NCBI GenBank assembly: GCA_007833815.1
Contig: CP033464.1
Coordinates: 3,342,001-3,406,000 of the forward strand
DNA length: 64,000 bases
From: Brevibacillus laterosporus
Lineage (GTDB): Bacteria > Bacillota > Bacilli > Brevibacillales > Brevibacillaceae
Direction of reading: 5' to 3'
Part shown: positions 1 to 64,000 of the stretch, one piece after another
Position numbering within the stretch: position 1 is the first letter of the stretch
How the letters are laid out: every line of letters starts with the position of its first letter
Translations under genes and position numbers: made by a program
The notes under the pieces: generated by a model
What the model was told of the DNA's origin: nothing
The model's database searches: none
The model's input: only the letters and a program-made list of their open reading frames with translations

Positions 1-156
1 ACAGCTAGTATTGCGGATGGAATTGCTTTTGGATTTATGGCGTATCCAATTGTTAAACTGGCGATGGGCAAAAGAAAAGAAATTCCTCTTCCTCTTTTGA
101 TCATCTCGTTCATGTTTTTCTTATACTTTGTCTTGCTAGCATTACAGCTTCATTAA
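1..156 (+). CDS. Purine (AzgA-like NCS2) permease, 3' end only
   Basis: The window opens inside a reading frame (frame 1) whose last 51 codons end with TAA at 154-156. It begins with the motif SIADGIAFGFMAYPIVKL, a conserved helix of AzgA-type guanine/hypoxanthine permeases, and ends in a hydrophobic segment rich in Phe and Leu typical of the last membrane helix. The start lies outside the window. A terminator-like hairpin follows at once. The family call rests on about 50 residues, so the substrate cannot be fixed. Confidence 0.6.
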   Translation, partial: TASIADGIAFGFMAYPIVKLAMGKRKEIPLPLLIISFMFFLYFVLLALQLH

Positions 157-158
157 GC

Positions 159-200
159 AAAAGGCAGTCATTTTCTCTTTGGGGGGGATGGCTGCTTTTT
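159..200 (+). terminator. Rho-independent terminator after the permease
   Basis: The arms GCAGTCAT and ATGGCTGC pair with one G-U, are extended by AAAAG/TTTTT, and are followed by a T run. The hairpin starts within a few bases of the permease stop codon. The remaining bases to about 320 show no gene and no clear promoter. Confidence 0.6.
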
Positions 201-332
201 GTATGTATGGCGTATAAAATTGTATGGAGAAACGTATAAGTGGAATGGCGGATTTATAGGTGCCAAGGAGTTGGTTAAATATACTGAATAGAAAGATATT
301 TTAATATAATGATGCTAAAGAAGGTGGGCTTC

Positions 333-1532
333 TTGAACGCGACGATGAGCAGGTATCACCAGTATCAAAAAGCTTTCGCTGACATACCAAAGCCGTTTGC
401 CTATATTGATTTAGATTTATTGGATCAAAATATGGCAGAGATTGTGGCTAGGAGCAATGGGAAACGTATTCGAATTGCCAGTAAGTCGATTCGTTCAGTT
501 CCCATGCTGCGCCGTATACTGAATTATCACCCTATGTTACAAGGAATCATGTGTTTTACGGCATCAGAAGCGTTGTTTTTATGGGAGAACGGTTTTGATG
601 ATTTGTTACTTGGCTACCCCGTAGTGGACAAATCATTGTTACTTTCGATCACGCAAGCTGTACAACAAGGCGCACAAATCACCTTGATGGTCGACTCCTT
701 GGAGCATGTTTGCTTGATAGAAGAAGTGGCAAGAGAAATGGATACACCCCTGTTGCTCTGTGTGGACATGGATGCATCCGTCCCTTTTTTTAGTCTGCAC
801 TTTGGTGTATATCGTTCTCCTTTGCACATGGTAGAGGAAGTGATGCAGGTGGTAGAGAGGATTGCAACCTCTTCTTGGCTTGTTTTGGATGGAATCATGA
901 GCTATGAAGCCCAAATTGCTGGAGTCGGTGATAACATGCCTGGGCAAAGTATCAAAAATGGCTTTATATCTTATCTAAAAAAACGTTCCATTCGTTCCAT
1001 AAGAGAAAAGCGGGCCCGTGTTTATAACGAGTTGCAACGACACAATATTTCCATTCGCTTTTGTAATGGAGGGGGTACCGGTAGTATGACATCCACATGC
1101 CAAGAAGACGCAGTGACAGAGGTAACGGTAGGCTCTGGTTTTTATGCTCCTGCTCTATTTGATTATTACCGAGAGTTTCGCTTACAGCCAGCAGCCGGAT
1201 TTGCTATTGAGATTGTGCGAAAGCCAAAACCCAATATCTATACTTGTTCGGGAGGAGGGTATGTGGCATCTGGATCAATAGGAAAAGAAAAACTCCCAGC
1301 TCCCTATCTACCACCAAAAGCTAAATTATTATCCCTAGAAGGGGCGGGAGAGGTGCAAACGCCTGTTCGTTATACAGGAGAGCAGGAACTTTCAATCGGA
1401 GATCCTATCTTTTTTCGACACAGTAAGGCAGGAGAATTATGTGAGCGCTTTCCAGCACTTCACTTGCTTCGTGAGGGAAAAATAGTGGGGGAAGCGATGA
1501 CGTATCGGGGAGAGGGCAGGTGTTTTCTATGA
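333..1532 (+). CDS. PLP-dependent alanine racemase-like barrel protein (amino acid deaminase/aldolase family)
   Basis: About 399 residues. The N-terminal half has the signature of the alanine-racemase/D-threonine-aldolase PLP barrel: PFAYIDLDLLDQN near the start, then RIASKSIRS, where the Lys is the expected PLP lysine. A Cys/Gly-rich stretch (FCNGGGTGS) follows, and the C-terminal part contains YTCSGGGYVASG. Proteins of this group are annotated as amino acid deaminase/aldolase; the natural substrate is unknown. I chose TTG at 333 because AAGGTGG (321-327) lies five bases upstream. ATG at 309 has no ribosome site, and ATG at 345 is too far from it. The gene overlaps the next by ATGA, so the two are probably translationally coupled. 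Confidence 0.7.
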   Translation: MNATMSRYHQYQKAFADIPKPFAYIDLDLLDQNMAEIVARSNGKRIRIASKSIRSVPMLRRILNYHPMLQGIMCFTASEALFLWENGFDDLLLGYPVVDKSLLLSITQAVQQGAQITLMVDSLEHVCLIEEVAREMDTPLLLCVDMDASVPFFSLHFGVYRSPLHMVEEVMQVVERIATSSWLVLDGIMSYEAQIAGVGDNMPGQSIKNGFISYLKKRSIRSIREKRARVYNELQRHNISIRFCNGGGTGSMTSTCQEDAVTEVTVGSGFYAPALFDYYREFRLQPAAGFAIEIVRKPKPNIYTCSGGGYVASGSIGKEKLPAPYLPPKAKLLSLEGAGEVQTPVRYTGEQELSIGDPIFFRHSKAGELCERFPALHLLREGKIVGEAMTYRGEGRCFL

Positions 1533-2839
1533 GAGCAGTGGCAATGCAACCATGGAAGAATTGGGCGGGGCTTTCTGCTAGCACGCCACAACAAGTGGTC
1601 TATCCATCCAGTATGGAGGAAGTAGTGCAAGTTGTAAAAGAAGCCAGTCAACAGAGGAAAACCATTCGTGTAGTTGGTTCTGGACATTCTTTTACTGCGC
1701 TCGTAGAAACAGATCAAATTCTCTTGTCACTAGATGATTTACAGGGGGTTATAGAAACCAATGATAATGAGCAGACAGCCACTGTTTGGGCCGGAACAAA
1801 GCTGAAGCTTTTGGGAGAATCTTTACACAAACGAGGCTATTCTCAGGAGAATTTGGGGGATGTTAATGTCCAATCCATTGGAGGAGCTATTGGGACAGGA
1901 ACGCATGGTACTGGTATTCGATTTGGGAGTATCTCTACGCAAGTAATAGGGTTGACTGTAGTAACTGCCCGAGGCGATGTACTGGAATGCTCGGAAACAC
2001 ATCGTCCTGAACTCTTCCGCGCGTTGCAAGTCTCTCTTGGATCACTTGGGATCATTGTCAAAGTGAAGCTACGTGTACTGCCAGCTTACAATATTCATTA
2101 TAAGAGCAAGCGTATGAATTTAAACGATTGTTTAAACCGATTGACAGAGTTTAATGAGAGCCATCGTCATTTTGAGTTTTACTGGTTTGTCCACACTGAT
2201 ACGGTGCAAGTGAAATTTATGCAAACTACTCAAAAGCCAGCTTCCAAAAATAGCGCATGGAATCATTTTAATAAAGTAGTTATTGAAAATGGTTTGTTCT
2301 GGATTCTATCCGAGGTGTGTCGACTATTTCCTCAATTGTGTGCCCCGGTAAGTAAACTTTCTGCAAAAGCAGTTCCTATTATAGAGGAGGTGGGAGCAAG
2401 TCACGAGTTGTTTGCTACACCGCGCTGGGTTCGATTTAGTGAGATGGAGTACAGTGTGCCTGCTGATAAGATGAACGAGGTAATCAAAGAGATCGAGGCA
2501 TGTATAAAAGAACATCGATTTGCTGTCCATTTTCCTATTGAATGCCGTTATGTAAAAGGGGATGATATCTGGCTCAGCCCTGCTTACAAGCGAGATTCCG
2601 CGTTTATTGCCGTGCATATGTACAAAGGTATGCCCTATAAGTCTTATTTTCAAGCAATGGAACGCATTTTTCTAAAATATGATGGGAGACCACATTGGGG
2701 CAAATTACATGAATTAACGGCAGCGGATTTACAAGATCGATTTCCGATGTGGACTCAATTTCTAGCTATTCGTGAACAGATGGACCCCACTGGATTATTT
2801 CTTAACCCATACTTGTCCCGATTATTTGGAGTACAGTAG
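1529..2839 (+). CDS. FAD-linked oxidase of the D-arabinono-1,4-lactone / L-gulonolactone oxidase family
   Basis: About 436 residues. The N-terminal third is a PCMH-type FAD domain with VVGSGHSFTALVETD and GTGTHGTGIRFGSI. The C-terminal aldonolactone-oxidase domain ends with the family hallmark HWGK (in RPHWGKLHEL) and FLNPYL. Such enzymes oxidise sugar lactones or polyols with oxygen as acceptor; the real substrate here is unknown. The ATG at 1529 overlaps the upstream TGA and sits 8 bases after GGCAGG. A GTG at 1520 is in frame but lacks a well-placed ribosome site. The preceding PLP-barrel gene forms a two-gene operon with it, closed by a strong hairpin. Confidence 0.8.
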   Translation: MRAVAMQPWKNWAGLSASTPQQVVYPSSMEEVVQVVKEASQQRKTIRVVGSGHSFTALVETDQILLSLDDLQGVIETNDNEQTATVWAGTKLKLLGESLHKRGYSQENLGDVNVQSIGGAIGTGTHGTGIRFGSISTQVIGLTVVTARGDVLECSETHRPELFRALQVSLGSLGIIVKVKLRVLPAYNIHYKSKRMNLNDCLNRLTEFNESHRHFEFYWFVHTDTVQVKFMQTTQKPASKNSAWNHFNKVVIENGLFWILSEVCRLFPQLCAPVSKLSAKAVPIIEEVGASHELFATPRWVRFSEMEYSVPADKMNEVIKEIEACIKEHRFAVHFPIECRYVKGDDIWLSPAYKRDSAFIAVHMYKGMPYKSYFQAMERIFLKYDGRPHWGKLHELTAADLQDRFPMWTQFLAIREQMDPTGLFLNPYLSRLFGVQ

Positions 2840-2880
2840 TCAGCAATAATAGAGAATTGAATTTCTTTCCTATTCATAAC

Positions 2881-2922
2881 AAAAAGCGCTTCTTTATCCT
2901 CAAGAGGAGAGAGCGCTTTTTG
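2881..2922. terminator. Bidirectional terminator between convergent genes
   Basis: AAAAAGCGCT and AGCGCTTTTT are perfect inverted arms flanking about 20 bases. The A and T runs let it serve both the oxidase (plus) and the dicarboxylate carrier (minus). Confidence 0.85.
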
Positions 2923-2973
2923 ATTTTGCTATTGTTTTGTTAGGATTATGTTCTTGATGCTGAATGGATTGTA

Positions 2974-4224
2974 TTACGAAGCAATAGTAGCTTCAGAATT
3001 TTTTGAGATGTTTGGATGAAACTCTTTTTCCGATTTGGAAACCACTATAGTAGCAACACCGTTACCAATTAGATTAGTCACAGCACGAGCTTCAGACATG
3101 AAGCGGTCTACCCCGATTAATAGCGCGATTCCTTCAACTGGAATCATGGGGAAAGCAGCTAATGTGGCAGCTAGCGTAATCAAACCAGAACCGGTTACAC
3201 CTGCAGCGCCTTTAGAAGTAAGCATAAGGACGGCTAATAAGGTAATTTCTTGCCAGATCGTTAAATCAATACCATACGCTTGAGCGATAAAGATGGCGCC
3301 CATGGACAAGTAGATGGAGGTACCATCTAAGTTAAAGGAGTAACCGGTTGGGATAACCAGACCTACTACTGACTTGGAGCAACCATAAGCTTCTAGTTTG
3401 CGCATCATGCCAGGCAGAGCGGATTCAGAGGACGAGGTACCTACAACCAATAAAATTTCTTCTTTAATGTAGCGGATAAAGGAGAAGATGTTAAATTTGT
3501 AAGCTCTTGCGATAAGACCTAACACTACAATGATGAAGCAGAACATGGTCAGGTAAACGGAACCCATCAGAAGACCCAGGTTAATCAATGATTTAATTCC
3601 AAACTGACCGATCGTGTAGGCCATGGCCCCAAAAGCTGCAATTGGAGATAGACGCATGATCATGTTAACAACACCGAAGAATCCCTGGGTTAGCTTTTCA
3701 AATAATTGGAGAACGGGTTTCGCTTGTGACCCCATTGCGGTGAGTGAAATACCGAATAGGACAGCGAAGAACAGGATCGGGAGTAATTCGCCTTTTGCCA
3801 TCGCACCTACCACGTTGTCAGGAACGATATTGATGATAAAGTCCAGGAAGCTGCTACTTTCCGATGCAGATGAGGTGTATTTAGAAATATCTGCACCAGC
3901 AGCATTCGATGTATCAATTCCTACACCTGGCTTTACAAAATTAACAACAATAATTCCGATTGTTAATGCTAATGTAGTTACAATTTCAAAGTAGAGCAAG
4001 GCTTTTCCGCCTATTCTACCAACCTTTTTCATGTCTCCCATACTAGCGATACCGTGAACAATTGTGAAGAAAACAATTGGTGGAATAACCATTTTAATCA
4101 TTTTGATAAAGACGTCAGCTAACACTTTTAGTTTAGCTCCGAATTCAGGGAAGATAAACCCAACTATAATACCTAAAATAACACCTGTGATTACTTGTAC
4201 CGTCAAATTTTTCAATATTTTCAT
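2974..4224 (-). CDS. dctA: DctA-type dicarboxylate/amino acid:cation symporter
   Basis: 416 residues, the usual length for the DAACS family. The C-terminal half carries the re-entrant loop [12 protein letters not shown], then [29 protein letters not shown] and [17 protein letters not shown]. These match DctA-type C4-dicarboxylate carriers better than glutamate carriers (SSES rather than the SSSS/SSST typical of GltP). It is expected to import succinate, fumarate or malate, driven by protons or sodium. The start has GGGAG eight bases upstream. A partial cre-like sequence lies 20 bases upstream. In B. subtilis a related permease (DctP) lies next to dctB-dctS-dctR; here those genes start 5.5 kb away, so this carrier is a plausible but unproven target of that system. 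Confidence 0.85.
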
Positions 4225-4244
4225 GGGTAGTTCACTCCCTTTCG

Positions 4245-4258
4245 TGTAAGCGCTTTAC
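4245..4258 (-). promoter_or_regulatory. Possible cre (CcpA) site upstream of the dicarboxylate carrier
   Basis: On the minus strand the sequence GTAAAGCGCTTACA matches the cre consensus TGNNARCGNWWWCA at 12 of 14 positions (the first two bases are swapped). It lies between the start codon and any upstream promoter, as expected for catabolite repression. The call is tentative. Confidence 0.35.
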
Positions 4259-4348
4259 TTATCTGTGGTTATTGTAAAACTTTTTAGAAAATTAGAAAAT
4301 AATATGGTCTTATTGTTCTTTTTGGTTTTTTTGGTCATAAAAACAGCC

Positions 4349-4377
4349 TTGACATTTTTGTTATATCATTTTATATT
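4349..4377 (+). promoter_or_regulatory. Sigma-A promoter of the marR-MFS operon
   Basis: A perfect -35 box TTGACA (4349-4354), a 17-base spacer and a -10 box TATATT (4372-4377). It predicts transcription from about 4384 and a leader of roughly 120 bases before the marR start. Confidence 0.75.
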
Positions 4378-4431
4378 TAAACACGTTAAATAATAAGTTA
4401 TCTAATAAATAAACAATCAAATAAATAAAAA

Positions 4432-4477
4432 GTGCATGAAAGAACTATTTACATCATTTGTAACTAGGTTCATGCAC
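4432..4477. promoter_or_regulatory. Nested dyad in the marR leader: candidate operator or RNA hairpin
   Basis: A perfect 9-base inverted repeat, GTGCATGAA (4432-4440) and TTCATGCAC (4469-4477), encloses a second dyad TTACA-TCATT-TGTAA (4449-4463). It sits in the leader directly upstream of the ribosome site AAAGGGG (4488-4494). The inner dyad has the size of a MarR-family operator; the outer arms could also form an RNA stem controlling translation. Autoregulation is inferred. Confidence 0.45.
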
Positions 4478-4502
4478 CAGCAGATAGAAAGGGGATAAGA
4501 AT

Positions 4503-4970
4503 ATGCCCAACACGGATATGCTTGATCAAAAAATTGATCGTTTACTTGAATTGGTAAGTAGTACAACTAAGAAAATTCGAATGGAGATTATGGTACACAA
4601 GGATTTAGGTTTAACGGGTCCGCAATTTCATACGTTGTACTTGATTTCAAAAGAAGGTACCTGTAAAACTACGAGGCTAGCCGAGCTACTGGAAGTAAAA
4701 CCAAGTGCTATGACAGTAATGATTGATCGATTGGTTCATAACGGTTTCGTAGCTCGTTGTAATGACGAGAAGGATCGCAGGGCTGTATTAGTGTCTGTAA
4801 CGGAAGTAGGGAAGCAGGCGCTTGATAAGGGGAAAGCAAAAGCGAAAGAAGTGCTACATCGTTATTTCTCGCATTTAAATCAAGAGGAGATCACATTCCT
4901 GGTAGATATTTACGAAAAGCTAAACAGCGTTCAAATCGCTAACAAAGCAAATGAACAAAAAAGCAAATAA
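4503..4970 (+). CDS. MarR-family transcriptional regulator
   Basis: 155 residues with the MarR winged-helix pattern. LTGPQFHTLYLISKEG precedes the helix-turn-helix RLAELLEVKPSAMTVMIDRL, and the wing contains DEKDRRAVLVSVTEVGKQ with its typical DxRxxxV/L core. The start has AAAGGGG eight bases upstream. The gene ends 34 bases before the exporter start, so the two are co-transcribed. The usual arrangement is a repressor of its own operon released by the exported compound; the effector is unknown. Confidence 0.9.
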   Translation: MPNTDMLDQKIDRLLELVSSTTKKIRMEIMVHKDLGLTGPQFHTLYLISKEGTCKTTRLAELLEVKPSAMTVMIDRLVHNGFVARCNDEKDRRAVLVSVTEVGKQALDKGKAKAKEVLHRYFSHLNQEEITFLVDIYEKLNSVQIANKANEQKSK

Positions 4971-5004
4971 ACATAAAAATAACGAACGAATAGGAGAATC
5001 GGAT

Positions 5005-6642
5005 ATGGGAGAACAAATGACGATTGCAACAAAACAACAACCTAGCTCCCAAAGCCGAGGCTTGTTGATTACGGGACTCATTATTGCCATGCTGTTTGCG
5101 GCGTTAGACGGAACTATTGTAGGAACGGCGATGCCGCGCATTGTTGGGGAATTGGGCGGTTTGGGAGTCATGACTTGGCTTACTACTGCCTATATGTTAA
5201 CCTCGACAACCATGGTGCCTATTGCAGGTAAACTGGCAGACCTACTTGGTCGAAAAGTTGTCTATATAACTGGTTTAATCATCTTTATGGTCGGTTCTGT
5301 GCTGTGTGGTTTCACAGACAGTATGACCCAATTAATCGTGTATCGTGGTTTGCAAGGTATTGGTGGCGGAATTATGATGCCTATGGCGTTAATCATCATC
5401 GGTGATTTATTTACTGGGAAAGAACGGGCGAAATGGCAAGGGGTGTTCGGCGCTCTCTATGGGCTATCTTCCGTCATTGGGCCTCCTGTGGGTGGCTATA
5501 TCGTAGATGCCTTGAATTGGCGTTGGGTGTTTTACATTAACTTGCCTATCGGGATTATCGCAACCATTTTTATTGCCATGGGATTAAAAAAACACAAGGT
5601 AACGGGCCCAATCAAAATTGACTTTGCCGGCATTACTACGATGATCATCGGTGTGGTCAGCATGTTGCTGGCTTTGACGTTTGGTGGTAAGGAATATGCG
5701 TGGTTTTCTTGGCAAGTGATTGGTCTTATGACTGTGTCTATTGTTGCCATCGCTTCGTTTATTAGGATTGAAAAGAAAACAGAAGAACCCATCTTACCAG
5801 TGAATCTGTTTGCTAACAAAATCTTTTCTTCGTTAAATGGTGTGGGTTTCTTGATGAGCGTCGGCATGTTTGGAGCGATCATGTTTGTGCCATTATTTAT
5901 GCAAGGCGTAGTGGGGATTAGTCCCTCCGAATCAGGTGCAATCATGACACCGATGATGCTTACTATGATTTTGACGAGCGTAGTAGGCTCCCGAATGGTG
6001 TATCGTTGGGGTGTGAAAAAACAGATTTTAGTGGGTATGATTATCATGGCAACTGGCTTTGGGTTTTTGACTAGCATGGGAATTGACACAACTAAATTGA
6101 CCGCTACTTCCTTTATGATGGTGATTGGTCTTGGGATGGGTCTGGTTATGCCAATTATCACGTTGGCCCTGCAAGAATCTTTCCCTAAATCCCAGCTTGG
6201 TGTTGTTACCTCTTCTAGTCAGTTCTTCCGTTCTATTGGGGGGACTTTCGGGGTAACCATCTTAGGTAGTGTCATGAATGCAAAATCTGCATCCCTTTTA
6301 ACGGATTACCTATTGCCTCTCTTGCACAAGCTTCCATCCCAAGCAAAAGGAATGGTTGATCAAATTGCAATGGAGATTCATACGAACCCACAAGGCTTGT
6401 ACTCCATGCTGTTTAGCCCAGAAGCAATGCAAAAAGTTCCTGAATCCGTTCGAGATCAGCTGATTCCTGTCCTGAAACATTCAATGGTAGAATCTTTACA
6501 TGTCGTTTTTATGGTCAGCTTTGGTATCGTGTTGGTTGGGGCGATTTTAACCTTGTGGTTGCCACATATACCACTGGGTAGCGCTAGAAAAGTGACTCAG
6601 GAGAACAGTGTCAATGAGTCACCCCCTGTGATGGAAAAGTAA
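5005..6642 (+). CDS. MFS multidrug exporter, DHA2 family (EmrB/QacA type, 14 TM)
   Basis: About 545 residues with two six-helix halves plus two extra helices, the size of DHA2 exporters. Helix 1 has the family motif AALDGTIVGTAMPRIVGELG. Motif A is GKLADLLGRKV, and motif C (antiporter motif) is GALYGLSSVIGPPVGGY. ATG at 5005 is chosen because TAGGAGA lies seven bases upstream; an in-frame ATG at 4951 lies inside marR and has no ribosome site. It is expected to export hydrophobic toxic compounds by proton antiport. It could relate to self-protection from the polyketide made 12 kb away, but nothing in the sequence shows this. Confidence 0.88.
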   Translation: MGEQMTIATKQQPSSQSRGLLITGLIIAMLFAALDGTIVGTAMPRIVGELGGLGVMTWLTTAYMLTSTTMVPIAGKLADLLGRKVVYITGLIIFMVGSVLCGFTDSMTQLIVYRGLQGIGGGIMMPMALIIIGDLFTGKERAKWQGVFGALYGLSSVIGPPVGGYIVDALNWRWVFYINLPIGIIATIFIAMGLKKHKVTGPIKIDFAGITTMIIGVVSMLLALTFGGKEYAWFSWQVIGLMTVSIVAIASFIRIEKKTEEPILPVNLFANKIFSSLNGVGFLMSVGMFGAIMFVPLFMQGVVGISPSESGAIMTPMMLTMILTSVVGSRMVYRWGVKKQILVGMIIMATGFGFLTSMGIDTTKLTATSFMMVIGLGMGLVMPIITLALQESFPKSQLGVVTSSSQFFRSIGGTFGVTILGSVMNAKSASLLTDYLLPLLHKLPSQAKGMVDQIAMEIHTNPQGLYSMLFSPEAMQKVPESVRDQLIPVLKHSMVESLHVVFMVSFGIVLVGAILTLWLPHIPLGSARKVTQENSVNESPPVMEK

Positions 6643-6664
6643 GTATGTTCCTAGTGAAATAGCC

Positions 6665-6709
6665 TACACCTCTTGGAGTCATATTCATTGATTCTGGGGG
6701 GTGTTTTTT
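6665..6709 (+). terminator. Probable terminator after the MFS gene
   Basis: ACACCTC and GGGGTGT pair (one G-U) around a 25-base loop and are followed by six T residues. The stem is short, so this is moderate evidence. Confidence 0.5.
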
Positions 6710-6759
6710 GCTATGATTTGAAGGGAGTTTTTGGAATAAATATGAAGGAGGTAAAGCAT

Positions 6760-7335
6760 ATGAATCAAACGCAAAAACTGATAGCAGGCATAGCTAGTGT
6801 TTTCCTAGTGGGTGCTGGAGTGAGTAGTTGTATGAATTCCGATGGAGAAAAACAAGAGGTTGAAACGTATGACTTACATAAGGCTAAAGAAGAGCAAGAT
6901 ATACCCTTGACTATTCAACGAGATAAATTAACAGCAGCAGACTATGATCCTTCTTACACGGTGCAGTCTTCATCAGATGAACATACGGTTCCAGCAGATG
7001 CTCATACTGTTCAAGGAGACACTATTGAGGATAATAATGAAGATTTAAATATTCCAGAAGATACAGATTGTGAATCGTGGGAATTTATGGATAATGAAGG
7101 GGTTTATGGCTGTACAGACAGCAACTCCTCCCATTATAATCAACTGATGTACGGAGGCATTTTTTATGCATCGACGGCAGCTTTGTTGCAACAATCAAAT
7201 TACCACAGCTACAAAAATAGTTCGCGATTTCGGAGTAATTCTTCCTCTTTCTCAGGAAGTAATGGTTTTGGAAATAAAAGTTCAGGCAGTAGCATGAAAA
7301 GTGGTTTTGGTAGCAGTTCCCATTCAGGAGGGTAA
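6760..7335 (+). CDS. Putative lipoprotein with Ser/Gly-rich tail (YgiB/DUF1190-like by context), probably frameshifted at the 3' end
   Basis: 191 residues from ATG 6760, which has AAGGAGG eight bases upstream. A signal segment with the lipobox VSSC suggests lipid attachment at Cys24. The middle is acidic, with CESW and YGCTD. The C-terminus is Ser/Gly/Phe-rich and ends SSSHSGG. E. coli YgiB and YjfM are lipoproteins with a similar GFG and Ser-Gly-Gly end and lie beside the ATP-grasp gene ygiC/yjfC, as here. In the next reading frame (7331 to 7427) the sequence continues with GNVFTPDKQGG and ends SSSSHSSGG before a TGA. The true protein may therefore be about 32 residues longer, with one extra G in the GGAGGG at 7327-7332. 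Confidence 0.6.
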   Translation: MNQTQKLIAGIASVFLVGAGVSSCMNSDGEKQEVETYDLHKAKEEQDIPLTIQRDKLTAADYDPSYTVQSSSDEHTVPADAHTVQGDTIEDNNEDLNIPEDTDCESWEFMDNEGVYGCTDSNSSHYNQLMYGGIFYASTAALLQQSNYHSYKNSSRFRSNSSSFSGSNGFGNKSSGSSMKSGFGSSSHSGG

Positions 7336-7427
7336 TGTATTCACACCCGATAAGCAAGGTGGACAGCCCAATAAAAACGATAGTAAATCATATAAAAGCA
7401 GTAGTTCTCATTCTTCGGGTGGCTGAA
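7331..7427 (+). pseudogene. Out-of-frame tail of the lipoprotein gene
   Basis: The +1 frame from GGT 7331 stays open for about 31 codons to TGA. It encodes GNVFTPDKQGGQPNK, then SKSYKSSSSHSSGG. This repeats the SSSHSGG ending of the upstream frame and has the same composition. It looks like the original C-terminus cut off by a single-base insertion or a sequencing error in the G run. It has no start codon or ribosome site of its own. Confidence 0.5.
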
Positions 7428-7492
7428 GCTAGTGGAAGAGACGGAACGTTTAGAATCATTTATAAAGAAATAACATACAGGAGTGATGTAAC

Positions 7493-7891
7493 ATGCCTTT
7501 AATGATAAACTTTTTGATTTATGCGGGGACTGCCTTTGCCATGATGTTGGTTGGGTTGGTCCTGTTTATTGTTAGTACAACAAAAGTAAAAGAATTCCAA
7601 TTGATTGCTACTAATAATCAGGCAGCAGCACTGACACTCGGTGGAAAAATGCTTGGTCTCGCTTTTGTGCTTGGTTCTGCTGTGGCCAACTCTGTGTCTC
7701 TAGTTGATATGGTCATTTGGAGCGGTGTTGGTATTGTAGCTCAAATTATCTTCTTCTTTTTAGCTGAAATCATAACCATTCGTTTTAGCATTCGAGAAGC
7801 GATTGAAAAGAATAATACTGCTGTTGGTATCCTCTTAATGATGTTCTCGTTATCTATTGGCTGGATAGTAGGGCAATGTCTAACCTATTAA
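7493..7891 (+). CDS. DUF350 (YjfL-type) small membrane protein
   Basis: 132 residues with four predicted membrane helices. The hallmark AAALTLGGKMLGLAFVLGSA lies between helices 1 and 2, followed by a VDMVIW segment. ACAGGAGTGATG provides the ribosome site. DUF350 proteins occur beside glutathionylspermidine-synthase-like ATP-grasp enzymes and YgiB-type lipoproteins (yjfL-yjfM-yjfC in E. coli). The same three types occur here within 3 kb. No biochemical role is established. Confidence 0.8.
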   Translation: MPLMINFLIYAGTAFAMMLVGLVLFIVSTTKVKEFQLIATNNQAAALTLGGKMLGLAFVLGSAVANSVSLVDMVIWSGVGIVAQIIFFFLAEIITIRFSIREAIEKNNTAVGILLMMFSLSIGWIVGQCLTY

Positions 7892-7930
7892 GTCGCTACT
7901 AAAAATGATGTCGAAGCAAATCAGCTTTTG

Positions 7931-7980
7931 CGCTTTCCCGGGTGATGATTTCCCAGAATAAAGTCCATGTCGGGAAAGCG
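7931..7980. repeat. Perfect 10-base inverted repeat with 30-base loop
   Basis: CGCTTTCCCG (7931-7940) is repeated as CGGGAAAGCG (7971-7980). It lies between the DUF350 gene and the convergent reverse-strand gene. No T run follows on either strand, so it is not a standard terminator, although it may stop transcription from both sides. Confidence 0.5.
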
Positions 7981-7995
7981 TACACTGTTTACATT

Positions 7996-8445
7996 TTACA
8001 CTACATAAATGACGTAGACACCGCGATCTTCATCAATTTCCGTGGAATCTACCTCGAAATGTCCCAGCTCGGATACATGGATATAATCCTTCAACAAATA
8101 ACGGACCACGTCCGTATGATGGGGGACTGTCAAGTGGCTTAGAAGCTCTGTATCGCCAGCGGCTAGCAGTCTCCGAAACTCAATGAGAACTCCCTTACTA
8201 CTATTAAACATCTCGTCATGATAACATACTGCACTTCCTTGGTATTCATATATGAGAATTTCTCTGTTTCCCTCCATTTCGTTGGAAAGTAGCTGATATT
8301 GTTTCCCATCTTTAATGAGAAAGTGGCATAAGTGACGAGCTAAAATACCGTCCTCTCCAACTTCTGTAGAGTGGTATTCTGCAAAAGCCGTAAATTGATC
8401 TTCCTCTTGTTTGATATAACACGTACACGTATGGATATGAATCAC
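7996..8445 (-). CDS. Hypothetical protein, unknown family
   Basis: 149 residues on the minus strand, with no family I recognise. It is soluble, acidic and Leu/His-rich. It has a Cys pair near the start (HTCTCYIKQ) and an acidic end with EVDSTEIDEDRGVYVIYVV. The length and composition suggest a real gene, and no good plus-strand frame competes over most of it. The start is uncertain: the only standard in-frame start is a GTG at 8445 that overlaps its own AAAGGGTGAT ribosome-like sequence. It separates the DUF350 gene from the ATP-grasp gene and points away from the latter, so it may be an insertion into an ancestral operon. Confidence 0.5.
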   Translation of the reverse strand: MIHIHTCTCYIKQEEDQFTAFAEYHSTEVGEDGILARHLCHFLIKDGKQYQLLSNEMEGNREILIYEYQGSAVCYHDEMFNSSKGVLIEFRRLLAAGDTELLSHLTVPHHTDVVRYLLKDYIHVSELGHFEVDSTEIDEDRGVYVIYVV

Positions 8446-8495
8446 CCTTTCATCTGATAGATTGATTATGACATACGCTCTTACGATAGAAAAGG

Positions 8496-9749
8496 ATGCG
8501 ACTTTCCTTCATGAACCATAAAGAGAAAAGAAAACAATTTTATCAGCAGATCCCACATTATTGGGCAGATTTATATGGACAAGAGTATAGTTTATACGAC
8601 GTGTATCCTGTGACAGAACGAGAAGCGTCCGCGATCCGTAAAGCTACCAATCGAGTGGGATATATATTCTTCAAAACAATAAAGCTTTTACGTCAAATCG
8701 ATGATGAATTGCTACTTTCTCTAGGCTTTCCCGCTAGCTCATTACGATTTTTGCGCATACGTCAATTGAATATGGAGAGTGTTATTGCCAGATTAGACCT
8801 CGTAGAGCTGGATGATCGGTATGTTGTGCTAGAAATCAATAGTGATACACCTACTTTTTTGAAGGAATTATTCTTCGTCAACGATAGGATATGTAAGGAA
8901 TTTGGTTATAATAATCCCAACGAGGGGGAGGAAAAAAGGCTTCAAAAGGCTGTTCAAGGTGCTATTCTTGCAAGCTTACAGGACGTTGTGCCAAACGATG
9001 TAGAACCCCCTCATATTGTCTTTACCTCGCATGCAGATAATAAAGAAGATCGTTACACAGCAGAATATTTACGTGATCTGGCACAATTGCCTAGTTGCTA
9101 TGTACCACTCCATGAGCTACAAATAGTCGAGGATGAGGGGTTATATGATGCAGCCGGAAAACGCATTGATCTTTTATATCGTCAAACATACCCCATTGAG
9201 CAGATGTTAGTGGATTATGATCCGAATACCAAAGAACCCGTAGGAGAGATGTTGCTAGAATTAGTAGCTCATCGTAAGTTGGCCATGCTTAATCCAATCT
9301 CCGCCTTTTTGTTGCAAAGTAAGGCGGTTCAGGCAGTAATCTGGGGTCTGCATGAGGAGCTTCACCCTTTTTATACAAGCGAAGAACATACTTGGATTGC
9401 CGAGCACTTTTTGCCCACTTATCTAGAACCTGATCTTTTCCGGGAACAGGGAACTGCTTATGTACGGAAACCTGCCTTTGGAAGAGAGGGTGATACAGTT
9501 CAGATTATTAAGGATGATGCGATTCTCTATGAAGATAGCAACAAGTCATACACCGATTACGTATCTGTCTATCAGAAATATGTACCACTTCCCACTACTT
9601 ATGTTCAGACTGCTGAAAAAAAGGTGAAGGGGCATCTCATGATAGGAAGCTTTCTTATCAGTGGACAAGCATCTGCTTTTGGATTTCGAATAGGTGGACC
9701 CATTACAGACAACATGGCGTATTTTCTACCTTGTGGATATAAGCTATAA
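8496..9749 (+). CDS. Glutathionylspermidine synthase-like ATP-grasp protein (YgiC/YjfC type)
   Basis: 417 residues. The C-terminal part has the GSP-synthase ATP-grasp motifs YVRKPAFGREGDTVQI, GSFLISGQASAFGFRIGG and ITDNMAYFLP. The middle has EINSDTPTFLKELFFVN, which lines the substrate site in the family. There is no N-terminal amidase domain, as in E. coli YgiC and YjfC, so it is a stand-alone carboxylate-amine ligase of unknown substrates. The ATG at 8496 overlaps the AAAGGA motif; ATG at 8511 (MNHKEKRK) is the alternative, but its ribosome site would be about 14 bases away. A DUF350 gene and a lipoprotein gene lie upstream as in the enterobacterial sets. The stop is only five bases from the end of the convergent dctB. 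Confidence 0.8.
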   Translation: MRLSFMNHKEKRKQFYQQIPHYWADLYGQEYSLYDVYPVTEREASAIRKATNRVGYIFFKTIKLLRQIDDELLLSLGFPASSLRFLRIRQLNMESVIARLDLVELDDRYVVLEINSDTPTFLKELFFVNDRICKEFGYNNPNEGEEKRLQKAVQGAILASLQDVVPNDVEPPHIVFTSHADNKEDRYTAEYLRDLAQLPSCYVPLHELQIVEDEGLYDAAGKRIDLLYRQTYPIEQMLVDYDPNTKEPVGEMLLELVAHRKLAMLNPISAFLLQSKAVQAVIWGLHEELHPFYTSEEHTWIAEHFLPTYLEPDLFREQGTAYVRKPAFGREGDTVQIIKDDAILYEDSNKSYTDYVSVYQKYVPLPTTYVQTAEKKVKGHLMIGSFLISGQASAFGFRIGGPITDNMAYFLPCGYKL

Positions 9750-9753
9750 GCAC

Positions 9754-10806
9754 TTACTTCTGTACCTGCAAATCCGCTATTTTTTGCATAAGTTCCTTCC
9801 CAATAGGTGCTTCAAACTGTTTGTAAATCGGCTGTAGCACTCTAATCCAGGTCTCTTTTTGTGCGGGAGTCAGCGTTTGAATAAAAACAGACTTTTTCCG
9901 GCGTAATAAAGCTAATTGCTGTTTGTCCATCTCGATGGCTTGCTGCCGATTCCACGCAGTTGTTTCTAATAAAGCTTCTGTTAAAAGGTCACGGGTATGT
10001 GGTTCAAGCTTTTCCCAAAAATCTTTATTCACAATGACTGCATAACCCAAATAACCGTGGTTACTGATTGTTATATAAGGCTGAACTTGATATAGATGCT
10101 TGGTAAAAATGTTAGAAATCGTATTTTCTTGTCCGTTGACGTAGCCAGATTCAATATTATGATACACCTCGGTGAAGGGCATCGCTACGGTTTTCGCCCC
10201 TAATAGTTTAAATTGACTCTCTAGGGCTTTACTGGGCAAAATGCGAAAGGTATGTCCAGTAAAATCAGCAGGACGAAGCAAGGGGTGCTGATTGCTACTC
10301 ATTTGTTTAAAGCCATTGCTCCAGAAGGCAAGTCCTTGCATGTTTTTTTGCTCCAGCGTTTGAAATAGGACTTTGCCAATTTCTCCGTCAAAGACCCGAT
10401 GTATGGTATTCTGATCTGGGTAAGCAAATGGTAAATCAAAGGCAAGCCATTCTGGTATAACGTTGGAGAGATTGGAGAAAGCGGGGGCAATCATCTGAAT
10501 ATCCCCACGAGCTAAAGCCTTGAACTCCTCTTTGTCTGAGTAAAGAATGCCATTTGGAAAAACTTGTACTTCCACTTGATCGTTCGTTTTCTCTTTGACT
10601 AACTGGGCAAATTTTTCAGCAGCCAAGCCTTTTGGGGTATTTTCCGCTACAACATGACTAAATTTTATGATAACTCGCTGTTTAAATCCGTTTTGTTCCT
10701 CATCGACAGGCTTTGACCCGGCAGTTAATTCCGTACTAAATCCAATAAACCAGGCTGTTAGAAGTCCGATTATTACAAATGAAAAAATGCCAAGAAAAGA
10801 TTTCAA
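9754..10806 (-). CDS. dctB: TRAP-type C4-dicarboxylate-binding protein, likely DctS co-sensor (DctB-like)
   Basis: 350 residues with an N-terminal signal/anchor helix and a DctP-type solute-binding fold: IKFSHVVAENTPKG, FPNGILYSDKEEFKALARG and the late motif GYVNGQENTISNI. No TRAP membrane subunits (DctQ, DctM) are nearby. In B. subtilis the homologous DctB acts with the sensor kinase DctS to detect C4-dicarboxylates, and here the gene is divergent from a DctS-type kinase. A sensing role is therefore more likely than transport. The start is TTG at 10806 with AGCAGGT eight bases upstream. Confidence 0.8.
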   Translation of the reverse strand: MKSFLGIFSFVIIGLLTAWFIGFSTELTAGSKPVDEEQNGFKQRVIIKFSHVVAENTPKGLAAEKFAQLVKEKTNDQVEVQVFPNGILYSDKEEFKALARGDIQMIAPAFSNLSNVIPEWLAFDLPFAYPDQNTIHRVFDGEIGKVLFQTLEQKNMQGLAFWSNGFKQMSSNQHPLLRPADFTGHTFRILPSKALESQFKLLGAKTVAMPFTEVYHNIESGYVNGQENTISNIFTKHLYQVQPYITISNHGYLGYAVIVNKDFWEKLEPHTRDLLTEALLETTAWNRQQAIEMDKQQLALLRRKKSVFIQTLTPAQKETWIRVLQPIYKQFEAPIGKELMQKIADLQVQK

Positions 10807-10886
10807 GAAATTTACCTGCTTTCCTAGTTGAATTAATCAATCAATCTATTTCACAATAGAAAAAATAAGATAATAGCGGAAGGACT

Positions 10887-12485
10887 GTGAAGATTCTGCT
10901 CAAAAACTTACGACTTCATTGGAAAATAACGATTCTCTCCTTTGGTATTGTACTATTTTCTCTCTTAATTGGGGGAATTATTATTATTGGAAAAATGTCA
11001 ATGGAGATTGAAACAGAACTGGGACAACGCTTGTTAGTCACTGCACGAACCGTTGCTGAAATACCCGCAATCGGAGAAAATATGGTAAAACCCGACGGTT
11101 GGAAACCAATTCAATCAACGACTAAACGTATCCAGATCGTGAACGATGTCAGCTATATCGTTGTTCTTTCGATGAATCGAATACGTCTGTCGGATGTGAT
11201 GGAAGAGAGAATTGGCACAGTGTTTACCGGGAAAGAGGTGGAGGCAGCTTTTGCTGAACACACCTTTGTCCAGAAAGTAAAAGGGGAACAAGGGATAGCG
11301 TTACGTGCATACGTACCTATTATGAATACGGATCACCGTCAGATTGGCGTAGTTATGACTGGGCATTTGTTACCCACCTTATATGAAATGATTGCGAACC
11401 AAAAAGAGAGTATCACGATTACATTATTTCTATCCCTCTTGTTCGGTATGATGGGTTCATGGCAGTTGGCCCGTCATATGAAAAAGCAGTTGTTAAATCT
11501 GGAACCGCAGGAGATTGCCCGGCTATTAATTGAGCGCACCGCAACATTTCAAGCAATGCACGAAGGTGTCATTGCAATAGATAACGCTTTAACCATTACT
11601 ATTTTTAACGAACATGCCAAGCGAATCTTCCAGGTTACAGGTGATGTCATTGGCAAAAAAATTAACGAGGTGATTCCTGATTCCAGATTACCGGAAATTT
11701 TGCGGTTAGATCAACCCATATATAATCAGGAATTGCAAATGCAGCATGCCGTCATTTGGTCCAACCGTGTTCCGATTAAAGTGAATAACAAAACGGTAGG
11801 TGCACTTGCCATCTTTCAGGATCGGACAGAGTTTGCCAAAATTGCTGAAGAATTAACCGGGGTCAAAGCGTTTGTAGAGGCTTTGCGAGTACAAAATCAT
11901 GAACATCGAAACAAAATGCATACCATCGCGGGATTGCTTCAATTAAACCAAGCGGATAAAGCCTTGCAATATGTTTTTGATGTTTCAGAAAAGCATGAGG
12001 AGCTAAGTAGCTTTCTAACTGAAAATATCTACGATGATAATTTATCAGGATTGTTACTAAGCAAAGTAGGTCGTGGCAAAGAGTTGGGGATACATGTGGA
12101 AATAGATCGTAAAAGTAGACTCTACGCTTTACCTAACCGGATGGATCATCATGATTTTGTGCTCATCATCGGCAATCTGGTTGAAAATGCTTTTGATGCT
12201 TTAGTCATGTCAGAGCGGCCAGACAAGAGTTTGTTTATCAGCTTGCACCAAGATGAGGAGAGCCTATCTTTAATGGTAGAAGACAATGGATTAGGAATGG
12301 ATGCAGGGACCAAAGCTCGTGTGTTTGAACGAGGATTTACGACCAAATACCAGAATAATCAAGGGCTAGGCCTATATCTAGTAAAAACGCTAGTCACTAA
12401 AGGGAGTGGCGAAATTATGGTTGATTCTACAACGGGTTACGGAACCACCTTTGTGATACAGTTTCCTATGAAAGGAGAGAAGTAA
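10887..12485 (+). CDS. dctS: DctS/CitA-type sensor histidine kinase
   Basis: 532 residues. A first membrane helix (about 13-35), an extracytoplasmic PAS-like sensor region (about 40-170) and a second helix (about 172-192) are followed by a cytoplasmic PAS domain (about 215-320). The family H-box NHEHRNKMHTIAGLLQL (phospho-accepting His338) precedes an ATPase domain with NLVENAFDAL, VEDNGLGMD and GLGLYLVKTL. This is the DcuS/CitA/DctS order. The start appears to be GTG at 10887, although GGAAGGA ends only two bases upstream, so the exact start is uncertain. It is followed two bases later by dctR. The upstream 80 bases are shared with divergent dctB and contain AATCAATCAATC repeats. Confidence 0.88.
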   Translation: MKILLKNLRLHWKITILSFGIVLFSLLIGGIIIIGKMSMEIETELGQRLLVTARTVAEIPAIGENMVKPDGWKPIQSTTKRIQIVNDVSYIVVLSMNRIRLSDVMEERIGTVFTGKEVEAAFAEHTFVQKVKGEQGIALRAYVPIMNTDHRQIGVVMTGHLLPTLYEMIANQKESITITLFLSLLFGMMGSWQLARHMKKQLLNLEPQEIARLLIERTATFQAMHEGVIAIDNALTITIFNEHAKRIFQVTGDVIGKKINEVIPDSRLPEILRLDQPIYNQELQMQHAVIWSNRVPIKVNNKTVGALAIFQDRTEFAKIAEELTGVKAFVEALRVQNHEHRNKMHTIAGLLQLNQADKALQYVFDVSEKHEELSSFLTENIYDDNLSGLLLSKVGRGKELGIHVEIDRKSRLYALPNRMDHHDFVLIIGNLVENAFDALVMSERPDKSLFISLHQDEESLSLMVEDNGLGMDAGTKARVFERGFTTKYQNNQGLGLYLVKTLVTKGSGEIMVDSTTGYGTTFVIQFPMKGEK

Positions 12486-12487
12486 GT

Positions 12488-13177
12488 ATGTTTCGGGTTA
12501 TTATTATTGAGGATGATCCAATGGTGCAGGAGTTACATCGACAGTTTATCCAGCAAGTAGAGGGATTTACGGTTATTGGAATATCTTCTAATGGATCGGA
12601 AGGGCTTTCGATGATCAAAGAGCTACAGCCAGATTTGGCGATCATGGATATTTTCATGCCCTCTCAAAATGGAATAGAGACGATAAAACAACTGCGGAGT
12701 GGCGATAATCCAGTGGAAATCATAGTAATTACTGCTGCTAAAGATATGGAAACCATCCAGATCATGATTCGACACGGTGCATTTGACTATATTATGAAAC
12801 CATTTAAATTCGAGCGAATAAAGCAAGCGCTGGAGAATTACAGTAAATATGCGAGACAGACTGGCGAACAGTCCACGATGTCGCAATCGGAACTAGATTC
12901 TCTCTTATTTGGACAAACCCTAAAACAAGAATGTCAGCTGGGGGAATTGCCAAAAGGCTTAAATACTCTCACGATGCAACAAATTAAACAATTCATGCTG
13001 GAGCAAAAACAGTCCATGTCCGCTGAGGAGGTAGCCGAACAAGTGGGTCTTGCGCGTGTCACAGCAAGACGTTACCTCGAACATCTGGAGCGTATACAGA
13101 TGGTGGAACGTGATGTACAGTATGGTGGTGTTGGTAGGCCTGTGAATCGCTATTTAATAAGAGATAAAAAACAATAG
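12488..13177 (+). CDS. dctR: DctR/CitB-type response regulator
   Basis: 229 residues. The receiver domain has the acidic pair EDDP near the start, the phosphorylation site Asp54 in LAIMDIFMP, and the conserved Lys in IMKPFKF. The C-terminal domain carries a helix-turn-helix, EEVAEQVGLARVTARRYLEHL, and a basic GRPVNRY end, as in CitB/DcuR/DctR regulators. It pairs with the kinase just upstream. Expected targets are C4-dicarboxylate uptake genes; the DctA-type carrier at 2974-4224 is the only candidate in the window. Confidence 0.9.
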   Translation: MFRVIIIEDDPMVQELHRQFIQQVEGFTVIGISSNGSEGLSMIKELQPDLAIMDIFMPSQNGIETIKQLRSGDNPVEIIVITAAKDMETIQIMIRHGAFDYIMKPFKFERIKQALENYSKYARQTGEQSTMSQSELDSLLFGQTLKQECQLGELPKGLNTLTMQQIKQFMLEQKQSMSAEEVAEQVGLARVTARRYLEHLERIQMVERDVQYGGVGRPVNRYLIRDKKQ

Positions 13178-13185
13178 GGGAAAAA

Positions 13186-13256
13186 AGCTAGGATATTGTA
13201 TTACCCGTAGTGAAACTCATCATGTCCAAGCAATATCGCTAGGGAATGTTTTTTTT
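13186..13256 (+). terminator. Probable terminator after dctR
   Basis: AGCTAG-GATATTG (13186-13198) pairs with CAATATC-GCTAG (13231-13242) across a 32-base loop, and TGTTTTTTTT follows within ten bases. The loop is long for a terminator. Confidence 0.55.
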
Positions 13257-13285
13257 GGTACAATATAAAAAAATGTGCGAAATTA

Positions 13286-13294
13286 TGCTATGAT
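13286..13294 (+). promoter_or_regulatory. Extended -10 promoter element for tyrS
   Basis: TGCTATGAT is a full extended -10 element (TG-N-TATGAT) 44 bases before the tyrS start. No good -35 box lies 16-18 bases upstream. No T-box sequence lies between this element and the gene. Confidence 0.4.
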
Positions 13295-13337
13295 ATACAG
13301 ATTACACAAATTGATTGCAAAGGAGAATTAGGTAGCA

Positions 13338-14621
13338 ATGGAAATTATACAAGAGCTGGAAAGCAGAGGGCTGATCTACCAAACAACAGATAAAGAAGAG
13401 CTAACAAAGCGTCTTCAACAAGGTATGCTCACGCTGTATACGGGCTTCGACCCAACTGCTGATAGCTTACATATTGGGCACCTTCTTCCCATTCTAACCT
13501 TGCGCCGTTTTCAACAGGCAGGTCATCAACCGATTGCCCTAGTAGGTGGGGGTACAGGTATGATTGGCGATCCAAGCGGTCGTTCTACAGAGCGTTCGTT
13601 AAACACAGAAGAGGTTGTAAAAGGTTATTCCAACAAGCTAAAAAGTCAATTAGAGCGTTTTCTCGACTTTGATCGCGAGGGTAATCCAGCGATCATGGCT
13701 AACAACTATGAGTGGTTAGGTCAGCTGACTCTAATTGAATTCCTACGTGATATCGGTAAACATTTCTCTATTAACTATATGCTCGCAAAGGATTCTGTAA
13801 GTGCTCGTTTGGAAAACGGAATCTCTTTCACTGAGTTTAGCTATATGATCATGCAAGCGTACGATTTCTGGAAGTTAAACCAAACGCTCAATTGTGAATT
13901 GCAAATGGGTGGTAGCGATCAGTGGGGAAATATTACGGCTGGTACAGAATTCATACGACGTGCGAATCAGGATGACGAGAATCAGACGGAAGCTAAAAAA
14001 GTATTTGGTTTGACGTTACCATTGGTTCTTAAAAGCGATGGTACAAAATTTGGTAAAACAGCAGGTGGAGCAATATGGTTAGATGCTAACAAAACCTCTC
14101 CATATAAATTCTACCAGTTTTGGTTGAACACAGACGACCGTGATGTTATGAAGTTCTTGAAATACTTTACGTTCCTAAGCACTGAAGAGTTGAACACGTT
14201 AGAAAATGCAGTTGCTACTGAACCGGAAAAACGTGAAGCACAACGTACCTTGGCTCGTGAAGTAACCAACTTGGTTCATGGGGAAGCGGCAATGAAACGT
14301 GCGGAAGAAATCTCTGTTTCTTTGTTTAATGGTGGTCTAAAAGAACTGACTCCAGCGGAAATTGCTGATAGCTTTAGCGATGTGCCATCTGCTACCTTAG
14401 AAGATGGAGAGCTTACAATGGTGGATGTACTTGTGCAAGTAGGTGCAGCCAAATCAAAACGTGAATCCCGCGAATACCTAAACAACAATGCAATTACGGT
14501 CAATGATGTTCGTTTCACTGATCTAGAAACGAAACTGGTTGATATTGAGCGTCTGGGTGGTCAATACTTGGTAATTCGCCGAGGGAAGAAAAACTACTAT
14601 CTCGTTGAATACAAAGGGTAG
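13338..14621 (+). CDS. tyrS: Tyrosyl-tRNA synthetase
   Basis: 427 residues, full length for the bacterial TyrS class. The class I signature HIGH is in DSLHIGHLLP (about 40-48). The tyrosine-binding region contains YMIMQAYDF and GGSDQWGNIT, and the KMSKS-like loop is KFGKTAGGAIW. An S4 RNA-binding domain forms the C-terminus (SKRESREYLNNNAI). AAGGAGAATTAGGTAGCA precedes the ATG. It charges tRNA-Tyr in the cytoplasm. Many Firmicute tyrS genes have a T-box leader; none is visible here. Confidence 0.97.
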   Translation: MEIIQELESRGLIYQTTDKEELTKRLQQGMLTLYTGFDPTADSLHIGHLLPILTLRRFQQAGHQPIALVGGGTGMIGDPSGRSTERSLNTEEVVKGYSNKLKSQLERFLDFDREGNPAIMANNYEWLGQLTLIEFLRDIGKHFSINYMLAKDSVSARLENGISFTEFSYMIMQAYDFWKLNQTLNCELQMGGSDQWGNITAGTEFIRRANQDDENQTEAKKVFGLTLPLVLKSDGTKFGKTAGGAIWLDANKTSPYKFYQFWLNTDDRDVMKFLKYFTFLSTEELNTLENAVATEPEKREAQRTLAREVTNLVHGEAAMKRAEEISVSLFNGGLKELTPAEIADSFSDVPSATLEDGELTMVDVLVQVGAAKSKRESREYLNNNAITVNDVRFTDLETKLVDIERLGGQYLVIRRGKKNYYLVEYKG

Positions 14622-14723
14622 AAAATGATGGTCAGACCTCTTTCATGGGGTTTATGATCAGTATGCGATGTAATTTAGCGCTTACTATCGAAATTCAGCT
14701 AAATGTCGCGCTAGTTTTTACAC

Positions 14724-14771
14724 AAAAGAGAGGCTTGGTCAGAGAAGTATCCCTTTCCAAGCCTTTCTTTT
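14724..14771. terminator. Strong bidirectional terminator between tyrS and the nitroreductase gene
   Basis: AAAAGAGAGGCTTGG and CCAAGCCTTTCTTTT form a long stem (one mismatch) around 18 bases, with A and T runs on both sides. Confidence 0.85.
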
Positions 14772-14782
14772 GTTCTTACAAC

Positions 14783-15415
14783 TTAAAAGCTCTCATTAAT
14801 TACTACTTCACTAAGAGGCAAACGAGCAGTAGGATGTGCAGGGGTGCTTGCTTTTCCAAGTGTCAGCATCATGACCGGGTAAAAACGCTCCGGAATGTTG
14901 CATTCTTTCATAATACCATCACGATCAATTCCACCCATTGGGCATGTATCATAGCCTTTTGCTTTTGCTGCAAGCATCAGTTGCATGGAAGCAAGAGAGG
15001 CATTTAAAATAGCTTCTTTCATACCAATCTCAGAGTTGCCTGCATAAGCGCCTTCAACTTGGCTGACCATGATATCGTGAACTTGTTGGTTAATTACGCC
15101 GTCTTGCATAGCTTTTCCGTAAATATCGCGAACGGCTAGATCAGCTCTAACATCACCTAGTACGATAATAACCGCAGAAGCATCTACGACTTGTTGTTGA
15201 TTGTAAGCGAGTGGTAACAATCTCTCTTTTTTCTCCCGAGTAGTAACCACTAGGAAACGCCAATGTTGCAAGTTCCAAGAGGAAGGAGCGGATGCAGCTA
15301 GTTCCAAGATTTCATTAAGCTCAGAACGCGGGATTTCCACGCCTGCTTCATATTTACGAACGCTATGACGAGCTTTCATTACCTCAGCGAGTGTTTCGAA
15401 TGTAGCAGTATTCAT
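14783..15415 (-). CDS. Nitroreductase family protein, YodC-like
   Basis: 210 residues. The FMN-binding signature is RHSVRKYEAG near the start. APSSWNLQHWRFLVV, AYNQQQVVDASAVIIVLGD, AAKAKGYDTCPMGG and the ending HPTARLPLSEVV follow closely the pattern of B. subtilis YodC. It is expected to be an FMN-dependent NAD(P)H oxidoreductase of nitro compounds or quinones. ATG at 15415 is chosen because GGAGAG lies seven bases upstream; the frame is open a further 22 codons, but that part has no ribosome site. Confidence 0.9.
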   Translation of the reverse strand: MNTATFETLAEVMKARHSVRKYEAGVEIPRSELNEILELAASAPSSWNLQHWRFLVVTTREKKERLLPLAYNQQQVVDASAVIIVLGDVRADLAVRDIYGKAMQDGVINQQVHDIMVSQVEGAYAGNSEIGMKEAILNASLASMQLMLAAKAKGYDTCPMGGIDRDGIMKECNIPERFYPVMMLTLGKASTPAHPTARLPLSEVVINESF

Positions 15416-15699
15416 TAGGAAAATCTCTCCAATCATTAAAGATGTAGGATAACTGTAACATAGATCGAAGGTTACTAACAATAATATAGTGTGTGATAGA
15501 TGTAAGCCAAAAGTTTTATTTTTTCAAAATTGGATAACAAAGTATGGTTTGTAACGTCTAGTAATTAGGGGAACTGTCAATCGCTTGGTGTGTAGTAATA
15601 AAGGATGAATAAATTGGATTCGAGTGGAATGAAAAATGTTTATTTCTATAGAGAAAAGACACATTGTTTAAGATGAAGAGGAGATTGAGGTGACATTCG

Positions 15700-17127
15700 T
15701 TGACAAAGAGAAAATGGATGCAGGCGCTTTCTGGTATGATGTTACTTGCTTTTCTTACGCCAGCTCATTATGTTCAAGGGGCAGATCAACAGCAAGGACT
15801 ACAAGAAACCTACTCGGAACAGCATACTAATCAGTATAATTTGCAGAAAAAACAAATAATGTTCCCCAACCAAGATCGTTATTGGATCAAACGAGTACAA
15901 TCTAGACCAGGAGTAAAGCAAACCAAGCAAAAAATTTCCCTGTTTATCCCTGGAACGACAGGCGAATTCCGCTATCTAGCAAGCAATGGGGCCAAACTAA
16001 CTTGGACGAAAGCATCCTTACAGAAAGGAAATTTGCCTGTACATACCGGATATATTATGACAGATCAGCATTCAATCATTTTAAGTAAGCCTCATATTTA
16101 TATACCACGAACACATAATTCCATCGAGATGGTACCTGAAAATATGAATCAAATCAAAATAATGGCAAAAAAAACGTATGGTGGCTACAACGTAAACATT
16201 GAAATGCCTGTTGAATCTCATATGTTTGGAGAAGTTTGGGCATTAGAATCCTTTCAACCCTTAATTGACTGGAATGCACCAAATATGGAGGTAATCTGGA
16301 GAAGCATTGATTTTGAAGACCGCTTACGCTGGAGCTGGGATGGTTTTTACGACCGGACCCCAACTACATATGTGCCAACTGGACCTAATTATTTCTGGAG
16401 GAATCCAGATAACTATTTTGCAGCCTCTTTTGTGATTACGGAAGGTAGTAGGGCAGCAGAGAATCTTGGCTGGATGATGCTCCATACTATTTTGCCAAAT
16501 CAAAATGCAAGAGGATATTGGCCTACTGCTCCTAAATCAACATGGTTATGGGATGATTACCAGATCGATGCTGGGTTTTATGATACACGTTTTAATACCG
16601 ATATTGCATTATTGTTACTAAAAGCGTACCAGTCTCATCATGATGAACGCCTCTTACAAGCAAGTAAGCGATATGCGGAGTTTTTCTTACAGCATAGCCA
16701 GCAAAATCATTTCCAAATCGAACGAGATGGTCAAGTGGGCATATTGGTAAGTGATTATTCTCATGAAAAGCCACATAAGGTAACCCATACCTCCTTGAAC
16801 CACCAACTACAAGAGATGATTTTTCTGTATGAAGTATATATGGAGACAAAAGATGATCGATTCAAAGAGCTCGCAGATAAAATGTTATGGGGGGTCAAAT
16901 TAACGAGGGATGCATGGGTCATGCCAGATTCTAACTTGCACTATGCGTATATGCCAGATGGTACGATGGGACTGAAAGACTACCCATTCCTAACATATAA
17001 TGATCTTTATGTCATTCAAAGAGTTCTCTTAAATTTGCAAGGCTGGGAAGATCCTGATTTATCTTATTTGATGCAAATGAAAAAGCAGTGGATGGATGCA
17101 AATAAGGTAAAAGGCTATAGAAAATAG
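15700..17127 (+). CDS. Secreted protein, unknown function, possible alpha/alpha-barrel glycan enzyme
   Basis: 475 residues. TTG at 15700 follows GAGGTGA by six bases and begins a clear signal peptide (basic KRK, hydrophobic core, AHYVQGA cleavage region). The mature protein is rich in Trp and Tyr. From about 230 it shows paired helices with motifs such as GYWPTAPKSTWLWDDY, DTRFNTDIALLLLKAY and FLTYNDLYVIQRVLL, which resemble alpha/alpha-toroid glycosidases or the C-terminal domain of glucuronyl C5-epimerases. I do not recognise the exact family, and no catalytic residues can be named. A terminator follows, so it is probably a single-gene unit. Confidence 0.55.
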   Translation: MTKRKWMQALSGMMLLAFLTPAHYVQGADQQQGLQETYSEQHTNQYNLQKKQIMFPNQDRYWIKRVQSRPGVKQTKQKISLFIPGTTGEFRYLASNGAKLTWTKASLQKGNLPVHTGYIMTDQHSIILSKPHIYIPRTHNSIEMVPENMNQIKIMAKKTYGGYNVNIEMPVESHMFGEVWALESFQPLIDWNAPNMEVIWRSIDFEDRLRWSWDGFYDRTPTTYVPTGPNYFWRNPDNYFAASFVITEGSRAAENLGWMMLHTILPNQNARGYWPTAPKSTWLWDDYQIDAGFYDTRFNTDIALLLLKAYQSHHDERLLQASKRYAEFFLQHSQQNHFQIERDGQVGILVSDYSHEKPHKVTHTSLNHQLQEMIFLYEVYMETKDDRFKELADKMLWGVKLTRDAWVMPDSNLHYAYMPDGTMGLKDYPFLTYNDLYVIQRVLLNLQGWEDPDLSYLMQMKKQWMDANKVKGYRK

Positions 17128-17203
17128 GATGTATGGGCAATTAACCTAGGAATTAAGAATAACCTAATAGTCAAGGTGAACGATAACTGAAAAATAGTAC
17201 TCT

Positions 17204-17233
17204 AAGCAAGGGCAATGGCTCTTGCTTTTTTTT
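17204..17233 (+). terminator. Terminator after the secreted-protein gene
   Basis: AGCAAGGGC and GCTCTTGCT pair (one G-U) around AATG and run into eight T residues. Confidence 0.85.
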
Positions 17234-17391
17234 GTCCATTTTCTCGTGTAACAAATAAAAGACGAAATGCCTATTTGGAGATGGTTACCAAATGAGGAGC
17301 ACTTCGTCAGAGTTTCGTCTGTTTGTTCATTTTTTCCTCCATATATCAGTGAGTATCTGGGTTCATTTTTTAACGAATTATGTTTCGTTTT

Positions 17392-17640
17392 TTAGGCATA
17401 TTGCCAAAGGAGGCTGGGCGAGAAAAAAGAGCTGGAGTGAATTTTTCGTTTTTGCATCTGCAAGATGTAAGTATCTAAAGTTTGACTCAAGTGAATAACC
17501 GAGTGATCCAAAAAGCTACCCTTTTCTGATACTAGTTGAACCAACTCACTTTTTAATTGATTAATTACTTTTTGTAGCTCAATTTCGTCCTCCACTGGTT
17601 CAAGGGTATCTGCGAGATTTTTTAGCTGTTTTGGTTCCAT
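17392..17640 (-). CDS. Spo0E-like sporulation phosphatase
   Basis: 82 residues, the size of Spo0E-type aspartyl-phosphate phosphatases. The family signature is the SQTLD motif at residues 52-56 (generic SQELD), in the context DHSVIHLSQTLDTYILQMQK, preceded by a helix rich in Leu and Glu. Such proteins remove phosphate from Spo0A or related regulators and restrain sporulation. The start has AGAGGAG nine bases upstream. It is transcribed away from the polyketide operon and is separated from it by a long noncoding stretch. Confidence 0.75.
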   Translation of the reverse strand: MEPKQLKNLADTLEPVEDEIELQKVINQLKSELVQLVSEKGSFLDHSVIHLSQTLDTYILQMQKRKIHSSSFFSPSLLWQYA

Positions 17641-17780
17641 CGAATTTTTCTCCTCTCATCTTTTTCTTATCCTTACTATATCTAGCGTATCAAAGGAAAA
17701 TGGCTTAACCGGTAGTTAGAAACGTTTTACAGCCTTCGACAGCCATCGTCCTGTTTCTTTCAGACATAATTCTACAGATG

Positions 17781-18009
17781 TATAATATTAAAATTATAAA
17801 TGTATATAACAATTATTTAAGATAAAAAAGTTAAAAAACAGAAGCGTGAAACGATCTGGCTTGCAAACCAGAAACTACTCATACTGTATTGATTTTACGC
17901 CATTAATACAGGGCAATGCTAATTTTTAAGCTTACTCTCTAATGAAGCCTGCAGTTAACCGGTATTCTAATGATAAAAAAGTTAATGAGAAAACAGGCCT
18001 TTCTTTTTA
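17781..18009 (+). ncRNA. Candidate structured RNA or leader
   Basis: A TATAAT box is followed by two stable hairpins. The loop of the second (TTTTACGC, 17893-17900) can pair with the upstream GCGTGAAA (17844-17851). After that comes a compound stem, GCCTG-TTAAC / GTTAA-CAGGC, with a CTTTCTTTTT tail. This has the layout of a small RNA or an attenuated leader. I do not recognise a riboswitch class. The -35 box is poor, so the evidence is structural only. Confidence 0.3.
17946..18009 (+). terminator. Terminator-like hairpin in the leader region
   Basis: GCCTG and CAGGC form the base, TTAAC and GTTAA an inner helix, and CTTTCTTTTT follows. The helices are short. Confidence 0.4.
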
Positions 18010-18510
18010 CAATGTGATGAGAAGAGAGGGAGTCAAAAACGAAAAAATGTCGAGAGTATAGTCGATTCTGCTTTTTTCTACTTGGTTTTCACTATGCAAA
18101 ATAAGATTGTCGGAATAGTAATCTGTTATCGTATCAAAGTTTTGAGAGTAAGCATACATGTATGGCGAGGAGTGTTGTAGCAGTCGGTACCTTTATGTAG
18201 TCGGTACTGATCCATTTAATGTTATTCATGATATGAATGTGAAGTATAACAAAGATATACATGTTATGTATTGTTATGTTACTTTGTCTTATAGTGGAAA
18301 TATTAACATTCCATTATATGGATTTATTTATATTTACTAACATGTAATTTTGTGGTAACGTTATTTTGCGAATAGAAAGAAAAAGAAAAAGAAAAAAAAC
18401 AGTTATTCAATTGGATGGAAATGCGATGGAATAAGGGTTTAATAGAATCTGAGTTTGAGATTGTTACATTCAGTTGCTTTTCATGAAAGGCATTTTAGAT
18501 TTGAAAGCAG

Positions 18511-19986
18511 GTGATTCCTATAATCTACACACGATTGAAACAACTAATCGAACACAATCCCCATGCAACAGCCATTATCAGAGAAACGGAAGAAATTCCT
18601 TATCAAGCGGTACTACATGAAGCAGATAATCTGGTACAAGCTTTTAAGAAGTTTGGCTTGAATGCAGAGACGCCATTAGCTATTGTTCTTCAAAAAAGCG
18701 AAGTCATTTGGGCAGCAATAGTGGCAGCTAGCCAGCTTAATATTTCTGTCATGTTAGTTGATCCTCATTTAAAAGAAGAAGAAATGCAACAAATTATGAC
18801 GATGTATAAAACTCACTATGTTTTGCGTGAAATAAATAGTACAGCAATAGATTCACTGGGATACGATGAATGGTACGATCTTTCGTGTTTTAGCCATGCC
18901 TTTTCTATTGGAAATATAGGAGTACAGGCAACTTGTTGGAATGAATATATTCAACCATCAATAAATCAAAGCTATCTCGTGTTTCTAACGTCGGGATCAA
19001 CCAAGATACCATCTGCCGTAGTCAAAACAATTGAAAGTGTTATGTTTGATGGAAAACGTGTAGGTCAATCTCTTGGTATTACCCCAGAAGATCGTGTCTT
19101 ATGTGTAGCCCCCATTTATCATGTATTTGGCTCTATTTGCGGGTGTTTTGCTCCTTTCTTAAGTGGAGCAGCAGTATCTTTTACTGGGGCATACGTTCTT
19201 CCATCTAGTTTGGAAAAGAAAATTCACAAACAATCTTGCAACATACTAATGGGTCTACCAGTTCACTACAAAATGTTGGTTCAACACATTAATAAGCCGC
19301 TAGATAAAATTAGGATTGCTTTATCATCAACTTCACCATTGTCAGATGAGCTGTTATTATCCTGTAAGGAAAAATTGAACGTATTTATTCAAAACATCTA
19401 CGGCTCATCAGAAACAGGAGCCATTTCTATTCAACGAAATCACTTATCTATTAGTGAATCTACAAACGTGGGGCAGCCTCTTGATGGTGTACTTGTAAAG
19501 CTAGATGAAACAAACCCGTTTGAGTTTGATGGGAAAACGGTCTATGAATTACTTATAAAAAGTGAGTCTCTTGCTAAGGGGTACCTGCGTAAGGAAGATT
19601 CGGATGATTGTGAATATGTATTGCAGGATGGATGGTGGCGAACCGGCGATCTGTCCTATCTAAGTGGAGAATTCGAGCTACATATCGTTGGTCGCTTAAA
19701 TATTACAATAAATGTGAATGGTAAAAAGGTTAATCCGTATGAAATTGAGGAAGTACTAAGTAAACATCCAGCTATAGTAGATGCGGTAGTTGTGGGTCAA
19801 CACGATTTTACCCGAGGAGAAATACCTGTAGCTTATGTCGTAGCTAATAAGCAAGTTACTGAAATAGAGATACTTGAGCATTGTCGTGAAAGATTATCTG
19901 ATTTCAAAGTGCCAAGAAGAATAGAATTTAGGGACGATCTACCCAAAACGGCAGCCGGGAAGGTTCGTCGAAAAGAAGTGAAATAG
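18511..19986 (+). CDS. Acyl/aryl-adenylating ligase (ANL superfamily), probably activates cinnamate
   Basis: 491 residues, a complete adenylate-forming enzyme. The AMP-binding loop is TSGSTKIPSAVVKT (from residue 160). Then come IYGSSETGAISI, WWRTGDLSYL and the C-terminal PKTAAGKVRRKEVK with the catalytic Lys. It opens the operon and is followed 33 bases later by a free ACP, the arrangement for loading a carboxylic acid onto a carrier protein. With an ammonia-lyase gene in the same operon, cinnamate is the inferred substrate; the sequence alone does not show it. The start is unclear: GTG at 18511 lies inside the ribosome-like AGCAGGTGATT. TTG at 18535 is an alternative. Confidence 0.8.
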   Translation: MIPIIYTRLKQLIEHNPHATAIIRETEEIPYQAVLHEADNLVQAFKKFGLNAETPLAIVLQKSEVIWAAIVAASQLNISVMLVDPHLKEEEMQQIMTMYKTHYVLREINSTAIDSLGYDEWYDLSCFSHAFSIGNIGVQATCWNEYIQPSINQSYLVFLTSGSTKIPSAVVKTIESVMFDGKRVGQSLGITPEDRVLCVAPIYHVFGSICGCFAPFLSGAAVSFTGAYVLPSSLEKKIHKQSCNILMGLPVHYKMLVQHINKPLDKIRIALSSTSPLSDELLLSCKEKLNVFIQNIYGSSETGAISIQRNHLSISESTNVGQPLDGVLVKLDETNPFEFDGKTVYELLIKSESLAKGYLRKEDSDDCEYVLQDGWWRTGDLSYLSGEFELHIVGRLNITINVNGKKVNPYEIEEVLSKHPAIVDAVVVGQHDFTRGEIPVAYVVANKQVTEIEILEHCRERLSDFKVPRRIEFRDDLPKTAAGKVRRKEVK

Positions 19987-20018
19987 TTGTAGAATAAAAA
20001 CAGAACGAGAGGTAATAT

Positions 20019-20294
20019 ATGGAAATCAAAAATTCAACAGACTATAGTCTTATCATTAAAAATGATTTAGTAGAAATTATAAAAACACATTATGGTCTTG
20101 AGATTGATCCAGCTAGTATTCCAGACGATTTGGATATTATCAAACAATATAATTTGGATTCTATCGTTATTATGGAGTTGTTGGTGAATATCGAAAAGCG
20201 ATTTGATATTCAGATAGCAGATGAAGAGCTTAATACGGAATTAGTACGTACAATTGATAAATTGATGCTTTATATTCAGTCCAAAAAAATGTAA
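20019..20294 (+). CDS. Free acyl carrier protein
   Basis: 91 residues with the phosphopantetheine site Ser48 in YNLDSIVIMELL and the usual acidic helices. GAGAGG precedes the ATG. It lies between the ligase and the amidotransferase and probably carries the acyl group made by the ligase (inferred: cinnamoyl) to the condensation domain. It could alternatively be the carrier used by the amidotransferase. Confidence 0.9.
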   Translation: MEIKNSTDYSLIIKNDLVEIIKTHYGLEIDPASIPDDLDIIKQYNLDSIVIMELLVNIEKRFDIQIADEELNTELVRTIDKLMLYIQSKKM

Positions 20295-20312
20295 AGAGGA
20301 GTCCTTGAAAAA

Positions 20313-22187
20313 ATGTGTGGGATAACAGGGTGGATCGATTGGGAACATAACTTGTTGAATCAAAAACATACTTTACAACAGATGTCTGATTCTATTCGTC
20401 ATCGAGGACCAGATGCTGAAGGCTTTTGGATTACGGAACACGCAGCGTTGGCACATCGACGTCTAATTGTTATTGATCCTGAAGGTGGAGTACAACCTTT
20501 TGTCTATCAAGACTCTGACCCATTATATGCCATGACTTATAATGGAGAAATTTATAATTACCTTGAACTACGTCGTGAATTAATAGAACGCGGACATCAA
20601 TTTAAAACAAATTCTGACACGGAAGTATTGCTACACGCCTATATGGAATGGGCAGAAGATTGTGTTAAGCATCTCAATGGTATTTTTGCTTTTGCGATTT
20701 GGGACCAGAAGAAACAAAGTTTGTTTTTAGCACGAGATCATTTAGGAGTTAAACCTTTATTTTATTTCCAACAAGGAAGTTCTATTTTGTTTGGTTCGGA
20801 AATAAAGGCGATTCTTGCTCATCCGAGTGTGAAACGAGAAGTTGATTTTCAAGGATTATCCGAGCTTATCGTTCTTGGGGGAATACGTACGCCTGGTAAC
20901 GGTGTTTTTACAAATATTTTTGAAGTAAAGCCTGCTCATACGATGGTGTTTACGAAAGAAAGAACAAGAGAGTCGCGTTATTGGCAACTCCAAAGTAAGT
21001 TACATACTGATTCTGTCGAAGAAACAGCAGAACATATTAAGTATTTATTAGAAGATACAGTGAAGCGCCAATTAATTGCTGATGTTCCCGTTGTATCCAT
21101 GCTTTCAGGAGGTTTGGATTCAAGTGGTTTAGTTTCGATTGCGGGACGTCAGTTTTTTGATAAAGGAGAGCAGTTGTCTACATACTCCGTTGACTTTGTA
21201 GGAAGTGCCCAAGATTTTGTAGCGGATGTAGCTCGTCCTAGTTTAGATGCACCGTACGCAAAAATGCTGTCCGAGCATGTCGGAACGAAGCACCATTCGA
21301 TAACACTTACCTCTGAACAGTTGCTTGAAAATATGCTTATTCCTATGCGTATGCGTGATTTACCTGGTTATGGCGATATGGAGACATCCTTACATTTATT
21401 ATTTCGGGAGATGAAGAAGGACGCTACGGTAGCTATTTCAGGTGAATCGGCAGATGAAATATTTAGTGGATACCCGTGGTTTCATCAAGAAGAGTACCTA
21501 GATTCTCCTACTTATCCTTGGTTGATAAACACATGGGATAAATTTGCCTCTTTATTACATCAAGATGTAATCGAGAATATTCAACCAAGCAAATATGCGG
21601 CAATGAGATATGCTGAAGCGATTAAGGAAGTGCCTCTGCTTGAAAATGAAACAACAACACAAATGCGCCAACGTAAAATGTCCTATGTATTCATCACTCG
21701 CTTTTTGATCGGGTTATTGGAGCGTAAAGACCGCGCGAGTATGTATGCAGGTTTTGAAGTACGCGTTCCATTTTGTGATTACCGATTAGTGGAGTATGCC
21801 TTTAATATTCCGTTCGATATGAAGACCATTGGAAATATCGAGAAAGGGATATTGCGTCAAGCCTTCAAGGGCTACATGCCTGAAGAAGTACGACTTCGTA
21901 GAAAAAGTGCTTATCCATCGACACAAGATCCTATCTATTTTGCAGGAGTTCATTCAGCCTTTCATGAGATGATGTCTAATTCGAATGCACCTATTCATGA
22001 TTTATTGGACAAAAAGAAAATATTGAATTTATTAGACGGAAAATCTGCTCTGCTTCAAGGTAAAATGCACTCTAGTCAAGGATTGTTACTCAAGTTAATG
22101 GAATATTTTATACAAGTAAATATGTGGTTAATCGAATATAACATTACGATTACATCCACCAACAGTATCCGGAACATCACAATGTAA
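20313..22187 (+). CDS. Asparagine synthase-like glutamine amidotransferase
   Basis: 624 residues, the full AsnB layout. The N-terminal Cys2 in MCGITGW is the glutaminase nucleophile, with RHRGPDAEG and YNGEIYNY in the same domain. The synthetase domain carries the ATP pyrophosphatase loop SGGLDSS (about 265-271) and GESADEIFSGYPW. In polyketide clusters such enzymes make primary amides from carboxylates using glutamine. Here it is proposed to amidate the finished chain at C1. A malonamyl-starter role, known in glutarimide pathways, is less likely because a separate loading module is present. GAGGAG lies ten bases before the ATG. Confidence 0.88.
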   Translation: MCGITGWIDWEHNLLNQKHTLQQMSDSIRHRGPDAEGFWITEHAALAHRRLIVIDPEGGVQPFVYQDSDPLYAMTYNGEIYNYLELRRELIERGHQFKTNSDTEVLLHAYMEWAEDCVKHLNGIFAFAIWDQKKQSLFLARDHLGVKPLFYFQQGSSILFGSEIKAILAHPSVKREVDFQGLSELIVLGGIRTPGNGVFTNIFEVKPAHTMVFTKERTRESRYWQLQSKLHTDSVEETAEHIKYLLEDTVKRQLIADVPVVSMLSGGLDSSGLVSIAGRQFFDKGEQLSTYSVDFVGSAQDFVADVARPSLDAPYAKMLSEHVGTKHHSITLTSEQLLENMLIPMRMRDLPGYGDMETSLHLLFREMKKDATVAISGESADEIFSGYPWFHQEEYLDSPTYPWLINTWDKFASLLHQDVIENIQPSKYAAMRYAEAIKEVPLLENETTTQMRQRKMSYVFITRFLIGLLERKDRASMYAGFEVRVPFCDYRLVEYAFNIPFDMKTIGNIEKGILRQAFKGYMPEEVRLRRKSAYPSTQDPIYFAGVHSAFHEMMSNSNAPIHDLLDKKKILNLLDGKSALLQGKMHSSQGLLLKLMEYFIQVNMWLIEYNITITSTNSIRNITM

Positions 22188-22262
22188 GTGTAGGGATATG
22201 CCATCAGCATGGCGCATTGAAGATGTAGTCGATTAATAAATCTTGGCCAGAGGTGTTTTAAG

Positions 22263-25200
22263 GTGCATCCATCAGTTGTTTTTATGTATTCGGGTCAAGG
22301 ATCACAGTTTTATCAGATGGGTAAGACATTATTTGAACAGAATGAAATTTTTAGATCATGCATGCTCCAATTAGATTCGAACGTACACGATTTAATAGGT
22401 ATATCTGTACTAGATGAATTGTATGATGACCATAAAAAAATGACAGAGCCGTTTACTCGTACGCTTTATACTCATGTTTGTATTTTTATGTTGGAATACG
22501 CCATTACGATGGTTTTATTAGAAAATGGAGTCGTCCCAGACGCTGTTATTGGCGTAAGTATGGGAGAATTTGCAGCTGCGGTGACAGCAGGTGTATGTTG
22601 CGTTGATACTGCGCTGAAAGCTGTTGTTAAACAAGCCCAATTATTAGAAAACGGTTGTGAAGAAGGCGGTATGCTGGCTATTTTACATCATCCGTCTATG
22701 TTCTCGTCCGATCCTCTTCTATATAAAAATTGCGATTTGGTTTCTATTCATAACGAGAATCATTTTATTATTTCAGGTAGAAAAGAGCATATAACTAAGG
22801 CTGAACAGCATGCTAAGAACAATGGAATCATTTGTAGTATATTACCGGTTACACAAGGGTTCCATTCTTCTAGCATAGATCCTGCATCAGATGAATATGT
22901 TGCTTTTTTAAAAAAGCAACTTTTTCTTGATCCTAAAATCTCGTTTATTTCAAGTGTGTATGGTGAACCGATTGAAAAATGTAATTCGGATTATTTTTGG
23001 CAAGTCATTCGAAAACCTATTCAATTTACCAAGGGCTTCACCTATTTACAAGAAGAAGATCAAGATCGGATATTTTTGGATCTAGGTCCTTCAGGAACGC
23101 TTGTCAATGTGAGTAAATCAATGTCGAATAAACGAAAGAATCCTATCATCTTGCCCATTATAACACCGTATAAACAAGATCGACAAAATTTGGATTATAT
23201 CCTATCTCACTATGCTCATAAATATACAACTAGGGAAAAAAAGGGGAAAAAAAGTATGCTTGCTTTTGTATTTCCTGGACAAGGATCGCAAAAAAAGGGA
23301 ATGGGAGGAGAATTATTTGATCAGTATCCTCAAATCACCAGCCAAGCCGATTTGGTTTTAGGATACTCCATTAAAGAATTGTGTTTAGATGATCCATTAG
23401 GAAGATTACATCAGACCGAATACACACAGCCTGCCTTGTTTACCGTAAATGCGCTGATGTATTTGAATACCATTAACGAAACGGGAAGAAAACCAGATAT
23501 CGTTGCAGGGCACAGTTTGGGTGAATATAATGCTTTATTTGCTGCAGGGGCTTTTGATTTTGTAACTGGATTAAGACTAGTGAAAAAAAGGGGGGAATTA
23601 ATGAGCCGGGCTGTTGGCGGGGGGATGGCAGCAGTTATAGGGATGGATGAGAAAAGAATGAAGCATACATTGCTACAAAATGAATTAGACAGTATTGATC
23701 TTGCTAATTTGAATTCCCCTCATCAGTTAGTCATCTCGGGGTTACAAACAGATATCAATCAAGCAAAGCTGATATTTGAGGCAATTGAAGGTATTACTTA
23801 CATTCCGTTAAGAGTAAGTGGGGCCTTTCATTCCAGATACTTGATGGAGGCAAGAGGGCAATTTGAGTCCTATATGGATTCCTTTGTGTTTGCAGAATGT
23901 AACATACCTGTATTGTCAAATGTCCATGCCAGATTATATCAAAAAAACGATATCAAAATGAATTTGGTTAGACAGATTACGGAGTCCGTTCGATGGTGTG
24001 AGACGGTGCAAGTTTTGATGGGATTTGAAGGCATTGAAATGAAAGAGATAGGTCCGGGTAAAGTATTGACTGGATTGATGAAGAAAATAACAGCAGAAGC
24101 AGAGCCAATCTTCATCCCTAGTGAAGCTAGTTATCAAGTCGAAGCTCTTTCTGGTAAACATGCCAAAACCAGTGCTATAACAACTGTTGGCTGCAAACAG
24201 TTTATGCGAGATTATCAATTACAATATGCTTATTTGGCTGGTGGCATGTATAAAGGCATCGCCTCCAAAGAAATGGTAGTCAAGCTGGGCAAAGCTGGCA
24301 TGATGGGTTTTCTAGGTACAGGGGGATTACACGTACAACAAATCGAGCAATCTATTCAATACATTCAAAAAGAACTAAAAAGTGGTCAAGCGTACGGAAT
24401 GAACCTATTACATACTCCAGGAAAGCTTGAAAGAGAAGAGCAATTGGTAGATCTATATATGCACTACGGTATCAAAACAGTAGAAGCATCTGCCTACATG
24501 AGCATAACTCCTGCATTAATAAAATACCGTGCGCATGGATTAAACAAGCTACCAGACGGTACCGTTTCAAGCGTTAATCGAATTATTGGTAAGGTATCGA
24601 GACCTGAAATAGCGGAACATTTTTTAAGTCCAGCACCAGAGTACCTAGTAGAAAAAATGGTCAGGGAAAATAAAATTACGAGAGAACAAGCTCATATGCT
24701 CAGTAAAATCCCGATGGTAGATGATTTGTGTATAGAGGCAGATTCAGGTGGGCATACAGATGGGGGAGTATCTTATGTTCTCATGCCAGCCATGATACAG
24801 CTACGGGATGAGATGATGGAAAAATATAAATACCGTAAGAAGGTTAGAATTGGAGCAGCAGGCGGAATTGGTACTCCTGAGGCAGCAGCCGCAGCCTTCA
24901 TATTAGGAGCTGATTTTATACTGACAGGCTCTATTAATCAATGTACCGTACAGGCGGGCACTAGTGATGCCGTTAAAGACTTGCTACAACAGGTACAGAT
25001 TCAAGATACCACATATGCGCCAGCAGGAGATCGGTTTGAAATAGGAGCCAAAGTTCAAGTGTTAAAAAGAGGTGTGTTTTTCCCTGCTAGGGCGAACAAG
25101 CTTTTTGAATTGTATTGTCAATACAATTCACTTGAAGAGATAAATGAAAAAGATAAAAAACTTATACAGGCAAAATACTTTAAACGCAGTTTTAAAGAAA

Positions 25201-25514
25201 TATATGATGAATTGAAACCGAATTATTCACAAGAAGAAATAGATAAGGCTGAAAAAAATCCGAAGCATAAAATGGCCTTGATTTTTAAATGGTACCTTGC
25301 TCATTCAACAAATGTAGCATTAGATGGTGTTCCGGGACAACAAGTAGATTATCAAATTCATTGTGGTCCTGCGCTAGGTGCATTCAATCGTTGGGTAAAG
25401 GGAACAAATTTGGAAAGTTGGAAAAACCGTCATGTAGATGAGATCGGCGTAAAATTAATGGAAGAAACTGTGAAAATATTAAATAATCAGTTCCGAAATT
25501 TTCAAAGTAAATAA
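22263..25514 (+). CDS. Trans-acting AT-AT-enoylreductase protein
   Basis: 1083 residues. AT1 (about 1-310) has YSGQGSQ, nucleophile Ser99 in GVSMGEF and GFHSSS. AT2 (about 330-620) has FPGQGSQ, Ser418 in GHSLGEY and GAFHSR, and is the better malonyl-CoA:ACP transferase candidate. From about 650 to the end is a PfaD-type FMN enoylreductase with LGTGGLHVQQIE, EADSGGHTDGG and RIGAAGGIGTPEA. This supplies extender units to the PKS proteins, none of which contains an AT, which defines a trans-AT system. AT1 may be an acyl hydrolase that clears stalled chains, as in PedC-like proteins. The start is GTG at 22263 with GAGGTG six bases upstream. Confidence 0.93.
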   Translation: MHPSVVFMYSGQGSQFYQMGKTLFEQNEIFRSCMLQLDSNVHDLIGISVLDELYDDHKKMTEPFTRTLYTHVCIFMLEYAITMVLLENGVVPDAVIGVSMGEFAAAVTAGVCCVDTALKAVVKQAQLLENGCEEGGMLAILHHPSMFSSDPLLYKNCDLVSIHNENHFIISGRKEHITKAEQHAKNNGIICSILPVTQGFHSSSIDPASDEYVAFLKKQLFLDPKISFISSVYGEPIEKCNSDYFWQVIRKPIQFTKGFTYLQEEDQDRIFLDLGPSGTLVNVSKSMSNKRKNPIILPIITPYKQDRQNLDYILSHYAHKYTTREKKGKKSMLAFVFPGQGSQKKGMGGELFDQYPQITSQADLVLGYSIKELCLDDPLGRLHQTEYTQPALFTVNALMYLNTINETGRKPDIVAGHSLGEYNALFAAGAFDFVTGLRLVKKRGELMSRAVGGGMAAVIGMDEKRMKHTLLQNELDSIDLANLNSPHQLVISGLQTDINQAKLIFEAIEGITYIPLRVSGAFHSRYLMEARGQFESYMDSFVFAECNIPVLSNVHARLYQKNDIKMNLVRQITESVRWCETVQVLMGFEGIEMKEIGPGKVLTGLMKKITAEAEPIFIPSEASYQVEALSGKHAKTSAITTVGCKQFMRDYQLQYAYLAGGMYKGIASKEMVVKLGKAGMMGFLGTGGLHVQQIEQSIQYIQKELKSGQAYGMNLLHTPGKLEREEQLVDLYMHYGIKTVEASAYMSITPALIKYRAHGLNKLPDGTVSSVNRIIGKVSRPEIAEHFLSPAPEYLVEKMVRENKITREQAHMLSKIPMVDDLCIEADSGGHTDGGVSYVLMPAMIQLRDEMMEKYKYRKKVRIGAAGGIGTPEAAAAAFILGADFILTGSINQCTVQAGTSDAVKDLLQQVQIQDTTYAPAGDRFEIGAKVQVLKRGVFFPARANKLFELYCQYNSLEEINEKDKKLIQAKYFKRSFKEIYDELKPNYSQEEIDKAEKNPKHKMALIFKWYLAHSTNVALDGVPGQQVDYQIHCGPALGAFNRWVKGTNLESWKNRHVDEIGVKLMEETVKILNNQFRNFQSK

Positions 25515-25553
25515 TCCATTAGTAAAATTCGCTATTGAAACGAGGTATATTTC

Positions 25554-28500
25554 ATGTTATCCATCTTACATCTTTATTCTCATGGTTATTTGGCAATTCC
25601 AGTACTTTTATCTTGTAAAAAACGTGGGTTATTTCATCTTTTACAACAAAGTCAATGTACTCCGTTTAAGCAAATTGTTCGTGAGCTGGATGCTAATAGT
25701 GGTCACTTACGCAGTGCTCTCCACATGTTAGAGTCTCTACAAATAGTGAGTCGAAACAGCGAAGATGCTTATGCTTTACTGACAGGATGGAATGTGGTAG
25801 AAAAAATTCCGGAAGAAATCGTGGAGCTATTCGATTTCCCGATGAAGGCATACGTAAAAAAATCCCAGAGAAAACATCGTCTTCAAAAATGGATTGAGCT
25901 TTCTGCTAAACAATGGAATATAGACAATGTGATGTATTCACACTTTCTAGACGGGATGTTGATGATTCCTTTGCTTTTTTCGTTGAAGGAACACGAATTA
26001 GTTATGCAGTCTTCTTCTCAGCAAAAAGAATTCATGTTTTCTAATCTTTCTGGTATAGCTAAGCAAGAAGTTACTCAGCTCTTCCTGCAAAAAAATTGGT
26101 TGGATCAAGGAAGTTTGACAGAAGCAGGAATGTATATGATGGACAGAATTTTCAATACTGCCATTATTTATTCTTACCGTCCTATGATAAAAAACATAGA
26201 TCAACTACTATTTGGAGATTGCCAAGCTGTTTTTGATAGGGATGTTCAAGAGCATGAATCACATATTGATCGCACACTAAATGTGATTGGCTGCGGATTT
26301 CAGCATGAAAAATACTTTAAAGATATGGAGCAAATGATCGTATCCATTTTTAATAGAGATTCGCTGGAGGAGCAACCGAAATATATAGCAGATATGGGCT
26401 GTGGGGATGGATCGCTACTAAAAAAAATATACGAGATTATTAAAATGAAGTCATTGAGAGGTCAACTATTAGATCAATACCCCCTTACGTTAATTGGGAT
26501 TGATTACAATGAAAAATCTCTAATAGAAACGGCTGTAACACTGTGTGACATCGATCATGTATTGCTAAAAGGGGATATCGGAAATCCTGACGAGCTTATT
26601 ACAAGCTTAGAAAAAATAGGAATTACTGATACAGAAAATATTTTACATGTGCGGTCGTTCCTTGATCATGATCGACCTTTCATTGCACCAAAAGAAGCGG
26701 ATGAAGTAAATTCCTTTCATTCCATTCCAACAGAAACGGTGTTTGTAGATGAAAATGGACATGAACGTTCTTCCAAACTAGTTATGAAAAATCTGGTGGA
26801 ACACTTACAGCTTTGGTCAAACGTAGTAAATAAGCATGGTTTAATCCTTTTAGAAGTGCATTGTTTGGAGCCGAAAACAATTAATCAGTATATTGATAAA
26901 TGTGAAGGCTTACATTTTGATGCTGTTCATAGATTCTCTCAACAATTGTTAGTAGAAGCAGATACTTTTATGTTAGCAGCCGCAGAGGCAGGATTGTTTC
27001 CTCATAAACAATATTTTCGTAAATACCCAAAATCCATGTCTTTTGCGCGTATCACTTTAAATTACTTTGAACCCAGAGAATACAGGATTAGAATGGCACA
27101 TGAAAAAGATATACCTGTATTAAGGCAGCTTGAGTTGCAATGCTGGGGTGAGGCTTTAGGTGCTTCTTCTGGAAGTATTTTACATAGAATAAGGAATTAT
27201 CCAGAAGGGCAACTTGTCTTAGAAATAGACAATAGGGTAGTTGGCGTTATGTATTCTCAAAAGATCAGGGGTCTACAGGATATAAAGTTAGCTCAAACCA
27301 ATACTGTTGAACAGCTCCATCATAATGAGGGTACTATTATTCAATTGTTAGCAATTAATGTCTTACCAGAAATGCAAGATCGTAATCTGGGAGATCAGCT
27401 TTTGGAATTTATGCTACAACGTTGCAGTTTGATTAGCGGGGTCCGGTCTGTCATAGGTATTACTAGATGTAAGGATTATCACCGGCATAGAACAGTAAGT
27501 ATGGATAAATATATCAATTTTCGTAATCAGAATAATAAATTGATAGACAAAACGTTGCGATTTCATGAAATGCATGGAGCTAAGATCAGAGAATTAGTTC
27601 CGAATTATCGTCCATTAGATCATGCGAATCTTGGCTATGGAGTACTCATTGAATATGATAATTTGAATCGAGGATATTCTGAGACTCATGATAAAGCACG
27701 TAAACAAGTTAATCTTGAGAAGAATTTCAATCCTATTAAAAATGGGAATACTGACCTGACTAGGTCCATTACAGATTTTGTGTTAGATCGTATACGTTCT
27801 CTTTTAGGGGGAAATAAGGAGGATGTTCTATCGTATGTAGATCGTCCGCTAATGGAGCTTGGATTGGATTCGGGAGATTTGTTGGAATTAAATGATCAGT
27901 TAGGTACAAAATTTCAAATAGAACTCGAAGCGACATTCTTTTTTACGTACAATACCGCTAGAAAAATCATTTCGTATTTCATAGAAAAAAGCCATGATGT
28001 GCATATACATCATGAAGAAGAAGTGGCTGTTGTTTCAAATGAAGTACAAAAGATAGACGACGGTAATAGTAAGACAAATTCTAGTAAGCTAATCAAAGAA
28101 TTTGTCATGCAAGCGATCCTTGTTCTATTAAATGAACCAGAACAAGATGGTGAATTATATATCAATCGTCCGTTAATGGAACTTGGATTAGACTCAGGAG
28201 ATTTATTGGAATTAAATGACCTAGTAAGCTCAAAATTTCAAATAGAACTCGAAGCGACGTTCTTTTTTACATACAATACCGCTAGAAAAATTATCTCATA
28301 TCTTATCGAGAATACGGATGTATCAGATGAGGTATATGTAGCAGAAAAATCTGTTTTAGAAAAAGAGGCAGGTTCGAAGAGCAATTCTTATTTACAAAAG
28401 GATGATATTGCAATCATAGGTGCGTCCTGCCGTCTACCTGGTGGGGTAAGCAATCTAGAGCAATTGTGGGAATTACTAATTCACAACCGAGATGCTACTG

Positions 28501-31500
28501 GTCCAATGCCTAACCAAAGATGGAATTGGCCGGATACTATTTATCCTGATTCGGAGCATAAAGGAATAAATCAAGGAGGTTTCTTAGATCAAATTGCTGA
28601 ATTTGATCCTCTATTTTTTAGAATCTCTCCCACAGAAGCAGAGCTCTTGGACCCTCAACAACGATTACTAATGGAATTGAGCTGGGAGTGTATTGAGGGA
28701 GCTAATTATTCTGCTACAGCAATTTCAGGAAGTAATACAGGTGTATTTATTGGAGCAAGTGGCTCAGATTATAGCAAACTTTTGGATCGTCATAGCGATG
28801 ATGTTCAAGCTAAATATGGAATAGGTACATCAATGGCGATTCTACCTAATCGAATCTCTTATTTTTATAATTTTCATGGTCCTAGTCTTCAAATAGATAC
28901 GGCTTGTTCAAGTTCTTTGGTTGCCGTTCATCAAGCTGTGAGATCTTTGCAATCAGGAGAATGTGTGCAAGCTTTAGTAGGCGGGGTTCACCTTATGTGT
29001 CACCCTGCTAACAGTATTGCCTACTATAAAGCTGGGATGCTTTCCAAGGATGGAAAATGCAAAACCTTTGATAAAGATGCCGGTGGGTATGTCCGTGGAG
29101 AAGGTGGAGTAGTTTTACTGTTAAAACCTGTAAAACAGGCAGAACGCGATGGTGATTCAATCTTAGCTGTCATCAAAGGAACCGCTATTAATCATGGTGG
29201 TCAAGCAAATGGATTAACTGTACCCAATCCAGAAAAGCAAGCTACCTTAATCAAGGAGGCTTTCCTCTCAGCTAATATTGAACCCGAATCAGTAGGTTAT
29301 ATTGAAGCTCATGGTACAGGTACTCCCTTAGGTGATCCTATTGAAATCGCAGCGTTGAAAGAAGCGTTTTTAGAGCTTTCGAAACAAAATGACAACAGAG
29401 GGGAACCTTATTGTGGATTAGGTTCTATTAAAACAAATATTGGACACTTGGAAGCTGCTGCAGGATTGGCAGGGTTGGTAAAAGTCTTAGTAAGTTTGCG
29501 CCATCGAATGATACCTGCTTCCTTACATTTTCATGAATTAAACCCTCATATGTCTATTGATAATTCTCCATTTTATATTGTTAACAGGAATCGAGACTGG
29601 ATTCCACCGTATAAAGGAGGATTACGTCGCGCTGGAATTAGCAGTTTTGGCTCTGGGGGTTCAAATGCTCATATTGTCATTGAAGAGCATCCTTCTACTG
29701 ATAAGGTAGCTCTACATAATAGAACCAAGAGTAACAACCCAGTAATGATCGTGTTATCGGCTAAAAACGAAGAGCGTTTACAAGAATATGCAAAGCAATT
29801 AATAACAGCAATCGAAAAGCAAAACCTTACAGATTGTAATCTCGCAGATATGGCCTATACGCTTCATGTTGGTAGAGAGGCAATGGAAGAAAGATATGCT
29901 ACGGTAATATGTCATATTAATGAATTAAAAAAATCCTTGACCGATTACCTTGAAAATAACGGTATGATGAAAAACTATTGTCGAGGAAATGTGAATAAGA
30001 GTAATTCTATTACTAGTTTGCCAATTGAGCATGAAGAAGAGAATGAAATGATTAATCACTTCATTAAAAAGAATGATTTACACCAACTAGCTTATTTATG
30101 GGTTTCGGGGCTAGATATAGATTGGAAGATATTGTATAAATCAGGAACGGCGAATCAAATTTCACTTCCAACCTACCCGTTTGCTAGAGAGCGTTATTGG
30201 ATATCAGAGGTAGAAACCAGTTCTTTCATCAACAAGGCAAAGAAAACAACTGTAGGATCAATACATGCGATTCATCCGTTGTTGCAACAAAATACGTCGT
30301 ATTTATCTACCGTACGCTTTCGTTCTATTTTTACTGGCAAGGAGTTTTTTTTAGAAGATCATGTTGTCCAAGGTTGTAAAGTTCTACCGGGTGTAGCCCA
30401 TTTGGAGATGGCACGCATTGCAGTGGAGCAAGCACTGGGAAATATGGAACATAATCTGGGCGGCTTTCAACTTCACAACGTTGTTTGGAAAAAGCCTATC
30501 CTCTTAGAAGAGCAACCAATACAAGTGCATATTCGAGTGTTTTCAGCAAATCATGGTGAGATAAACTATGAGATTTATAGTGAAGAGATACCAGGTAGTG
30601 GTCATACTGTCGTGTATAGTCAGGGATTTGCAGTACGTAGGGAAGCAAGGCAAGCGATAGCCCTGGATGTACCCACTCTACAATCTATATGTAAGCAAGG
30701 CGTGTTGACAGCTAGAGAGTGTTATCAAGCATTCAACAAAATCGGGCTTACTTATGGAGAAAGTCATCAGGGAATACAACACGTGTATGTGGGCAAAGAT
30801 CAAGTATTGGCAGAGCTGGTCTTGCCATCTTGCTTAGTCGATACGCAAGAACAATATGTTCTACACCCGAGTGTAATGGACGCTGCGTTACAGGCAGCTC
30901 TTATATTCCAGATGCAATCACTTATATCCTACAACACGTCAATAAAACCATCGTTACCGTTCGCTTTGGAATCGATAGAAATGATTCGACCGCATACATC
31001 CAAAATGTGGGCGCACGTCCGATATAGTGAAGATTATATCGTCGGAAATGAGACTCATAAGTATGATATTGATCTATGTGACGACAGTGGCGCAGTTTGT
31101 GTACGGATGTTTGGATTTTCGGCTAGGGTACTAGAAGGAACTGTTCCATCCGATTGCTCTACTCATTCTCTATCGAAAGAAGCCATGATTACACCACCAT
31201 TTGAAACCATGATGGTAGCCCCCATTTGGGAACCAATCAGTTCTGAAAAAGGACAAAGAGTTCCTTCCATAGATGAGAACCTGGTCATTGTTGGGGGCAA
31301 TGAAACAAGCTGGACTGAGGTAAGAAAACAATATCCAGAAGCTCGTGTACTAGCGATTCAAAGTGGTAATACGGTAGATGAGATCATTCAGGAAATGACA
31401 CAACAAGGTCCGATCGATCATATTTTGTGGATTGCACCAGTAGAGGGACTATCATCAGTAACAGATAATGCTGTCATAGAAGGGCAAGAAGCAGGTGTGA

Positions 31501-32588
31501 TCTACCTATTTAAACTTATTAAAAGTCTGCTAGCTCTTGGATACGATAGCAGACAACTAGGCTGGACTGTGATAACAACACAAGCACAACCCATTCATAA
31601 ATACGATGAAGTAAATCCTACCCATGCAAGTGTTCATGGACTTATGGGGACGTTGGCAAAGGAATATACGAATTGGAACATCAGAGTCATCGATCTAGAG
31701 TCAACTGCTTCATGGCCAAGGATGGATTGGTTTACCTTACCGATTCATGCGGAAGGAAACCCATACGTCTACCGAGAGCAGCAATGGCATCGTCTGGAGC
31801 TTGTGCCTGTGACGTATAGCCAGCAGGACGAAACGATGTATAAGAACGGAGGCGTATATGTCGTTATTGGCGGAGCTGGAGGGCTTGGGGAAGTATGGAG
31901 TGAATACGTCATTCGCAGGTACGAGGCCAAGGTGATTTGGATAGGAAGAAGGGAAATGGATGCTGATATCCAAGCGAAGATAGATCGACTAGCATCGATA
32001 GGACCCGCCCCTCGTTACATCATGGCGGATGCAACCGACCAAGAAGAGTTGTATCGAGCTTATGAAGAAATCAAACAGCAATATGGTGAGCTTCATGGAG
32101 TTGTACATTCTGCTATCGTTCTGCTGGACAAGAGTCTAGCCAATATGGATGAGGAAAGATTTCGGGCAGGACTCGGTGTCAAAGTAGAGGTGAGTGTGAA
32201 TATAGCGGAAGTATTCCAGCATGAGCCTCTTGATTTTGTTTTATTTTTCTCCTCGATGAATTCGTTTGTAAAAGCTGCGGGACAGAGCAACTATGTAGCG
32301 GGATGTACGTTTAAAGATGCCTTTGCAAGCCAGTTAGCCATAGAATGGCCATGTGCCGTGAAAGTCATGAACTGGGGGTATTGGGGAACGGTAGGAACAG
32401 TGGCGTCGGAAGAATACCAGAAACGGATGCACAAAAGAGGAATTGGTTCCATTGAGCCTCCAGAAGCGATGGAAGCAGTAGAAGCCCTTTTGACAGGCCC
32501 GATGAACCAATTGGCGTTCGCTAAAATGACAACATCTTCTACTTGGATAGATGTAAATAGAAGAAAAATGATTACCATTTATCAATGA
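25554..32588 (+). CDS. PKS protein 1: MT-GNAT-ACP-ACP-KS-DH-KR (loading module plus start of module 1)
   Basis: 2344 residues. Residues 1 to about 500 are a methyltransferase-like region with the SAM motif ADMGCGDGSLLKK (about 280-290). A GNAT domain follows (about 509-725) with ILHRIRNYPEGQLVLE, RNLGDQLLEFM and RFHEMHGAKIRELVPNYRP. Two nearly identical ACPs have Ser773 and Ser881 (both GLDSGDLLELND). KS1 (about 950-1390) has Cys1118 in DTACSSS and both catalytic His. The DH (about 1565-1860) is intact, with His1603 in EDHVVQGCKVLPG and Asp in HPSVMDAALQ. The KR fills the C-terminus (GGAGGLGEVW, SNYVAGC). There is no ACP after the KR; module 1 continues in the next protein. The MT-GNAT-ACP start resembles SxtA, GphF and AprA. 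Confidence 0.92.
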   Translation: MLSILHLYSHGYLAIPVLLSCKKRGLFHLLQQSQCTPFKQIVRELDANSGHLRSALHMLESLQIVSRNSEDAYALLTGWNVVEKIPEEIVELFDFPMKAYVKKSQRKHRLQKWIELSAKQWNIDNVMYSHFLDGMLMIPLLFSLKEHELVMQSSSQQKEFMFSNLSGIAKQEVTQLFLQKNWLDQGSLTEAGMYMMDRIFNTAIIYSYRPMIKNIDQLLFGDCQAVFDRDVQEHESHIDRTLNVIGCGFQHEKYFKDMEQMIVSIFNRDSLEEQPKYIADMGCGDGSLLKKIYEIIKMKSLRGQLLDQYPLTLIGIDYNEKSLIETAVTLCDIDHVLLKGDIGNPDELITSLEKIGITDTENILHVRSFLDHDRPFIAPKEADEVNSFHSIPTETVFVDENGHERSSKLVMKNLVEHLQLWSNVVNKHGLILLEVHCLEPKTINQYIDKCEGLHFDAVHRFSQQLLVEADTFMLAAAEAGLFPHKQYFRKYPKSMSFARITLNYFEPREYRIRMAHEKDIPVLRQLELQCWGEALGASSGSILHRIRNYPEGQLVLEIDNRVVGVMYSQKIRGLQDIKLAQTNTVEQLHHNEGTIIQLLAINVLPEMQDRNLGDQLLEFMLQRCSLISGVRSVIGITRCKDYHRHRTVSMDKYINFRNQNNKLIDKTLRFHEMHGAKIRELVPNYRPLDHANLGYGVLIEYDNLNRGYSETHDKARKQVNLEKNFNPIKNGNTDLTRSITDFVLDRIRSLLGGNKEDVLSYVDRPLMELGLDSGDLLELNDQLGTKFQIELEATFFFTYNTARKIISYFIEKSHDVHIHHEEEVAVVSNEVQKIDDGNSKTNSSKLIKEFVMQAILVLLNEPEQDGELYINRPLMELGLDSGDLLELNDLVSSKFQIELEATFFFTYNTARKIISYLIENTDVSDEVYVAEKSVLEKEAGSKSNSYLQKDDIAIIGASCRLPGGVSNLEQLWELLIHNRDATGPMPNQRWNWPDTIYPDSEHKGINQGGFLDQIAEFDPLFFRISPTEAELLDPQQRLLMELSWECIEGANYSATAISGSNTGVFIGASGSDYSKLLDRHSDDVQAKYGIGTSMAILPNRISYFYNFHGPSLQIDTACSSSLVAVHQAVRSLQSGECVQALVGGVHLMCHPANSIAYYKAGMLSKDGKCKTFDKDAGGYVRGEGGVVLLLKPVKQAERDGDSILAVIKGTAINHGGQANGLTVPNPEKQATLIKEAFLSANIEPESVGYIEAHGTGTPLGDPIEIAALKEAFLELSKQNDNRGEPYCGLGSIKTNIGHLEAAAGLAGLVKVLVSLRHRMIPASLHFHELNPHMSIDNSPFYIVNRNRDWIPPYKGGLRRAGISSFGSGGSNAHIVIEEHPSTDKVALHNRTKSNNPVMIVLSAKNEERLQEYAKQLITAIEKQNLTDCNLADMAYTLHVGREAMEERYATVICHINELKKSLTDYLENNGMMKNYCRGNVNKSNSITSLPIEHEEENEMINHFIKKNDLHQLAYLWVSGLDIDWKILYKSGTANQISLPTYPFARERYWISEVETSSFINKAKKTTVGSIHAIHPLLQQNTSYLSTVRFRSIFTGKEFFLEDHVVQGCKVLPGVAHLEMARIAVEQALGNMEHNLGGFQLHNVVWKKPILLEEQPIQVHIRVFSANHGEINYEIYSEEIPGSGHTVVYSQGFAVRREARQAIALDVPTLQSICKQGVLTARECYQAFNKIGLTYGESHQGIQHVYVGKDQVLAELVLPSCLVDTQEQYVLHPSVMDAALQAALIFQMQSLISYNTSIKPSLPFALESIEMIRPHTSKMWAHVRYSEDYIVGNETHKYDIDLCDDSGAVCVRMFGFSARVLEGTVPSDCSTHSLSKEAMITPPFETMMVAPIWEPISSEKGQRVPSIDENLVIVGGNETSWTEVRKQYPEARVLAIQSGNTVDEIIQEMTQQGPIDHILWIAPVEGLSSVTDNAVIEGQEAGVIYLFKLIKSLLALGYDSRQLGWTVITTQAQPIHKYDEVNPTHASVHGLMGTLAKEYTNWNIRVIDLESTASWPRMDWFTLPIHAEGNPYVYREQQWHRLELVPVTYSQQDETMYKNGGVYVVIGGAGGLGEVWSEYVIRRYEAKVIWIGRREMDADIQAKIDRLASIGPAPRYIMADATDQEELYRAYEEIKQQYGELHGVVHSAIVLLDKSLANMDEERFRAGLGVKVEVSVNIAEVFQHEPLDFVLFFSSMNSFVKAAGQSNYVAGCTFKDAFASQLAIEWPCAVKVMNWGYWGTVGTVASEEYQKRMHKRGIGSIEPPEAMEAVEALLTGPMNQLAFAKMTTSSTWIDVNRRKMITIYQ
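31371..32558 (+). repeat. Direct repeat copy 1 (KR coding region)
   Basis: About 1,188 bases of the KR region of PKS protein 1 reappear without gaps at 37417-38604 in PKS protein 2. I count roughly 20 differences, or about 98 percent identity. The sequences diverge abruptly on both sides. Confidence 0.9.
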
Positions 32589-32631
32589 AATAATTCGTAT
32601 TTGTCAGAAATAAATCATTGGAGAGATAAAA

Positions 32632-35600
32632 ATGAAAAATGATGACCAATTCGATTATGTGACCAAACAATTAAAAGATATGGATGAGCTTCTTACCAAA
32701 TTGTTGTGGGAACAATGTAGAAGGATGGGGATGTTTGTACCTCATTCCTTCGATTCAACAAACATCATAACAACAATGGGAATCATTGATTTATATAAAA
32801 AATGGTTAGATGAGACGATAACTATATTCACCAAGAATGGGTATTTGTCATTTGACGGAGAAAAGTATACGGTCATGAAAAATATTCCTATAGAAATGAC
32901 CGACTCATGGAAGGAGTGGGAACAACGAAAAAAGGAATGGTTAGAAGATGGTAATTTAAAATCTCAAGTTGTATTAGTAGAGACGATGCTAGGTGAGCTA
33001 CCTGAGATACTTACAGGAAAACGACTCGCCACGGATGCTATGTTCCCTCATTCTTCTATGACTTTGGTAGAAGGGGTATATAAAAATAATCTTCTTGCAG
33101 ACTATTTTAATGAAGTACTTGCCGAAAAGGTGGTTGCTTTTGTTCAGGAGCGAAGTAGTCAATCGGCCAGTACCAATAAACAAATTCGAATTTTGGAAAT
33201 TGGAGCCGGAACGGGGGGGACTAGTTCTAAAGTCCTTCCTAAACTGAAACCTTATCAATCGAATATAAAAGAATATTGTTATACGGACCTTTCTTTAGCT
33301 TTTCTAAGGCATGGAGAGAATGAATATGGTTCCGACTATCCCTTTTTAACATACAAAATTTTTAATATTGAACAACCCGTTGCCAATCAATCTATTGATC
33401 CTAATGGCTATGATCTAGTCATTGCAACAAACGTAGTGCATGCTACGAAAAATATACGACATGCTCTACGTAATGTAAAAGCAGCGATGAAGAACAATGG
33501 TTTATTGCTATTAAATGAGTTAGCAGATAGCTCGGTTTTCACACATCTCACCTTTGGTTTTTTACAAGGCTGGTGGATGTATGAAGATACAGCACTGCGT
33601 ATTCAAGGTTGTCCAGGATTATATCCGGATAAGTGGACAAAGGTATTAAAATCTGAAGGATTCCATTCCATTACCTTCCCAGTAGATGTAGAAAACGACT
33701 TTAAACAACAAATTATCTGTGCGAAGAGTGATGGAATTACACTGCAAACACAAGAAACTAATCCTTGTGTAGCTGCAGTAGATAACAGTCAAGATGTGGG
33801 GAAAACGCAATTTGCTCCTAGTGAACATCATCAAAATGGGCCTGCAATGAAAAGTAAGGGAGCCATGATTAATCACATCGATGTAACAGATCAAATGGTC
33901 GAGGACCATCTTACACATATAATCAGGGAAAGCATTTGTGAAGAATTGAAGATGAATGAGGCAATGATTCAAAATGATCGGAGTTTTTCAGAGTATGGTG
34001 TAGATTCAATTATCGCTATTCAACTCATTCAACTCATTAATAAAAGATGTCATACAAGGCTACAAACCACTGTAGTGTTTGATTACAATAACGTAAATCA
34101 ATTGGTTCATTACATGATAAAAGAATATAGACCAACGTTAGTAGCTCTCTTGGAAGAAAAAACGCCAGTAGATGTCTCGAGCTCATCCATGTTGAAAAAA
34201 ACAGAAGCAACTCAAACCGGCCCACAAAAAAATAAATCTGCTAACGAAAAAGGTCTCAAAGACAGAGATTCATTGAAAGCAGCAATTGATCAATCGTCAC
34301 TACATTCGTCCCTAGTAAAGAATCGAGCTACGTTTCATAAAGTACTCATTGAAACACCTGGTAGCACAGAGGATATTCAGATTGTAGAGTCGGACATTCC
34401 TGAACTGAAAGTAGATGAAGTAAGAATTGCTGTTCGGGCATTTTCTTTAAATTTTGGGGATTTGCTATGTTTACAAGGTCTATATCCAACTATGCCTCCA
34501 TATCCATTTACACCTGGATTTGAGTCCAGCGGGGTTGTAGTGGAAGTAGGGAGTGCGGTAAGCTCGCTCCGTTTGGGAGATGAGGTTATTTATAGCGGCG
34601 GGGAACATTTGGCTGGACAGGCTAGCTTACTTACATGTAAGGCAGCAAATGTCTTTCCTAAGCCTTCTTCGTTATCTTTTGAGGAAGCTTGTTCATTGCC
34701 TGTTGTATCGATGACGATGATAGCTGCCTTTCGCAAAGCACAATTGAAAAAAGGCGAAAAAATTCTCATCCAAACAGCAACTGGCGGAGTTGGACTCATT
34801 GCTGTTTCGTTAGCCAAACATTATGGAGCTGAAATATATGCTACTGCAAGCTCGGAGCACAAATTAGAGTATTTAAGACAAGTAGATGTGCCACATGTCA
34901 TCAATTATGTAGAATCAGATTTTGAACAAGAAATTCATCGACTGACGAATGGAAAAGGTGTTGATGTTGTCATCAATACGTTAGCAGGAGATGCGATTCA
35001 AAAAGGTTTAGGGTGTTTAGCTAGAGGTGGTAGATATATTGAAATTGCGATGACAGCACTGAAAAGTGCTAGAACGATTGATTTATCTATCTTAAACAAT
35101 AACCAAGCTTTTTATAGCATTGATCTTAGAAAATTGGGAATAGAACAGCCTGATGTTCTTCGGGATTATTGGAACGAAATGCTTCGATTAATCAAAAACA
35201 ATATTATTCAGCCTACTATCTATAAAGTATTTTCATTTGATGACATAAAACAAGCTTATCAATGTATGGAAAATCGCGAAAATATCGGAAAAATAGTCGT
35301 ACAGATTCCAAAACGATATCAATATAAAATAGCTCCAACCGTTGAAAGAGAACCGATTGCAATCATTGGAATGAGCGGAAGATTTGCAAAGTCTAGAACA
35401 GTCCATGAGTTATGGGAGCATCTATCCAAGGGCAACGATTTGATGGAAGAAGTATCGCGTTGGGATCTTTCGAAGTATTACGAGGATGGAGTGTCTTATT
35501 GTAATCAGGGCAGCTTTGTCGATAATATTGATCAATTTGATCCGCTCTTTTTTAATATCTCAGGTGCTGAGGCTATATATATGGATCCCCAGCAGCGAAT

Positions 35601-38600
35601 CTTTTTAGAGGAATCTTGGAAAGCATTAGAAGACGCTGGGTACGCGGGCACGGGAGTTCAAGGGAAGAAGTGTGGAGTTTATGTAGGATGTAGTGGTAAA
35701 GACTATCAAAATTTATTCGAGGATCAGCCCCCCGCCACTTCTTTTTGGGGAAATGCTGCTTCCATCATCCCAGCACGTATCGCTTACTATTTGGATTTAC
35801 AGGGACCAGCGATAGCTGTAGATACTGCGTGTTCTAGTTCATTGGTTGCCATCCATCTTGCTTGTCAAAGTCTCTGGACGAAAGAAACAGAAATGGCACT
35901 AGCAGGCGGTGTATTCCTGCAATCTACCCCTACTTTTTACTTGGAATCGAATCGAGCGGGAATGTTATCTCCTACAGGCCGTTGCCACACATTTGACGAA
36001 CGTGCAGATGGTTTTGTTCCTGGAGAAGGGGCTGGGGTGATCGTGCTTAAACGTCTTACTGATGCGATAGCTGACGGAGATCATATATATGGTGTGATTC
36101 GTGGATCTGGAATCAATCAAGATGGCAGTACAAATGGTATTACAGCACCGAGCGCCAAATCGCAAGAACGATTGGAACAAGAGGTGTATGATACTTTTCA
36201 CATTCACCCTCAACACATTCAAATGATAGAAGCCCATGGAACGGGGACGAAATTGGGTGATCCAATCGAATTTCAGGCATTGACGCGGGCATTTACGAAA
36301 TATACGGATGAGAAAAATTATTGTGCGATAGGATCGATAAAAAGCAATATGGGACATTTAGCATTTGCAGCAGGTGTTGCAGGGATGATTAAAATTTTGT
36401 TGTCTCTACAGCATAAGCAAATTCCATCAACCCTTCATTTTCAGAATGGCAATTCGAATATCGAATTTGAAGATAGTCCTTTTTATGTGAATACCGCGCT
36501 TACAGAATGGTCTGTGGAACCAAAACAAAAGCGTTGCGCGGCAATTAGCTCGTTTGGATTTAGTGGGACAAATGCACATATGGTTATTGAAGAAGCGCCG
36601 ATAAGAGAGATAACATATGCACCGAAACCAGGCTATTTACTCACACTATCTGCTCGTACAAAAGAACAATTACAGCAGCAAGTAGAACAATTGATACATT
36701 ATTGTGAAAAAGAGAAGCAGGTTGACTACGGTAACATGAGTTATACATTGCTGATGGGAAGAAAACATTTTAGTCACCGTTTAGCATTTGTTGTACACGA
36801 ACGGAATGAACTCGTACATGTCTTGAAAAGGTGGCTAGAAAAAGGAAAAGCGCCGGAGGTATACACTTCCATTCTAAATAAAAATGAGCAACGAGAACAA
36901 ATGGCATTGAAGCGCTATGGAAACGAATGTATACGAAATTTGAATGCAAATATGGCTGCAAATGATTATATCGAACAGTTGTCTATACTGGCATCTTTAT
37001 ATACACAAGGGTATGAATTAGATTTTGAACAGCTATTTTTATATCAAAATTATGCTAGAATCTCCCTTCCTACTTACCCATTTGCAAAGGAGCGTTACTG
37101 GGTGCCAGAAAGAGCAGTGGATTCTATCAAAAGTGTTATAAATGAAACGCCAGGAGAAGCTGATGAAATTCAACCATTTTTACAGCAAAATACATCCGAC
37201 ATACTAGAAGAAACGATCATTAGTGATATGTTAGCTGCAACTTCTGAAAAGCCCATGATGCTAGCACCTGTTTGGGAACCTGTACGATATGAGAAAAAAC
37301 AAATGATTCCTTCATTAGATGAAAGGCTCGTAATTATTGGAGGCAACCAAACAACTTGGAGTGAAATCAGAAATCAGTACCCTGAAGCACGTGTGCTCGC
37401 CATTCAAAGCTCACGTACGGTAGATGAAATCATTCAGGAAATGACACAACAAGGTCCGATCGATCATATTTTGTGGATTGCACCAGTAGAGGGACTATCA
37501 TCAGTAACAGATAATGCCGTCATAGAAGGGCAAGAAGCAGGTGTGATCTACCTATTTAAACTTATTAAAAATCTGCTAGCTCTTGGATACGATAGCAGAC
37601 AACTAGGCTGGACTGTGATAACAACACAAGCACAACCCATTCATAAATACGATGAAGTAAATCCTACCCATGCAAGTGTTCATGGACTTATGGGGACGTT
37701 GGCAAAGGAATATACGAATTGGAGCATCAGAGTCATCGATCTAGAGTCAACTGCTTCATGGCCAAGGATGGATTGGTTTACCTTACCGATTCATGCGGAA
37801 GGAAACCCATACGTCTACCGAGAGCAGCAATGGCATCGTCTGGAGCTTATGCCTGTGACGTATAACCAGCAGGAAGAAACGATGTATAAGAACGGAGGCG
37901 TATATGTCGTTATTGGCGGAGCTGGGGGGATTGGGGAAGTATGGAGTGAATACGTCATTCGCAGGTACGAGGCCAAGGTGATATGGATAGGAAGAAGGGA
38001 AATGGATGCTGATATCCAAGCGAAGATAGATCGACTAGCATCGATAGGACCCGCCCCTCGTTACATCATGGCGGATGCAACCGACCAAGAAGAGTTGTAT
38101 CGCGCTTATGAAGAAATCAAACAGCAATACGGTGAGCTTCATGGGGTTGTACATTCTGCTATCGTTCTGCTGGACAAGAGTCTAGCCAATATGGATGAGG
38201 AAAGATTTCGGGTAGGACTCGGTGTCAAAGTAGAGGTGAGTGTGAATATAGCGGAAGTATTCCAGCATGAGCCTCTTGATTTTGTTTTATTTTTCTCCTC
38301 GATGAATTCGTTTGTAAAAGCTGCGGGACAGAGCAACTATGTAGCGGGATGTACGTTTAAAGATGCCTTTGCAAGCCAGTTGGGCATAGAATGGCCATGT
38401 GCCGTGAAAGTCATGAACTGGGGGTATTGGGGAACGGTAGGAACAGTGGCGTCGGAAGAATACCAGAAACGGATGCACAGAAGAGGAATTGGTTCCATTG
38501 AGCCTCCAGAGGCGATGGAAGCAGTAGAAGCCCTTTTGACAGGCCCGATGAACCAATTGGCGTTCGCTAAAATGACAACATCTTCTACTTGGATAGATGT

Positions 38601-38631
38601 AAATTGGGAACATTCTTTTGTTATGATGTAA
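32632..38631 (+). CDS. PKS protein 2: cMT-ACP-ER-KS-KR
   Basis: 1999 residues. The C-methyltransferase (about 60-370) has ILEIGAGTGGTSSKVL, and the ACP has Ser459 in YGVDSIIAI. A medium-chain-reductase ER (about 565-895) has NFGDLLCLQG and TATGGVGLIAVSLAKHYGAE. These finish module 1, giving an alpha-methyl and a fully reduced beta carbon. KS2 (about 906-1330; Cys1067, EAHGTGT, NMGHLAFAAG) starts module 2. The KR at the C-terminus nearly duplicates the one in protein 1. Between KS2 and KR a short piece, IQPFLQQNTSD, resembles the first residues of a DH and looks like a deletion scar. GGAGAG lies six bases before the ATG. The ER after the ACP is an uncommon order. Confidence 0.92.
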   Translation: MKNDDQFDYVTKQLKDMDELLTKLLWEQCRRMGMFVPHSFDSTNIITTMGIIDLYKKWLDETITIFTKNGYLSFDGEKYTVMKNIPIEMTDSWKEWEQRKKEWLEDGNLKSQVVLVETMLGELPEILTGKRLATDAMFPHSSMTLVEGVYKNNLLADYFNEVLAEKVVAFVQERSSQSASTNKQIRILEIGAGTGGTSSKVLPKLKPYQSNIKEYCYTDLSLAFLRHGENEYGSDYPFLTYKIFNIEQPVANQSIDPNGYDLVIATNVVHATKNIRHALRNVKAAMKNNGLLLLNELADSSVFTHLTFGFLQGWWMYEDTALRIQGCPGLYPDKWTKVLKSEGFHSITFPVDVENDFKQQIICAKSDGITLQTQETNPCVAAVDNSQDVGKTQFAPSEHHQNGPAMKSKGAMINHIDVTDQMVEDHLTHIIRESICEELKMNEAMIQNDRSFSEYGVDSIIAIQLIQLINKRCHTRLQTTVVFDYNNVNQLVHYMIKEYRPTLVALLEEKTPVDVSSSSMLKKTEATQTGPQKNKSANEKGLKDRDSLKAAIDQSSLHSSLVKNRATFHKVLIETPGSTEDIQIVESDIPELKVDEVRIAVRAFSLNFGDLLCLQGLYPTMPPYPFTPGFESSGVVVEVGSAVSSLRLGDEVIYSGGEHLAGQASLLTCKAANVFPKPSSLSFEEACSLPVVSMTMIAAFRKAQLKKGEKILIQTATGGVGLIAVSLAKHYGAEIYATASSEHKLEYLRQVDVPHVINYVESDFEQEIHRLTNGKGVDVVINTLAGDAIQKGLGCLARGGRYIEIAMTALKSARTIDLSILNNNQAFYSIDLRKLGIEQPDVLRDYWNEMLRLIKNNIIQPTIYKVFSFDDIKQAYQCMENRENIGKIVVQIPKRYQYKIAPTVEREPIAIIGMSGRFAKSRTVHELWEHLSKGNDLMEEVSRWDLSKYYEDGVSYCNQGSFVDNIDQFDPLFFNISGAEAIYMDPQQRIFLEESWKALEDAGYAGTGVQGKKCGVYVGCSGKDYQNLFEDQPPATSFWGNAASIIPARIAYYLDLQGPAIAVDTACSSSLVAIHLACQSLWTKETEMALAGGVFLQSTPTFYLESNRAGMLSPTGRCHTFDERADGFVPGEGAGVIVLKRLTDAIADGDHIYGVIRGSGINQDGSTNGITAPSAKSQERLEQEVYDTFHIHPQHIQMIEAHGTGTKLGDPIEFQALTRAFTKYTDEKNYCAIGSIKSNMGHLAFAAGVAGMIKILLSLQHKQIPSTLHFQNGNSNIEFEDSPFYVNTALTEWSVEPKQKRCAAISSFGFSGTNAHMVIEEAPIREITYAPKPGYLLTLSARTKEQLQQQVEQLIHYCEKEKQVDYGNMSYTLLMGRKHFSHRLAFVVHERNELVHVLKRWLEKGKAPEVYTSILNKNEQREQMALKRYGNECIRNLNANMAANDYIEQLSILASLYTQGYELDFEQLFLYQNYARISLPTYPFAKERYWVPERAVDSIKSVINETPGEADEIQPFLQQNTSDILEETIISDMLAATSEKPMMLAPVWEPVRYEKKQMIPSLDERLVIIGGNQTTWSEIRNQYPEARVLAIQSSRTVDEIIQEMTQQGPIDHILWIAPVEGLSSVTDNAVIEGQEAGVIYLFKLIKNLLALGYDSRQLGWTVITTQAQPIHKYDEVNPTHASVHGLMGTLAKEYTNWSIRVIDLESTASWPRMDWFTLPIHAEGNPYVYREQQWHRLELMPVTYNQQEETMYKNGGVYVVIGGAGGIGEVWSEYVIRRYEAKVIWIGRREMDADIQAKIDRLASIGPAPRYIMADATDQEELYRAYEEIKQQYGELHGVVHSAIVLLDKSLANMDEERFRVGLGVKVEVSVNIAEVFQHEPLDFVLFFSSMNSFVKAAGQSNYVAGCTFKDAFASQLGIEWPCAVKVMNWGYWGTVGTVASEEYQKRMHRRGIGSIEPPEAMEAVEALLTGPMNQLAFAKMTTSSTWIDVNWEHSFVMM
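37417..38604 (+). repeat. Direct repeat copy 2 (KR coding region)
   Basis: This is the partner of 31371-32558, at a constant offset of 6,046 bases. Most visible differences are single-base changes, many at third codon positions, which suggests recent duplication or gene conversion. Confidence 0.9.
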
Positions 38632-38702
38632 AAAAATAGTTATATTGCTAAAAAATACTGATTTGTCTAGTTTATTGAATCTAGATGTGTGGAGAGATGA
38701 AC

Positions 38703-41700
38703 ATGCAAAAGTACAAACATAAAGATATATCGGAAGAAAAGCAACGAATGGAAGCAATGAATGAACTATTCATGAAGGTACTATTGGTTCAATTGTCATC
38801 GATCGGATCGTTTACAAGTAAGAATTCGTCCCCCTCTAGTTTTCAAGCAAAAATGGAATTGCCGGATTTTTATAACAAATGGTTAGAAGTAAGCTTCGAT
38901 TTTTTGATACAGGAACACTATATCAAACAAGATGGAGAAACATACCACATATGTAATCAAGCCTTAATAGACCAGGATATGATATGGAAAGAGTGGGAAA
39001 TCAAGAAGATCGAATGGCTTGAGGATAGTAATACGAGGGCCAAAGTAGTTTTAGCTGAAACCATGCTACGTGCTTTACCAGATATTCTTACTGGAAAAAG
39101 AAAAGCTACAGAGATTATGTTTCCTGATTCCTCTATGCAATTAGTTGAGGGAATCTATAAATATAATAAGCTTGCAGATTACTTCAATAATGTGCTAGCT
39201 GATACAGTAATTTCCTATGTACAGAATCGGTTAGATAGTAATGCAAACAGTAAGCTTCGCATAGTAGAGATTGGGGCAGGCACGGGAGGTACAAGCGCAA
39301 CGGTTTTGCAGAAATTGACACCCTATCACGACCATATTCAAGAATACTGCTATACGGATATTTCTAAAGCATTTCTTATGCATGGAGCCAAAGAATATGG
39401 TACTAGTAATCCTTTTTTAACCTATAACATGTTAAATATAAACGAAACGATTACAAAGCAAAATATGGATGTAGGTGGGTATGATGTGGTCATCGCGGCA
39501 AATGTACTGCATGCAACGCCAAACATCCATCAGACCATAAGACATGCCAAAACGCTGTTGAAGAGAAACGGAATCATTGTCGTAAATGAAATAACAGAGA
39601 AGACGTTGTTTAATCATCTCACATTTGGGCTTTTAGAGGGCTGGTGGTTGTATGAAGATCCTGCACTTCGCATCCCGGGCTGCCCTGGGTTATGTGCAAA
39701 AGGATGGGAAAAAGCATTAACAGTAGAAGGCTTTACATCTGTCTCATTTCCAGCCGTAGATGCCGAGGAGCTAGGCCAACAAATTATCATTGCCAAAAGT
39801 GATGGGCTCATACGTCAAAAACAAGACATTCAAAAAAATAGCATCAAAGATAATAAAAGAAGTGAGATAAAGAAGACAATATCAAGTCCAAAGAGTATTG
39901 AATCCATAGATAATCAAATGATAGAACAAAAAATTCTTGATCATATTACGAACATTATTATTCAAAAGATATCAGAATCGTTACTTGTGGATATTCAAAT
40001 GATCAGTCAAAATGAATCATTTTCTGATTACGGTGTAGATTCAATTACAGGAGTAAAGCTCGTACAAGTTATTAATGAAGCGTTGAATATTAAGCTAGAT
40101 ACGACTACTTTATTTGACTACAGTTCCGTCACTCAATTGGCATCGCATATTATTTCTGAGTATAAAAGTATCATCATGCAACAGTTATTTCAGAATGTGG
40201 AACAAAAGAGTGTGTCGCAAAATAAGACTCTGGCAAAAGAACAGAAAAATTCAGAGCCTATTTCTTCTACGTCTGTTTCAAAAACGAGGATCGAATCCGA
40301 AATCAATATAGCCATTATTGGAATGAGCGGACGGTTTGCAAAATCAGAAACAGTCCATGATTTGTGGGAGCATCTATCTCGTGGAAACGATTTAATTGAA
40401 GAAGTGTCTCGCTGGGATCTATCTACGTATTACAAGCAGGGTGCAAGCTATTGTAATCAGGGTAGCTTTGTAGATGATATCGAGCAGTTTGATCCCCTCT
40501 TTTTCAATATTTCGGGTACTGAGGCTGAATATATGGACCCACAGCAACGAATCTTTTTAGAAGAATCGTGGAAAGCCTTAGAGGATGCGGGTTATGCTGG
40601 GGCAGGTGTTCAAGGAAAAAAATGCGGTATATACGTAGGATGCGGTGGAATTAATTACCAAAATATACTTGGAGAAAATCCACCACCACAGGCTTTCTGG
40701 GGTACTGCTAACTCAATCATTCCTGCGCGTATTGCATACTACTTGGATTTACAAGGTCCGGCAATTGCTGTAGATACGGCATGCTCTAGTTCACTCGTAG
40801 CTATTCATCTAGCTTGTCAAAGCCTATGGGCCAAAGAAACAGAGATGGCCTTAGCGGGTGGTGTATTTATACAATCGACCCCTGAAATCTATAGATTTAC
40901 AAATCGTGCGGGAATGCTATCTCCTACTGGTCGCTGTCATACGTTTGATGAACGTGCGGATGGTTTCGTACTGGGAGAGGGAGCTGGGGTGGTTGTGCTT
41001 AAACGTCTTTCAGATGCGATAGCTGACGGGGATCATATTTATGGTGTAATTCGCGGCTCAGCTATTAATCAAGATGGGACTACCAATGGTATTACAGCAC
41101 CGAGCGCTAAGTCGCAAGAACGATTAGAGCAAGAGGTGTATGATACTTTTCAGATTGACCCACAGCACATTCAAATGGTCGAAGCTCATGGTACAGGGAC
41201 AAAACTTGGTGACCCAATTGAATATAAGGCTTTGACCCGTGCATTCAACAAATATTCGAATGAGAAAAATTATTGTGCAATCGGATCGATAAAAAGCAAT
41301 ATTGGACATTTAACTTTTGCCGCAGGGGTCGCAGGACTTATTAAAATTTTGTTGTCTTTACAACATAAACAAATTCCACCAACCCTGCATTATGAAAAAG
41401 GTAATTCGAATATTGAATTTGAAGATAGCCCCTTTTATGTAAATACTGAACTTACTGAATGGTCTGTAGAACCGAACATGAAGCGCTGCGCGGCAATCAG
41501 CTCCTTTGGATTTAGTGGGACAAATGCACACATGGTTATTGAAGAAGCACCATTACTTAGCAAACCTACTACACCAAAACCAGGTTATTTAATCACCTTA
41601 TCTGCTCGTACACTGGATCAATTACACCAGCAAGTGGAACGGTTGATACAGTATTGTGAAACAGAGCGTCAGATCGATTATGGCAATATGAGTTACACAT

Positions 41701-44700
41701 TAATCATGGGAAGAAAACACTTTAATCACCGCTTCGCGTGTGTCGTTCATGAGCGAAATGAACTCGTGAATGTCTTGAAAACATGGCTAGAAAAAGGGGA
41801 AGCGCCAGATGTATATGCTTCTGCTTTAAGTAAAAAGGGGCAACAAGAACAAATTGCAATGAAACAATATGGAAACGAGTGTATTCGAAATGTAAATGAT
41901 GAAACAGATGCAAATGTTTATGTAGAACGCTTGTCTACACTTGCATCTCTGTATACACAAGGGTATGAACTGGAATTTGAGAAAATGTTCTCACAGCACC
42001 ATTATTCGAGAATACCTCTTCCAACCTATCCATTCGCAAAAGAACGCTATTGGATACCCGAGGCAGAGTATCATCCTTTCAGCAACAAGCATCAGGAGGA
42101 ATTTTCAGCATCGATTAACGAGATTCATCCTATGTTACATCAGAATACATCTGATTTATTCGAAATCAGGTTCAGTACTACGCTTACCGGTAAGGAGTTT
42201 TTTCTAGAGGACCAAATTAACAACGGTTGCAAAGTACTACCTGGTGTAGCGCAATTGGAAATGGCACGTATTGCAGTTGAAAAAGCAATAGGTAGCAAGG
42301 GGTACGATCAAGCAACTGTCCAACTCCAAAATATTGTTTGGACGAACCCGATTTGCATAGAGGAACAACCAAAACAGGTGCATATTGGATTATTCCTAGA
42401 AGATGATGGTGAGGTAAGCTTTGAGATTTATAGTGATCTTGATGAAGGTAGAGACGAAATTGTTGTACATAGTCAGGGCAGGGCTGTATACAACGATAAG
42501 ACACAGGAGTCTCTCATAGATTTGCCTACTCTGTTAGCAGAATGCAATCAAAGAATCTTGACGACTAACGATTTTTATACATCTTGGGAAGAGAAGGGAG
42601 AAATTTACGGAAAAAGCCTTCAAGGAATCGAACAAATGTATGTAGGCAAAGGTCAGGTATTGGCACGATTATCATTCCCATCTGATGGAATGGGTTTCGA
42701 GGGCCAATATGTATTACATCCAAGTGTAATGGATGCTGCATTACAGATATCTCTTATGTTTCCTACGGTTGCACAGGTAGTAACAAACGTTTTCCTCAAG
42801 GAAGCTATACCAGTTACCCTAGAAAAAATAGAAGTTCTACGATCGTGTTCAACAAGAATGTGGTCTCGTGTGCGATCCAGTGAAGCTTGCATGGTTGATA
42901 ATGAAACGCTAAAAGTTGATATTGATCTGATTGATGATAACGGCTTGGTTTGCATACGTATGATTGGACTTATGTTAACAGCGTTGGAAACAGAAGGCCA
43001 TTCCGTACAAGGACAGGAACAAATAGGTAGGATATCGCTTGAACCAGTTTGGAGGGAACAAGCGATTATTCAAAAGGAGATCATACCGAGTTACCACAAG
43101 CATATCGTCATGCTCTGCGAACCTTTTGAAGCGCTACAGGGGCATATGGCAGCACAAACAAATGAAGTCACTTTTATTTGTCTGCGTTCGGAAGCTAGTA
43201 GGATAGAGCAACGATTCGAAGCTTATGCAGTTCAAGCTTTTGAAACAGTGCAACAGATCATCCGATCTAAACCAAATACCCATGTATTGCTTCAAATTGT
43301 AGGTTCACATCAAGGAGAACAGCAGGTTTTTTCAGGACTGGTAGGACTATTAAAAACAGCAAGACTGGAAAATCCAAAACTCATTGGACAAATGATTGAA
43401 GTAGATCAGGAAGATGAACAAACAGAACTGATCGAAAAAATAATGAACAACAAACAAAGTCCAGAGGATATTCATATTCGATATGTCAAAGGAAAACGAC
43501 AGGTAGCAAGTTGGAATGAAATGGAAATTTTAAAGCAAAATGTTACGATTCCTTGGAAAGATGGGGGAGTCTACCTTATTACAGGTGGAGCTGGTGGGCT
43601 AGGACTTATTTTTGCAGAAGAAATTGCGCGTAAGATAAGAAATGGAACCTTGCTTCTTACGGGTCGATCTGAATTGAGTGGGGAGAAGCTAGCAAAGCTG
43701 AAGGAACTGCAAACATTGGATGCTAGAATCATCTATAAGCAAGTTGACATAACGAGAAAAGATGCAGTGGATCATTTAGTTAAACGATTGATACAAGAAT
43801 TTGGAAGCTTGAATGGGATTATTCATAGTGCTGGAATCATTCAGGATAATTTTATTTTAAAGAAAAGCGTTGAAGAAGTAAAAAATGTCTTGGCTCCTAA
43901 AGTAGCTGGTTCCATTTACTTGGATGAAGCTACCAAAGACCTACATTTGGATTTTTTCCTTTTCTTCTCATCAATGTCGGGAGCAATAGGTAATCCAGGG
44001 CAAGCAGATTATGCTATGGGTAATGCATTTATGGATTGCTATGCTGAGTATCGAAATCATTTGGTCAATGTAAATGAACGCAAAGGCCAAACATTCTCCA
44101 TTAACTGGCCGCTTTGGAAAGAAGGCGGCATGCATGTTCACCTAGAAACGGAAAAGATGCTACTGCAAAGTACTGGTATGATTGGAATTGAAACCAAAAC
44201 AGGCATTGAGAATATATACCAAATGTTTACATCTAAGAAGAATAGATTGGTGCTCATGGAGGGGAATTTGCCAAAGCTACGATCTTATTTCGTAACGAAG
44301 GAAATGAAAAAAGAGAAACCTTCCTTAGAACAAACTGTTATCCAAGTCGATCTGGATACATTAGAAGAAAAAACGATGACCAAATTTAGAAGAATGCTGG
44401 GTGAACAATTAAAGCTGAGCATTGATCAAATTGATGCTTCGGAGTCTTTAGATCGATATGGAATTGATTCACTTGTCATCATTGAATTGAATCAAAAGCT
44501 TGAACGTATTTTTGGAGAATGCTCCAAAACAATTTTCTACGAGTATCAAACAATAGAGGAATTAACTAAATATTTTACACTCCATTTCCGAGAACAGTGT
44601 ATGGAATGGACAGGGCTAACACAGGAAATGAAAGTAGGTGCTCAGGTACCTGAAGTAAATCATGGGGTGAAAAAAGAATTACCCACTCCGGTTTCTAGTA

Positions 44701-47700
44701 TAAGAAAAAAACAATTTTCTCGTCACGTACCAGTGAATCAGATACAACAAAATCAACGTGAACCGATTGCGATCATTGGAATGAGTGGACACTATCCACA
44801 GGCAAGCAACCTTCAACAATATTGGAACAATCTTGCACAAGGGAAGGATTGTATTGTAGAAATTCCGGAAGAACGCTGGTCGACAGAAAATTTCTATGAT
44901 GCTGATCGAAAAGAAGCTTTTGCGAAAGGGAAAAGCTATAGCAAGTGGGGCGGTTTTATACAAGATTTTGCAAGCTTTGATCCCTTATTTTTTTCTATTT
45001 CACCTCGTGAAGCGATGAATATGGATCCGCAGGAACGTTTATTCATTCAGTCTTGTTGGGAAGCCTTAGAGGATGCGGGGTACACGAAGGAACAACTAAC
45101 TGTGCAACATAAGGGACGAGTGGGTGTTTTTGCTGGCATCACGAAAACAGGTTTTCAGTTATACGGTCCGCAGTTATGGAAAGAGGGAGAGGAGTTGTTC
45201 CCTTATACCTCGTTTAGTTCGATTGCGAATCGAGTTTCTTATTTGCTTAACCTGAGGGGCCCAAGTATGCCAATTGATACGATGTGTTCTTCCTCTCTTA
45301 CAGCCATACATGAAGCTTGCGAACATATCCGTCATGGGGAATGTGAAATGGCTATAGTTGGTGGAGTCAATTTATATTTACATCCATCTAATTATGTTCA
45401 ATTATGCGGGCAACAAATGCTTTCAGCTGAGGGCAAATGCAAAAGCTTCGGACAAGCTGCTGATGGTTTTGTTCCTGGTGAAGGTGTAGGGTCATTCCTA
45501 TTAAAACCTCTCTCAAAGGCGATGGAAGATGGAGATCATATTCATGCTTTAATTCGTGCAACGAGTATTAATCATGGAGGGAAAACAAATGGGTATACAG
45601 TGCCAAATCCAGTAGCACAAGGTGAACTCGTTCGAGAAGCAATAGAGAGAGCAGGGATAAATGCTCGCACCATTAGTTATATAGAAGCGCATGGAACAGG
45701 AACGGAATTAGGCGATCCTATTGAAATAACAGGGCTCAATCAGGCCTTTGGAAAAGATACACAAGATACGAATTTTTGTGCAATTGGTTCTGTTAAGAGT
45801 AATATTGGTCATTTGGAAGCTGCTGCAGGTATTGCAGGATTAACTAAAATTGTTCTCCAGATGAAGCACCAGAAGCTTGCGCCAAGTTTACATGCTAAGG
45901 AATTAAATCCGAATATCAATTTTGCTAAAACTCCTTTTGCTGTTCAACAAGAGCTTACGGAATGGAAAAGACCTGTAGTGGAAATAAATGGAATAATAAG
46001 AGAGTGTCCAAGAATTGCAGGCATATCATCCTTTGGTGCTGGAGGAGCGAATGCTCACGTAATCGTGGAAGAATTTATTTCAAGTGATGAAGTACAATCT
46101 ACTATTTCTCATCAAAAGAGCCCGGTAATTATTGTTCTCTCTGCCAAAAATGAAGATCGTCTTAAGGACCAAGCGAAACAATTGTTAGTTACAATTCAGG
46201 AGCAAAACTATTCTGATCGTGATTTAGAAAGTATGGCGTATACATTTCAAGTAGGAAGAGAAGCCATGGAAGAACGGGTAGGAATGATTGTAAGTTCTAT
46301 GAAGGACTTAGAAGAGAAGATACGAGGATATATTAATGATCAAGTAAATTTGGAAGATGTGTATCAGGGGCAAGTGAAAAGAAATAAAGAGACTGTATCA
46401 ATCTTCCTTGCAGATGAAGAATTGCAAGAGGCTATTCAAAAGTGGATCGAGCGTAAAAAATATTCCAAATTGCTTCACTTATGGGTCAAGGGATTGAGTT
46501 TCGACTGGAACAAATTATATGGGAAGAACAAGCCACGTCGGATGAGTTTACCCACGTATCCCTTTGCGAAAGAACGATATTGGATTCCTCAATCTGGAGA
46601 TGGTATAACACCTGAAGCTGTAATAGCTCCCAGAGAGTCTAATCATGATAATAAAATACAATCACGTAAAAATTGCTTTGTTAAAAAACAGTGGCAATCC
46701 TTTTCAACGGATGGAACCAAAGAATTAAAGGGAACGATTGGTATTTTGACAACGAGTGCAACGGAGCAGTTAGCAAAGTATGTTTCTGAACGTATTGCTA
46801 ATACTCGGATGATGAATGTGCATACGCTGAAACCACACTCAAGTCATTCAGAAGAGGAATGGAAAAAGTATGCAGGTATTATTGATGTAACTGGATGTGG
46901 CTCTGAAGATTCGGCGGATCAGCATTGGATATCCACTCTCCAAAACCTAATTGGAGTAGGGAAAAGAGATGACATGATGCTTTTATGTGTCACAAAAGGG
47001 CTAGAATCCCTTAAAAATGATTCCGTAAATTTGGCTGGAGCTTCACGTGTTGGATTGTACCGTACATTGCAAAGTGAATACAGCCAGGTTCGTTCCAGAC
47101 ATATGGATATAGAGAGGCATCTTGAAGATTCTATACTTGCAGAACAAATTGTTTCGGAATTTTTTGCACAAAGTCAGGATGTAGAGGTTTGTTACCGTGA
47201 TGGGCAACGTTACCGAGCTTATCTTGATGTAATAGAAGATGAAATAGACATAAAGGGTCAAAAACAGGTGTTCCCTCATTCACATGTGCTATGGATTACA
47301 GGAGGAACTAGAGGGCTCGGATTATTATGTGCCAAACATTTTGTCGAAAATTATGGTGTTACTCGTATTGTTTTAACGGGGCGAGAGGTACTGCCGCCAC
47401 GTGAAGAATGGGAGTTATACAAGGAACATCATTCATCTACAGCTCAAAAAATCAGATCTATTGAACAATTGGAACGTCTAGGAGCTCACATTCAAGTATT
47501 GTCTGTTTCCTTATCGGATGAGGATGAAGTGCGAAAAAGCATGGAACATATTAAGCTTTCCATGGGTCCGATTGGTGGAGTCATTCATTGTGCAGGTTCT
47601 GTAGATATGGAAAATCCTGCATTTATACGGAAGTCATCTGAAACGATCAAAAAAGTGATGGAACCTAAGATTCAAGGTCTAAACGTAATATATCAAAGCG

Positions 47701-49952
47701 TAAAGGATGAACCACTACAGTTCTTTGTATTGTTCTCATCTGTTTCTGCCATTGTTCCAAGCTTAGGAACAGGTCAAAGTGACTATGCGATGGCAAATGC
47801 TTACATGGACTATTTTAGTGAATCTGTAGCCTATTCCTGCCCAATTGTGAGCATACAATGGCCGAGCTGGAAAGAGACCGGTATGGGAGAAGTGAAAAGT
47901 AGTTCCTATGAGCAAACAGGGATGCTCAGTATGACAAATGAAGAGGGACTATCTCTTTTGGATCGTATAATAGCGAAGAAGATGGGGCCCGTTGTTCTTC
48001 CCGCAGTTATTCAATCACAGATATGGAATCCAAAACAGCTAATGCAGACCAAGAGTAAAGATATTGGTGAAAATCATGTTCAAATGAGACCAGAAATCCT
48101 CCATTATGTGGAACTGGATCAAGATGAGCTTATGCAAAAAACTACATTATGGTTAGTTACTTTATTTTCCAAAGAATTAATGCTAGATCCCTCGTTGTTT
48201 GAAGCTGACATCTTGTTTCAAGAATACGGCATGGATTCCATATTATTGGCACAAATCATCACAAGAATGGATCGTGAATTAAAAATTGTAGCTCTAGATC
48301 CGTCTGTTTTGTTGGAATATCCGACCATAGGGAGTTTAGCTGCTTATTTGATTGAGACCTACTCAGAAGTTCTGGAAACAATATTCTCGATCAAAAGCAA
48401 AAATCCTGAATTAAAATCAATGCTTATTGAATCTGAACATATTGTTGTGCCTAAACCACAAGAGAAAATGAAAGGTCATGCAAATACGAGTAATGATAAA
48501 GAAAAAATTGCGGTAGTCGGTATAGCTTGTCATTTTCCTGATGCAAGGAATGCAAGAGAATATTGGGAAAATCTAAAAATGGGAAAAGACAGTATCCGTG
48601 AAATACCAAAATCACGTTGGGATATTGAGAAGCTTTATACTTCAAACGATTACACAAAAGGAAAAAGCATAAGTAAATGGGGGGCCTTCTTACATTCAAT
48701 AGAAGAGTTCGATCCTGATTATTTCCACGTATCAGAATCATTAGCTTCCCAAATTGATCCGCTTCAACGGCAATTATTAGAAGTGAGCGCAGAGGCGATC
48801 CTTGATGCAGGCTATAAAGAAAAAGACTTATGGAATAAACAGGTCGGGGTCTTCGTAGGAGCTCGAGCTAGTAATTTTACGCAAAAATTGGATCAAAGCA
48901 ATAAAGATACCATTGTTGGGACCGGGCAAAATTTCATTGCGGCGCATTTATCTCATGTATATAACTTTAAAGGACCTAACATGGTGATAGACACGGCTTG
49001 CTCAAGCTCGTTAACAGCTATACATCTCGCTGTAAGAAGCATTCAAAATGGGGAGAGTGAGCTTGCTTTAGCAGGAGGAGTGGACATCCTATTAGATGAA
49101 ACCCCTTACGTTGCTTTGAGTGCAGCTAATGTATTATCACGAGATGGGCGTTGCAAAACGTTTAGTGCAAAAGCAAATGGAATAGGTCTAGGAGAAGGAT
49201 GCGGGGTACTTATTCTAAAGCCGCTACAACAAGCAATCCGGGATCAAAACAAAATATATGGCGTTATTGATGGGTCATCCATTAATAATGATGGCAACAC
49301 AATGGGAATAACCACACCAAATCCAGAGGCACAGCGGGAATTAATCGAAAAAGCCATTGTTGACGCAAAGATAAACCCAGAAACCATAAGTTATGTGGAG
49401 ACACATGGCACGGGTACTTTGATCGGTGATCCTATCGAATTAAAAGCATTGACCCAGGTATTTAAGAAACACACCTTGCAAAGACAATATTGTGGTGTAG
49501 GTAGTGTGAAAAGTAACATCGGACACCTGATGAGTGCAGCAGGAATAGCCAGTTTTATTAAGGTACTGTTATCACTTGTCCATGAAGAGCTTCCCGCAAC
49601 ACTACATTGTGAACACCCGAATCCACGTTTTCATTTTGAAGAATCACCATTTTTTATCGTACAAGAGTCAATGAAATGGACGAGTACGTATGACGTTTTA
49701 CGGGCAGGGCTTAGTGCATTTGGATTGGGCGGAAACAATGCTCACATTATTGTGAGTAATGAAGGAATACCTTTGACACATCGAGTGCCTCTGGAAAGTA
49801 TAAATCCAAACATTTTATTTCAAAGAAAAAGGTACTGGCCAGAAGGAAAGAAAGATGCAAGTTATTTACAGCAATTAGAAGAGGATAACAGAAGAATGGA
49901 ACAAAACCTTGCTTATTATGAGCCTATCCGAGTTGAGCGTAGGGGAGAATGA
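38703..49952 (+). CDS. PKS protein 3: cMT-ACP-KS-DH*-KR-ACP-KS-KR-ACP-KS
   Basis: 3749 residues from ATG 38703 (GGAGAG six bases upstream; in-frame ATGs at 38685 and 38697 are less well placed). Domains: cMT (IVEIGAGTGGTSATV, about 186) and ACP Ser447 complete module 2. KS3 (533-960, Cys694), a DH (from about 1140) with Gln1171 in place of the catalytic His (EDQINNGCKVLPG), KR3 (GGAGGLGL) and ACP Ser1923 form module 3. KS4 (about 2019-2450, Cys2195 in DTMCSSS), KR4 (GGTRGLGLL; NPAFIRKS) and ACP Ser3179 form module 4. KS5 (about 3266-3700, Cys3433, ETHGTGT and NIGHLMSAAG intact) begins module 5, which continues in protein 4. The C-terminus after KS5 is a charged helix, probably for docking. 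Confidence 0.93.
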   Translation: MQKYKHKDISEEKQRMEAMNELFMKVLLVQLSSIGSFTSKNSSPSSFQAKMELPDFYNKWLEVSFDFLIQEHYIKQDGETYHICNQALIDQDMIWKEWEIKKIEWLEDSNTRAKVVLAETMLRALPDILTGKRKATEIMFPDSSMQLVEGIYKYNKLADYFNNVLADTVISYVQNRLDSNANSKLRIVEIGAGTGGTSATVLQKLTPYHDHIQEYCYTDISKAFLMHGAKEYGTSNPFLTYNMLNINETITKQNMDVGGYDVVIAANVLHATPNIHQTIRHAKTLLKRNGIIVVNEITEKTLFNHLTFGLLEGWWLYEDPALRIPGCPGLCAKGWEKALTVEGFTSVSFPAVDAEELGQQIIIAKSDGLIRQKQDIQKNSIKDNKRSEIKKTISSPKSIESIDNQMIEQKILDHITNIIIQKISESLLVDIQMISQNESFSDYGVDSITGVKLVQVINEALNIKLDTTTLFDYSSVTQLASHIISEYKSIIMQQLFQNVEQKSVSQNKTLAKEQKNSEPISSTSVSKTRIESEINIAIIGMSGRFAKSETVHDLWEHLSRGNDLIEEVSRWDLSTYYKQGASYCNQGSFVDDIEQFDPLFFNISGTEAEYMDPQQRIFLEESWKALEDAGYAGAGVQGKKCGIYVGCGGINYQNILGENPPPQAFWGTANSIIPARIAYYLDLQGPAIAVDTACSSSLVAIHLACQSLWAKETEMALAGGVFIQSTPEIYRFTNRAGMLSPTGRCHTFDERADGFVLGEGAGVVVLKRLSDAIADGDHIYGVIRGSAINQDGTTNGITAPSAKSQERLEQEVYDTFQIDPQHIQMVEAHGTGTKLGDPIEYKALTRAFNKYSNEKNYCAIGSIKSNIGHLTFAAGVAGLIKILLSLQHKQIPPTLHYEKGNSNIEFEDSPFYVNTELTEWSVEPNMKRCAAISSFGFSGTNAHMVIEEAPLLSKPTTPKPGYLITLSARTLDQLHQQVERLIQYCETERQIDYGNMSYTLIMGRKHFNHRFACVVHERNELVNVLKTWLEKGEAPDVYASALSKKGQQEQIAMKQYGNECIRNVNDETDANVYVERLSTLASLYTQGYELEFEKMFSQHHYSRIPLPTYPFAKERYWIPEAEYHPFSNKHQEEFSASINEIHPMLHQNTSDLFEIRFSTTLTGKEFFLEDQINNGCKVLPGVAQLEMARIAVEKAIGSKGYDQATVQLQNIVWTNPICIEEQPKQVHIGLFLEDDGEVSFEIYSDLDEGRDEIVVHSQGRAVYNDKTQESLIDLPTLLAECNQRILTTNDFYTSWEEKGEIYGKSLQGIEQMYVGKGQVLARLSFPSDGMGFEGQYVLHPSVMDAALQISLMFPTVAQVVTNVFLKEAIPVTLEKIEVLRSCSTRMWSRVRSSEACMVDNETLKVDIDLIDDNGLVCIRMIGLMLTALETEGHSVQGQEQIGRISLEPVWREQAIIQKEIIPSYHKHIVMLCEPFEALQGHMAAQTNEVTFICLRSEASRIEQRFEAYAVQAFETVQQIIRSKPNTHVLLQIVGSHQGEQQVFSGLVGLLKTARLENPKLIGQMIEVDQEDEQTELIEKIMNNKQSPEDIHIRYVKGKRQVASWNEMEILKQNVTIPWKDGGVYLITGGAGGLGLIFAEEIARKIRNGTLLLTGRSELSGEKLAKLKELQTLDARIIYKQVDITRKDAVDHLVKRLIQEFGSLNGIIHSAGIIQDNFILKKSVEEVKNVLAPKVAGSIYLDEATKDLHLDFFLFFSSMSGAIGNPGQADYAMGNAFMDCYAEYRNHLVNVNERKGQTFSINWPLWKEGGMHVHLETEKMLLQSTGMIGIETKTGIENIYQMFTSKKNRLVLMEGNLPKLRSYFVTKEMKKEKPSLEQTVIQVDLDTLEEKTMTKFRRMLGEQLKLSIDQIDASESLDRYGIDSLVIIELNQKLERIFGECSKTIFYEYQTIEELTKYFTLHFREQCMEWTGLTQEMKVGAQVPEVNHGVKKELPTPVSSIRKKQFSRHVPVNQIQQNQREPIAIIGMSGHYPQASNLQQYWNNLAQGKDCIVEIPEERWSTENFYDADRKEAFAKGKSYSKWGGFIQDFASFDPLFFSISPREAMNMDPQERLFIQSCWEALEDAGYTKEQLTVQHKGRVGVFAGITKTGFQLYGPQLWKEGEELFPYTSFSSIANRVSYLLNLRGPSMPIDTMCSSSLTAIHEACEHIRHGECEMAIVGGVNLYLHPSNYVQLCGQQMLSAEGKCKSFGQAADGFVPGEGVGSFLLKPLSKAMEDGDHIHALIRATSINHGGKTNGYTVPNPVAQGELVREAIERAGINARTISYIEAHGTGTELGDPIEITGLNQAFGKDTQDTNFCAIGSVKSNIGHLEAAAGIAGLTKIVLQMKHQKLAPSLHAKELNPNINFAKTPFAVQQELTEWKRPVVEINGIIRECPRIAGISSFGAGGANAHVIVEEFISSDEVQSTISHQKSPVIIVLSAKNEDRLKDQAKQLLVTIQEQNYSDRDLESMAYTFQVGREAMEERVGMIVSSMKDLEEKIRGYINDQVNLEDVYQGQVKRNKETVSIFLADEELQEAIQKWIERKKYSKLLHLWVKGLSFDWNKLYGKNKPRRMSLPTYPFAKERYWIPQSGDGITPEAVIAPRESNHDNKIQSRKNCFVKKQWQSFSTDGTKELKGTIGILTTSATEQLAKYVSERIANTRMMNVHTLKPHSSHSEEEWKKYAGIIDVTGCGSEDSADQHWISTLQNLIGVGKRDDMMLLCVTKGLESLKNDSVNLAGASRVGLYRTLQSEYSQVRSRHMDIERHLEDSILAEQIVSEFFAQSQDVEVCYRDGQRYRAYLDVIEDEIDIKGQKQVFPHSHVLWITGGTRGLGLLCAKHFVENYGVTRIVLTGREVLPPREEWELYKEHHSSTAQKIRSIEQLERLGAHIQVLSVSLSDEDEVRKSMEHIKLSMGPIGGVIHCAGSVDMENPAFIRKSSETIKKVMEPKIQGLNVIYQSVKDEPLQFFVLFSSVSAIVPSLGTGQSDYAMANAYMDYFSESVAYSCPIVSIQWPSWKETGMGEVKSSSYEQTGMLSMTNEEGLSLLDRIIAKKMGPVVLPAVIQSQIWNPKQLMQTKSKDIGENHVQMRPEILHYVELDQDELMQKTTLWLVTLFSKELMLDPSLFEADILFQEYGMDSILLAQIITRMDRELKIVALDPSVLLEYPTIGSLAAYLIETYSEVLETIFSIKSKNPELKSMLIESEHIVVPKPQEKMKGHANTSNDKEKIAVVGIACHFPDARNAREYWENLKMGKDSIREIPKSRWDIEKLYTSNDYTKGKSISKWGAFLHSIEEFDPDYFHVSESLASQIDPLQRQLLEVSAEAILDAGYKEKDLWNKQVGVFVGARASNFTQKLDQSNKDTIVGTGQNFIAAHLSHVYNFKGPNMVIDTACSSSLTAIHLAVRSIQNGESELALAGGVDILLDETPYVALSAANVLSRDGRCKTFSAKANGIGLGEGCGVLILKPLQQAIRDQNKIYGVIDGSSINNDGNTMGITTPNPEAQRELIEKAIVDAKINPETISYVETHGTGTLIGDPIELKALTQVFKKHTLQRQYCGVGSVKSNIGHLMSAAGIASFIKVLLSLVHEELPATLHCEHPNPRFHFEESPFFIVQESMKWTSTYDVLRAGLSAFGLGGNNAHIIVSNEGIPLTHRVPLESINPNILFQRKRYWPEGKKDASYLQQLEEDNRRMEQNLAYYEPIRVERRGE

Positions 49953-49957
49953 ATGAT

Positions 49958-52900
49958 ATGAATCAAATACAAACACAGGAGACGTTTTTACAGCGACTGT
50001 ACCATAGTCATTATTTAGTACAAGATCATCGCGTTCATGGCATTTGTGCTGTTCCAGGTCTAGCTCTGATGGATATGGTTTATCGAGTAGCTGCTCTTTA
50101 TTTAGATAAACAACCAATTGAGTTAAGACAAGTTTTGTTCAAACAACCCATTGTGACATCAGAGCATTTCGACAAAAATATATACGTCACTTTTACGCCT
50201 ATGGAATCCTATTGGAAAGTAACGATTACAAGTCAAAAAGTAAAAGATGATTTGGTTATAGATCAGCAAATGGAAGTCAATATGGAATGCTTCATGTATG
50301 TTATGGATAATGGGAAAAAACACGAAAAATTAGATATTCAAGCATTTATGAATCATTCAACCAAGCAGTGGGATATGGATCAAATGTATGATTTAGTGCG
50401 AAAAACGAAAATTCAACATGACACATTCATGAAAACGGAAGGCACGGTGTATCAATGGGGTCATAAAGAATTAATGAAACTTGAACTTAGTAAATTAGCA
50501 GAATCTTACCTAGATAAATTTTATGCACATGCCGCTTTTCTAGATGGATCATGTTTGTCTGGGGCATCTTTTATGGTGAGTGACATGCAGTACAATATTT
50601 TTCAGGAGAATACGCCTTATATACCATTTATGCTTGAACGGTTTTGTATCTATGAGTCTCTTCCAAAAACAGTTTATACCTATACGGAACAAACCGAAAT
50701 ACATGGAAATATATCGTCAGCTCCAGATGTTGTTTCTCGTGATATTACGATTTTTAATGAAGGGGGTGATGTGTTAGCTGAATATAATAAATTTACTGTA
50801 AAACGAGTTAGAGAGCCACAACTCATCAAAAAATTAATTGAAACGCAAACCTTTCAAACGAATATGACAAAGAGCGATCGCCCAATCGATCGTTCGCATA
50901 AACAAGCGGAAGAGATGATACAACAGGCGGATGTAATAAACCAACAAAGAGATACTTCTAGCAAATCATCTATTCAAATGTACCTGCAACAAGAAATAGC
51001 AAACGTTTTGAAAATGAATGTGAACAGCATTCACACGAACACAGGCTTTTATGAGTTGGGATTAGATTCAACGCAATTATTAGGTCTTGTAAAAATATTG
51101 GAGAATAAAGTAAAAGTAGCTCTGTATCCAACGCTTTTATTCGAATATTCGACTGTGGAAAGTTTATCTCAATATTTACAAGACAACTTTAAGCATGCCT
51201 TTGTAAAAGAACATAGTATTTTTAATCCTCCTGAAATACAAGTGAGTTCCATACATTCTTACCTACAACAAGAAATTGCCTCAGTATTAAAAACGAATCC
51301 TAAGGAAATCCAGATACACACAGGCTTTTATGAATTGGGATTAGATTCAACACAATTGTTAAGCCTTGTAAAAGTACTGGAGAAAAAAGTAGATTCAACC
51401 CTATATCCAACGCTTTTATTTGAATATTCGACTGTGGAAAGTTTATCTCAATATTTACAAGAAAACTGGGCGTCCTCTTTTTTCCATGGTACGGATGCGA
51501 ATACACATGAAATAGCTGTGCCTCCTATGACGAGCAGTTTACAAGAACATCAAGCTAACATACTTTATTTTGAACGAAACTGGAAAAAGATGGAGTTGAA
51601 TAAAAATAAACGTGCCACTATAAAACGCAATCATGTTGTACTTCTATTTCATGATTCTATAAAATTACAATCTGAAATAAAGCAACAATTGAATCTTGAG
51701 ACTGTGATAGCGCTGAGATCAGATAAAGCGGATGTTGTAGAGCAATTTCAAGACAAGTGCAAGCAATGTTTACAACACATTCAAGCACTATTACAGAACA
51801 AAATGACAACAGAAATTCTGCTACAGATTGTCACGGATTCTAGTGAGGAAGACAAATATGCTGATGCATTAGAAGGAATGGTCAGGACAGCTTACTTAGA
51901 ACAACCAAAAATTCACAGCCAATTGATTAAAATGGATACGCTGAATGATCATTCTACACAAGTAATCACAGCCTTGCTTGAAAAAGAGGCACGTTATCAT
52001 GAAAAAGGGACGGTAAGCATTCATTATCGAGGAAAGGACTTGATAAGGTATGTTCATCAGCTAAGAGAAATGGATGCTAAAGCTAACTTTCTCCCCCAGC
52101 ATGGGCTGGAAAATGGTGTATATGTCATTACAGGCGGTTTAGGTGGCTTAGGTTATTTGGTTGCAAATCATATTGCAAAGCAAGGGAATGTCAAACTTGC
52201 CTTATTAGGGCGTTCCAAACTGGATGCAACAAAACAACAACAAATCTATCACTTAATGGAAATGGGAGTAGATGTACGCTATCTGGAAGTAGATTTATGT
52301 GAAAGAACGGAAACGGTACAAGCCTTTCATTCCATTAGAGAAGATTTAGGTCCGATCAAAGGTGTTTTCCATTGTGCTGGTGTCATAAAAGATCGATTGC
52401 TTATTCAAAAAAATACGAATGAATTACAAGATGTACTTTTACCTAAATGGAGCGGGGTATGGAATCTAGATCAGGTCACTCAGGATGATGAGCTGGAGTT
52501 TTTCGTACTATTTTCATCTGTTTCAGCCATTATGGGAAATGTAGGCCAAGCTGATTATGCTTGCGCTAATGCATCTATGGATTTATTTGCTGTAGAGCGA
52601 CAAGAGCATGTAAACAGCGGCAAGAGATGTGGTCAAACCCTTACGATCAACTGGCCATTATGGGCAGATGGAGGAATGCAGCTCGAAGACGACTTGTTAC
52701 AAATGATGACTGCCTCAACTGGTCTGTCCGTATTACCAAGTAGAGAAGGATTAGTGGCGTTGGATCATATATTATCACAAAAAAACACTCAAACCATCGT
52801 GTTATATGGAGAGGAAAGTAAAATCAGGAATCAAATCCAAACGCTGAACGCAGAATTTGTAGAACAAGTACAAGAGCAACAAGAAGGAGAAAGTATCATA

Positions 52901-53782
52901 ACGAGAATTTGCATAGATGATTTTACTTTTCCTGATGATCTTAAAACATACTGGCATAACATCAAGGCTGGACAGCGACTCAGTAAGCATAAAACGAGTG
53001 TGGCAGAGCTTCAGTCATTCGTGGAAAAAGAGAATGACATACAGCATGTACTCGTTCAGACTCAAACATCTAGACAGGTTGAAGTTGTTGTTTGCGGAAA
53101 AGGGAAGAAATATGTTCTGTTATTTTGCGGTTTTGGTTTAACTGCTTCCCAATGGTACTACCAAATCAAAGAATTGAGAGAGGATTATCAATTCATTATT
53201 ATTCATCCGCCAGGAGTAGGATTAAGTGAAGACAATGGTGATCTTTCCTTTCATGGTATTTCCAATACGGTATCTGAAGTGTTAGACATATTACGTATAC
53301 CTACACCTCTCCATGTGGTAGGGACTTCTTGGGGAGGAATGATAGCACAGACCTTTGTGGCGAATTTTCCGCAAAAAGCTGTTTCGTTAACATTGGTAAC
53401 AAGTTTTTGCGAATTGGATCAATTATGGGATGAACAATCATTAAAAGATGCATTTAAACTAGATTTTCATATTAATTATCGAAAAGGCGCGTATGAATTG
53501 ATTCAGCATAGCGAATTTGTTAATCCTGTTGTACTGCGATATAGCGAGATTGCAAGAGAAGGTAACTTGAATACGTACAACATACTTGCAGATATTTCTG
53601 TGCCAACATTAATTGTGTCAGCTAAAAAAGACATCATGGGTTTTTACTATCAAACGAATCAATTAGTAACGAAAATACCACATGCGACATTAGTCGAGAT
53701 GAACGGTGGTCATGGATGTAATATCACACATTATGAAGAGTTTAATCGGATTTTTACCCAATATGTAAACGAACAAGATTAG
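49958..53782 (+). CDS. PKS protein 4: DH-ACP-ACP-KR-TE
   Basis: 1274 residues. The N-terminal DH has His24 in DHRVHGICAVPG and Asp in AFLDGSCLSG, where Leu replaces the usual Gln/His four residues later. Two nearly identical ACPs follow (Ser371 and Ser464, both YELGLDSTQLL). The KR (VITGGLGGLGYL, about 720; FSSVSA; DYACANA) comes next. The last 250 residues are an alpha/beta-hydrolase thioesterase with Ser1124 in GTSWGG, Asp in KKDIMG and His in GGHGCN. This ends module 5 and releases the chain, presumably as a free acid. ATG at 49958 lies nine bases after AGGGGAGA; ATG at 49949 overlaps the upstream stop but leaves only one base of spacing. Confidence 0.92.
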   Translation: MNQIQTQETFLQRLYHSHYLVQDHRVHGICAVPGLALMDMVYRVAALYLDKQPIELRQVLFKQPIVTSEHFDKNIYVTFTPMESYWKVTITSQKVKDDLVIDQQMEVNMECFMYVMDNGKKHEKLDIQAFMNHSTKQWDMDQMYDLVRKTKIQHDTFMKTEGTVYQWGHKELMKLELSKLAESYLDKFYAHAAFLDGSCLSGASFMVSDMQYNIFQENTPYIPFMLERFCIYESLPKTVYTYTEQTEIHGNISSAPDVVSRDITIFNEGGDVLAEYNKFTVKRVREPQLIKKLIETQTFQTNMTKSDRPIDRSHKQAEEMIQQADVINQQRDTSSKSSIQMYLQQEIANVLKMNVNSIHTNTGFYELGLDSTQLLGLVKILENKVKVALYPTLLFEYSTVESLSQYLQDNFKHAFVKEHSIFNPPEIQVSSIHSYLQQEIASVLKTNPKEIQIHTGFYELGLDSTQLLSLVKVLEKKVDSTLYPTLLFEYSTVESLSQYLQENWASSFFHGTDANTHEIAVPPMTSSLQEHQANILYFERNWKKMELNKNKRATIKRNHVVLLFHDSIKLQSEIKQQLNLETVIALRSDKADVVEQFQDKCKQCLQHIQALLQNKMTTEILLQIVTDSSEEDKYADALEGMVRTAYLEQPKIHSQLIKMDTLNDHSTQVITALLEKEARYHEKGTVSIHYRGKDLIRYVHQLREMDAKANFLPQHGLENGVYVITGGLGGLGYLVANHIAKQGNVKLALLGRSKLDATKQQQIYHLMEMGVDVRYLEVDLCERTETVQAFHSIREDLGPIKGVFHCAGVIKDRLLIQKNTNELQDVLLPKWSGVWNLDQVTQDDELEFFVLFSSVSAIMGNVGQADYACANASMDLFAVERQEHVNSGKRCGQTLTINWPLWADGGMQLEDDLLQMMTASTGLSVLPSREGLVALDHILSQKNTQTIVLYGEESKIRNQIQTLNAEFVEQVQEQQEGESIITRICIDDFTFPDDLKTYWHNIKAGQRLSKHKTSVAELQSFVEKENDIQHVLVQTQTSRQVEVVVCGKGKKYVLLFCGFGLTASQWYYQIKELREDYQFIIIHPPGVGLSEDNGDLSFHGISNTVSEVLDILRIPTPLHVVGTSWGGMIAQTFVANFPQKAVSLTLVTSFCELDQLWDEQSLKDAFKLDFHINYRKGAYELIQHSEFVNPVVLRYSEIAREGNLNTYNILADISVPTLIVSAKKDIMGFYYQTNQLVTKIPHATLVEMNGGHGCNITHYEEFNRIFTQYVNEQD
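50973..51465 (+). repeat. Tandem ACP coding repeat
   Basis: Two ACP units of about 220 bases (starting near 50973 and 51250) share long identical blocks. One example is the stretch encoding LFEYSTVESLSQYLQ, which ends each unit. They arose by tandem duplication. Confidence 0.75.
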
Positions 53783-53794
53783 GGGATGAATACA

Positions 53795-55165
53795 ATGATG
53801 AAAAAAAATGTGATTAAAACGTATCCTTTATCAAAAATGCAAAGTGTTTTTTATGAACACTTTGCATTGTTTCCAGAATCATATGGAAACAATGAAAAAG
53901 TGCTTTATCGTATACATTCACCCGTCAACATAGATGTAATGAAGGAAGCTTTTTTACAAGTTATCAAGCGACATGAGATGTACCGCACCAATTTTATTAT
54001 GGAGGATGAACCGGTACATAAAGTTTACGATGAGGCTATTTTGGATTTTGAATTAATTGAAGCTAGTAATTGGGAGGAAGAAGTAGTAACACAGTTTTTA
54101 CGTGAAGAAACATATCGTCCTTTTAAACTAGAAGAAAACCCTCCCTTTAGAATTAGATTGCTACGTTTTTCAGATCATGATTTTATCTTACTTTTAGTAT
54201 GGCATCATGTTGCTGTTGATGGATGGTCTGCTTCTCTTACAATCGATGATTTTGGATTGATATACAAGCATTTATTAGAAGGAAACGCGGTTGAGCTTAC
54301 TCCAATTAGGCGACAGTTTTCAGACTTTGTTACAGCACAAAACGAGATGCTAGAAAGTTCAGAAGGGGAAAAACAGCGTTTATTTTGGAAAGAAAAGCTG
54401 TCAGGAGAGCTACCCGTACTTAAGCTCCCAGCAGATCGAGAGTTTCCGGATGTTCGTTCTTATAAAGGAGGTACTGTATCGTTTCGCCTTGAGCAACCAT
54501 TGAGCAATCAGGTATTTGCTTATTGTCAGGAAAAAGATACAACACTTGATCGAGTTCTTCTATCCCTATACTTTGCTTTTTTACATGGTTTTTCTAAACA
54601 AGAAGAAATCGTAATTGGAACACCTAGATATGGACGAGCATCGACAAGCTATTATAATACGTGTGGCGTTTTTATCAATTTACTTCCCTTACGATTGAAA
54701 ATGCCAAAAGATGTCACGTACTCTGAGCTCGTGCATTTTGTTGATGAGCAAATTAATCAATATCTAGCTTATCAAGATTATCCGATGACACTTATGATGG
54801 AAGATCAAGATTTACATGTCGGACTAACGCCACTTTTTCAAACATGCTTCTCCATCCAGAAGTGGCCTAGACAGAGCACTACGATTCATTTTGGTGAGTC
54901 CACAAATGAAATTAATTTACATGGTTTACAAATGAGTCACTACTATACAGAAAAGAAAATCTCAAAGTTCGATCTTGCTTTGTATGTTGAGGAAGATCGA
55001 AAGAATGGTATTTTGCCTATCTTTGAATTTAATGGTGATATTTTTGATAAAGAAACGATTGTGAAGTTGAGTAGTATTTTCAAGAAATTTATTTCTTCTG
55101 TCATGGATGATGATCAGGTGAAAATTTCCACTCTATGCTCATTTCTTCAAGAAATTGAGCAATAG
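53795..55165 (+). CDS. Stand-alone condensation domain, probable ester-forming acyltransferase
   Basis: 456 residues, a single NRPS-type condensation domain. The active-site motif HHVAVDG is at residues 137-143, and FINLLPLRLKMP and YQDYPMTLMMED are also family motifs. No adenylation or carrier domain is attached, and no other NRPS domain is encoded nearby. Condensation domains of this kind can join a carrier-bound acid to a hydroxyl group. With the free ACP, the ligase and the ammonia-lyase of the same operon, it is inferred to put a cinnamoyl group on a polyketide hydroxyl. ATG 53795 is 8 bases from AGGGGAT; an in-frame ATG at 53786 touches that site. Confidence 0.88.
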   Translation: MMKKNVIKTYPLSKMQSVFYEHFALFPESYGNNEKVLYRIHSPVNIDVMKEAFLQVIKRHEMYRTNFIMEDEPVHKVYDEAILDFELIEASNWEEEVVTQFLREETYRPFKLEENPPFRIRLLRFSDHDFILLLVWHHVAVDGWSASLTIDDFGLIYKHLLEGNAVELTPIRRQFSDFVTAQNEMLESSEGEKQRLFWKEKLSGELPVLKLPADREFPDVRSYKGGTVSFRLEQPLSNQVFAYCQEKDTTLDRVLLSLYFAFLHGFSKQEEIVIGTPRYGRASTSYYNTCGVFINLLPLRLKMPKDVTYSELVHFVDEQINQYLAYQDYPMTLMMEDQDLHVGLTPLFQTCFSIQKWPRQSTTIHFGESTNEINLHGLQMSHYYTEKKISKFDLALYVEEDRKNGILPIFEFNGDIFDKETIVKLSSIFKKFISSVMDDDQVKISTLCSFLQEIEQ

Positions 55166-55197
55166 GCTAGAAACTATTTACAGATAGAGAGGATAGA

Positions 55198-56844
55198 GTG
55201 ACTATGAGTGAATTAATATTTACAGAAATAGAGCAGCAAGACCAGATTCAAGACAATCAACAAACAATGATATTAAACGGGAATGATTTAACAATTGCAG
55301 ATGTTGCCCATGTAGCAAAAGGTGACTCTAAATCATTTTCATTTTTAATTTCGGATGAAGCAATAGAGCGTATTGTAAAGTGCAATGAGTTAAAACATGA
55401 AATTATCAACAAGCAGCATCCTATATACGGAGTTACGACTGGATTTGGGGACAGTGTAAATAGACAAATATCTGCTGAGAAAACATGGGATTTGCAACGA
55501 AATCTTATTAAATTTCTATCGTGCGGGGTTGGTCCTGTAGCAGATGAAAGCGTGGCACGGGCAACCATGTTAATACGTACGAATTGTTTGGTGAAAGGGA
55601 ATTCAGCTGTACGTATGGATGTGATTCATCAGCTGGTAGCATATTTGGAAAAAGGAATTACCCCGATTATTCCTGAGCGTGGTTCTGTTGGAGCAAGTGG
55701 CGATTTAGTTCCGTTAAGTTATGTTGCCTCAATCCTAGTTGGAGAAGGAAAAGTGTTGTATAAAGGGAAACAGTGTGAGGTAAAAGAAGCACTTGAAGCT
55801 GAGGCTCTCATGCCTTTAACTTTGGAAGCCAAGGAAGGGCTTGCCTTAGTGAATGGAACTTCTTTTATGTCTGCATTTGCTTGTTTAGCGTATACAGATG
55901 CTGAAGAAATCGCATTTGTAGCTGATATTTGTACAGCTATGGCTTCAGAAGCGCTGCTAGGGAATCGTGGACATTTTTATTCGTTCATTCATGAACAAAA
56001 ACCACACCTTGGTCAAATGGTAAGTGCGAAAAATATATACACCATATTAGAGGGCTCCCAGTTATCCAAAGAATATTCGCAAATTCTTGGAATTAATGAA
56101 AAAATGAATTCAAAATCTTATGTGGAATTAACGCAGAGCATTCAGGACCGATATTCGATCCGATGCGCACCGCATGTTACCGGCGTGCTGTATGACACAT
56201 TAGATTGGGTGAAAAAATGGCTAGAAGTCGAAATTAATTCAACAAACGATAATCCCATTTTTGATATTGATACGCGTGAAGTTTACAATGGCGGTAATTT
56301 TTATGGCGGTCATGTCGTACAAGCAATGGATTCGTTAAAAGTTTCGGTCGCCAATATTGCAGATTTGTTGGATCGTCAATTGCAACTGGTGGTCGACGAA
56401 AAATTCAATAAGAATTTGACCCCTAATTTAATTCAACGTTTTAACAGTGATGATTATGAACTAGGTTTGCATCATGGATTTAAAGGTATGCAAATTGCAA
56501 GCTCAGCTTTAACCGCTGAAGCTTTGAAAATGAGCAATCCCGTCAGTGTGTTTTCACGTTCTACAGAAGCTCATAATCAAGATAAAGTGAGTATGGGTAC
56601 AATTGCATCACGTGATGCACGTACAATTGTAGAATTAACCCAACATGTAGCGGCGATCCACCTCATTGCACTTTGTCAAGCATTAGATTTACGTGACATT
56701 GAAAAAATGTCACTACAAACTTCTAAGATTTATAAAATGATCCGCATGCATGTGCCGTTTGTGGATCGTGACAGAGCATTGGAGGGGGATATTGAAATAG
56801 TTGTACAGCTTATCCGTTCTGGAGAATTAAAAAAAGGAATGTAA
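55198..56844 (+). CDS. Aromatic amino acid ammonia-lyase, probably phenylalanine ammonia-lyase
   Basis: 548 residues of the HAL/PAL family. The MIO-forming triad Ala166-Ser167-Gly168 lies in GSVGASGDLVPLSY, and YGVTTGFGD is the conserved Tyr loop. At the substrate-selectivity position the sequence is Phe106-Leu107 (NLIKFLSCG), the pair found in phenylalanine ammonia-lyases, where tyrosine lyases have His-Leu. The expected reaction is L-Phe to trans-cinnamate plus ammonia. It is the last gene of the operon, before a strong terminator. GTG 55198 is five bases after GAGG; ATG 55204 is an alternative. A histidine ammonia-lyase is less likely from both context and the selectivity pair. Confidence 0.87.
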   Translation: MTMSELIFTEIEQQDQIQDNQQTMILNGNDLTIADVAHVAKGDSKSFSFLISDEAIERIVKCNELKHEIINKQHPIYGVTTGFGDSVNRQISAEKTWDLQRNLIKFLSCGVGPVADESVARATMLIRTNCLVKGNSAVRMDVIHQLVAYLEKGITPIIPERGSVGASGDLVPLSYVASILVGEGKVLYKGKQCEVKEALEAEALMPLTLEAKEGLALVNGTSFMSAFACLAYTDAEEIAFVADICTAMASEALLGNRGHFYSFIHEQKPHLGQMVSAKNIYTILEGSQLSKEYSQILGINEKMNSKSYVELTQSIQDRYSIRCAPHVTGVLYDTLDWVKKWLEVEINSTNDNPIFDIDTREVYNGGNFYGGHVVQAMDSLKVSVANIADLLDRQLQLVVDEKFNKNLTPNLIQRFNSDDYELGLHHGFKGMQIASSALTAEALKMSNPVSVFSRSTEAHNQDKVSMGTIASRDARTIVELTQHVAAIHLIALCQALDLRDIEKMSLQTSKIYKMIRMHVPFVDRDRALEGDIEIVVQLIRSGELKKGM

Positions 56845-56878
56845 GAGGAAAACAAATATTCACTATCAACTAGTAAAG

Positions 56879-56906
56879 ACTTCCCAGAATAATTGGGAAG
56901 TTTTTT
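56879..56906 (+). terminator. Terminator closing the polyketide operon
   Basis: ACTTCCCA and TGGGAAGT pair perfectly around seven bases and run into TTTTTT. It lies 35 bases after the ammonia-lyase stop codon. Confidence 0.9.
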
Positions 56907-56995
56907 CTCTCTAGTAGGACTTGCGAGGAGAATAGAATTTCTCATATGATACAAGGGCAACATATCTTCTAACAAAGGGAAATTAGGTGGTACAT

Positions 56996-57361
56996 ATGAT
57001 CAAGCAGATATCTACAGTAGGTGTATATGTGGAAGACCAACAAAAAGCATTACCTTTCTGGACAGAGAAAATGGGATTTATCGTTTATGCAAATTTCTCC
57101 ATGGGCCCCAAAGCAACATGGATGGAAGTAGGTCCAGAAAATGCCCAGACACGTTTAGTTCTTTATCCAAAAGCTATGATGAGTAACTGGGCGGAATTAA
57201 AACCATCGATCGTGTTTGAATGTGACGATATTTATAAGCTTAGTGAGGATTTGCAAGCAAAAGGAGTAGACGTTGATAAGCCAAATGAGATGGCGTTTGG
57301 TATCTTTGGTTTTTTCAGAGATGAAGATGGCAACCAATTTGGTCTAAAACAGCCAAAATAA
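56996..57361 (+). CDS. VOC (glyoxalase/dioxygenase superfamily) protein
   Basis: 121 residues with the VOC beta-alpha-beta-beta-beta pattern: VGVYVEDQQKALPFWTEKMGF at the start and FFRDEDGNQFGLKQP at the end. It may be a small metal-dependent enzyme or a binding protein that protects against a toxic compound. The substrate is unknown. TAGGTGG lies before the ATG at 56996; a GTG at 56987 overlaps that site. It stands between two terminators and is not part of the polyketide transcript. Confidence 0.85.
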   Translation: MIKQISTVGVYVEDQQKALPFWTEKMGFIVYANFSMGPKATWMEVGPENAQTRLVLYPKAMMSNWAELKPSIVFECDDIYKLSEDLQAKGVDVDKPNEMAFGIFGFFRDEDGNQFGLKQPK

Positions 57362-57377
57362 GTTATATTCTCAATAA

Positions 57378-57415
57378 AACGAACCAATAATAGATGGGTT
57401 CGTTTTTCTTTTTTA
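57378..57415 (+). terminator. Terminator after the VOC gene
   Basis: AACGAACC and GGGTTCGTT pair around a short loop and are followed by TTTTCTTTTTT. Confidence 0.8.
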
Positions 57416-57424
57416 AAAAATCCT

Positions 57425-57453
57425 TTGACAAGTAAACGCTTTCAATTTACAAT
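57425..57453 (+). promoter_or_regulatory. Sigma-A promoter of the glucitol-type PTS region
   Basis: TTGACA (57425-57430), a 17-base spacer and TACAAT (57448-57453): near-consensus, 39 bases before gutM. Confidence 0.8.
57431..57444 (+). promoter_or_regulatory. cre-like (CcpA) site inside the promoter spacer
   Basis: AGTAAACGCTTTCA matches the cre consensus TGNNARCGNWWWCA at 13 of 14 positions and lies between the -35 and -10 boxes. This placement would block RNA polymerase when preferred sugars are present, as expected for a PTS sugar operon. Confidence 0.65.
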
Positions 57454-57458
57454 TGTAA
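57447..57458. promoter_or_regulatory. Perfect 12-base palindrome over the -10 box
   Basis: TTACAATTGTAA covers the -10 hexamer completely. It may be an operator for an operon-specific repressor, but no such regulator gene is adjacent. Confidence 0.4.
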
Positions 57459-57491
57459 GCAACAAGAACAAATGTAATGAGGTGAGCGAGA

Positions 57492-57959
57492 ATGAGTTTG
57501 TGGGGAGCACTCATACTATTTTTTATTGGGATGTGGCTCTGTCAAATCTACTTTACAATCCGACAAATGAAACATTATCGTCAGAACATGAGTGAGATGA
57601 GACAACAAAGCGCTGGTTTTCTGGGAGTTGGAGTGCAGAAAAGCAGATTCTCGATTGGCTCTGTCGTGATACTTACTACTGATCTGAATGGCTCTATTAC
57701 CAGATGCAAGATAATGACAGGAGTAACTGTTTTTGCTACTTTTAAGGAAGTACCCTCCCTGGTAGGGAAGCAGCTAGAAGATTGCTATCATACTACCCCT
57801 GTGTCACCAGAAGAAAAAGCGTTACAAATGGCTATTCAACAGATTGAAATAGAACGAATAAAGCTACAGACACCACAGACACCACTCCCTTCCACTATAG
57901 ATATGGAAGGCGACGCTCAAACAAAACCTACTTTGATGACTCCTATTCCCGATAGATAG
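57492..57959 (+). CDS. gutM: GutM-like glucitol operon activator
   Basis: 155 residues with one N-terminal membrane helix (about 3-22), then FTIRQMKHYRQNMSEM and GVGVQKSRFSIGSVVIL, as in GutM-family proteins. It has a longer C-terminal tail than E. coli GutM (about 119 residues). In E. coli GutM activates the glucitol PTS operon; position just upstream of IIC, IIB and IIA supports the same link here. AATGAGGTGAGCGAGA precedes the ATG. Confidence 0.75.
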   Translation: MSLWGALILFFIGMWLCQIYFTIRQMKHYRQNMSEMRQQSAGFLGVGVQKSRFSIGSVVILTTDLNGSITRCKIMTGVTVFATFKEVPSLVGKQLEDCYHTTPVSPEEKALQMAIQQIEIERIKLQTPQTPLPSTIDMEGDAQTKPTLMTPIPDR

Positions 57960-58018
57960 CTAGATTTTACTCAACATCACCATCAATGAAATAAACAAGA
58001 GATCATTACTTGGGTCGT

Positions 58019-58062
58019 GGGCCGAGTACATGCAGAATATGCATGACTCGGCCTTCTTCTTT
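58019..58062 (+). terminator. Hairpin terminator between gutM and the PTS genes
   Basis: GGCCGAGT and ACTCGGCC, with an inner ATGCA/TGCAT, form a strong stem followed by TTCTTCTTTG. It may reduce or regulate read-through from the gutM promoter into the PTS genes. Confidence 0.75.
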
Positions 58063-58131
58063 GTCAGTCCTACAGTGGTAGAAACTCGGTTATTCCGAGT
58101 GACACATATAACTTGTTAGGGGGGTCATGAT

Positions 58132-58665
58132 ATGGATTTCTTTATCCATCTGGCTGAAGGGTTTATTGGAATGTTTAATGAAGGAGGGAAAACATTTATT
58201 GGATTAGTAACAGGTATCATTCCTACGCTAGTCTGCCTGATTACAGCTGTAAACGCATTAATCAAATTTTGCGGTGAGGAACGCATTACACGATTTGCTC
58301 AAAAGTGTACAGGCAATATTGTTCTAAGATACACAGTATTTCCCATCATGGCTATGTTCTTTTTGACCAATCCAATGGCCTACACCTTTGGGCGTTTCTT
58401 AAAAGAAGAGCAAAAACCAGCATTTTACGATTCCGCCGTCTCCATGTGTCATCCTATCACTGGTATGTTTCCACATGCGAACCCTGCTGAGCTATTTGTT
58501 TACATGGGAATTGCTACAGGCATTCAGCAGTTAGGCTATACATTAGGACCAATTGCTATTCGCTTTTTCATTGTTGGTGCAATCGTCATCCTTATTCGAG
58601 GCATGTTAACAGAGTATATCACTAAGATGATGCTAAAACGCAAAGCCCAACAAGCAAGCGTATAG
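58132..58665 (+). CDS. srlA: PTS glucitol/sorbitol-type IIC component
   Basis: 177 residues, mostly membrane helices, the size of E. coli Srl[32 protein letters not shown] and [18 protein letters not shown] are typical of the family. It forms the membrane channel with the IIB protein encoded 22 bases downstream. GGGGGG lies before the ATG. Confidence 0.92.
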
Positions 58666-58687
58666 AAGACGAAAGGAGGAAGGTAAA

Positions 58688-59746
58688 ATGAAAAACTACC
58701 GTGCAGTGCGTATTGTAAAGGGTTCTGGCGGATGGGGTGGTCCACTCACCATATTGCCAACCAATGAAAAAAAATATATCGCTTGTGTAACAGGGGGCGG
58801 GATACATCCCGTGGCTGAAAAGATTGCTCAGCTTACAGGTGGTATCGCTGTAGATGCTTTCAATAATAAGGTGGAACCAGATGAAATGGCTTGCGTGGTC
58901 ATTGACTGCGGTGGAACGGCTCGTTGTGGTGTATATCCTCGCTTGAATGTCATGACAGTCGACATCACAGCTACCTCACCATCTGGCCCGTTAATTCAAT
59001 TCATTAAAGAAGAGATTTTCGTTTCTGGTGTACGCGAACAACATATTTTGGAAGCGGATACATCTACACAAGAATCTGAAGTAGCCTCAGCAGAAGCGGT
59101 AGGAAATCTGGCACCGGATATTACACAGGTATCTTCGTCTCAAACAGGCAAAAGCGCTAAAGAATTAAAAGATGAAGCCAGAGCGAAAGTAGCACAAATG
59201 AAGGCGGCTAAAAAACCAAATTTCATTGAAAAGATTGGCCGTGTAATGGGTGGAATTGTCAATGTATTCTATCAGGCTGGTCGCGAAACTATTGAACAGG
59301 TTATCAAAAATATATTACCGTTTATGGCATTTGTAAGTACACTAATCGGTATTATCACGTATTCCGGCATTGGAGATGTGATTGCAAGATTTGTTTCACC
59401 ACTTGCTGGTAATCTTGTTGGACTATTGCTATTGTCGATCATTGCAGCCTTACCATTTTTATCGCCAGTCTTAGGTCCGGGTGCAGTTATCGCCCAAGTG
59501 GTTGGGGTTCTCATTGGGGTAGAGATTGGGCGAGGGAATATCCCTCCGCAACTCGCTTTGCCAGCTTTATTCGCTATTAATCCTCAAGTAGGGTGTGACT
59601 TCGTGCCAGTAGGTCTTACTTTGGGTGAAGCAGAGCCAGAAACGATCGAGGTTGGGGTACCGGCTGTCTTAATTTCACGTTTATTCACAGGTCCACTTGC
59701 GGTTATTATTGCTTATTTATTCAGCTTTGGACTTTATTCAGAATAA
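58688..59746 (+). CDS. srlE: PTS glucitol/sorbitol-type IIB(C) component
   Basis: 352 residues. The N-terminal IIB part has [15 protein letters not shown] and [17 protein letters not shown], with Cys residues suitable for phosphotransfer. A charged, Ala/Lys-rich linker (about 125-175) follows. The C-terminal membrane part contains [17 protein letters not shown] and [13 protein letters not shown]. It is the SrlE partner of the preceding IIC. AAAGGAGGAAGGT is the ribosome site. Confidence 0.92.
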
Positions 59747-59808
59747 ATCGTTAACTATGTGAGCAAGTAGCAAAATATAAAGATAGCAGATGTGGGGGAG
59801 AGAAACCA

Positions 59809-60177
59809 ATGACAACATTACTAGAAGCAAAAGCAACAAAAATTGGCGATTTGGTTGAAAGCTTTTTAACGGAAAGCACGCTCATTATCTTTAATGACAA
59901 TGTTCCAGACGAATTACATGATATTGCTGTCTTACACACCAAATCAGAATTGCTTGAACCTGTTCAGGTAGGCGATTCGCTGGTTGTTGGAGATAGAAAG
60001 TACAGTATTACAGCAGTAGGAGCGACAGCAAACGATACGCTACAAAGCATGGGCCATTGCACGATCAAGTTTGATGGAGAGTCGCTCCCTGAGTTACCAG
60101 GTACCATTCATGTCGAAGAAAATGAATTACCGGTTCCTACCATTGATATGGTGATCGCATTTGTACGACTCGTATAA
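59809..60177 (+). CDS. srlB: PTS glucitol/sorbitol-type IIA component
   Basis: 122 residues, the SrlB length. NVPDELHDIAVLHTKSEL holds candidate phosphorylation His residues, and TANDTLQSMGHCTIKFDG follows. It passes phosphate from HPr to the IIB domain. GGGGGAGAG precedes the ATG. Confidence 0.92.
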   Translation: MTTLLEAKATKIGDLVESFLTESTLIIFNDNVPDELHDIAVLHTKSELLEPVQVGDSLVVGDRKYSITAVGATANDTLQSMGHCTIKFDGESLPELPGTIHVEENELPVPTIDMVIAFVRLV

Positions 60178-60214
60178 AAATCCGTTCTTACAAAACCAAG
60201 GAGGAGAAGATATC

Positions 60215-61504
60215 ATGCTAAACATCAATAGAAAACTAGCACAATTGGCAAAAGACGGGGGCTCTATCAAGGTAGGTTTGGTCGGAGCAGGGCAAATGGG
60301 GCGTGGTTTAATTTCGCAGATTGAGTCTATGCAAGGCATGAGAGTTGTCGCTACAGCGGATATTGCTCCAGAAAACGCGGTGAATGCCTACAAAAAAGCC
60401 GGGGTAGAGAGCGCTGAGATTTATGAAACGCAAGATAACGACAAAGCAGATCAAGCGATCAGTCAAGGGAATGTAGTGGTAACCAGAGAAGCCTCTCTCA
60501 TTACCAGTTTGAATGAAGTAGATGTTATAGTTGATGCGACAGGTGTGCCTAATATCGGAGCCAAAATTGCATGGGATGGCATCATGAACCGTAAACATGT
60601 GGTGATGCTAAATGCGGAGGCAGACGTGACGGTTGGACCGCTTTTATCTAAAATGGCAACCGCGGCAGGATTGGTGTACACAGGTACGGCAGGAGACGAG
60701 CCTGGATGCATCATGGAATTGCATGATTTTGCGGACGCGTTGGGATTTGAGATCGTTGCGTTGGGAAAAGGTAAAAACAACAAAGTGAATTACTTTGCCA
60801 ATCCCGACACGGCACGTGAAGAAGCCTTACAAAAAGGCTCCAGCCCGAAAATGATTGCTTCTTTTCAGGACGGAACCAAGACGATGGTAGAAATGACATG
60901 CGTAGCAAACGCAACTGGATTTATTCCAGATATACCAGGTATGCATGGAGTACAATCAGGTGTGAAAGAACTACCAGACATTTTCCGCTTGCAAGAACAT
61001 GGAGGTATTTTGCATCACCACAAAATCGTTGAATATGTAGATGGAATTGCTCCAGGTGTGTTTGCCATCATTACTTCCGATAAAGAAGAAGTACATCACG
61101 AGATGCAATATCTGAAAATGGGTAATGGTCCCCATTATGTATTATATCGCCCGTATCATCTATGCAGTCTAGAAACACCGCTTTCTGTTGCAAAAGCTTA
61201 TTTAGATGGAGAACCAACAATTATTCCTTACTATGGTTCTGTAGCAGAAACTGTGGCAGTAGCCAAAAAAGATTTGAAGCCGGGAGACGCATTGGATAGT
61301 ATTGGTGGATTTACAGCATTTGGTCGCATTGTGACAGCTTCGGATAAGAAGAATATGCGGGCATTACCCATCGGCTTAATTGGACCACATATCCGTCTAA
61401 AGCGAGTAGTAAAACAAGGCGAATATATTACGTATGACGATGTGGAATTTATGGAAGACAACATGATCTTGCATCTTCGTAACATGATGGACGCACAAAT
61501 GTAA
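60215..61504 (+). CDS. Homoserine-dehydrogenase-like NAD(P) oxidoreductase with C-terminal SAF domain
   Basis: 429 residues. The N-terminal Rossmann fold has KVGLVGAGQMGRGLI, then VDVIVDATGVPNIGAKI and YTGTAGDEPGCIMEL. The C-terminal region (about 345-429) is SAF-like, with LPIGLIGPHIRLKRVVKQGE. This is the group called predicted homoserine dehydrogenase (COG4091), not a true biosynthetic Hom. As the only enzyme gene in the PTS operon it probably acts on the imported phosphorylated polyol or branched sugar alcohol; no sorbitol-6-phosphate dehydrogenase (SrlD) is present. ATG 60215 has AAGGAGGAGA upstream. An in-frame ATG at 60161 falls inside the IIA gene and has no ribosome site. Confidence 0.8.
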   Translation: MLNINRKLAQLAKDGGSIKVGLVGAGQMGRGLISQIESMQGMRVVATADIAPENAVNAYKKAGVESAEIYETQDNDKADQAISQGNVVVTREASLITSLNEVDVIVDATGVPNIGAKIAWDGIMNRKHVVMLNAEADVTVGPLLSKMATAAGLVYTGTAGDEPGCIMELHDFADALGFEIVALGKGKNNKVNYFANPDTAREEALQKGSSPKMIASFQDGTKTMVEMTCVANATGFIPDIPGMHGVQSGVKELPDIFRLQEHGGILHHHKIVEYVDGIAPGVFAIITSDKEEVHHEMQYLKMGNGPHYVLYRPYHLCSLETPLSVAKAYLDGEPTIIPYYGSVAETVAVAKKDLKPGDALDSIGGFTAFGRIVTASDKKNMRALPIGLIGPHIRLKRVVKQGEYITYDDVEFMEDNMILHLRNMMDAQM

Positions 61505-61533
61505 TGTAGCTTTTAACTTCAAAGGCTATAGGT

Positions 61534-61570
61534 CGCCCGCTGTCAATAAGGATAGCGGGCGTTAATATTT
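61534..61570. terminator. Terminator between the PTS operon and the convergent phosphoesterase gene
   Basis: CGCCCGCT and AGCGGGCG pair perfectly around 12 bases, followed by TTAATATTT. Confidence 0.65.
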
Positions 61571-61578
61571 CTAGAATG

Positions 61579-62331
61579 TTAAACTCTTCCGGTTTTAAGC
61601 CAGTTGGCCCAATCATCTCGCCCATGCTGGCTAGCTGCTCTGGATGCTCGTTCCCAATCGTAAGGCACCTCAATATGTTCAACCGTCCATCCTTTCACTT
61701 GATGGGTCAAGATAGCATATTTGGCGTGAGGAGTGCAGGATTCCATCGCGTGGGGGACGGGGGATTCATCGGTATAAGCAGGCAAACCTACACTGCCTGG
61801 GTTTACGATAAGTTTTCCATCTCGTAACATAACGGTGCGTGGGATATGACTATGACCGCATAACAGAACAGGATAATGGATGGAGGCGAGTGAACTTTCT
61901 AATTCTTCAGACGATCGAGTGCGCACACTTCCATCGTTTATTATTTCCTCTAACAAATAGGTCTCATCTGAAAAGGGAGTACCATGACACAACAATATGG
62001 AATCGCGCCAAATATATGTGGCAGGGAGACTTTGTAACCAGCTAATTTGCTGGGGAGTTGTCTCTTTTAATATAGAGGGTGCATGGGTGGATAAGGTATG
62101 GTCTTCAAGAGATTCCCATAATATTCGATCCTGATTTCCGGAAATGTGGATAATATCACGCCGCTGTAATAGATCGTAGGTACGCTGTGGATCTAATGGG
62201 CCTAGCAACGTGTCACCTAGATTAACAATAGCATCTATTTGACGCTGATCCAGATCAGTCAATACGGCGTCCAAAGCCCAGGCATTTCCGTGTATATCTG
62301 CTAGGATGGCAAGCTTTGTTTGTTCAAACAT
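61579..62331 (-). CDS. Calcineurin-like metallophosphoesterase (YfcE/MJ0936-type)
   Basis: 250 residues with the metal-binding motifs in order: ADIHGNAWAL, NLGDTLLGP, ISGNQDRI, LLCHGTPF and LLCGHSHIPR. This is the two-metal phosphodiesterase fold. The substrate is unknown, possibly a cyclic nucleotide or nucleotide phosphodiester. GAGGTGAT lies five bases before the ATG. Confidence 0.9.
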   Translation of the reverse strand: MFEQTKLAILADIHGNAWALDAVLTDLDQRQIDAIVNLGDTLLGPLDPQRTYDLLQRRDIIHISGNQDRILWESLEDHTLSTHAPSILKETTPQQISWLQSLPATYIWRDSILLCHGTPFSDETYLLEEIINDGSVRTRSSEELESSLASIHYPVLLCGHSHIPRTVMLRDGKLIVNPGSVGLPAYTDESPVPHAMESCTPHAKYAILTHQVKGWTVEHIEVPYDWERASRAASQHGRDDWANWLKTGRV

Positions 62332-62362
62332 ACTATCACCTCATCTTTTACCATACTGCATA

Positions 62363-62404
62363 ACAAAGCAGACGGCAATATAGTTCCGTCTGCTTTGTCC
62401 TTTT
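62363..62404. terminator. Strong hairpin terminator
   Basis: ACAAAGCAGACGG and CCGTCTGCTTTGT are perfect 13-base arms around ten bases. It lies between the VanZ-RDD gene end and the phosphoesterase start and probably ends the VanZ-RDD transcript. Confidence 0.75.
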
Positions 62405-62516
62405 CCGATTATTTTTCCATCAAAGTGAAATGGTTTATAAATGCTTTTGGAGGTTCCTCCAGTAGTAAATTGATCTCTTTACTCTGCAAAAATGCCACGC
62501 TGAATAAGATAAGTTT

Positions 62517-63680
62517 TTAGCTTGTTGTTTCATTCTTTTTTCTTTTACGTACAACCCTTGTCTGGCTAATCGTTTCATAATAGAATTGCCGTTTTTTTCG
62601 TAGAATCATTAATAAGAAATGAAGCATAAACAGCAATTGATACAAGATGACTGCTCCGAAAATTGTGATATAGAGAATCGGGTAATATGGTAGACTGCTT
62701 GGCAAGTCGTTGAGAATAAAGAATCCAATGGAAGAAATACCGATATTTCCGATATACAGGGCGCCGTTTCGTTTTGCAATATCTTTTAAAGTCAACATTG
62801 GATGCACGCTAGACACAATGCGGAGACGCAATAGCCAGAGTCCAATAGTTTGTCCTTTGAATAGATAAGTCGCTCCGATAAAGTAAAGGATAAAGGACAT
62901 CATCGTAATGAGCGGGTAATTGAACGTAGAATTCCCCCAGTTCATAGGAGATGTCTCCTTTATGATAAATAGGGATGCAAGCTGCTCCACGATCACGGAA
63001 TCAATCAAAAAGGCCAGCAAACGATGCATGTACCCAACAGGCTTCTCGTCCAAATTAATACCTTGGTCTAATTGGTCTTTAGGAGGGAACATGATAAGTA
63101 AGAATGGCGCTAGGAAAAATCCAGTTACGGCACCCAATGTATTGAGCATCAAGTCGTCAATATCAAACAGGCGATATGGACATGTATAAATGCCATAGAG
63201 CGCTGTAAGCTGGGTTAATTCAAAAAAGAGCGATGCCGCAAAACCTACACCTAGCGCAAACCTCCAACCTTTTTTAAAGAAATAACGTACAAATACACCT
63301 AATGGCAACAATAAAAGAAAGTTAAAGGCTGCTTGCAAAAAGGCGCGTTCTCGTAGGGCAGATAAATATGTAGCTGGCTTGGACCACACGAGGCTGGTTT
63401 CTTTCACAAAATCTTGTACAAAGGAAAACGGCTGTAGATTGTAATAGACTGTTCCTGGTGATTGGATGGAACAAGTATCTATGACGCTTGGTAGAGGAAG
63501 TATCACCAGAAAATAGGCACATAGTGCGTAAAATAGAAAAGAAGTAAGTAAAAAGACACGATACTTATTGATGTAGCCATAGCGTCGATAGCTGAAGATC
63601 ATATAAGGAACAGTTAAGACGAACGCTGTGAGGAGAAAAAAGAAAAATGCGGTTTGAATTGGTACTAGATAGGCTCCCAT
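62517..63680 (-). CDS. VanZ-RDD fusion membrane protein
   Basis: 387 residues. The first half is a VanZ-like domain, with NLQPFSFVQDFV, FNFLLLLPLGVFVRYFF, SLFFELTQLTALYG and FDIDDLMLNTLGAVTGF. From about 215 an RDD domain begins (YMHRLLAFLIDSVIVEQL), with further helices and GQTIGLWLLRLRIV. At least eight membrane segments are expected. VanZ proteins are linked to glycopeptide tolerance or membrane-associated functions; the RDD role is unknown. AAGGAGTGG lies before the ATG. Confidence 0.88.
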   Translation of the reverse strand: MGAYLVPIQTAFFFFLLTAFVLTVPYMIFSYRRYGYINKYRVFLLTSFLFYALCAYFLVILPLPSVIDTCSIQSPGTVYYNLQPFSFVQDFVKETSLVWSKPATYLSALRERAFLQAAFNFLLLLPLGVFVRYFFKKGWRFALGVGFAASLFFELTQLTALYGIYTCPYRLFDIDDLMLNTLGAVTGFFLAPFLLIMFPPKDQLDQGINLDEKPVGYMHRLLAFLIDSVIVEQLASLFIIKETSPMNWGNSTFNYPLITMMSFILYFIGATYLFKGQTIGLWLLRLRIVSSVHPMLTLKDIAKRNGALYIGNIGISSIGFFILNDLPSSLPYYPILYITIFGAVILYQLLFMLHFLLMILRKKRQFYYETISQTRVVRKRKKNETTS

Positions 63681-63811
63681 TTTGCCACTCCTTGGATGAT
63701 TTGTGTTGCGACTCTAATTCTAACAATAAAAACAATATTTGAATCGTACACTTTTATCAGCTTGAAAGAAAGAGGCAGTCAACAATTTTTTGTACGTACT
63801 AGTTGCCTTTA

Positions 63812-64000
63812 TCACATACTGGTATTTTTTTGTTTGGTTTTCGGAATGATTTGTGATTGTAGCCTTCTTTGTCCTAGAAAGGAAGTGCCAATTACTCCGG
63901 CTACAATCATGGCTGCTCCTACGTAATGGTAATACTCCAGATTCTCTTGCAAAAAAAAGACACCAGCTAACATGGAGATGAGCGTTGAAAAATTGTTAAA
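63812..64000 (-). CDS. EamA/DMT-family transporter, 3' end only
   Basis: The last 62 codons of a minus-strand gene that begins outside the window. STLISMLAGVFFLQENLEYY and VGAAMIVAGVIG are the ninth- and tenth-helix motifs of EamA (drug/metabolite) transporters, followed by a basic tail. The stop is TGA at 63814-63812. Confidence 0.8.
   Translation of the reverse strand, partial: FNNFSTLISMLAGVFFLQENLEYYHYVGAAMIVAGVIGTSFLGQRRLQSQIIPKTKQKNTSM

Follow-up and report, generated by a model that had tools for sequence, protein, structure and literature searches.

The window analysed here is a stretch of 64,000 nucleotides from a Brevibacillus laterosporus genome, in which an earlier note had predicted a trans-AT PKS operon for a cinnamoylated dienamide of the basiliskamide/YM-47522 type. 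Ten same-strand open reading frames, from 18511..19986 to 55198..56844 and separated by short gaps, have exactly the borders given there. Pfam and NCBIfam searches agree with the genes and domains that the note had named, and give the order AMP ligase, ACP, AsnB-type amidotransferase, AT-AT-PfaD(ER) protein, four PKS proteins, condensation protein and aromatic amino acid lyase. The operon as described is thus real, and its parts are as follows.

18511..19986, + strand: AMP-forming ligase (Pfam PF00501, PF13193), probably activating cinnamate
20019..20294, + strand: stand-alone carrier protein (PF00550), probable cinnamoyl holder
20313..22187, + strand: AsnB-type glutamine amidotransferase (TIGR01536, 513 bits), probably forming the terminal amide
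22263..25514, + strand: trans-acting AT-AT-ER (PfaD) protein (TIGR00128, TIGR02814; motifs GVSMG and GHSLG)
25554..32588, + strand: PKS1, an AprA-type MT-GNAT-ACP-ACP loading module, then KS1-DH-KR (domain search)
26256..27062, + strand: core of the loading methyltransferase, retaining most of the conserved residues (PF23525, 386.9 bits)
27063..27659, + strand: GNAT decarboxylase-like domain (matches CurA 2ree and GphF 6mfc)
27735..28379, + strand: two tandem loading ACPs (one in each of three related clusters)
32632..38631, + strand: PKS2, cMT-ACP-ER (end of module 1), then KS2-KR (domain search)
38685..49952, + strand: PKS3, cMT-ACP (end of module 2), KS3-DH-KR-ACP, KS4-KR-ACP, KS5 (domain search)
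42126..42995, + strand: additional dehydratase of module 3, with Gln (codon 42213-42215) in place of the catalytic His; none in three related clusters
49949..53782, + strand: PKS4, DH-ACP-ACP-KR-TE (domain search)
53786..55165, + strand: stand-alone condensation protein with HHVAVDG (PF00668), probably esterifying a hydroxyl with cinnamoyl
55198..56844, + strand: phenylalanine ammonia-lyase with ASG (MIO group) and FL (selectivity positions) (PF00221)

Across the four PKS proteins the chain reads AprA_N/WH/MT + GNAT + two ACPs, KS1-DH-KR / MT-ACP-ER-KS2-KR / MT-ACP-KS3-DH-KR-ACP-KS4-KR-ACP-KS5 / DH-ACP-ACP-KR-TE. All five KS domains carry Cys-His-His, in the motifs DT(A/M)CSSS, HGTGT and N(I/M)GH. 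The cMT domains are confined to modules 1 and 2, the cis ER is confined to module 1, and a TE is present. In these respects the earlier domain list holds, but it had omitted the module 3 DH, the C-terminal PfaD-type ER of the tandem AT protein (TIGR02814, 669 bits) and the state of the loading methyltransferase. The AsnB-type protein begins with MCG, retaining Cys2.

The loading module has the AprA-type order, AprA_N first and then winged helix, MT core and GNAT, with the GNAT, which has no Pfam match, recognised through the CurA and GphF chains. The module matches chain 7uci over 702 residues, AprA MT1 over 565 residues, and the CurA GNAT, and this AprA/GphF/CurA-type arrangement is here housed by a trans-AT PKS of Bacillota. 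At E 1e-60, a search of 399 genomes of the class, among them the own genome, detected the MT-GNAT module in 5, each of which belongs to this genus. Rfam gave no match within the window at gathering scores, a 1 kb probe had no near match in the plasmid collection, and an upstream promoter scan returned 12 sites against 11.1 expected and hence no signal. A LoaP antiterminator adjoining the operon was rejected as a candidate, since the two matches in the same genome, one above the cut-off at ~1.29 Mb and one below it at ~1.17 Mb (contig C4), lie outside the window, which spans 3.34-3.41 Mb.

Close relatives of the cluster occur in three of the five other genomes of the genus, namely G002, G004 and G005, the last being B. 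laterosporus MSSRFCCT15. A lyase search of 60 genomes, own included, gave matches of 85-89% identity in these three and of at most 39% elsewhere (38% for the best match in G001). The AsnB-type protein has a match at 1e-150 in all 40 family genomes searched, own included, but reaches 87-90% only in the same three (next 58%). All ten proteins have counterparts there in the same order, with best segments 72-89% identical, although PKS1 of G002 is interrupted. For MSSRFCCT15, the range is 72-87%, and the N-terminal part of PKS1 is 69% identical. Flanking tyrS, epimerase, glyoxalase and VanZ-type genes are also common to the window and the three related clusters, and the shared gene order and flanks indicate a single inherited locus. 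Sorbitol PTS genes that adjoin the cluster in the window had no match in the MSSRFCCT15 stretch compared.

In a further genome of the genus, G003, the epimerase (59%) and the glyoxalase (52%) have likely counterparts ~10 kb from each other, and the 13 kb around these two genes gave no match to any of the ten window proteins. For a cluster in Longirhabdus pacifica, of which 21.6 kb were covered, only the lyase was matched. Phylogenies built from the lyase and from the GNAT region group G002, G004 and G005 without the window (support 99/96 and 97/96), the outgroups being long-branched. The window also differs from the three in having two loading ACPs rather than one, and a predicted inactive DH in module 3 where they have none.

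These results uphold the assignment to the basiliskamide family. A comparison with a basiliskamide-type cluster, as the earlier note had proposed, was made with MSSRFCCT15 rather than with the proven producer PE36, and locus, gene set and gene order all match. The PE36 paper (Theodore 2014) reports isolated basiliskamides and proposes, without a test, trans-AT cluster 12 as their source; the genes it lists cover loading by a GNAT, a tandem AT, amide formation, condensation and adenylation, the GNAT being assigned as acetyl-loading (PMC3940840). By antiSMASH, a similar cluster is given for 10 of 11 B. laterosporus strains, the exception being DSM 25 (similarity 18%); the printed table entry for strain 1821 reads only 18/9 (PMC6978878). 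The family call is sound and, having been in print since 2014, not new. The compounds and their probable genes are on record, and the part worth testing is a difference in the loading methyltransferase. The passages covered from openly available papers on basiliskamide clusters and loading modules contained nothing on decay of this domain in this cluster.

The loading methyltransferase appears intact in the window and decayed in the three related clusters, as judged from conserved residues. Its core scores 386.9 bits against PF23525, compared with 338.2, 330.7 and 327.2 bits in G002, G005 and G004, respectively. The winged helix is nearly level (92.2 versus 87.5, 86.4 and 95.1 bits), and AprA_N scores 77.5 versus 85.0, 81.4 and 85.3 bits. 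As a reference we used 145 positions that are invariant in AprA MT1 and the loading modules of two genus paralogs (L052 and L053), and as a control 133 GNAT positions invariant in these two paralogs. The window keeps 121 of the 145 MT residues, and G002, G005 and G004 keep 101, 100 and 94. For the GNAT the corresponding counts are 99 and 97/97/97 of 133.

Positions lost only in the relative outnumber those lost only in the window by 23:3, 26:5 and 30:3 for the MT (exact McNemar p = 9e-5, 0.00019, and 0.0 at five decimals; the three tests are non-independent because ancestry is shared), compared with 5:3 in every GNAT comparison. The N-terminal and winged-helix segments lean weakly in the same direction (4:1, 5:0 and 5:1, p 0.06 to 0.38), with 52 of 70 residues kept in the window and 49, 47 and 48 in the related clusters. 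Fourteen MT losses are common to G002, G004 and G005, including H251Q and, within the glycine-rich motif, D280N and D285N. Given these shared losses and a clade that leaves out the window, the decay fits a single event on the stem of the three clusters. Direct phmmer comparisons, run for the window, G002 and G005, gave 513, 464 and 438 bits to AprA MT1, 182, 189 and 195 bits to the CurA GNAT, and 114, 102 and 110 bits to the GphF GNAT.

The seemingly intact loading MT of the window, its apparent decay in the relatives and a GNAT that is level between them make an acetyl starter better suited to the relatives than to the window. The acetyl-started C12 chain of the earlier note is therefore doubtful for the window. 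That note had further assigned a single dodecadienamide chain to basiliskamide A/B and YM-47522, a view contradicted by a review that gives YM-47522 (printed YM-45722) one methylene more than basiliskamide A (PMC10669366). The same source lists an MIC of 1 ug/mL for basiliskamide A against C. albicans and growth inhibition at 25 ug/mL for YM-47522 (PMC10669366). A propionyl starter would account for the extra methylene if it is located at the alkyl end. We put at about even the chance that the window specifies a YM-47522-like basiliskamide homologue with one extra CH2, made via a propionyl starter.

The simplest competing reading is a plain basiliskamide A/B cluster, in which the loading MT of the window would be idle or unused on malonyl-ACP and the GNAT would yield acetyl. 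The locus and gene set are as in MSSRFCCT15, and PE36 makes basiliskamides and had its GNAT described as acetyl-loading (PMC3940840). In addition, each of the six pairwise comparisons, those with the window among them, gives the loading MT a raised dN/dS (0.22-0.27, far below 1). Most other values lie at 0.02-0.2, with DH1 reaching 0.34 and MT1 0.36, and no value was obtained for the second loading ACP (all pairs) and KR1 (pairs with G002). A rate that is raised yet constrained implies that selection still acts on what is left of the fold in the related clusters and does not set the window apart, so that it demonstrates neither full function in the window nor full loss in the relatives. The window MT itself deviates at 24 of the 145 positions (for example, Tyr458 is Val). 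However, an idle domain sits poorly with the residues that the window retains and the relatives have lost, given that the GNAT shows no such gap, and we consider this reading somewhat unlikely.

Alternatively, the MT could methylate twice, as for apratoxin and gephyronic acid, so that an isobutyryl start would add two CH2 to the product ([M+H]+ 414.264). For gephyronic acid, isobutyryl is described as arising via dimethylmalonyl decarboxylation (PMC10100342). The window has a His that is also present in AprA MT1 and both paralogs, at a position where 7uci has Gln, and this makes isobutyryl possible. We take 7uci to be a monomethylating enzyme, and the His/Gln site presumably bears on methyl number. 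However, the Tyr adjoining that His in AprA and the paralogs is Val in the window, and the three related clusters have the same His, which is accordingly by itself no marker of an active enzyme. We know of no basiliskamide-family member of the size of the isobutyryl form, and regard double methylation as improbable.

Under the propionyl reading, we hypothesized that decay of the loading MT acts as a natural switch, with an intact domain giving propionyl-started products of the YM-47522 type and a dead one giving acetyl-started basiliskamides. This is a tentative proposal, to which we assign somewhat less than an even chance. If it holds, the window carries a YM-47522-type cluster, and the related clusters are intermediate between loading modules of the AprA type (MT-GNAT) and of the CurA type (GNAT only). 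A change in one loading-module domain would then set the starter and separate two antifungal homologues of different activity, and a methyltransferase domain would have been caught mid-decay inside a megasynthase. The literature covered on basiliskamide and YM-47522 yielded no located gene cluster for YM-47522.

From the observed gene order, domain order and motif states, each chemical step and the product may be predicted as follows. The loading MT would C-methylate malonyl-ACP, and decarboxylation by the GNAT, an activity stated for CurA and GphF (PMC10127204), would give propionyl (less probably isobutyryl); with the MT decayed, the GNAT of the related clusters would deliver acetyl. Five extensions would follow, in which module 1 adds a methyl group with full reduction, module 2 a methyl group and a hydroxyl, module 3 a hydroxyl because its DH is dead, and modules 4 and 5 dehydrated units that form the 2,4-diene. 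The AsnB-type protein would amidate the chain end. Arithmetic on the structure in the earlier note predicts [M+H]+ 400.248 for the propionyl form and 386.233 for the acetyl form. Because module 4 lacks a DH, formation of the C4=C5 bond depends on one from elsewhere, and the likely donor is the DH that opens PKS4. This domain keeps its His, and its second motif is unusual (LDGSCLS versus MDAALQ).

The module 3 DH of the window is full, with ~300 residues, and nothing of it remains in the alignment of the three related clusters. At 50.5% identity to DH1, it was rejected as a fresh copy of that domain. Its HxxxGxxxxP motif starts with Gln (FFLEDQINNGCKVLP versus FFLEDHVVQGCKVLP in DH1); with the catalytic His replaced in this way DH3 should not dehydrate, and we rejected it as a working dehydratase. 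The C7 hydroxyl would then be expected by two distinct routes, a dead DH in the window and an absent one in the related clusters. The C7 oxygen of the earlier note is accordingly plausible, although the note had overlooked the very DH that would remove it.

A type B dehydrating bimodule is defined by a non-elongating KS that has lost its active-site His. If KS5 were of this kind, or DH3 functional, the cluster would make a different product, with a shorter chain or a triene. The PE36 paper does read KS-KR-ACP-KS-DH-ACP-KR as a dehydrating bimodule (PMC3940840), and module 3 of the window does contain a DH domain. However, KS5 has its Cys-His-His in the intact motifs DTACSSS, THGTGT and NIGH, on which grounds a non-elongating KS5 was rejected, and DH3 has Gln for its His. 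The basiliskamide carbon count would, in addition, require five extensions from acetyl. We consider such a product very improbable.

The gene set for the cinnamate ester is complete by sequence, comprising a Phe-type lyase, ligase, ACP and condensation protein. In the proposed branch, the lyase would deaminate Phe to cinnamate, the ligase would activate this onto the small ACP, and the condensation protein would transfer cinnamoyl to a chain hydroxyl. The B. laterosporus lyase BlPAL (2017) was exclusively Phe-active when assayed and is putatively tied to basiliskamide cinnamate, and the published selectivity pattern assigns FL to Phe and YH to Tyr (PMC5651878). The window lyase has FL, on which basis a Tyr lyase was rejected and the Phe-derived cinnamate of the earlier note is supported; the likeness to BlPAL is one of published pattern (PMC5651878). 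Among NCBIfam models, the best match of the window lyase is NF041222 (BagA/FevW), at 726.5 and below the cut-off of 1000. FL is also present in the three related clusters, in Longirhabdus and in one of five aligned actinobacterial relatives (a contig), whereas the other four show YH, the pattern of Tyr lyases.

In the basiliskamide-type operon, modules 1 and 2 have KR regions that share 94.8% identity across 384 residues, and the remaining KR pairs in this operon reach only 22-35%.

Window 31254-32453, plus strand: KR region of module 1
Window 37282-38451, plus strand: KR region of module 2

Judged from the sequences, the near-identity of these two regions is what a recent gene conversion or duplication would leave behind. 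In G002, one of the three relatives with a related cluster at the same locus, the PKS1 frame stops after 1763 residues, upstream of its KR (stretch L022, 13238-18529), and this early end may reflect an assembly error or a real break.

An MT-GNAT loading module of the same kind as that of PKS1 also opens a second PKS protein of ~6000 amino acids in G002 and in another genome of the genus, G001. The loading modules of these second proteins are 55-57% identical to that of the window, and each protein is adjoined by one that weakly matches the window condensation protein (21-22%).

G001 C1, about 582000-602553: second MT-GNAT-type PKS locus, among L052, L053, L062 and L064
G002 C1, about 5092000-5111966: second MT-GNAT-type PKS locus, among the same four sequences

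A lyase of Longirhabdus pacifica (L004, 9920-11584) shares 71% identity with the window lyase and carries the FL motif, the Phe pattern at the selectivity positions. The other nine of the ten window proteins have no match in the 21.6 kb around this gene, which is predicted to encode a Phe-type lyase in a different setting.

Conservation in the three relatives is high across the 1.4 kb stretch preceding the operon. Within that stretch lies a short minus-strand frame (MEPKQLKN..., window about 17390-17640), which we take to resemble a Spo0E-family regulator. A hairpin that resembles a terminator and has a T run (window 17204-17227), located 3' of the upstream epimerase gene, is largely conserved in the same relatives.
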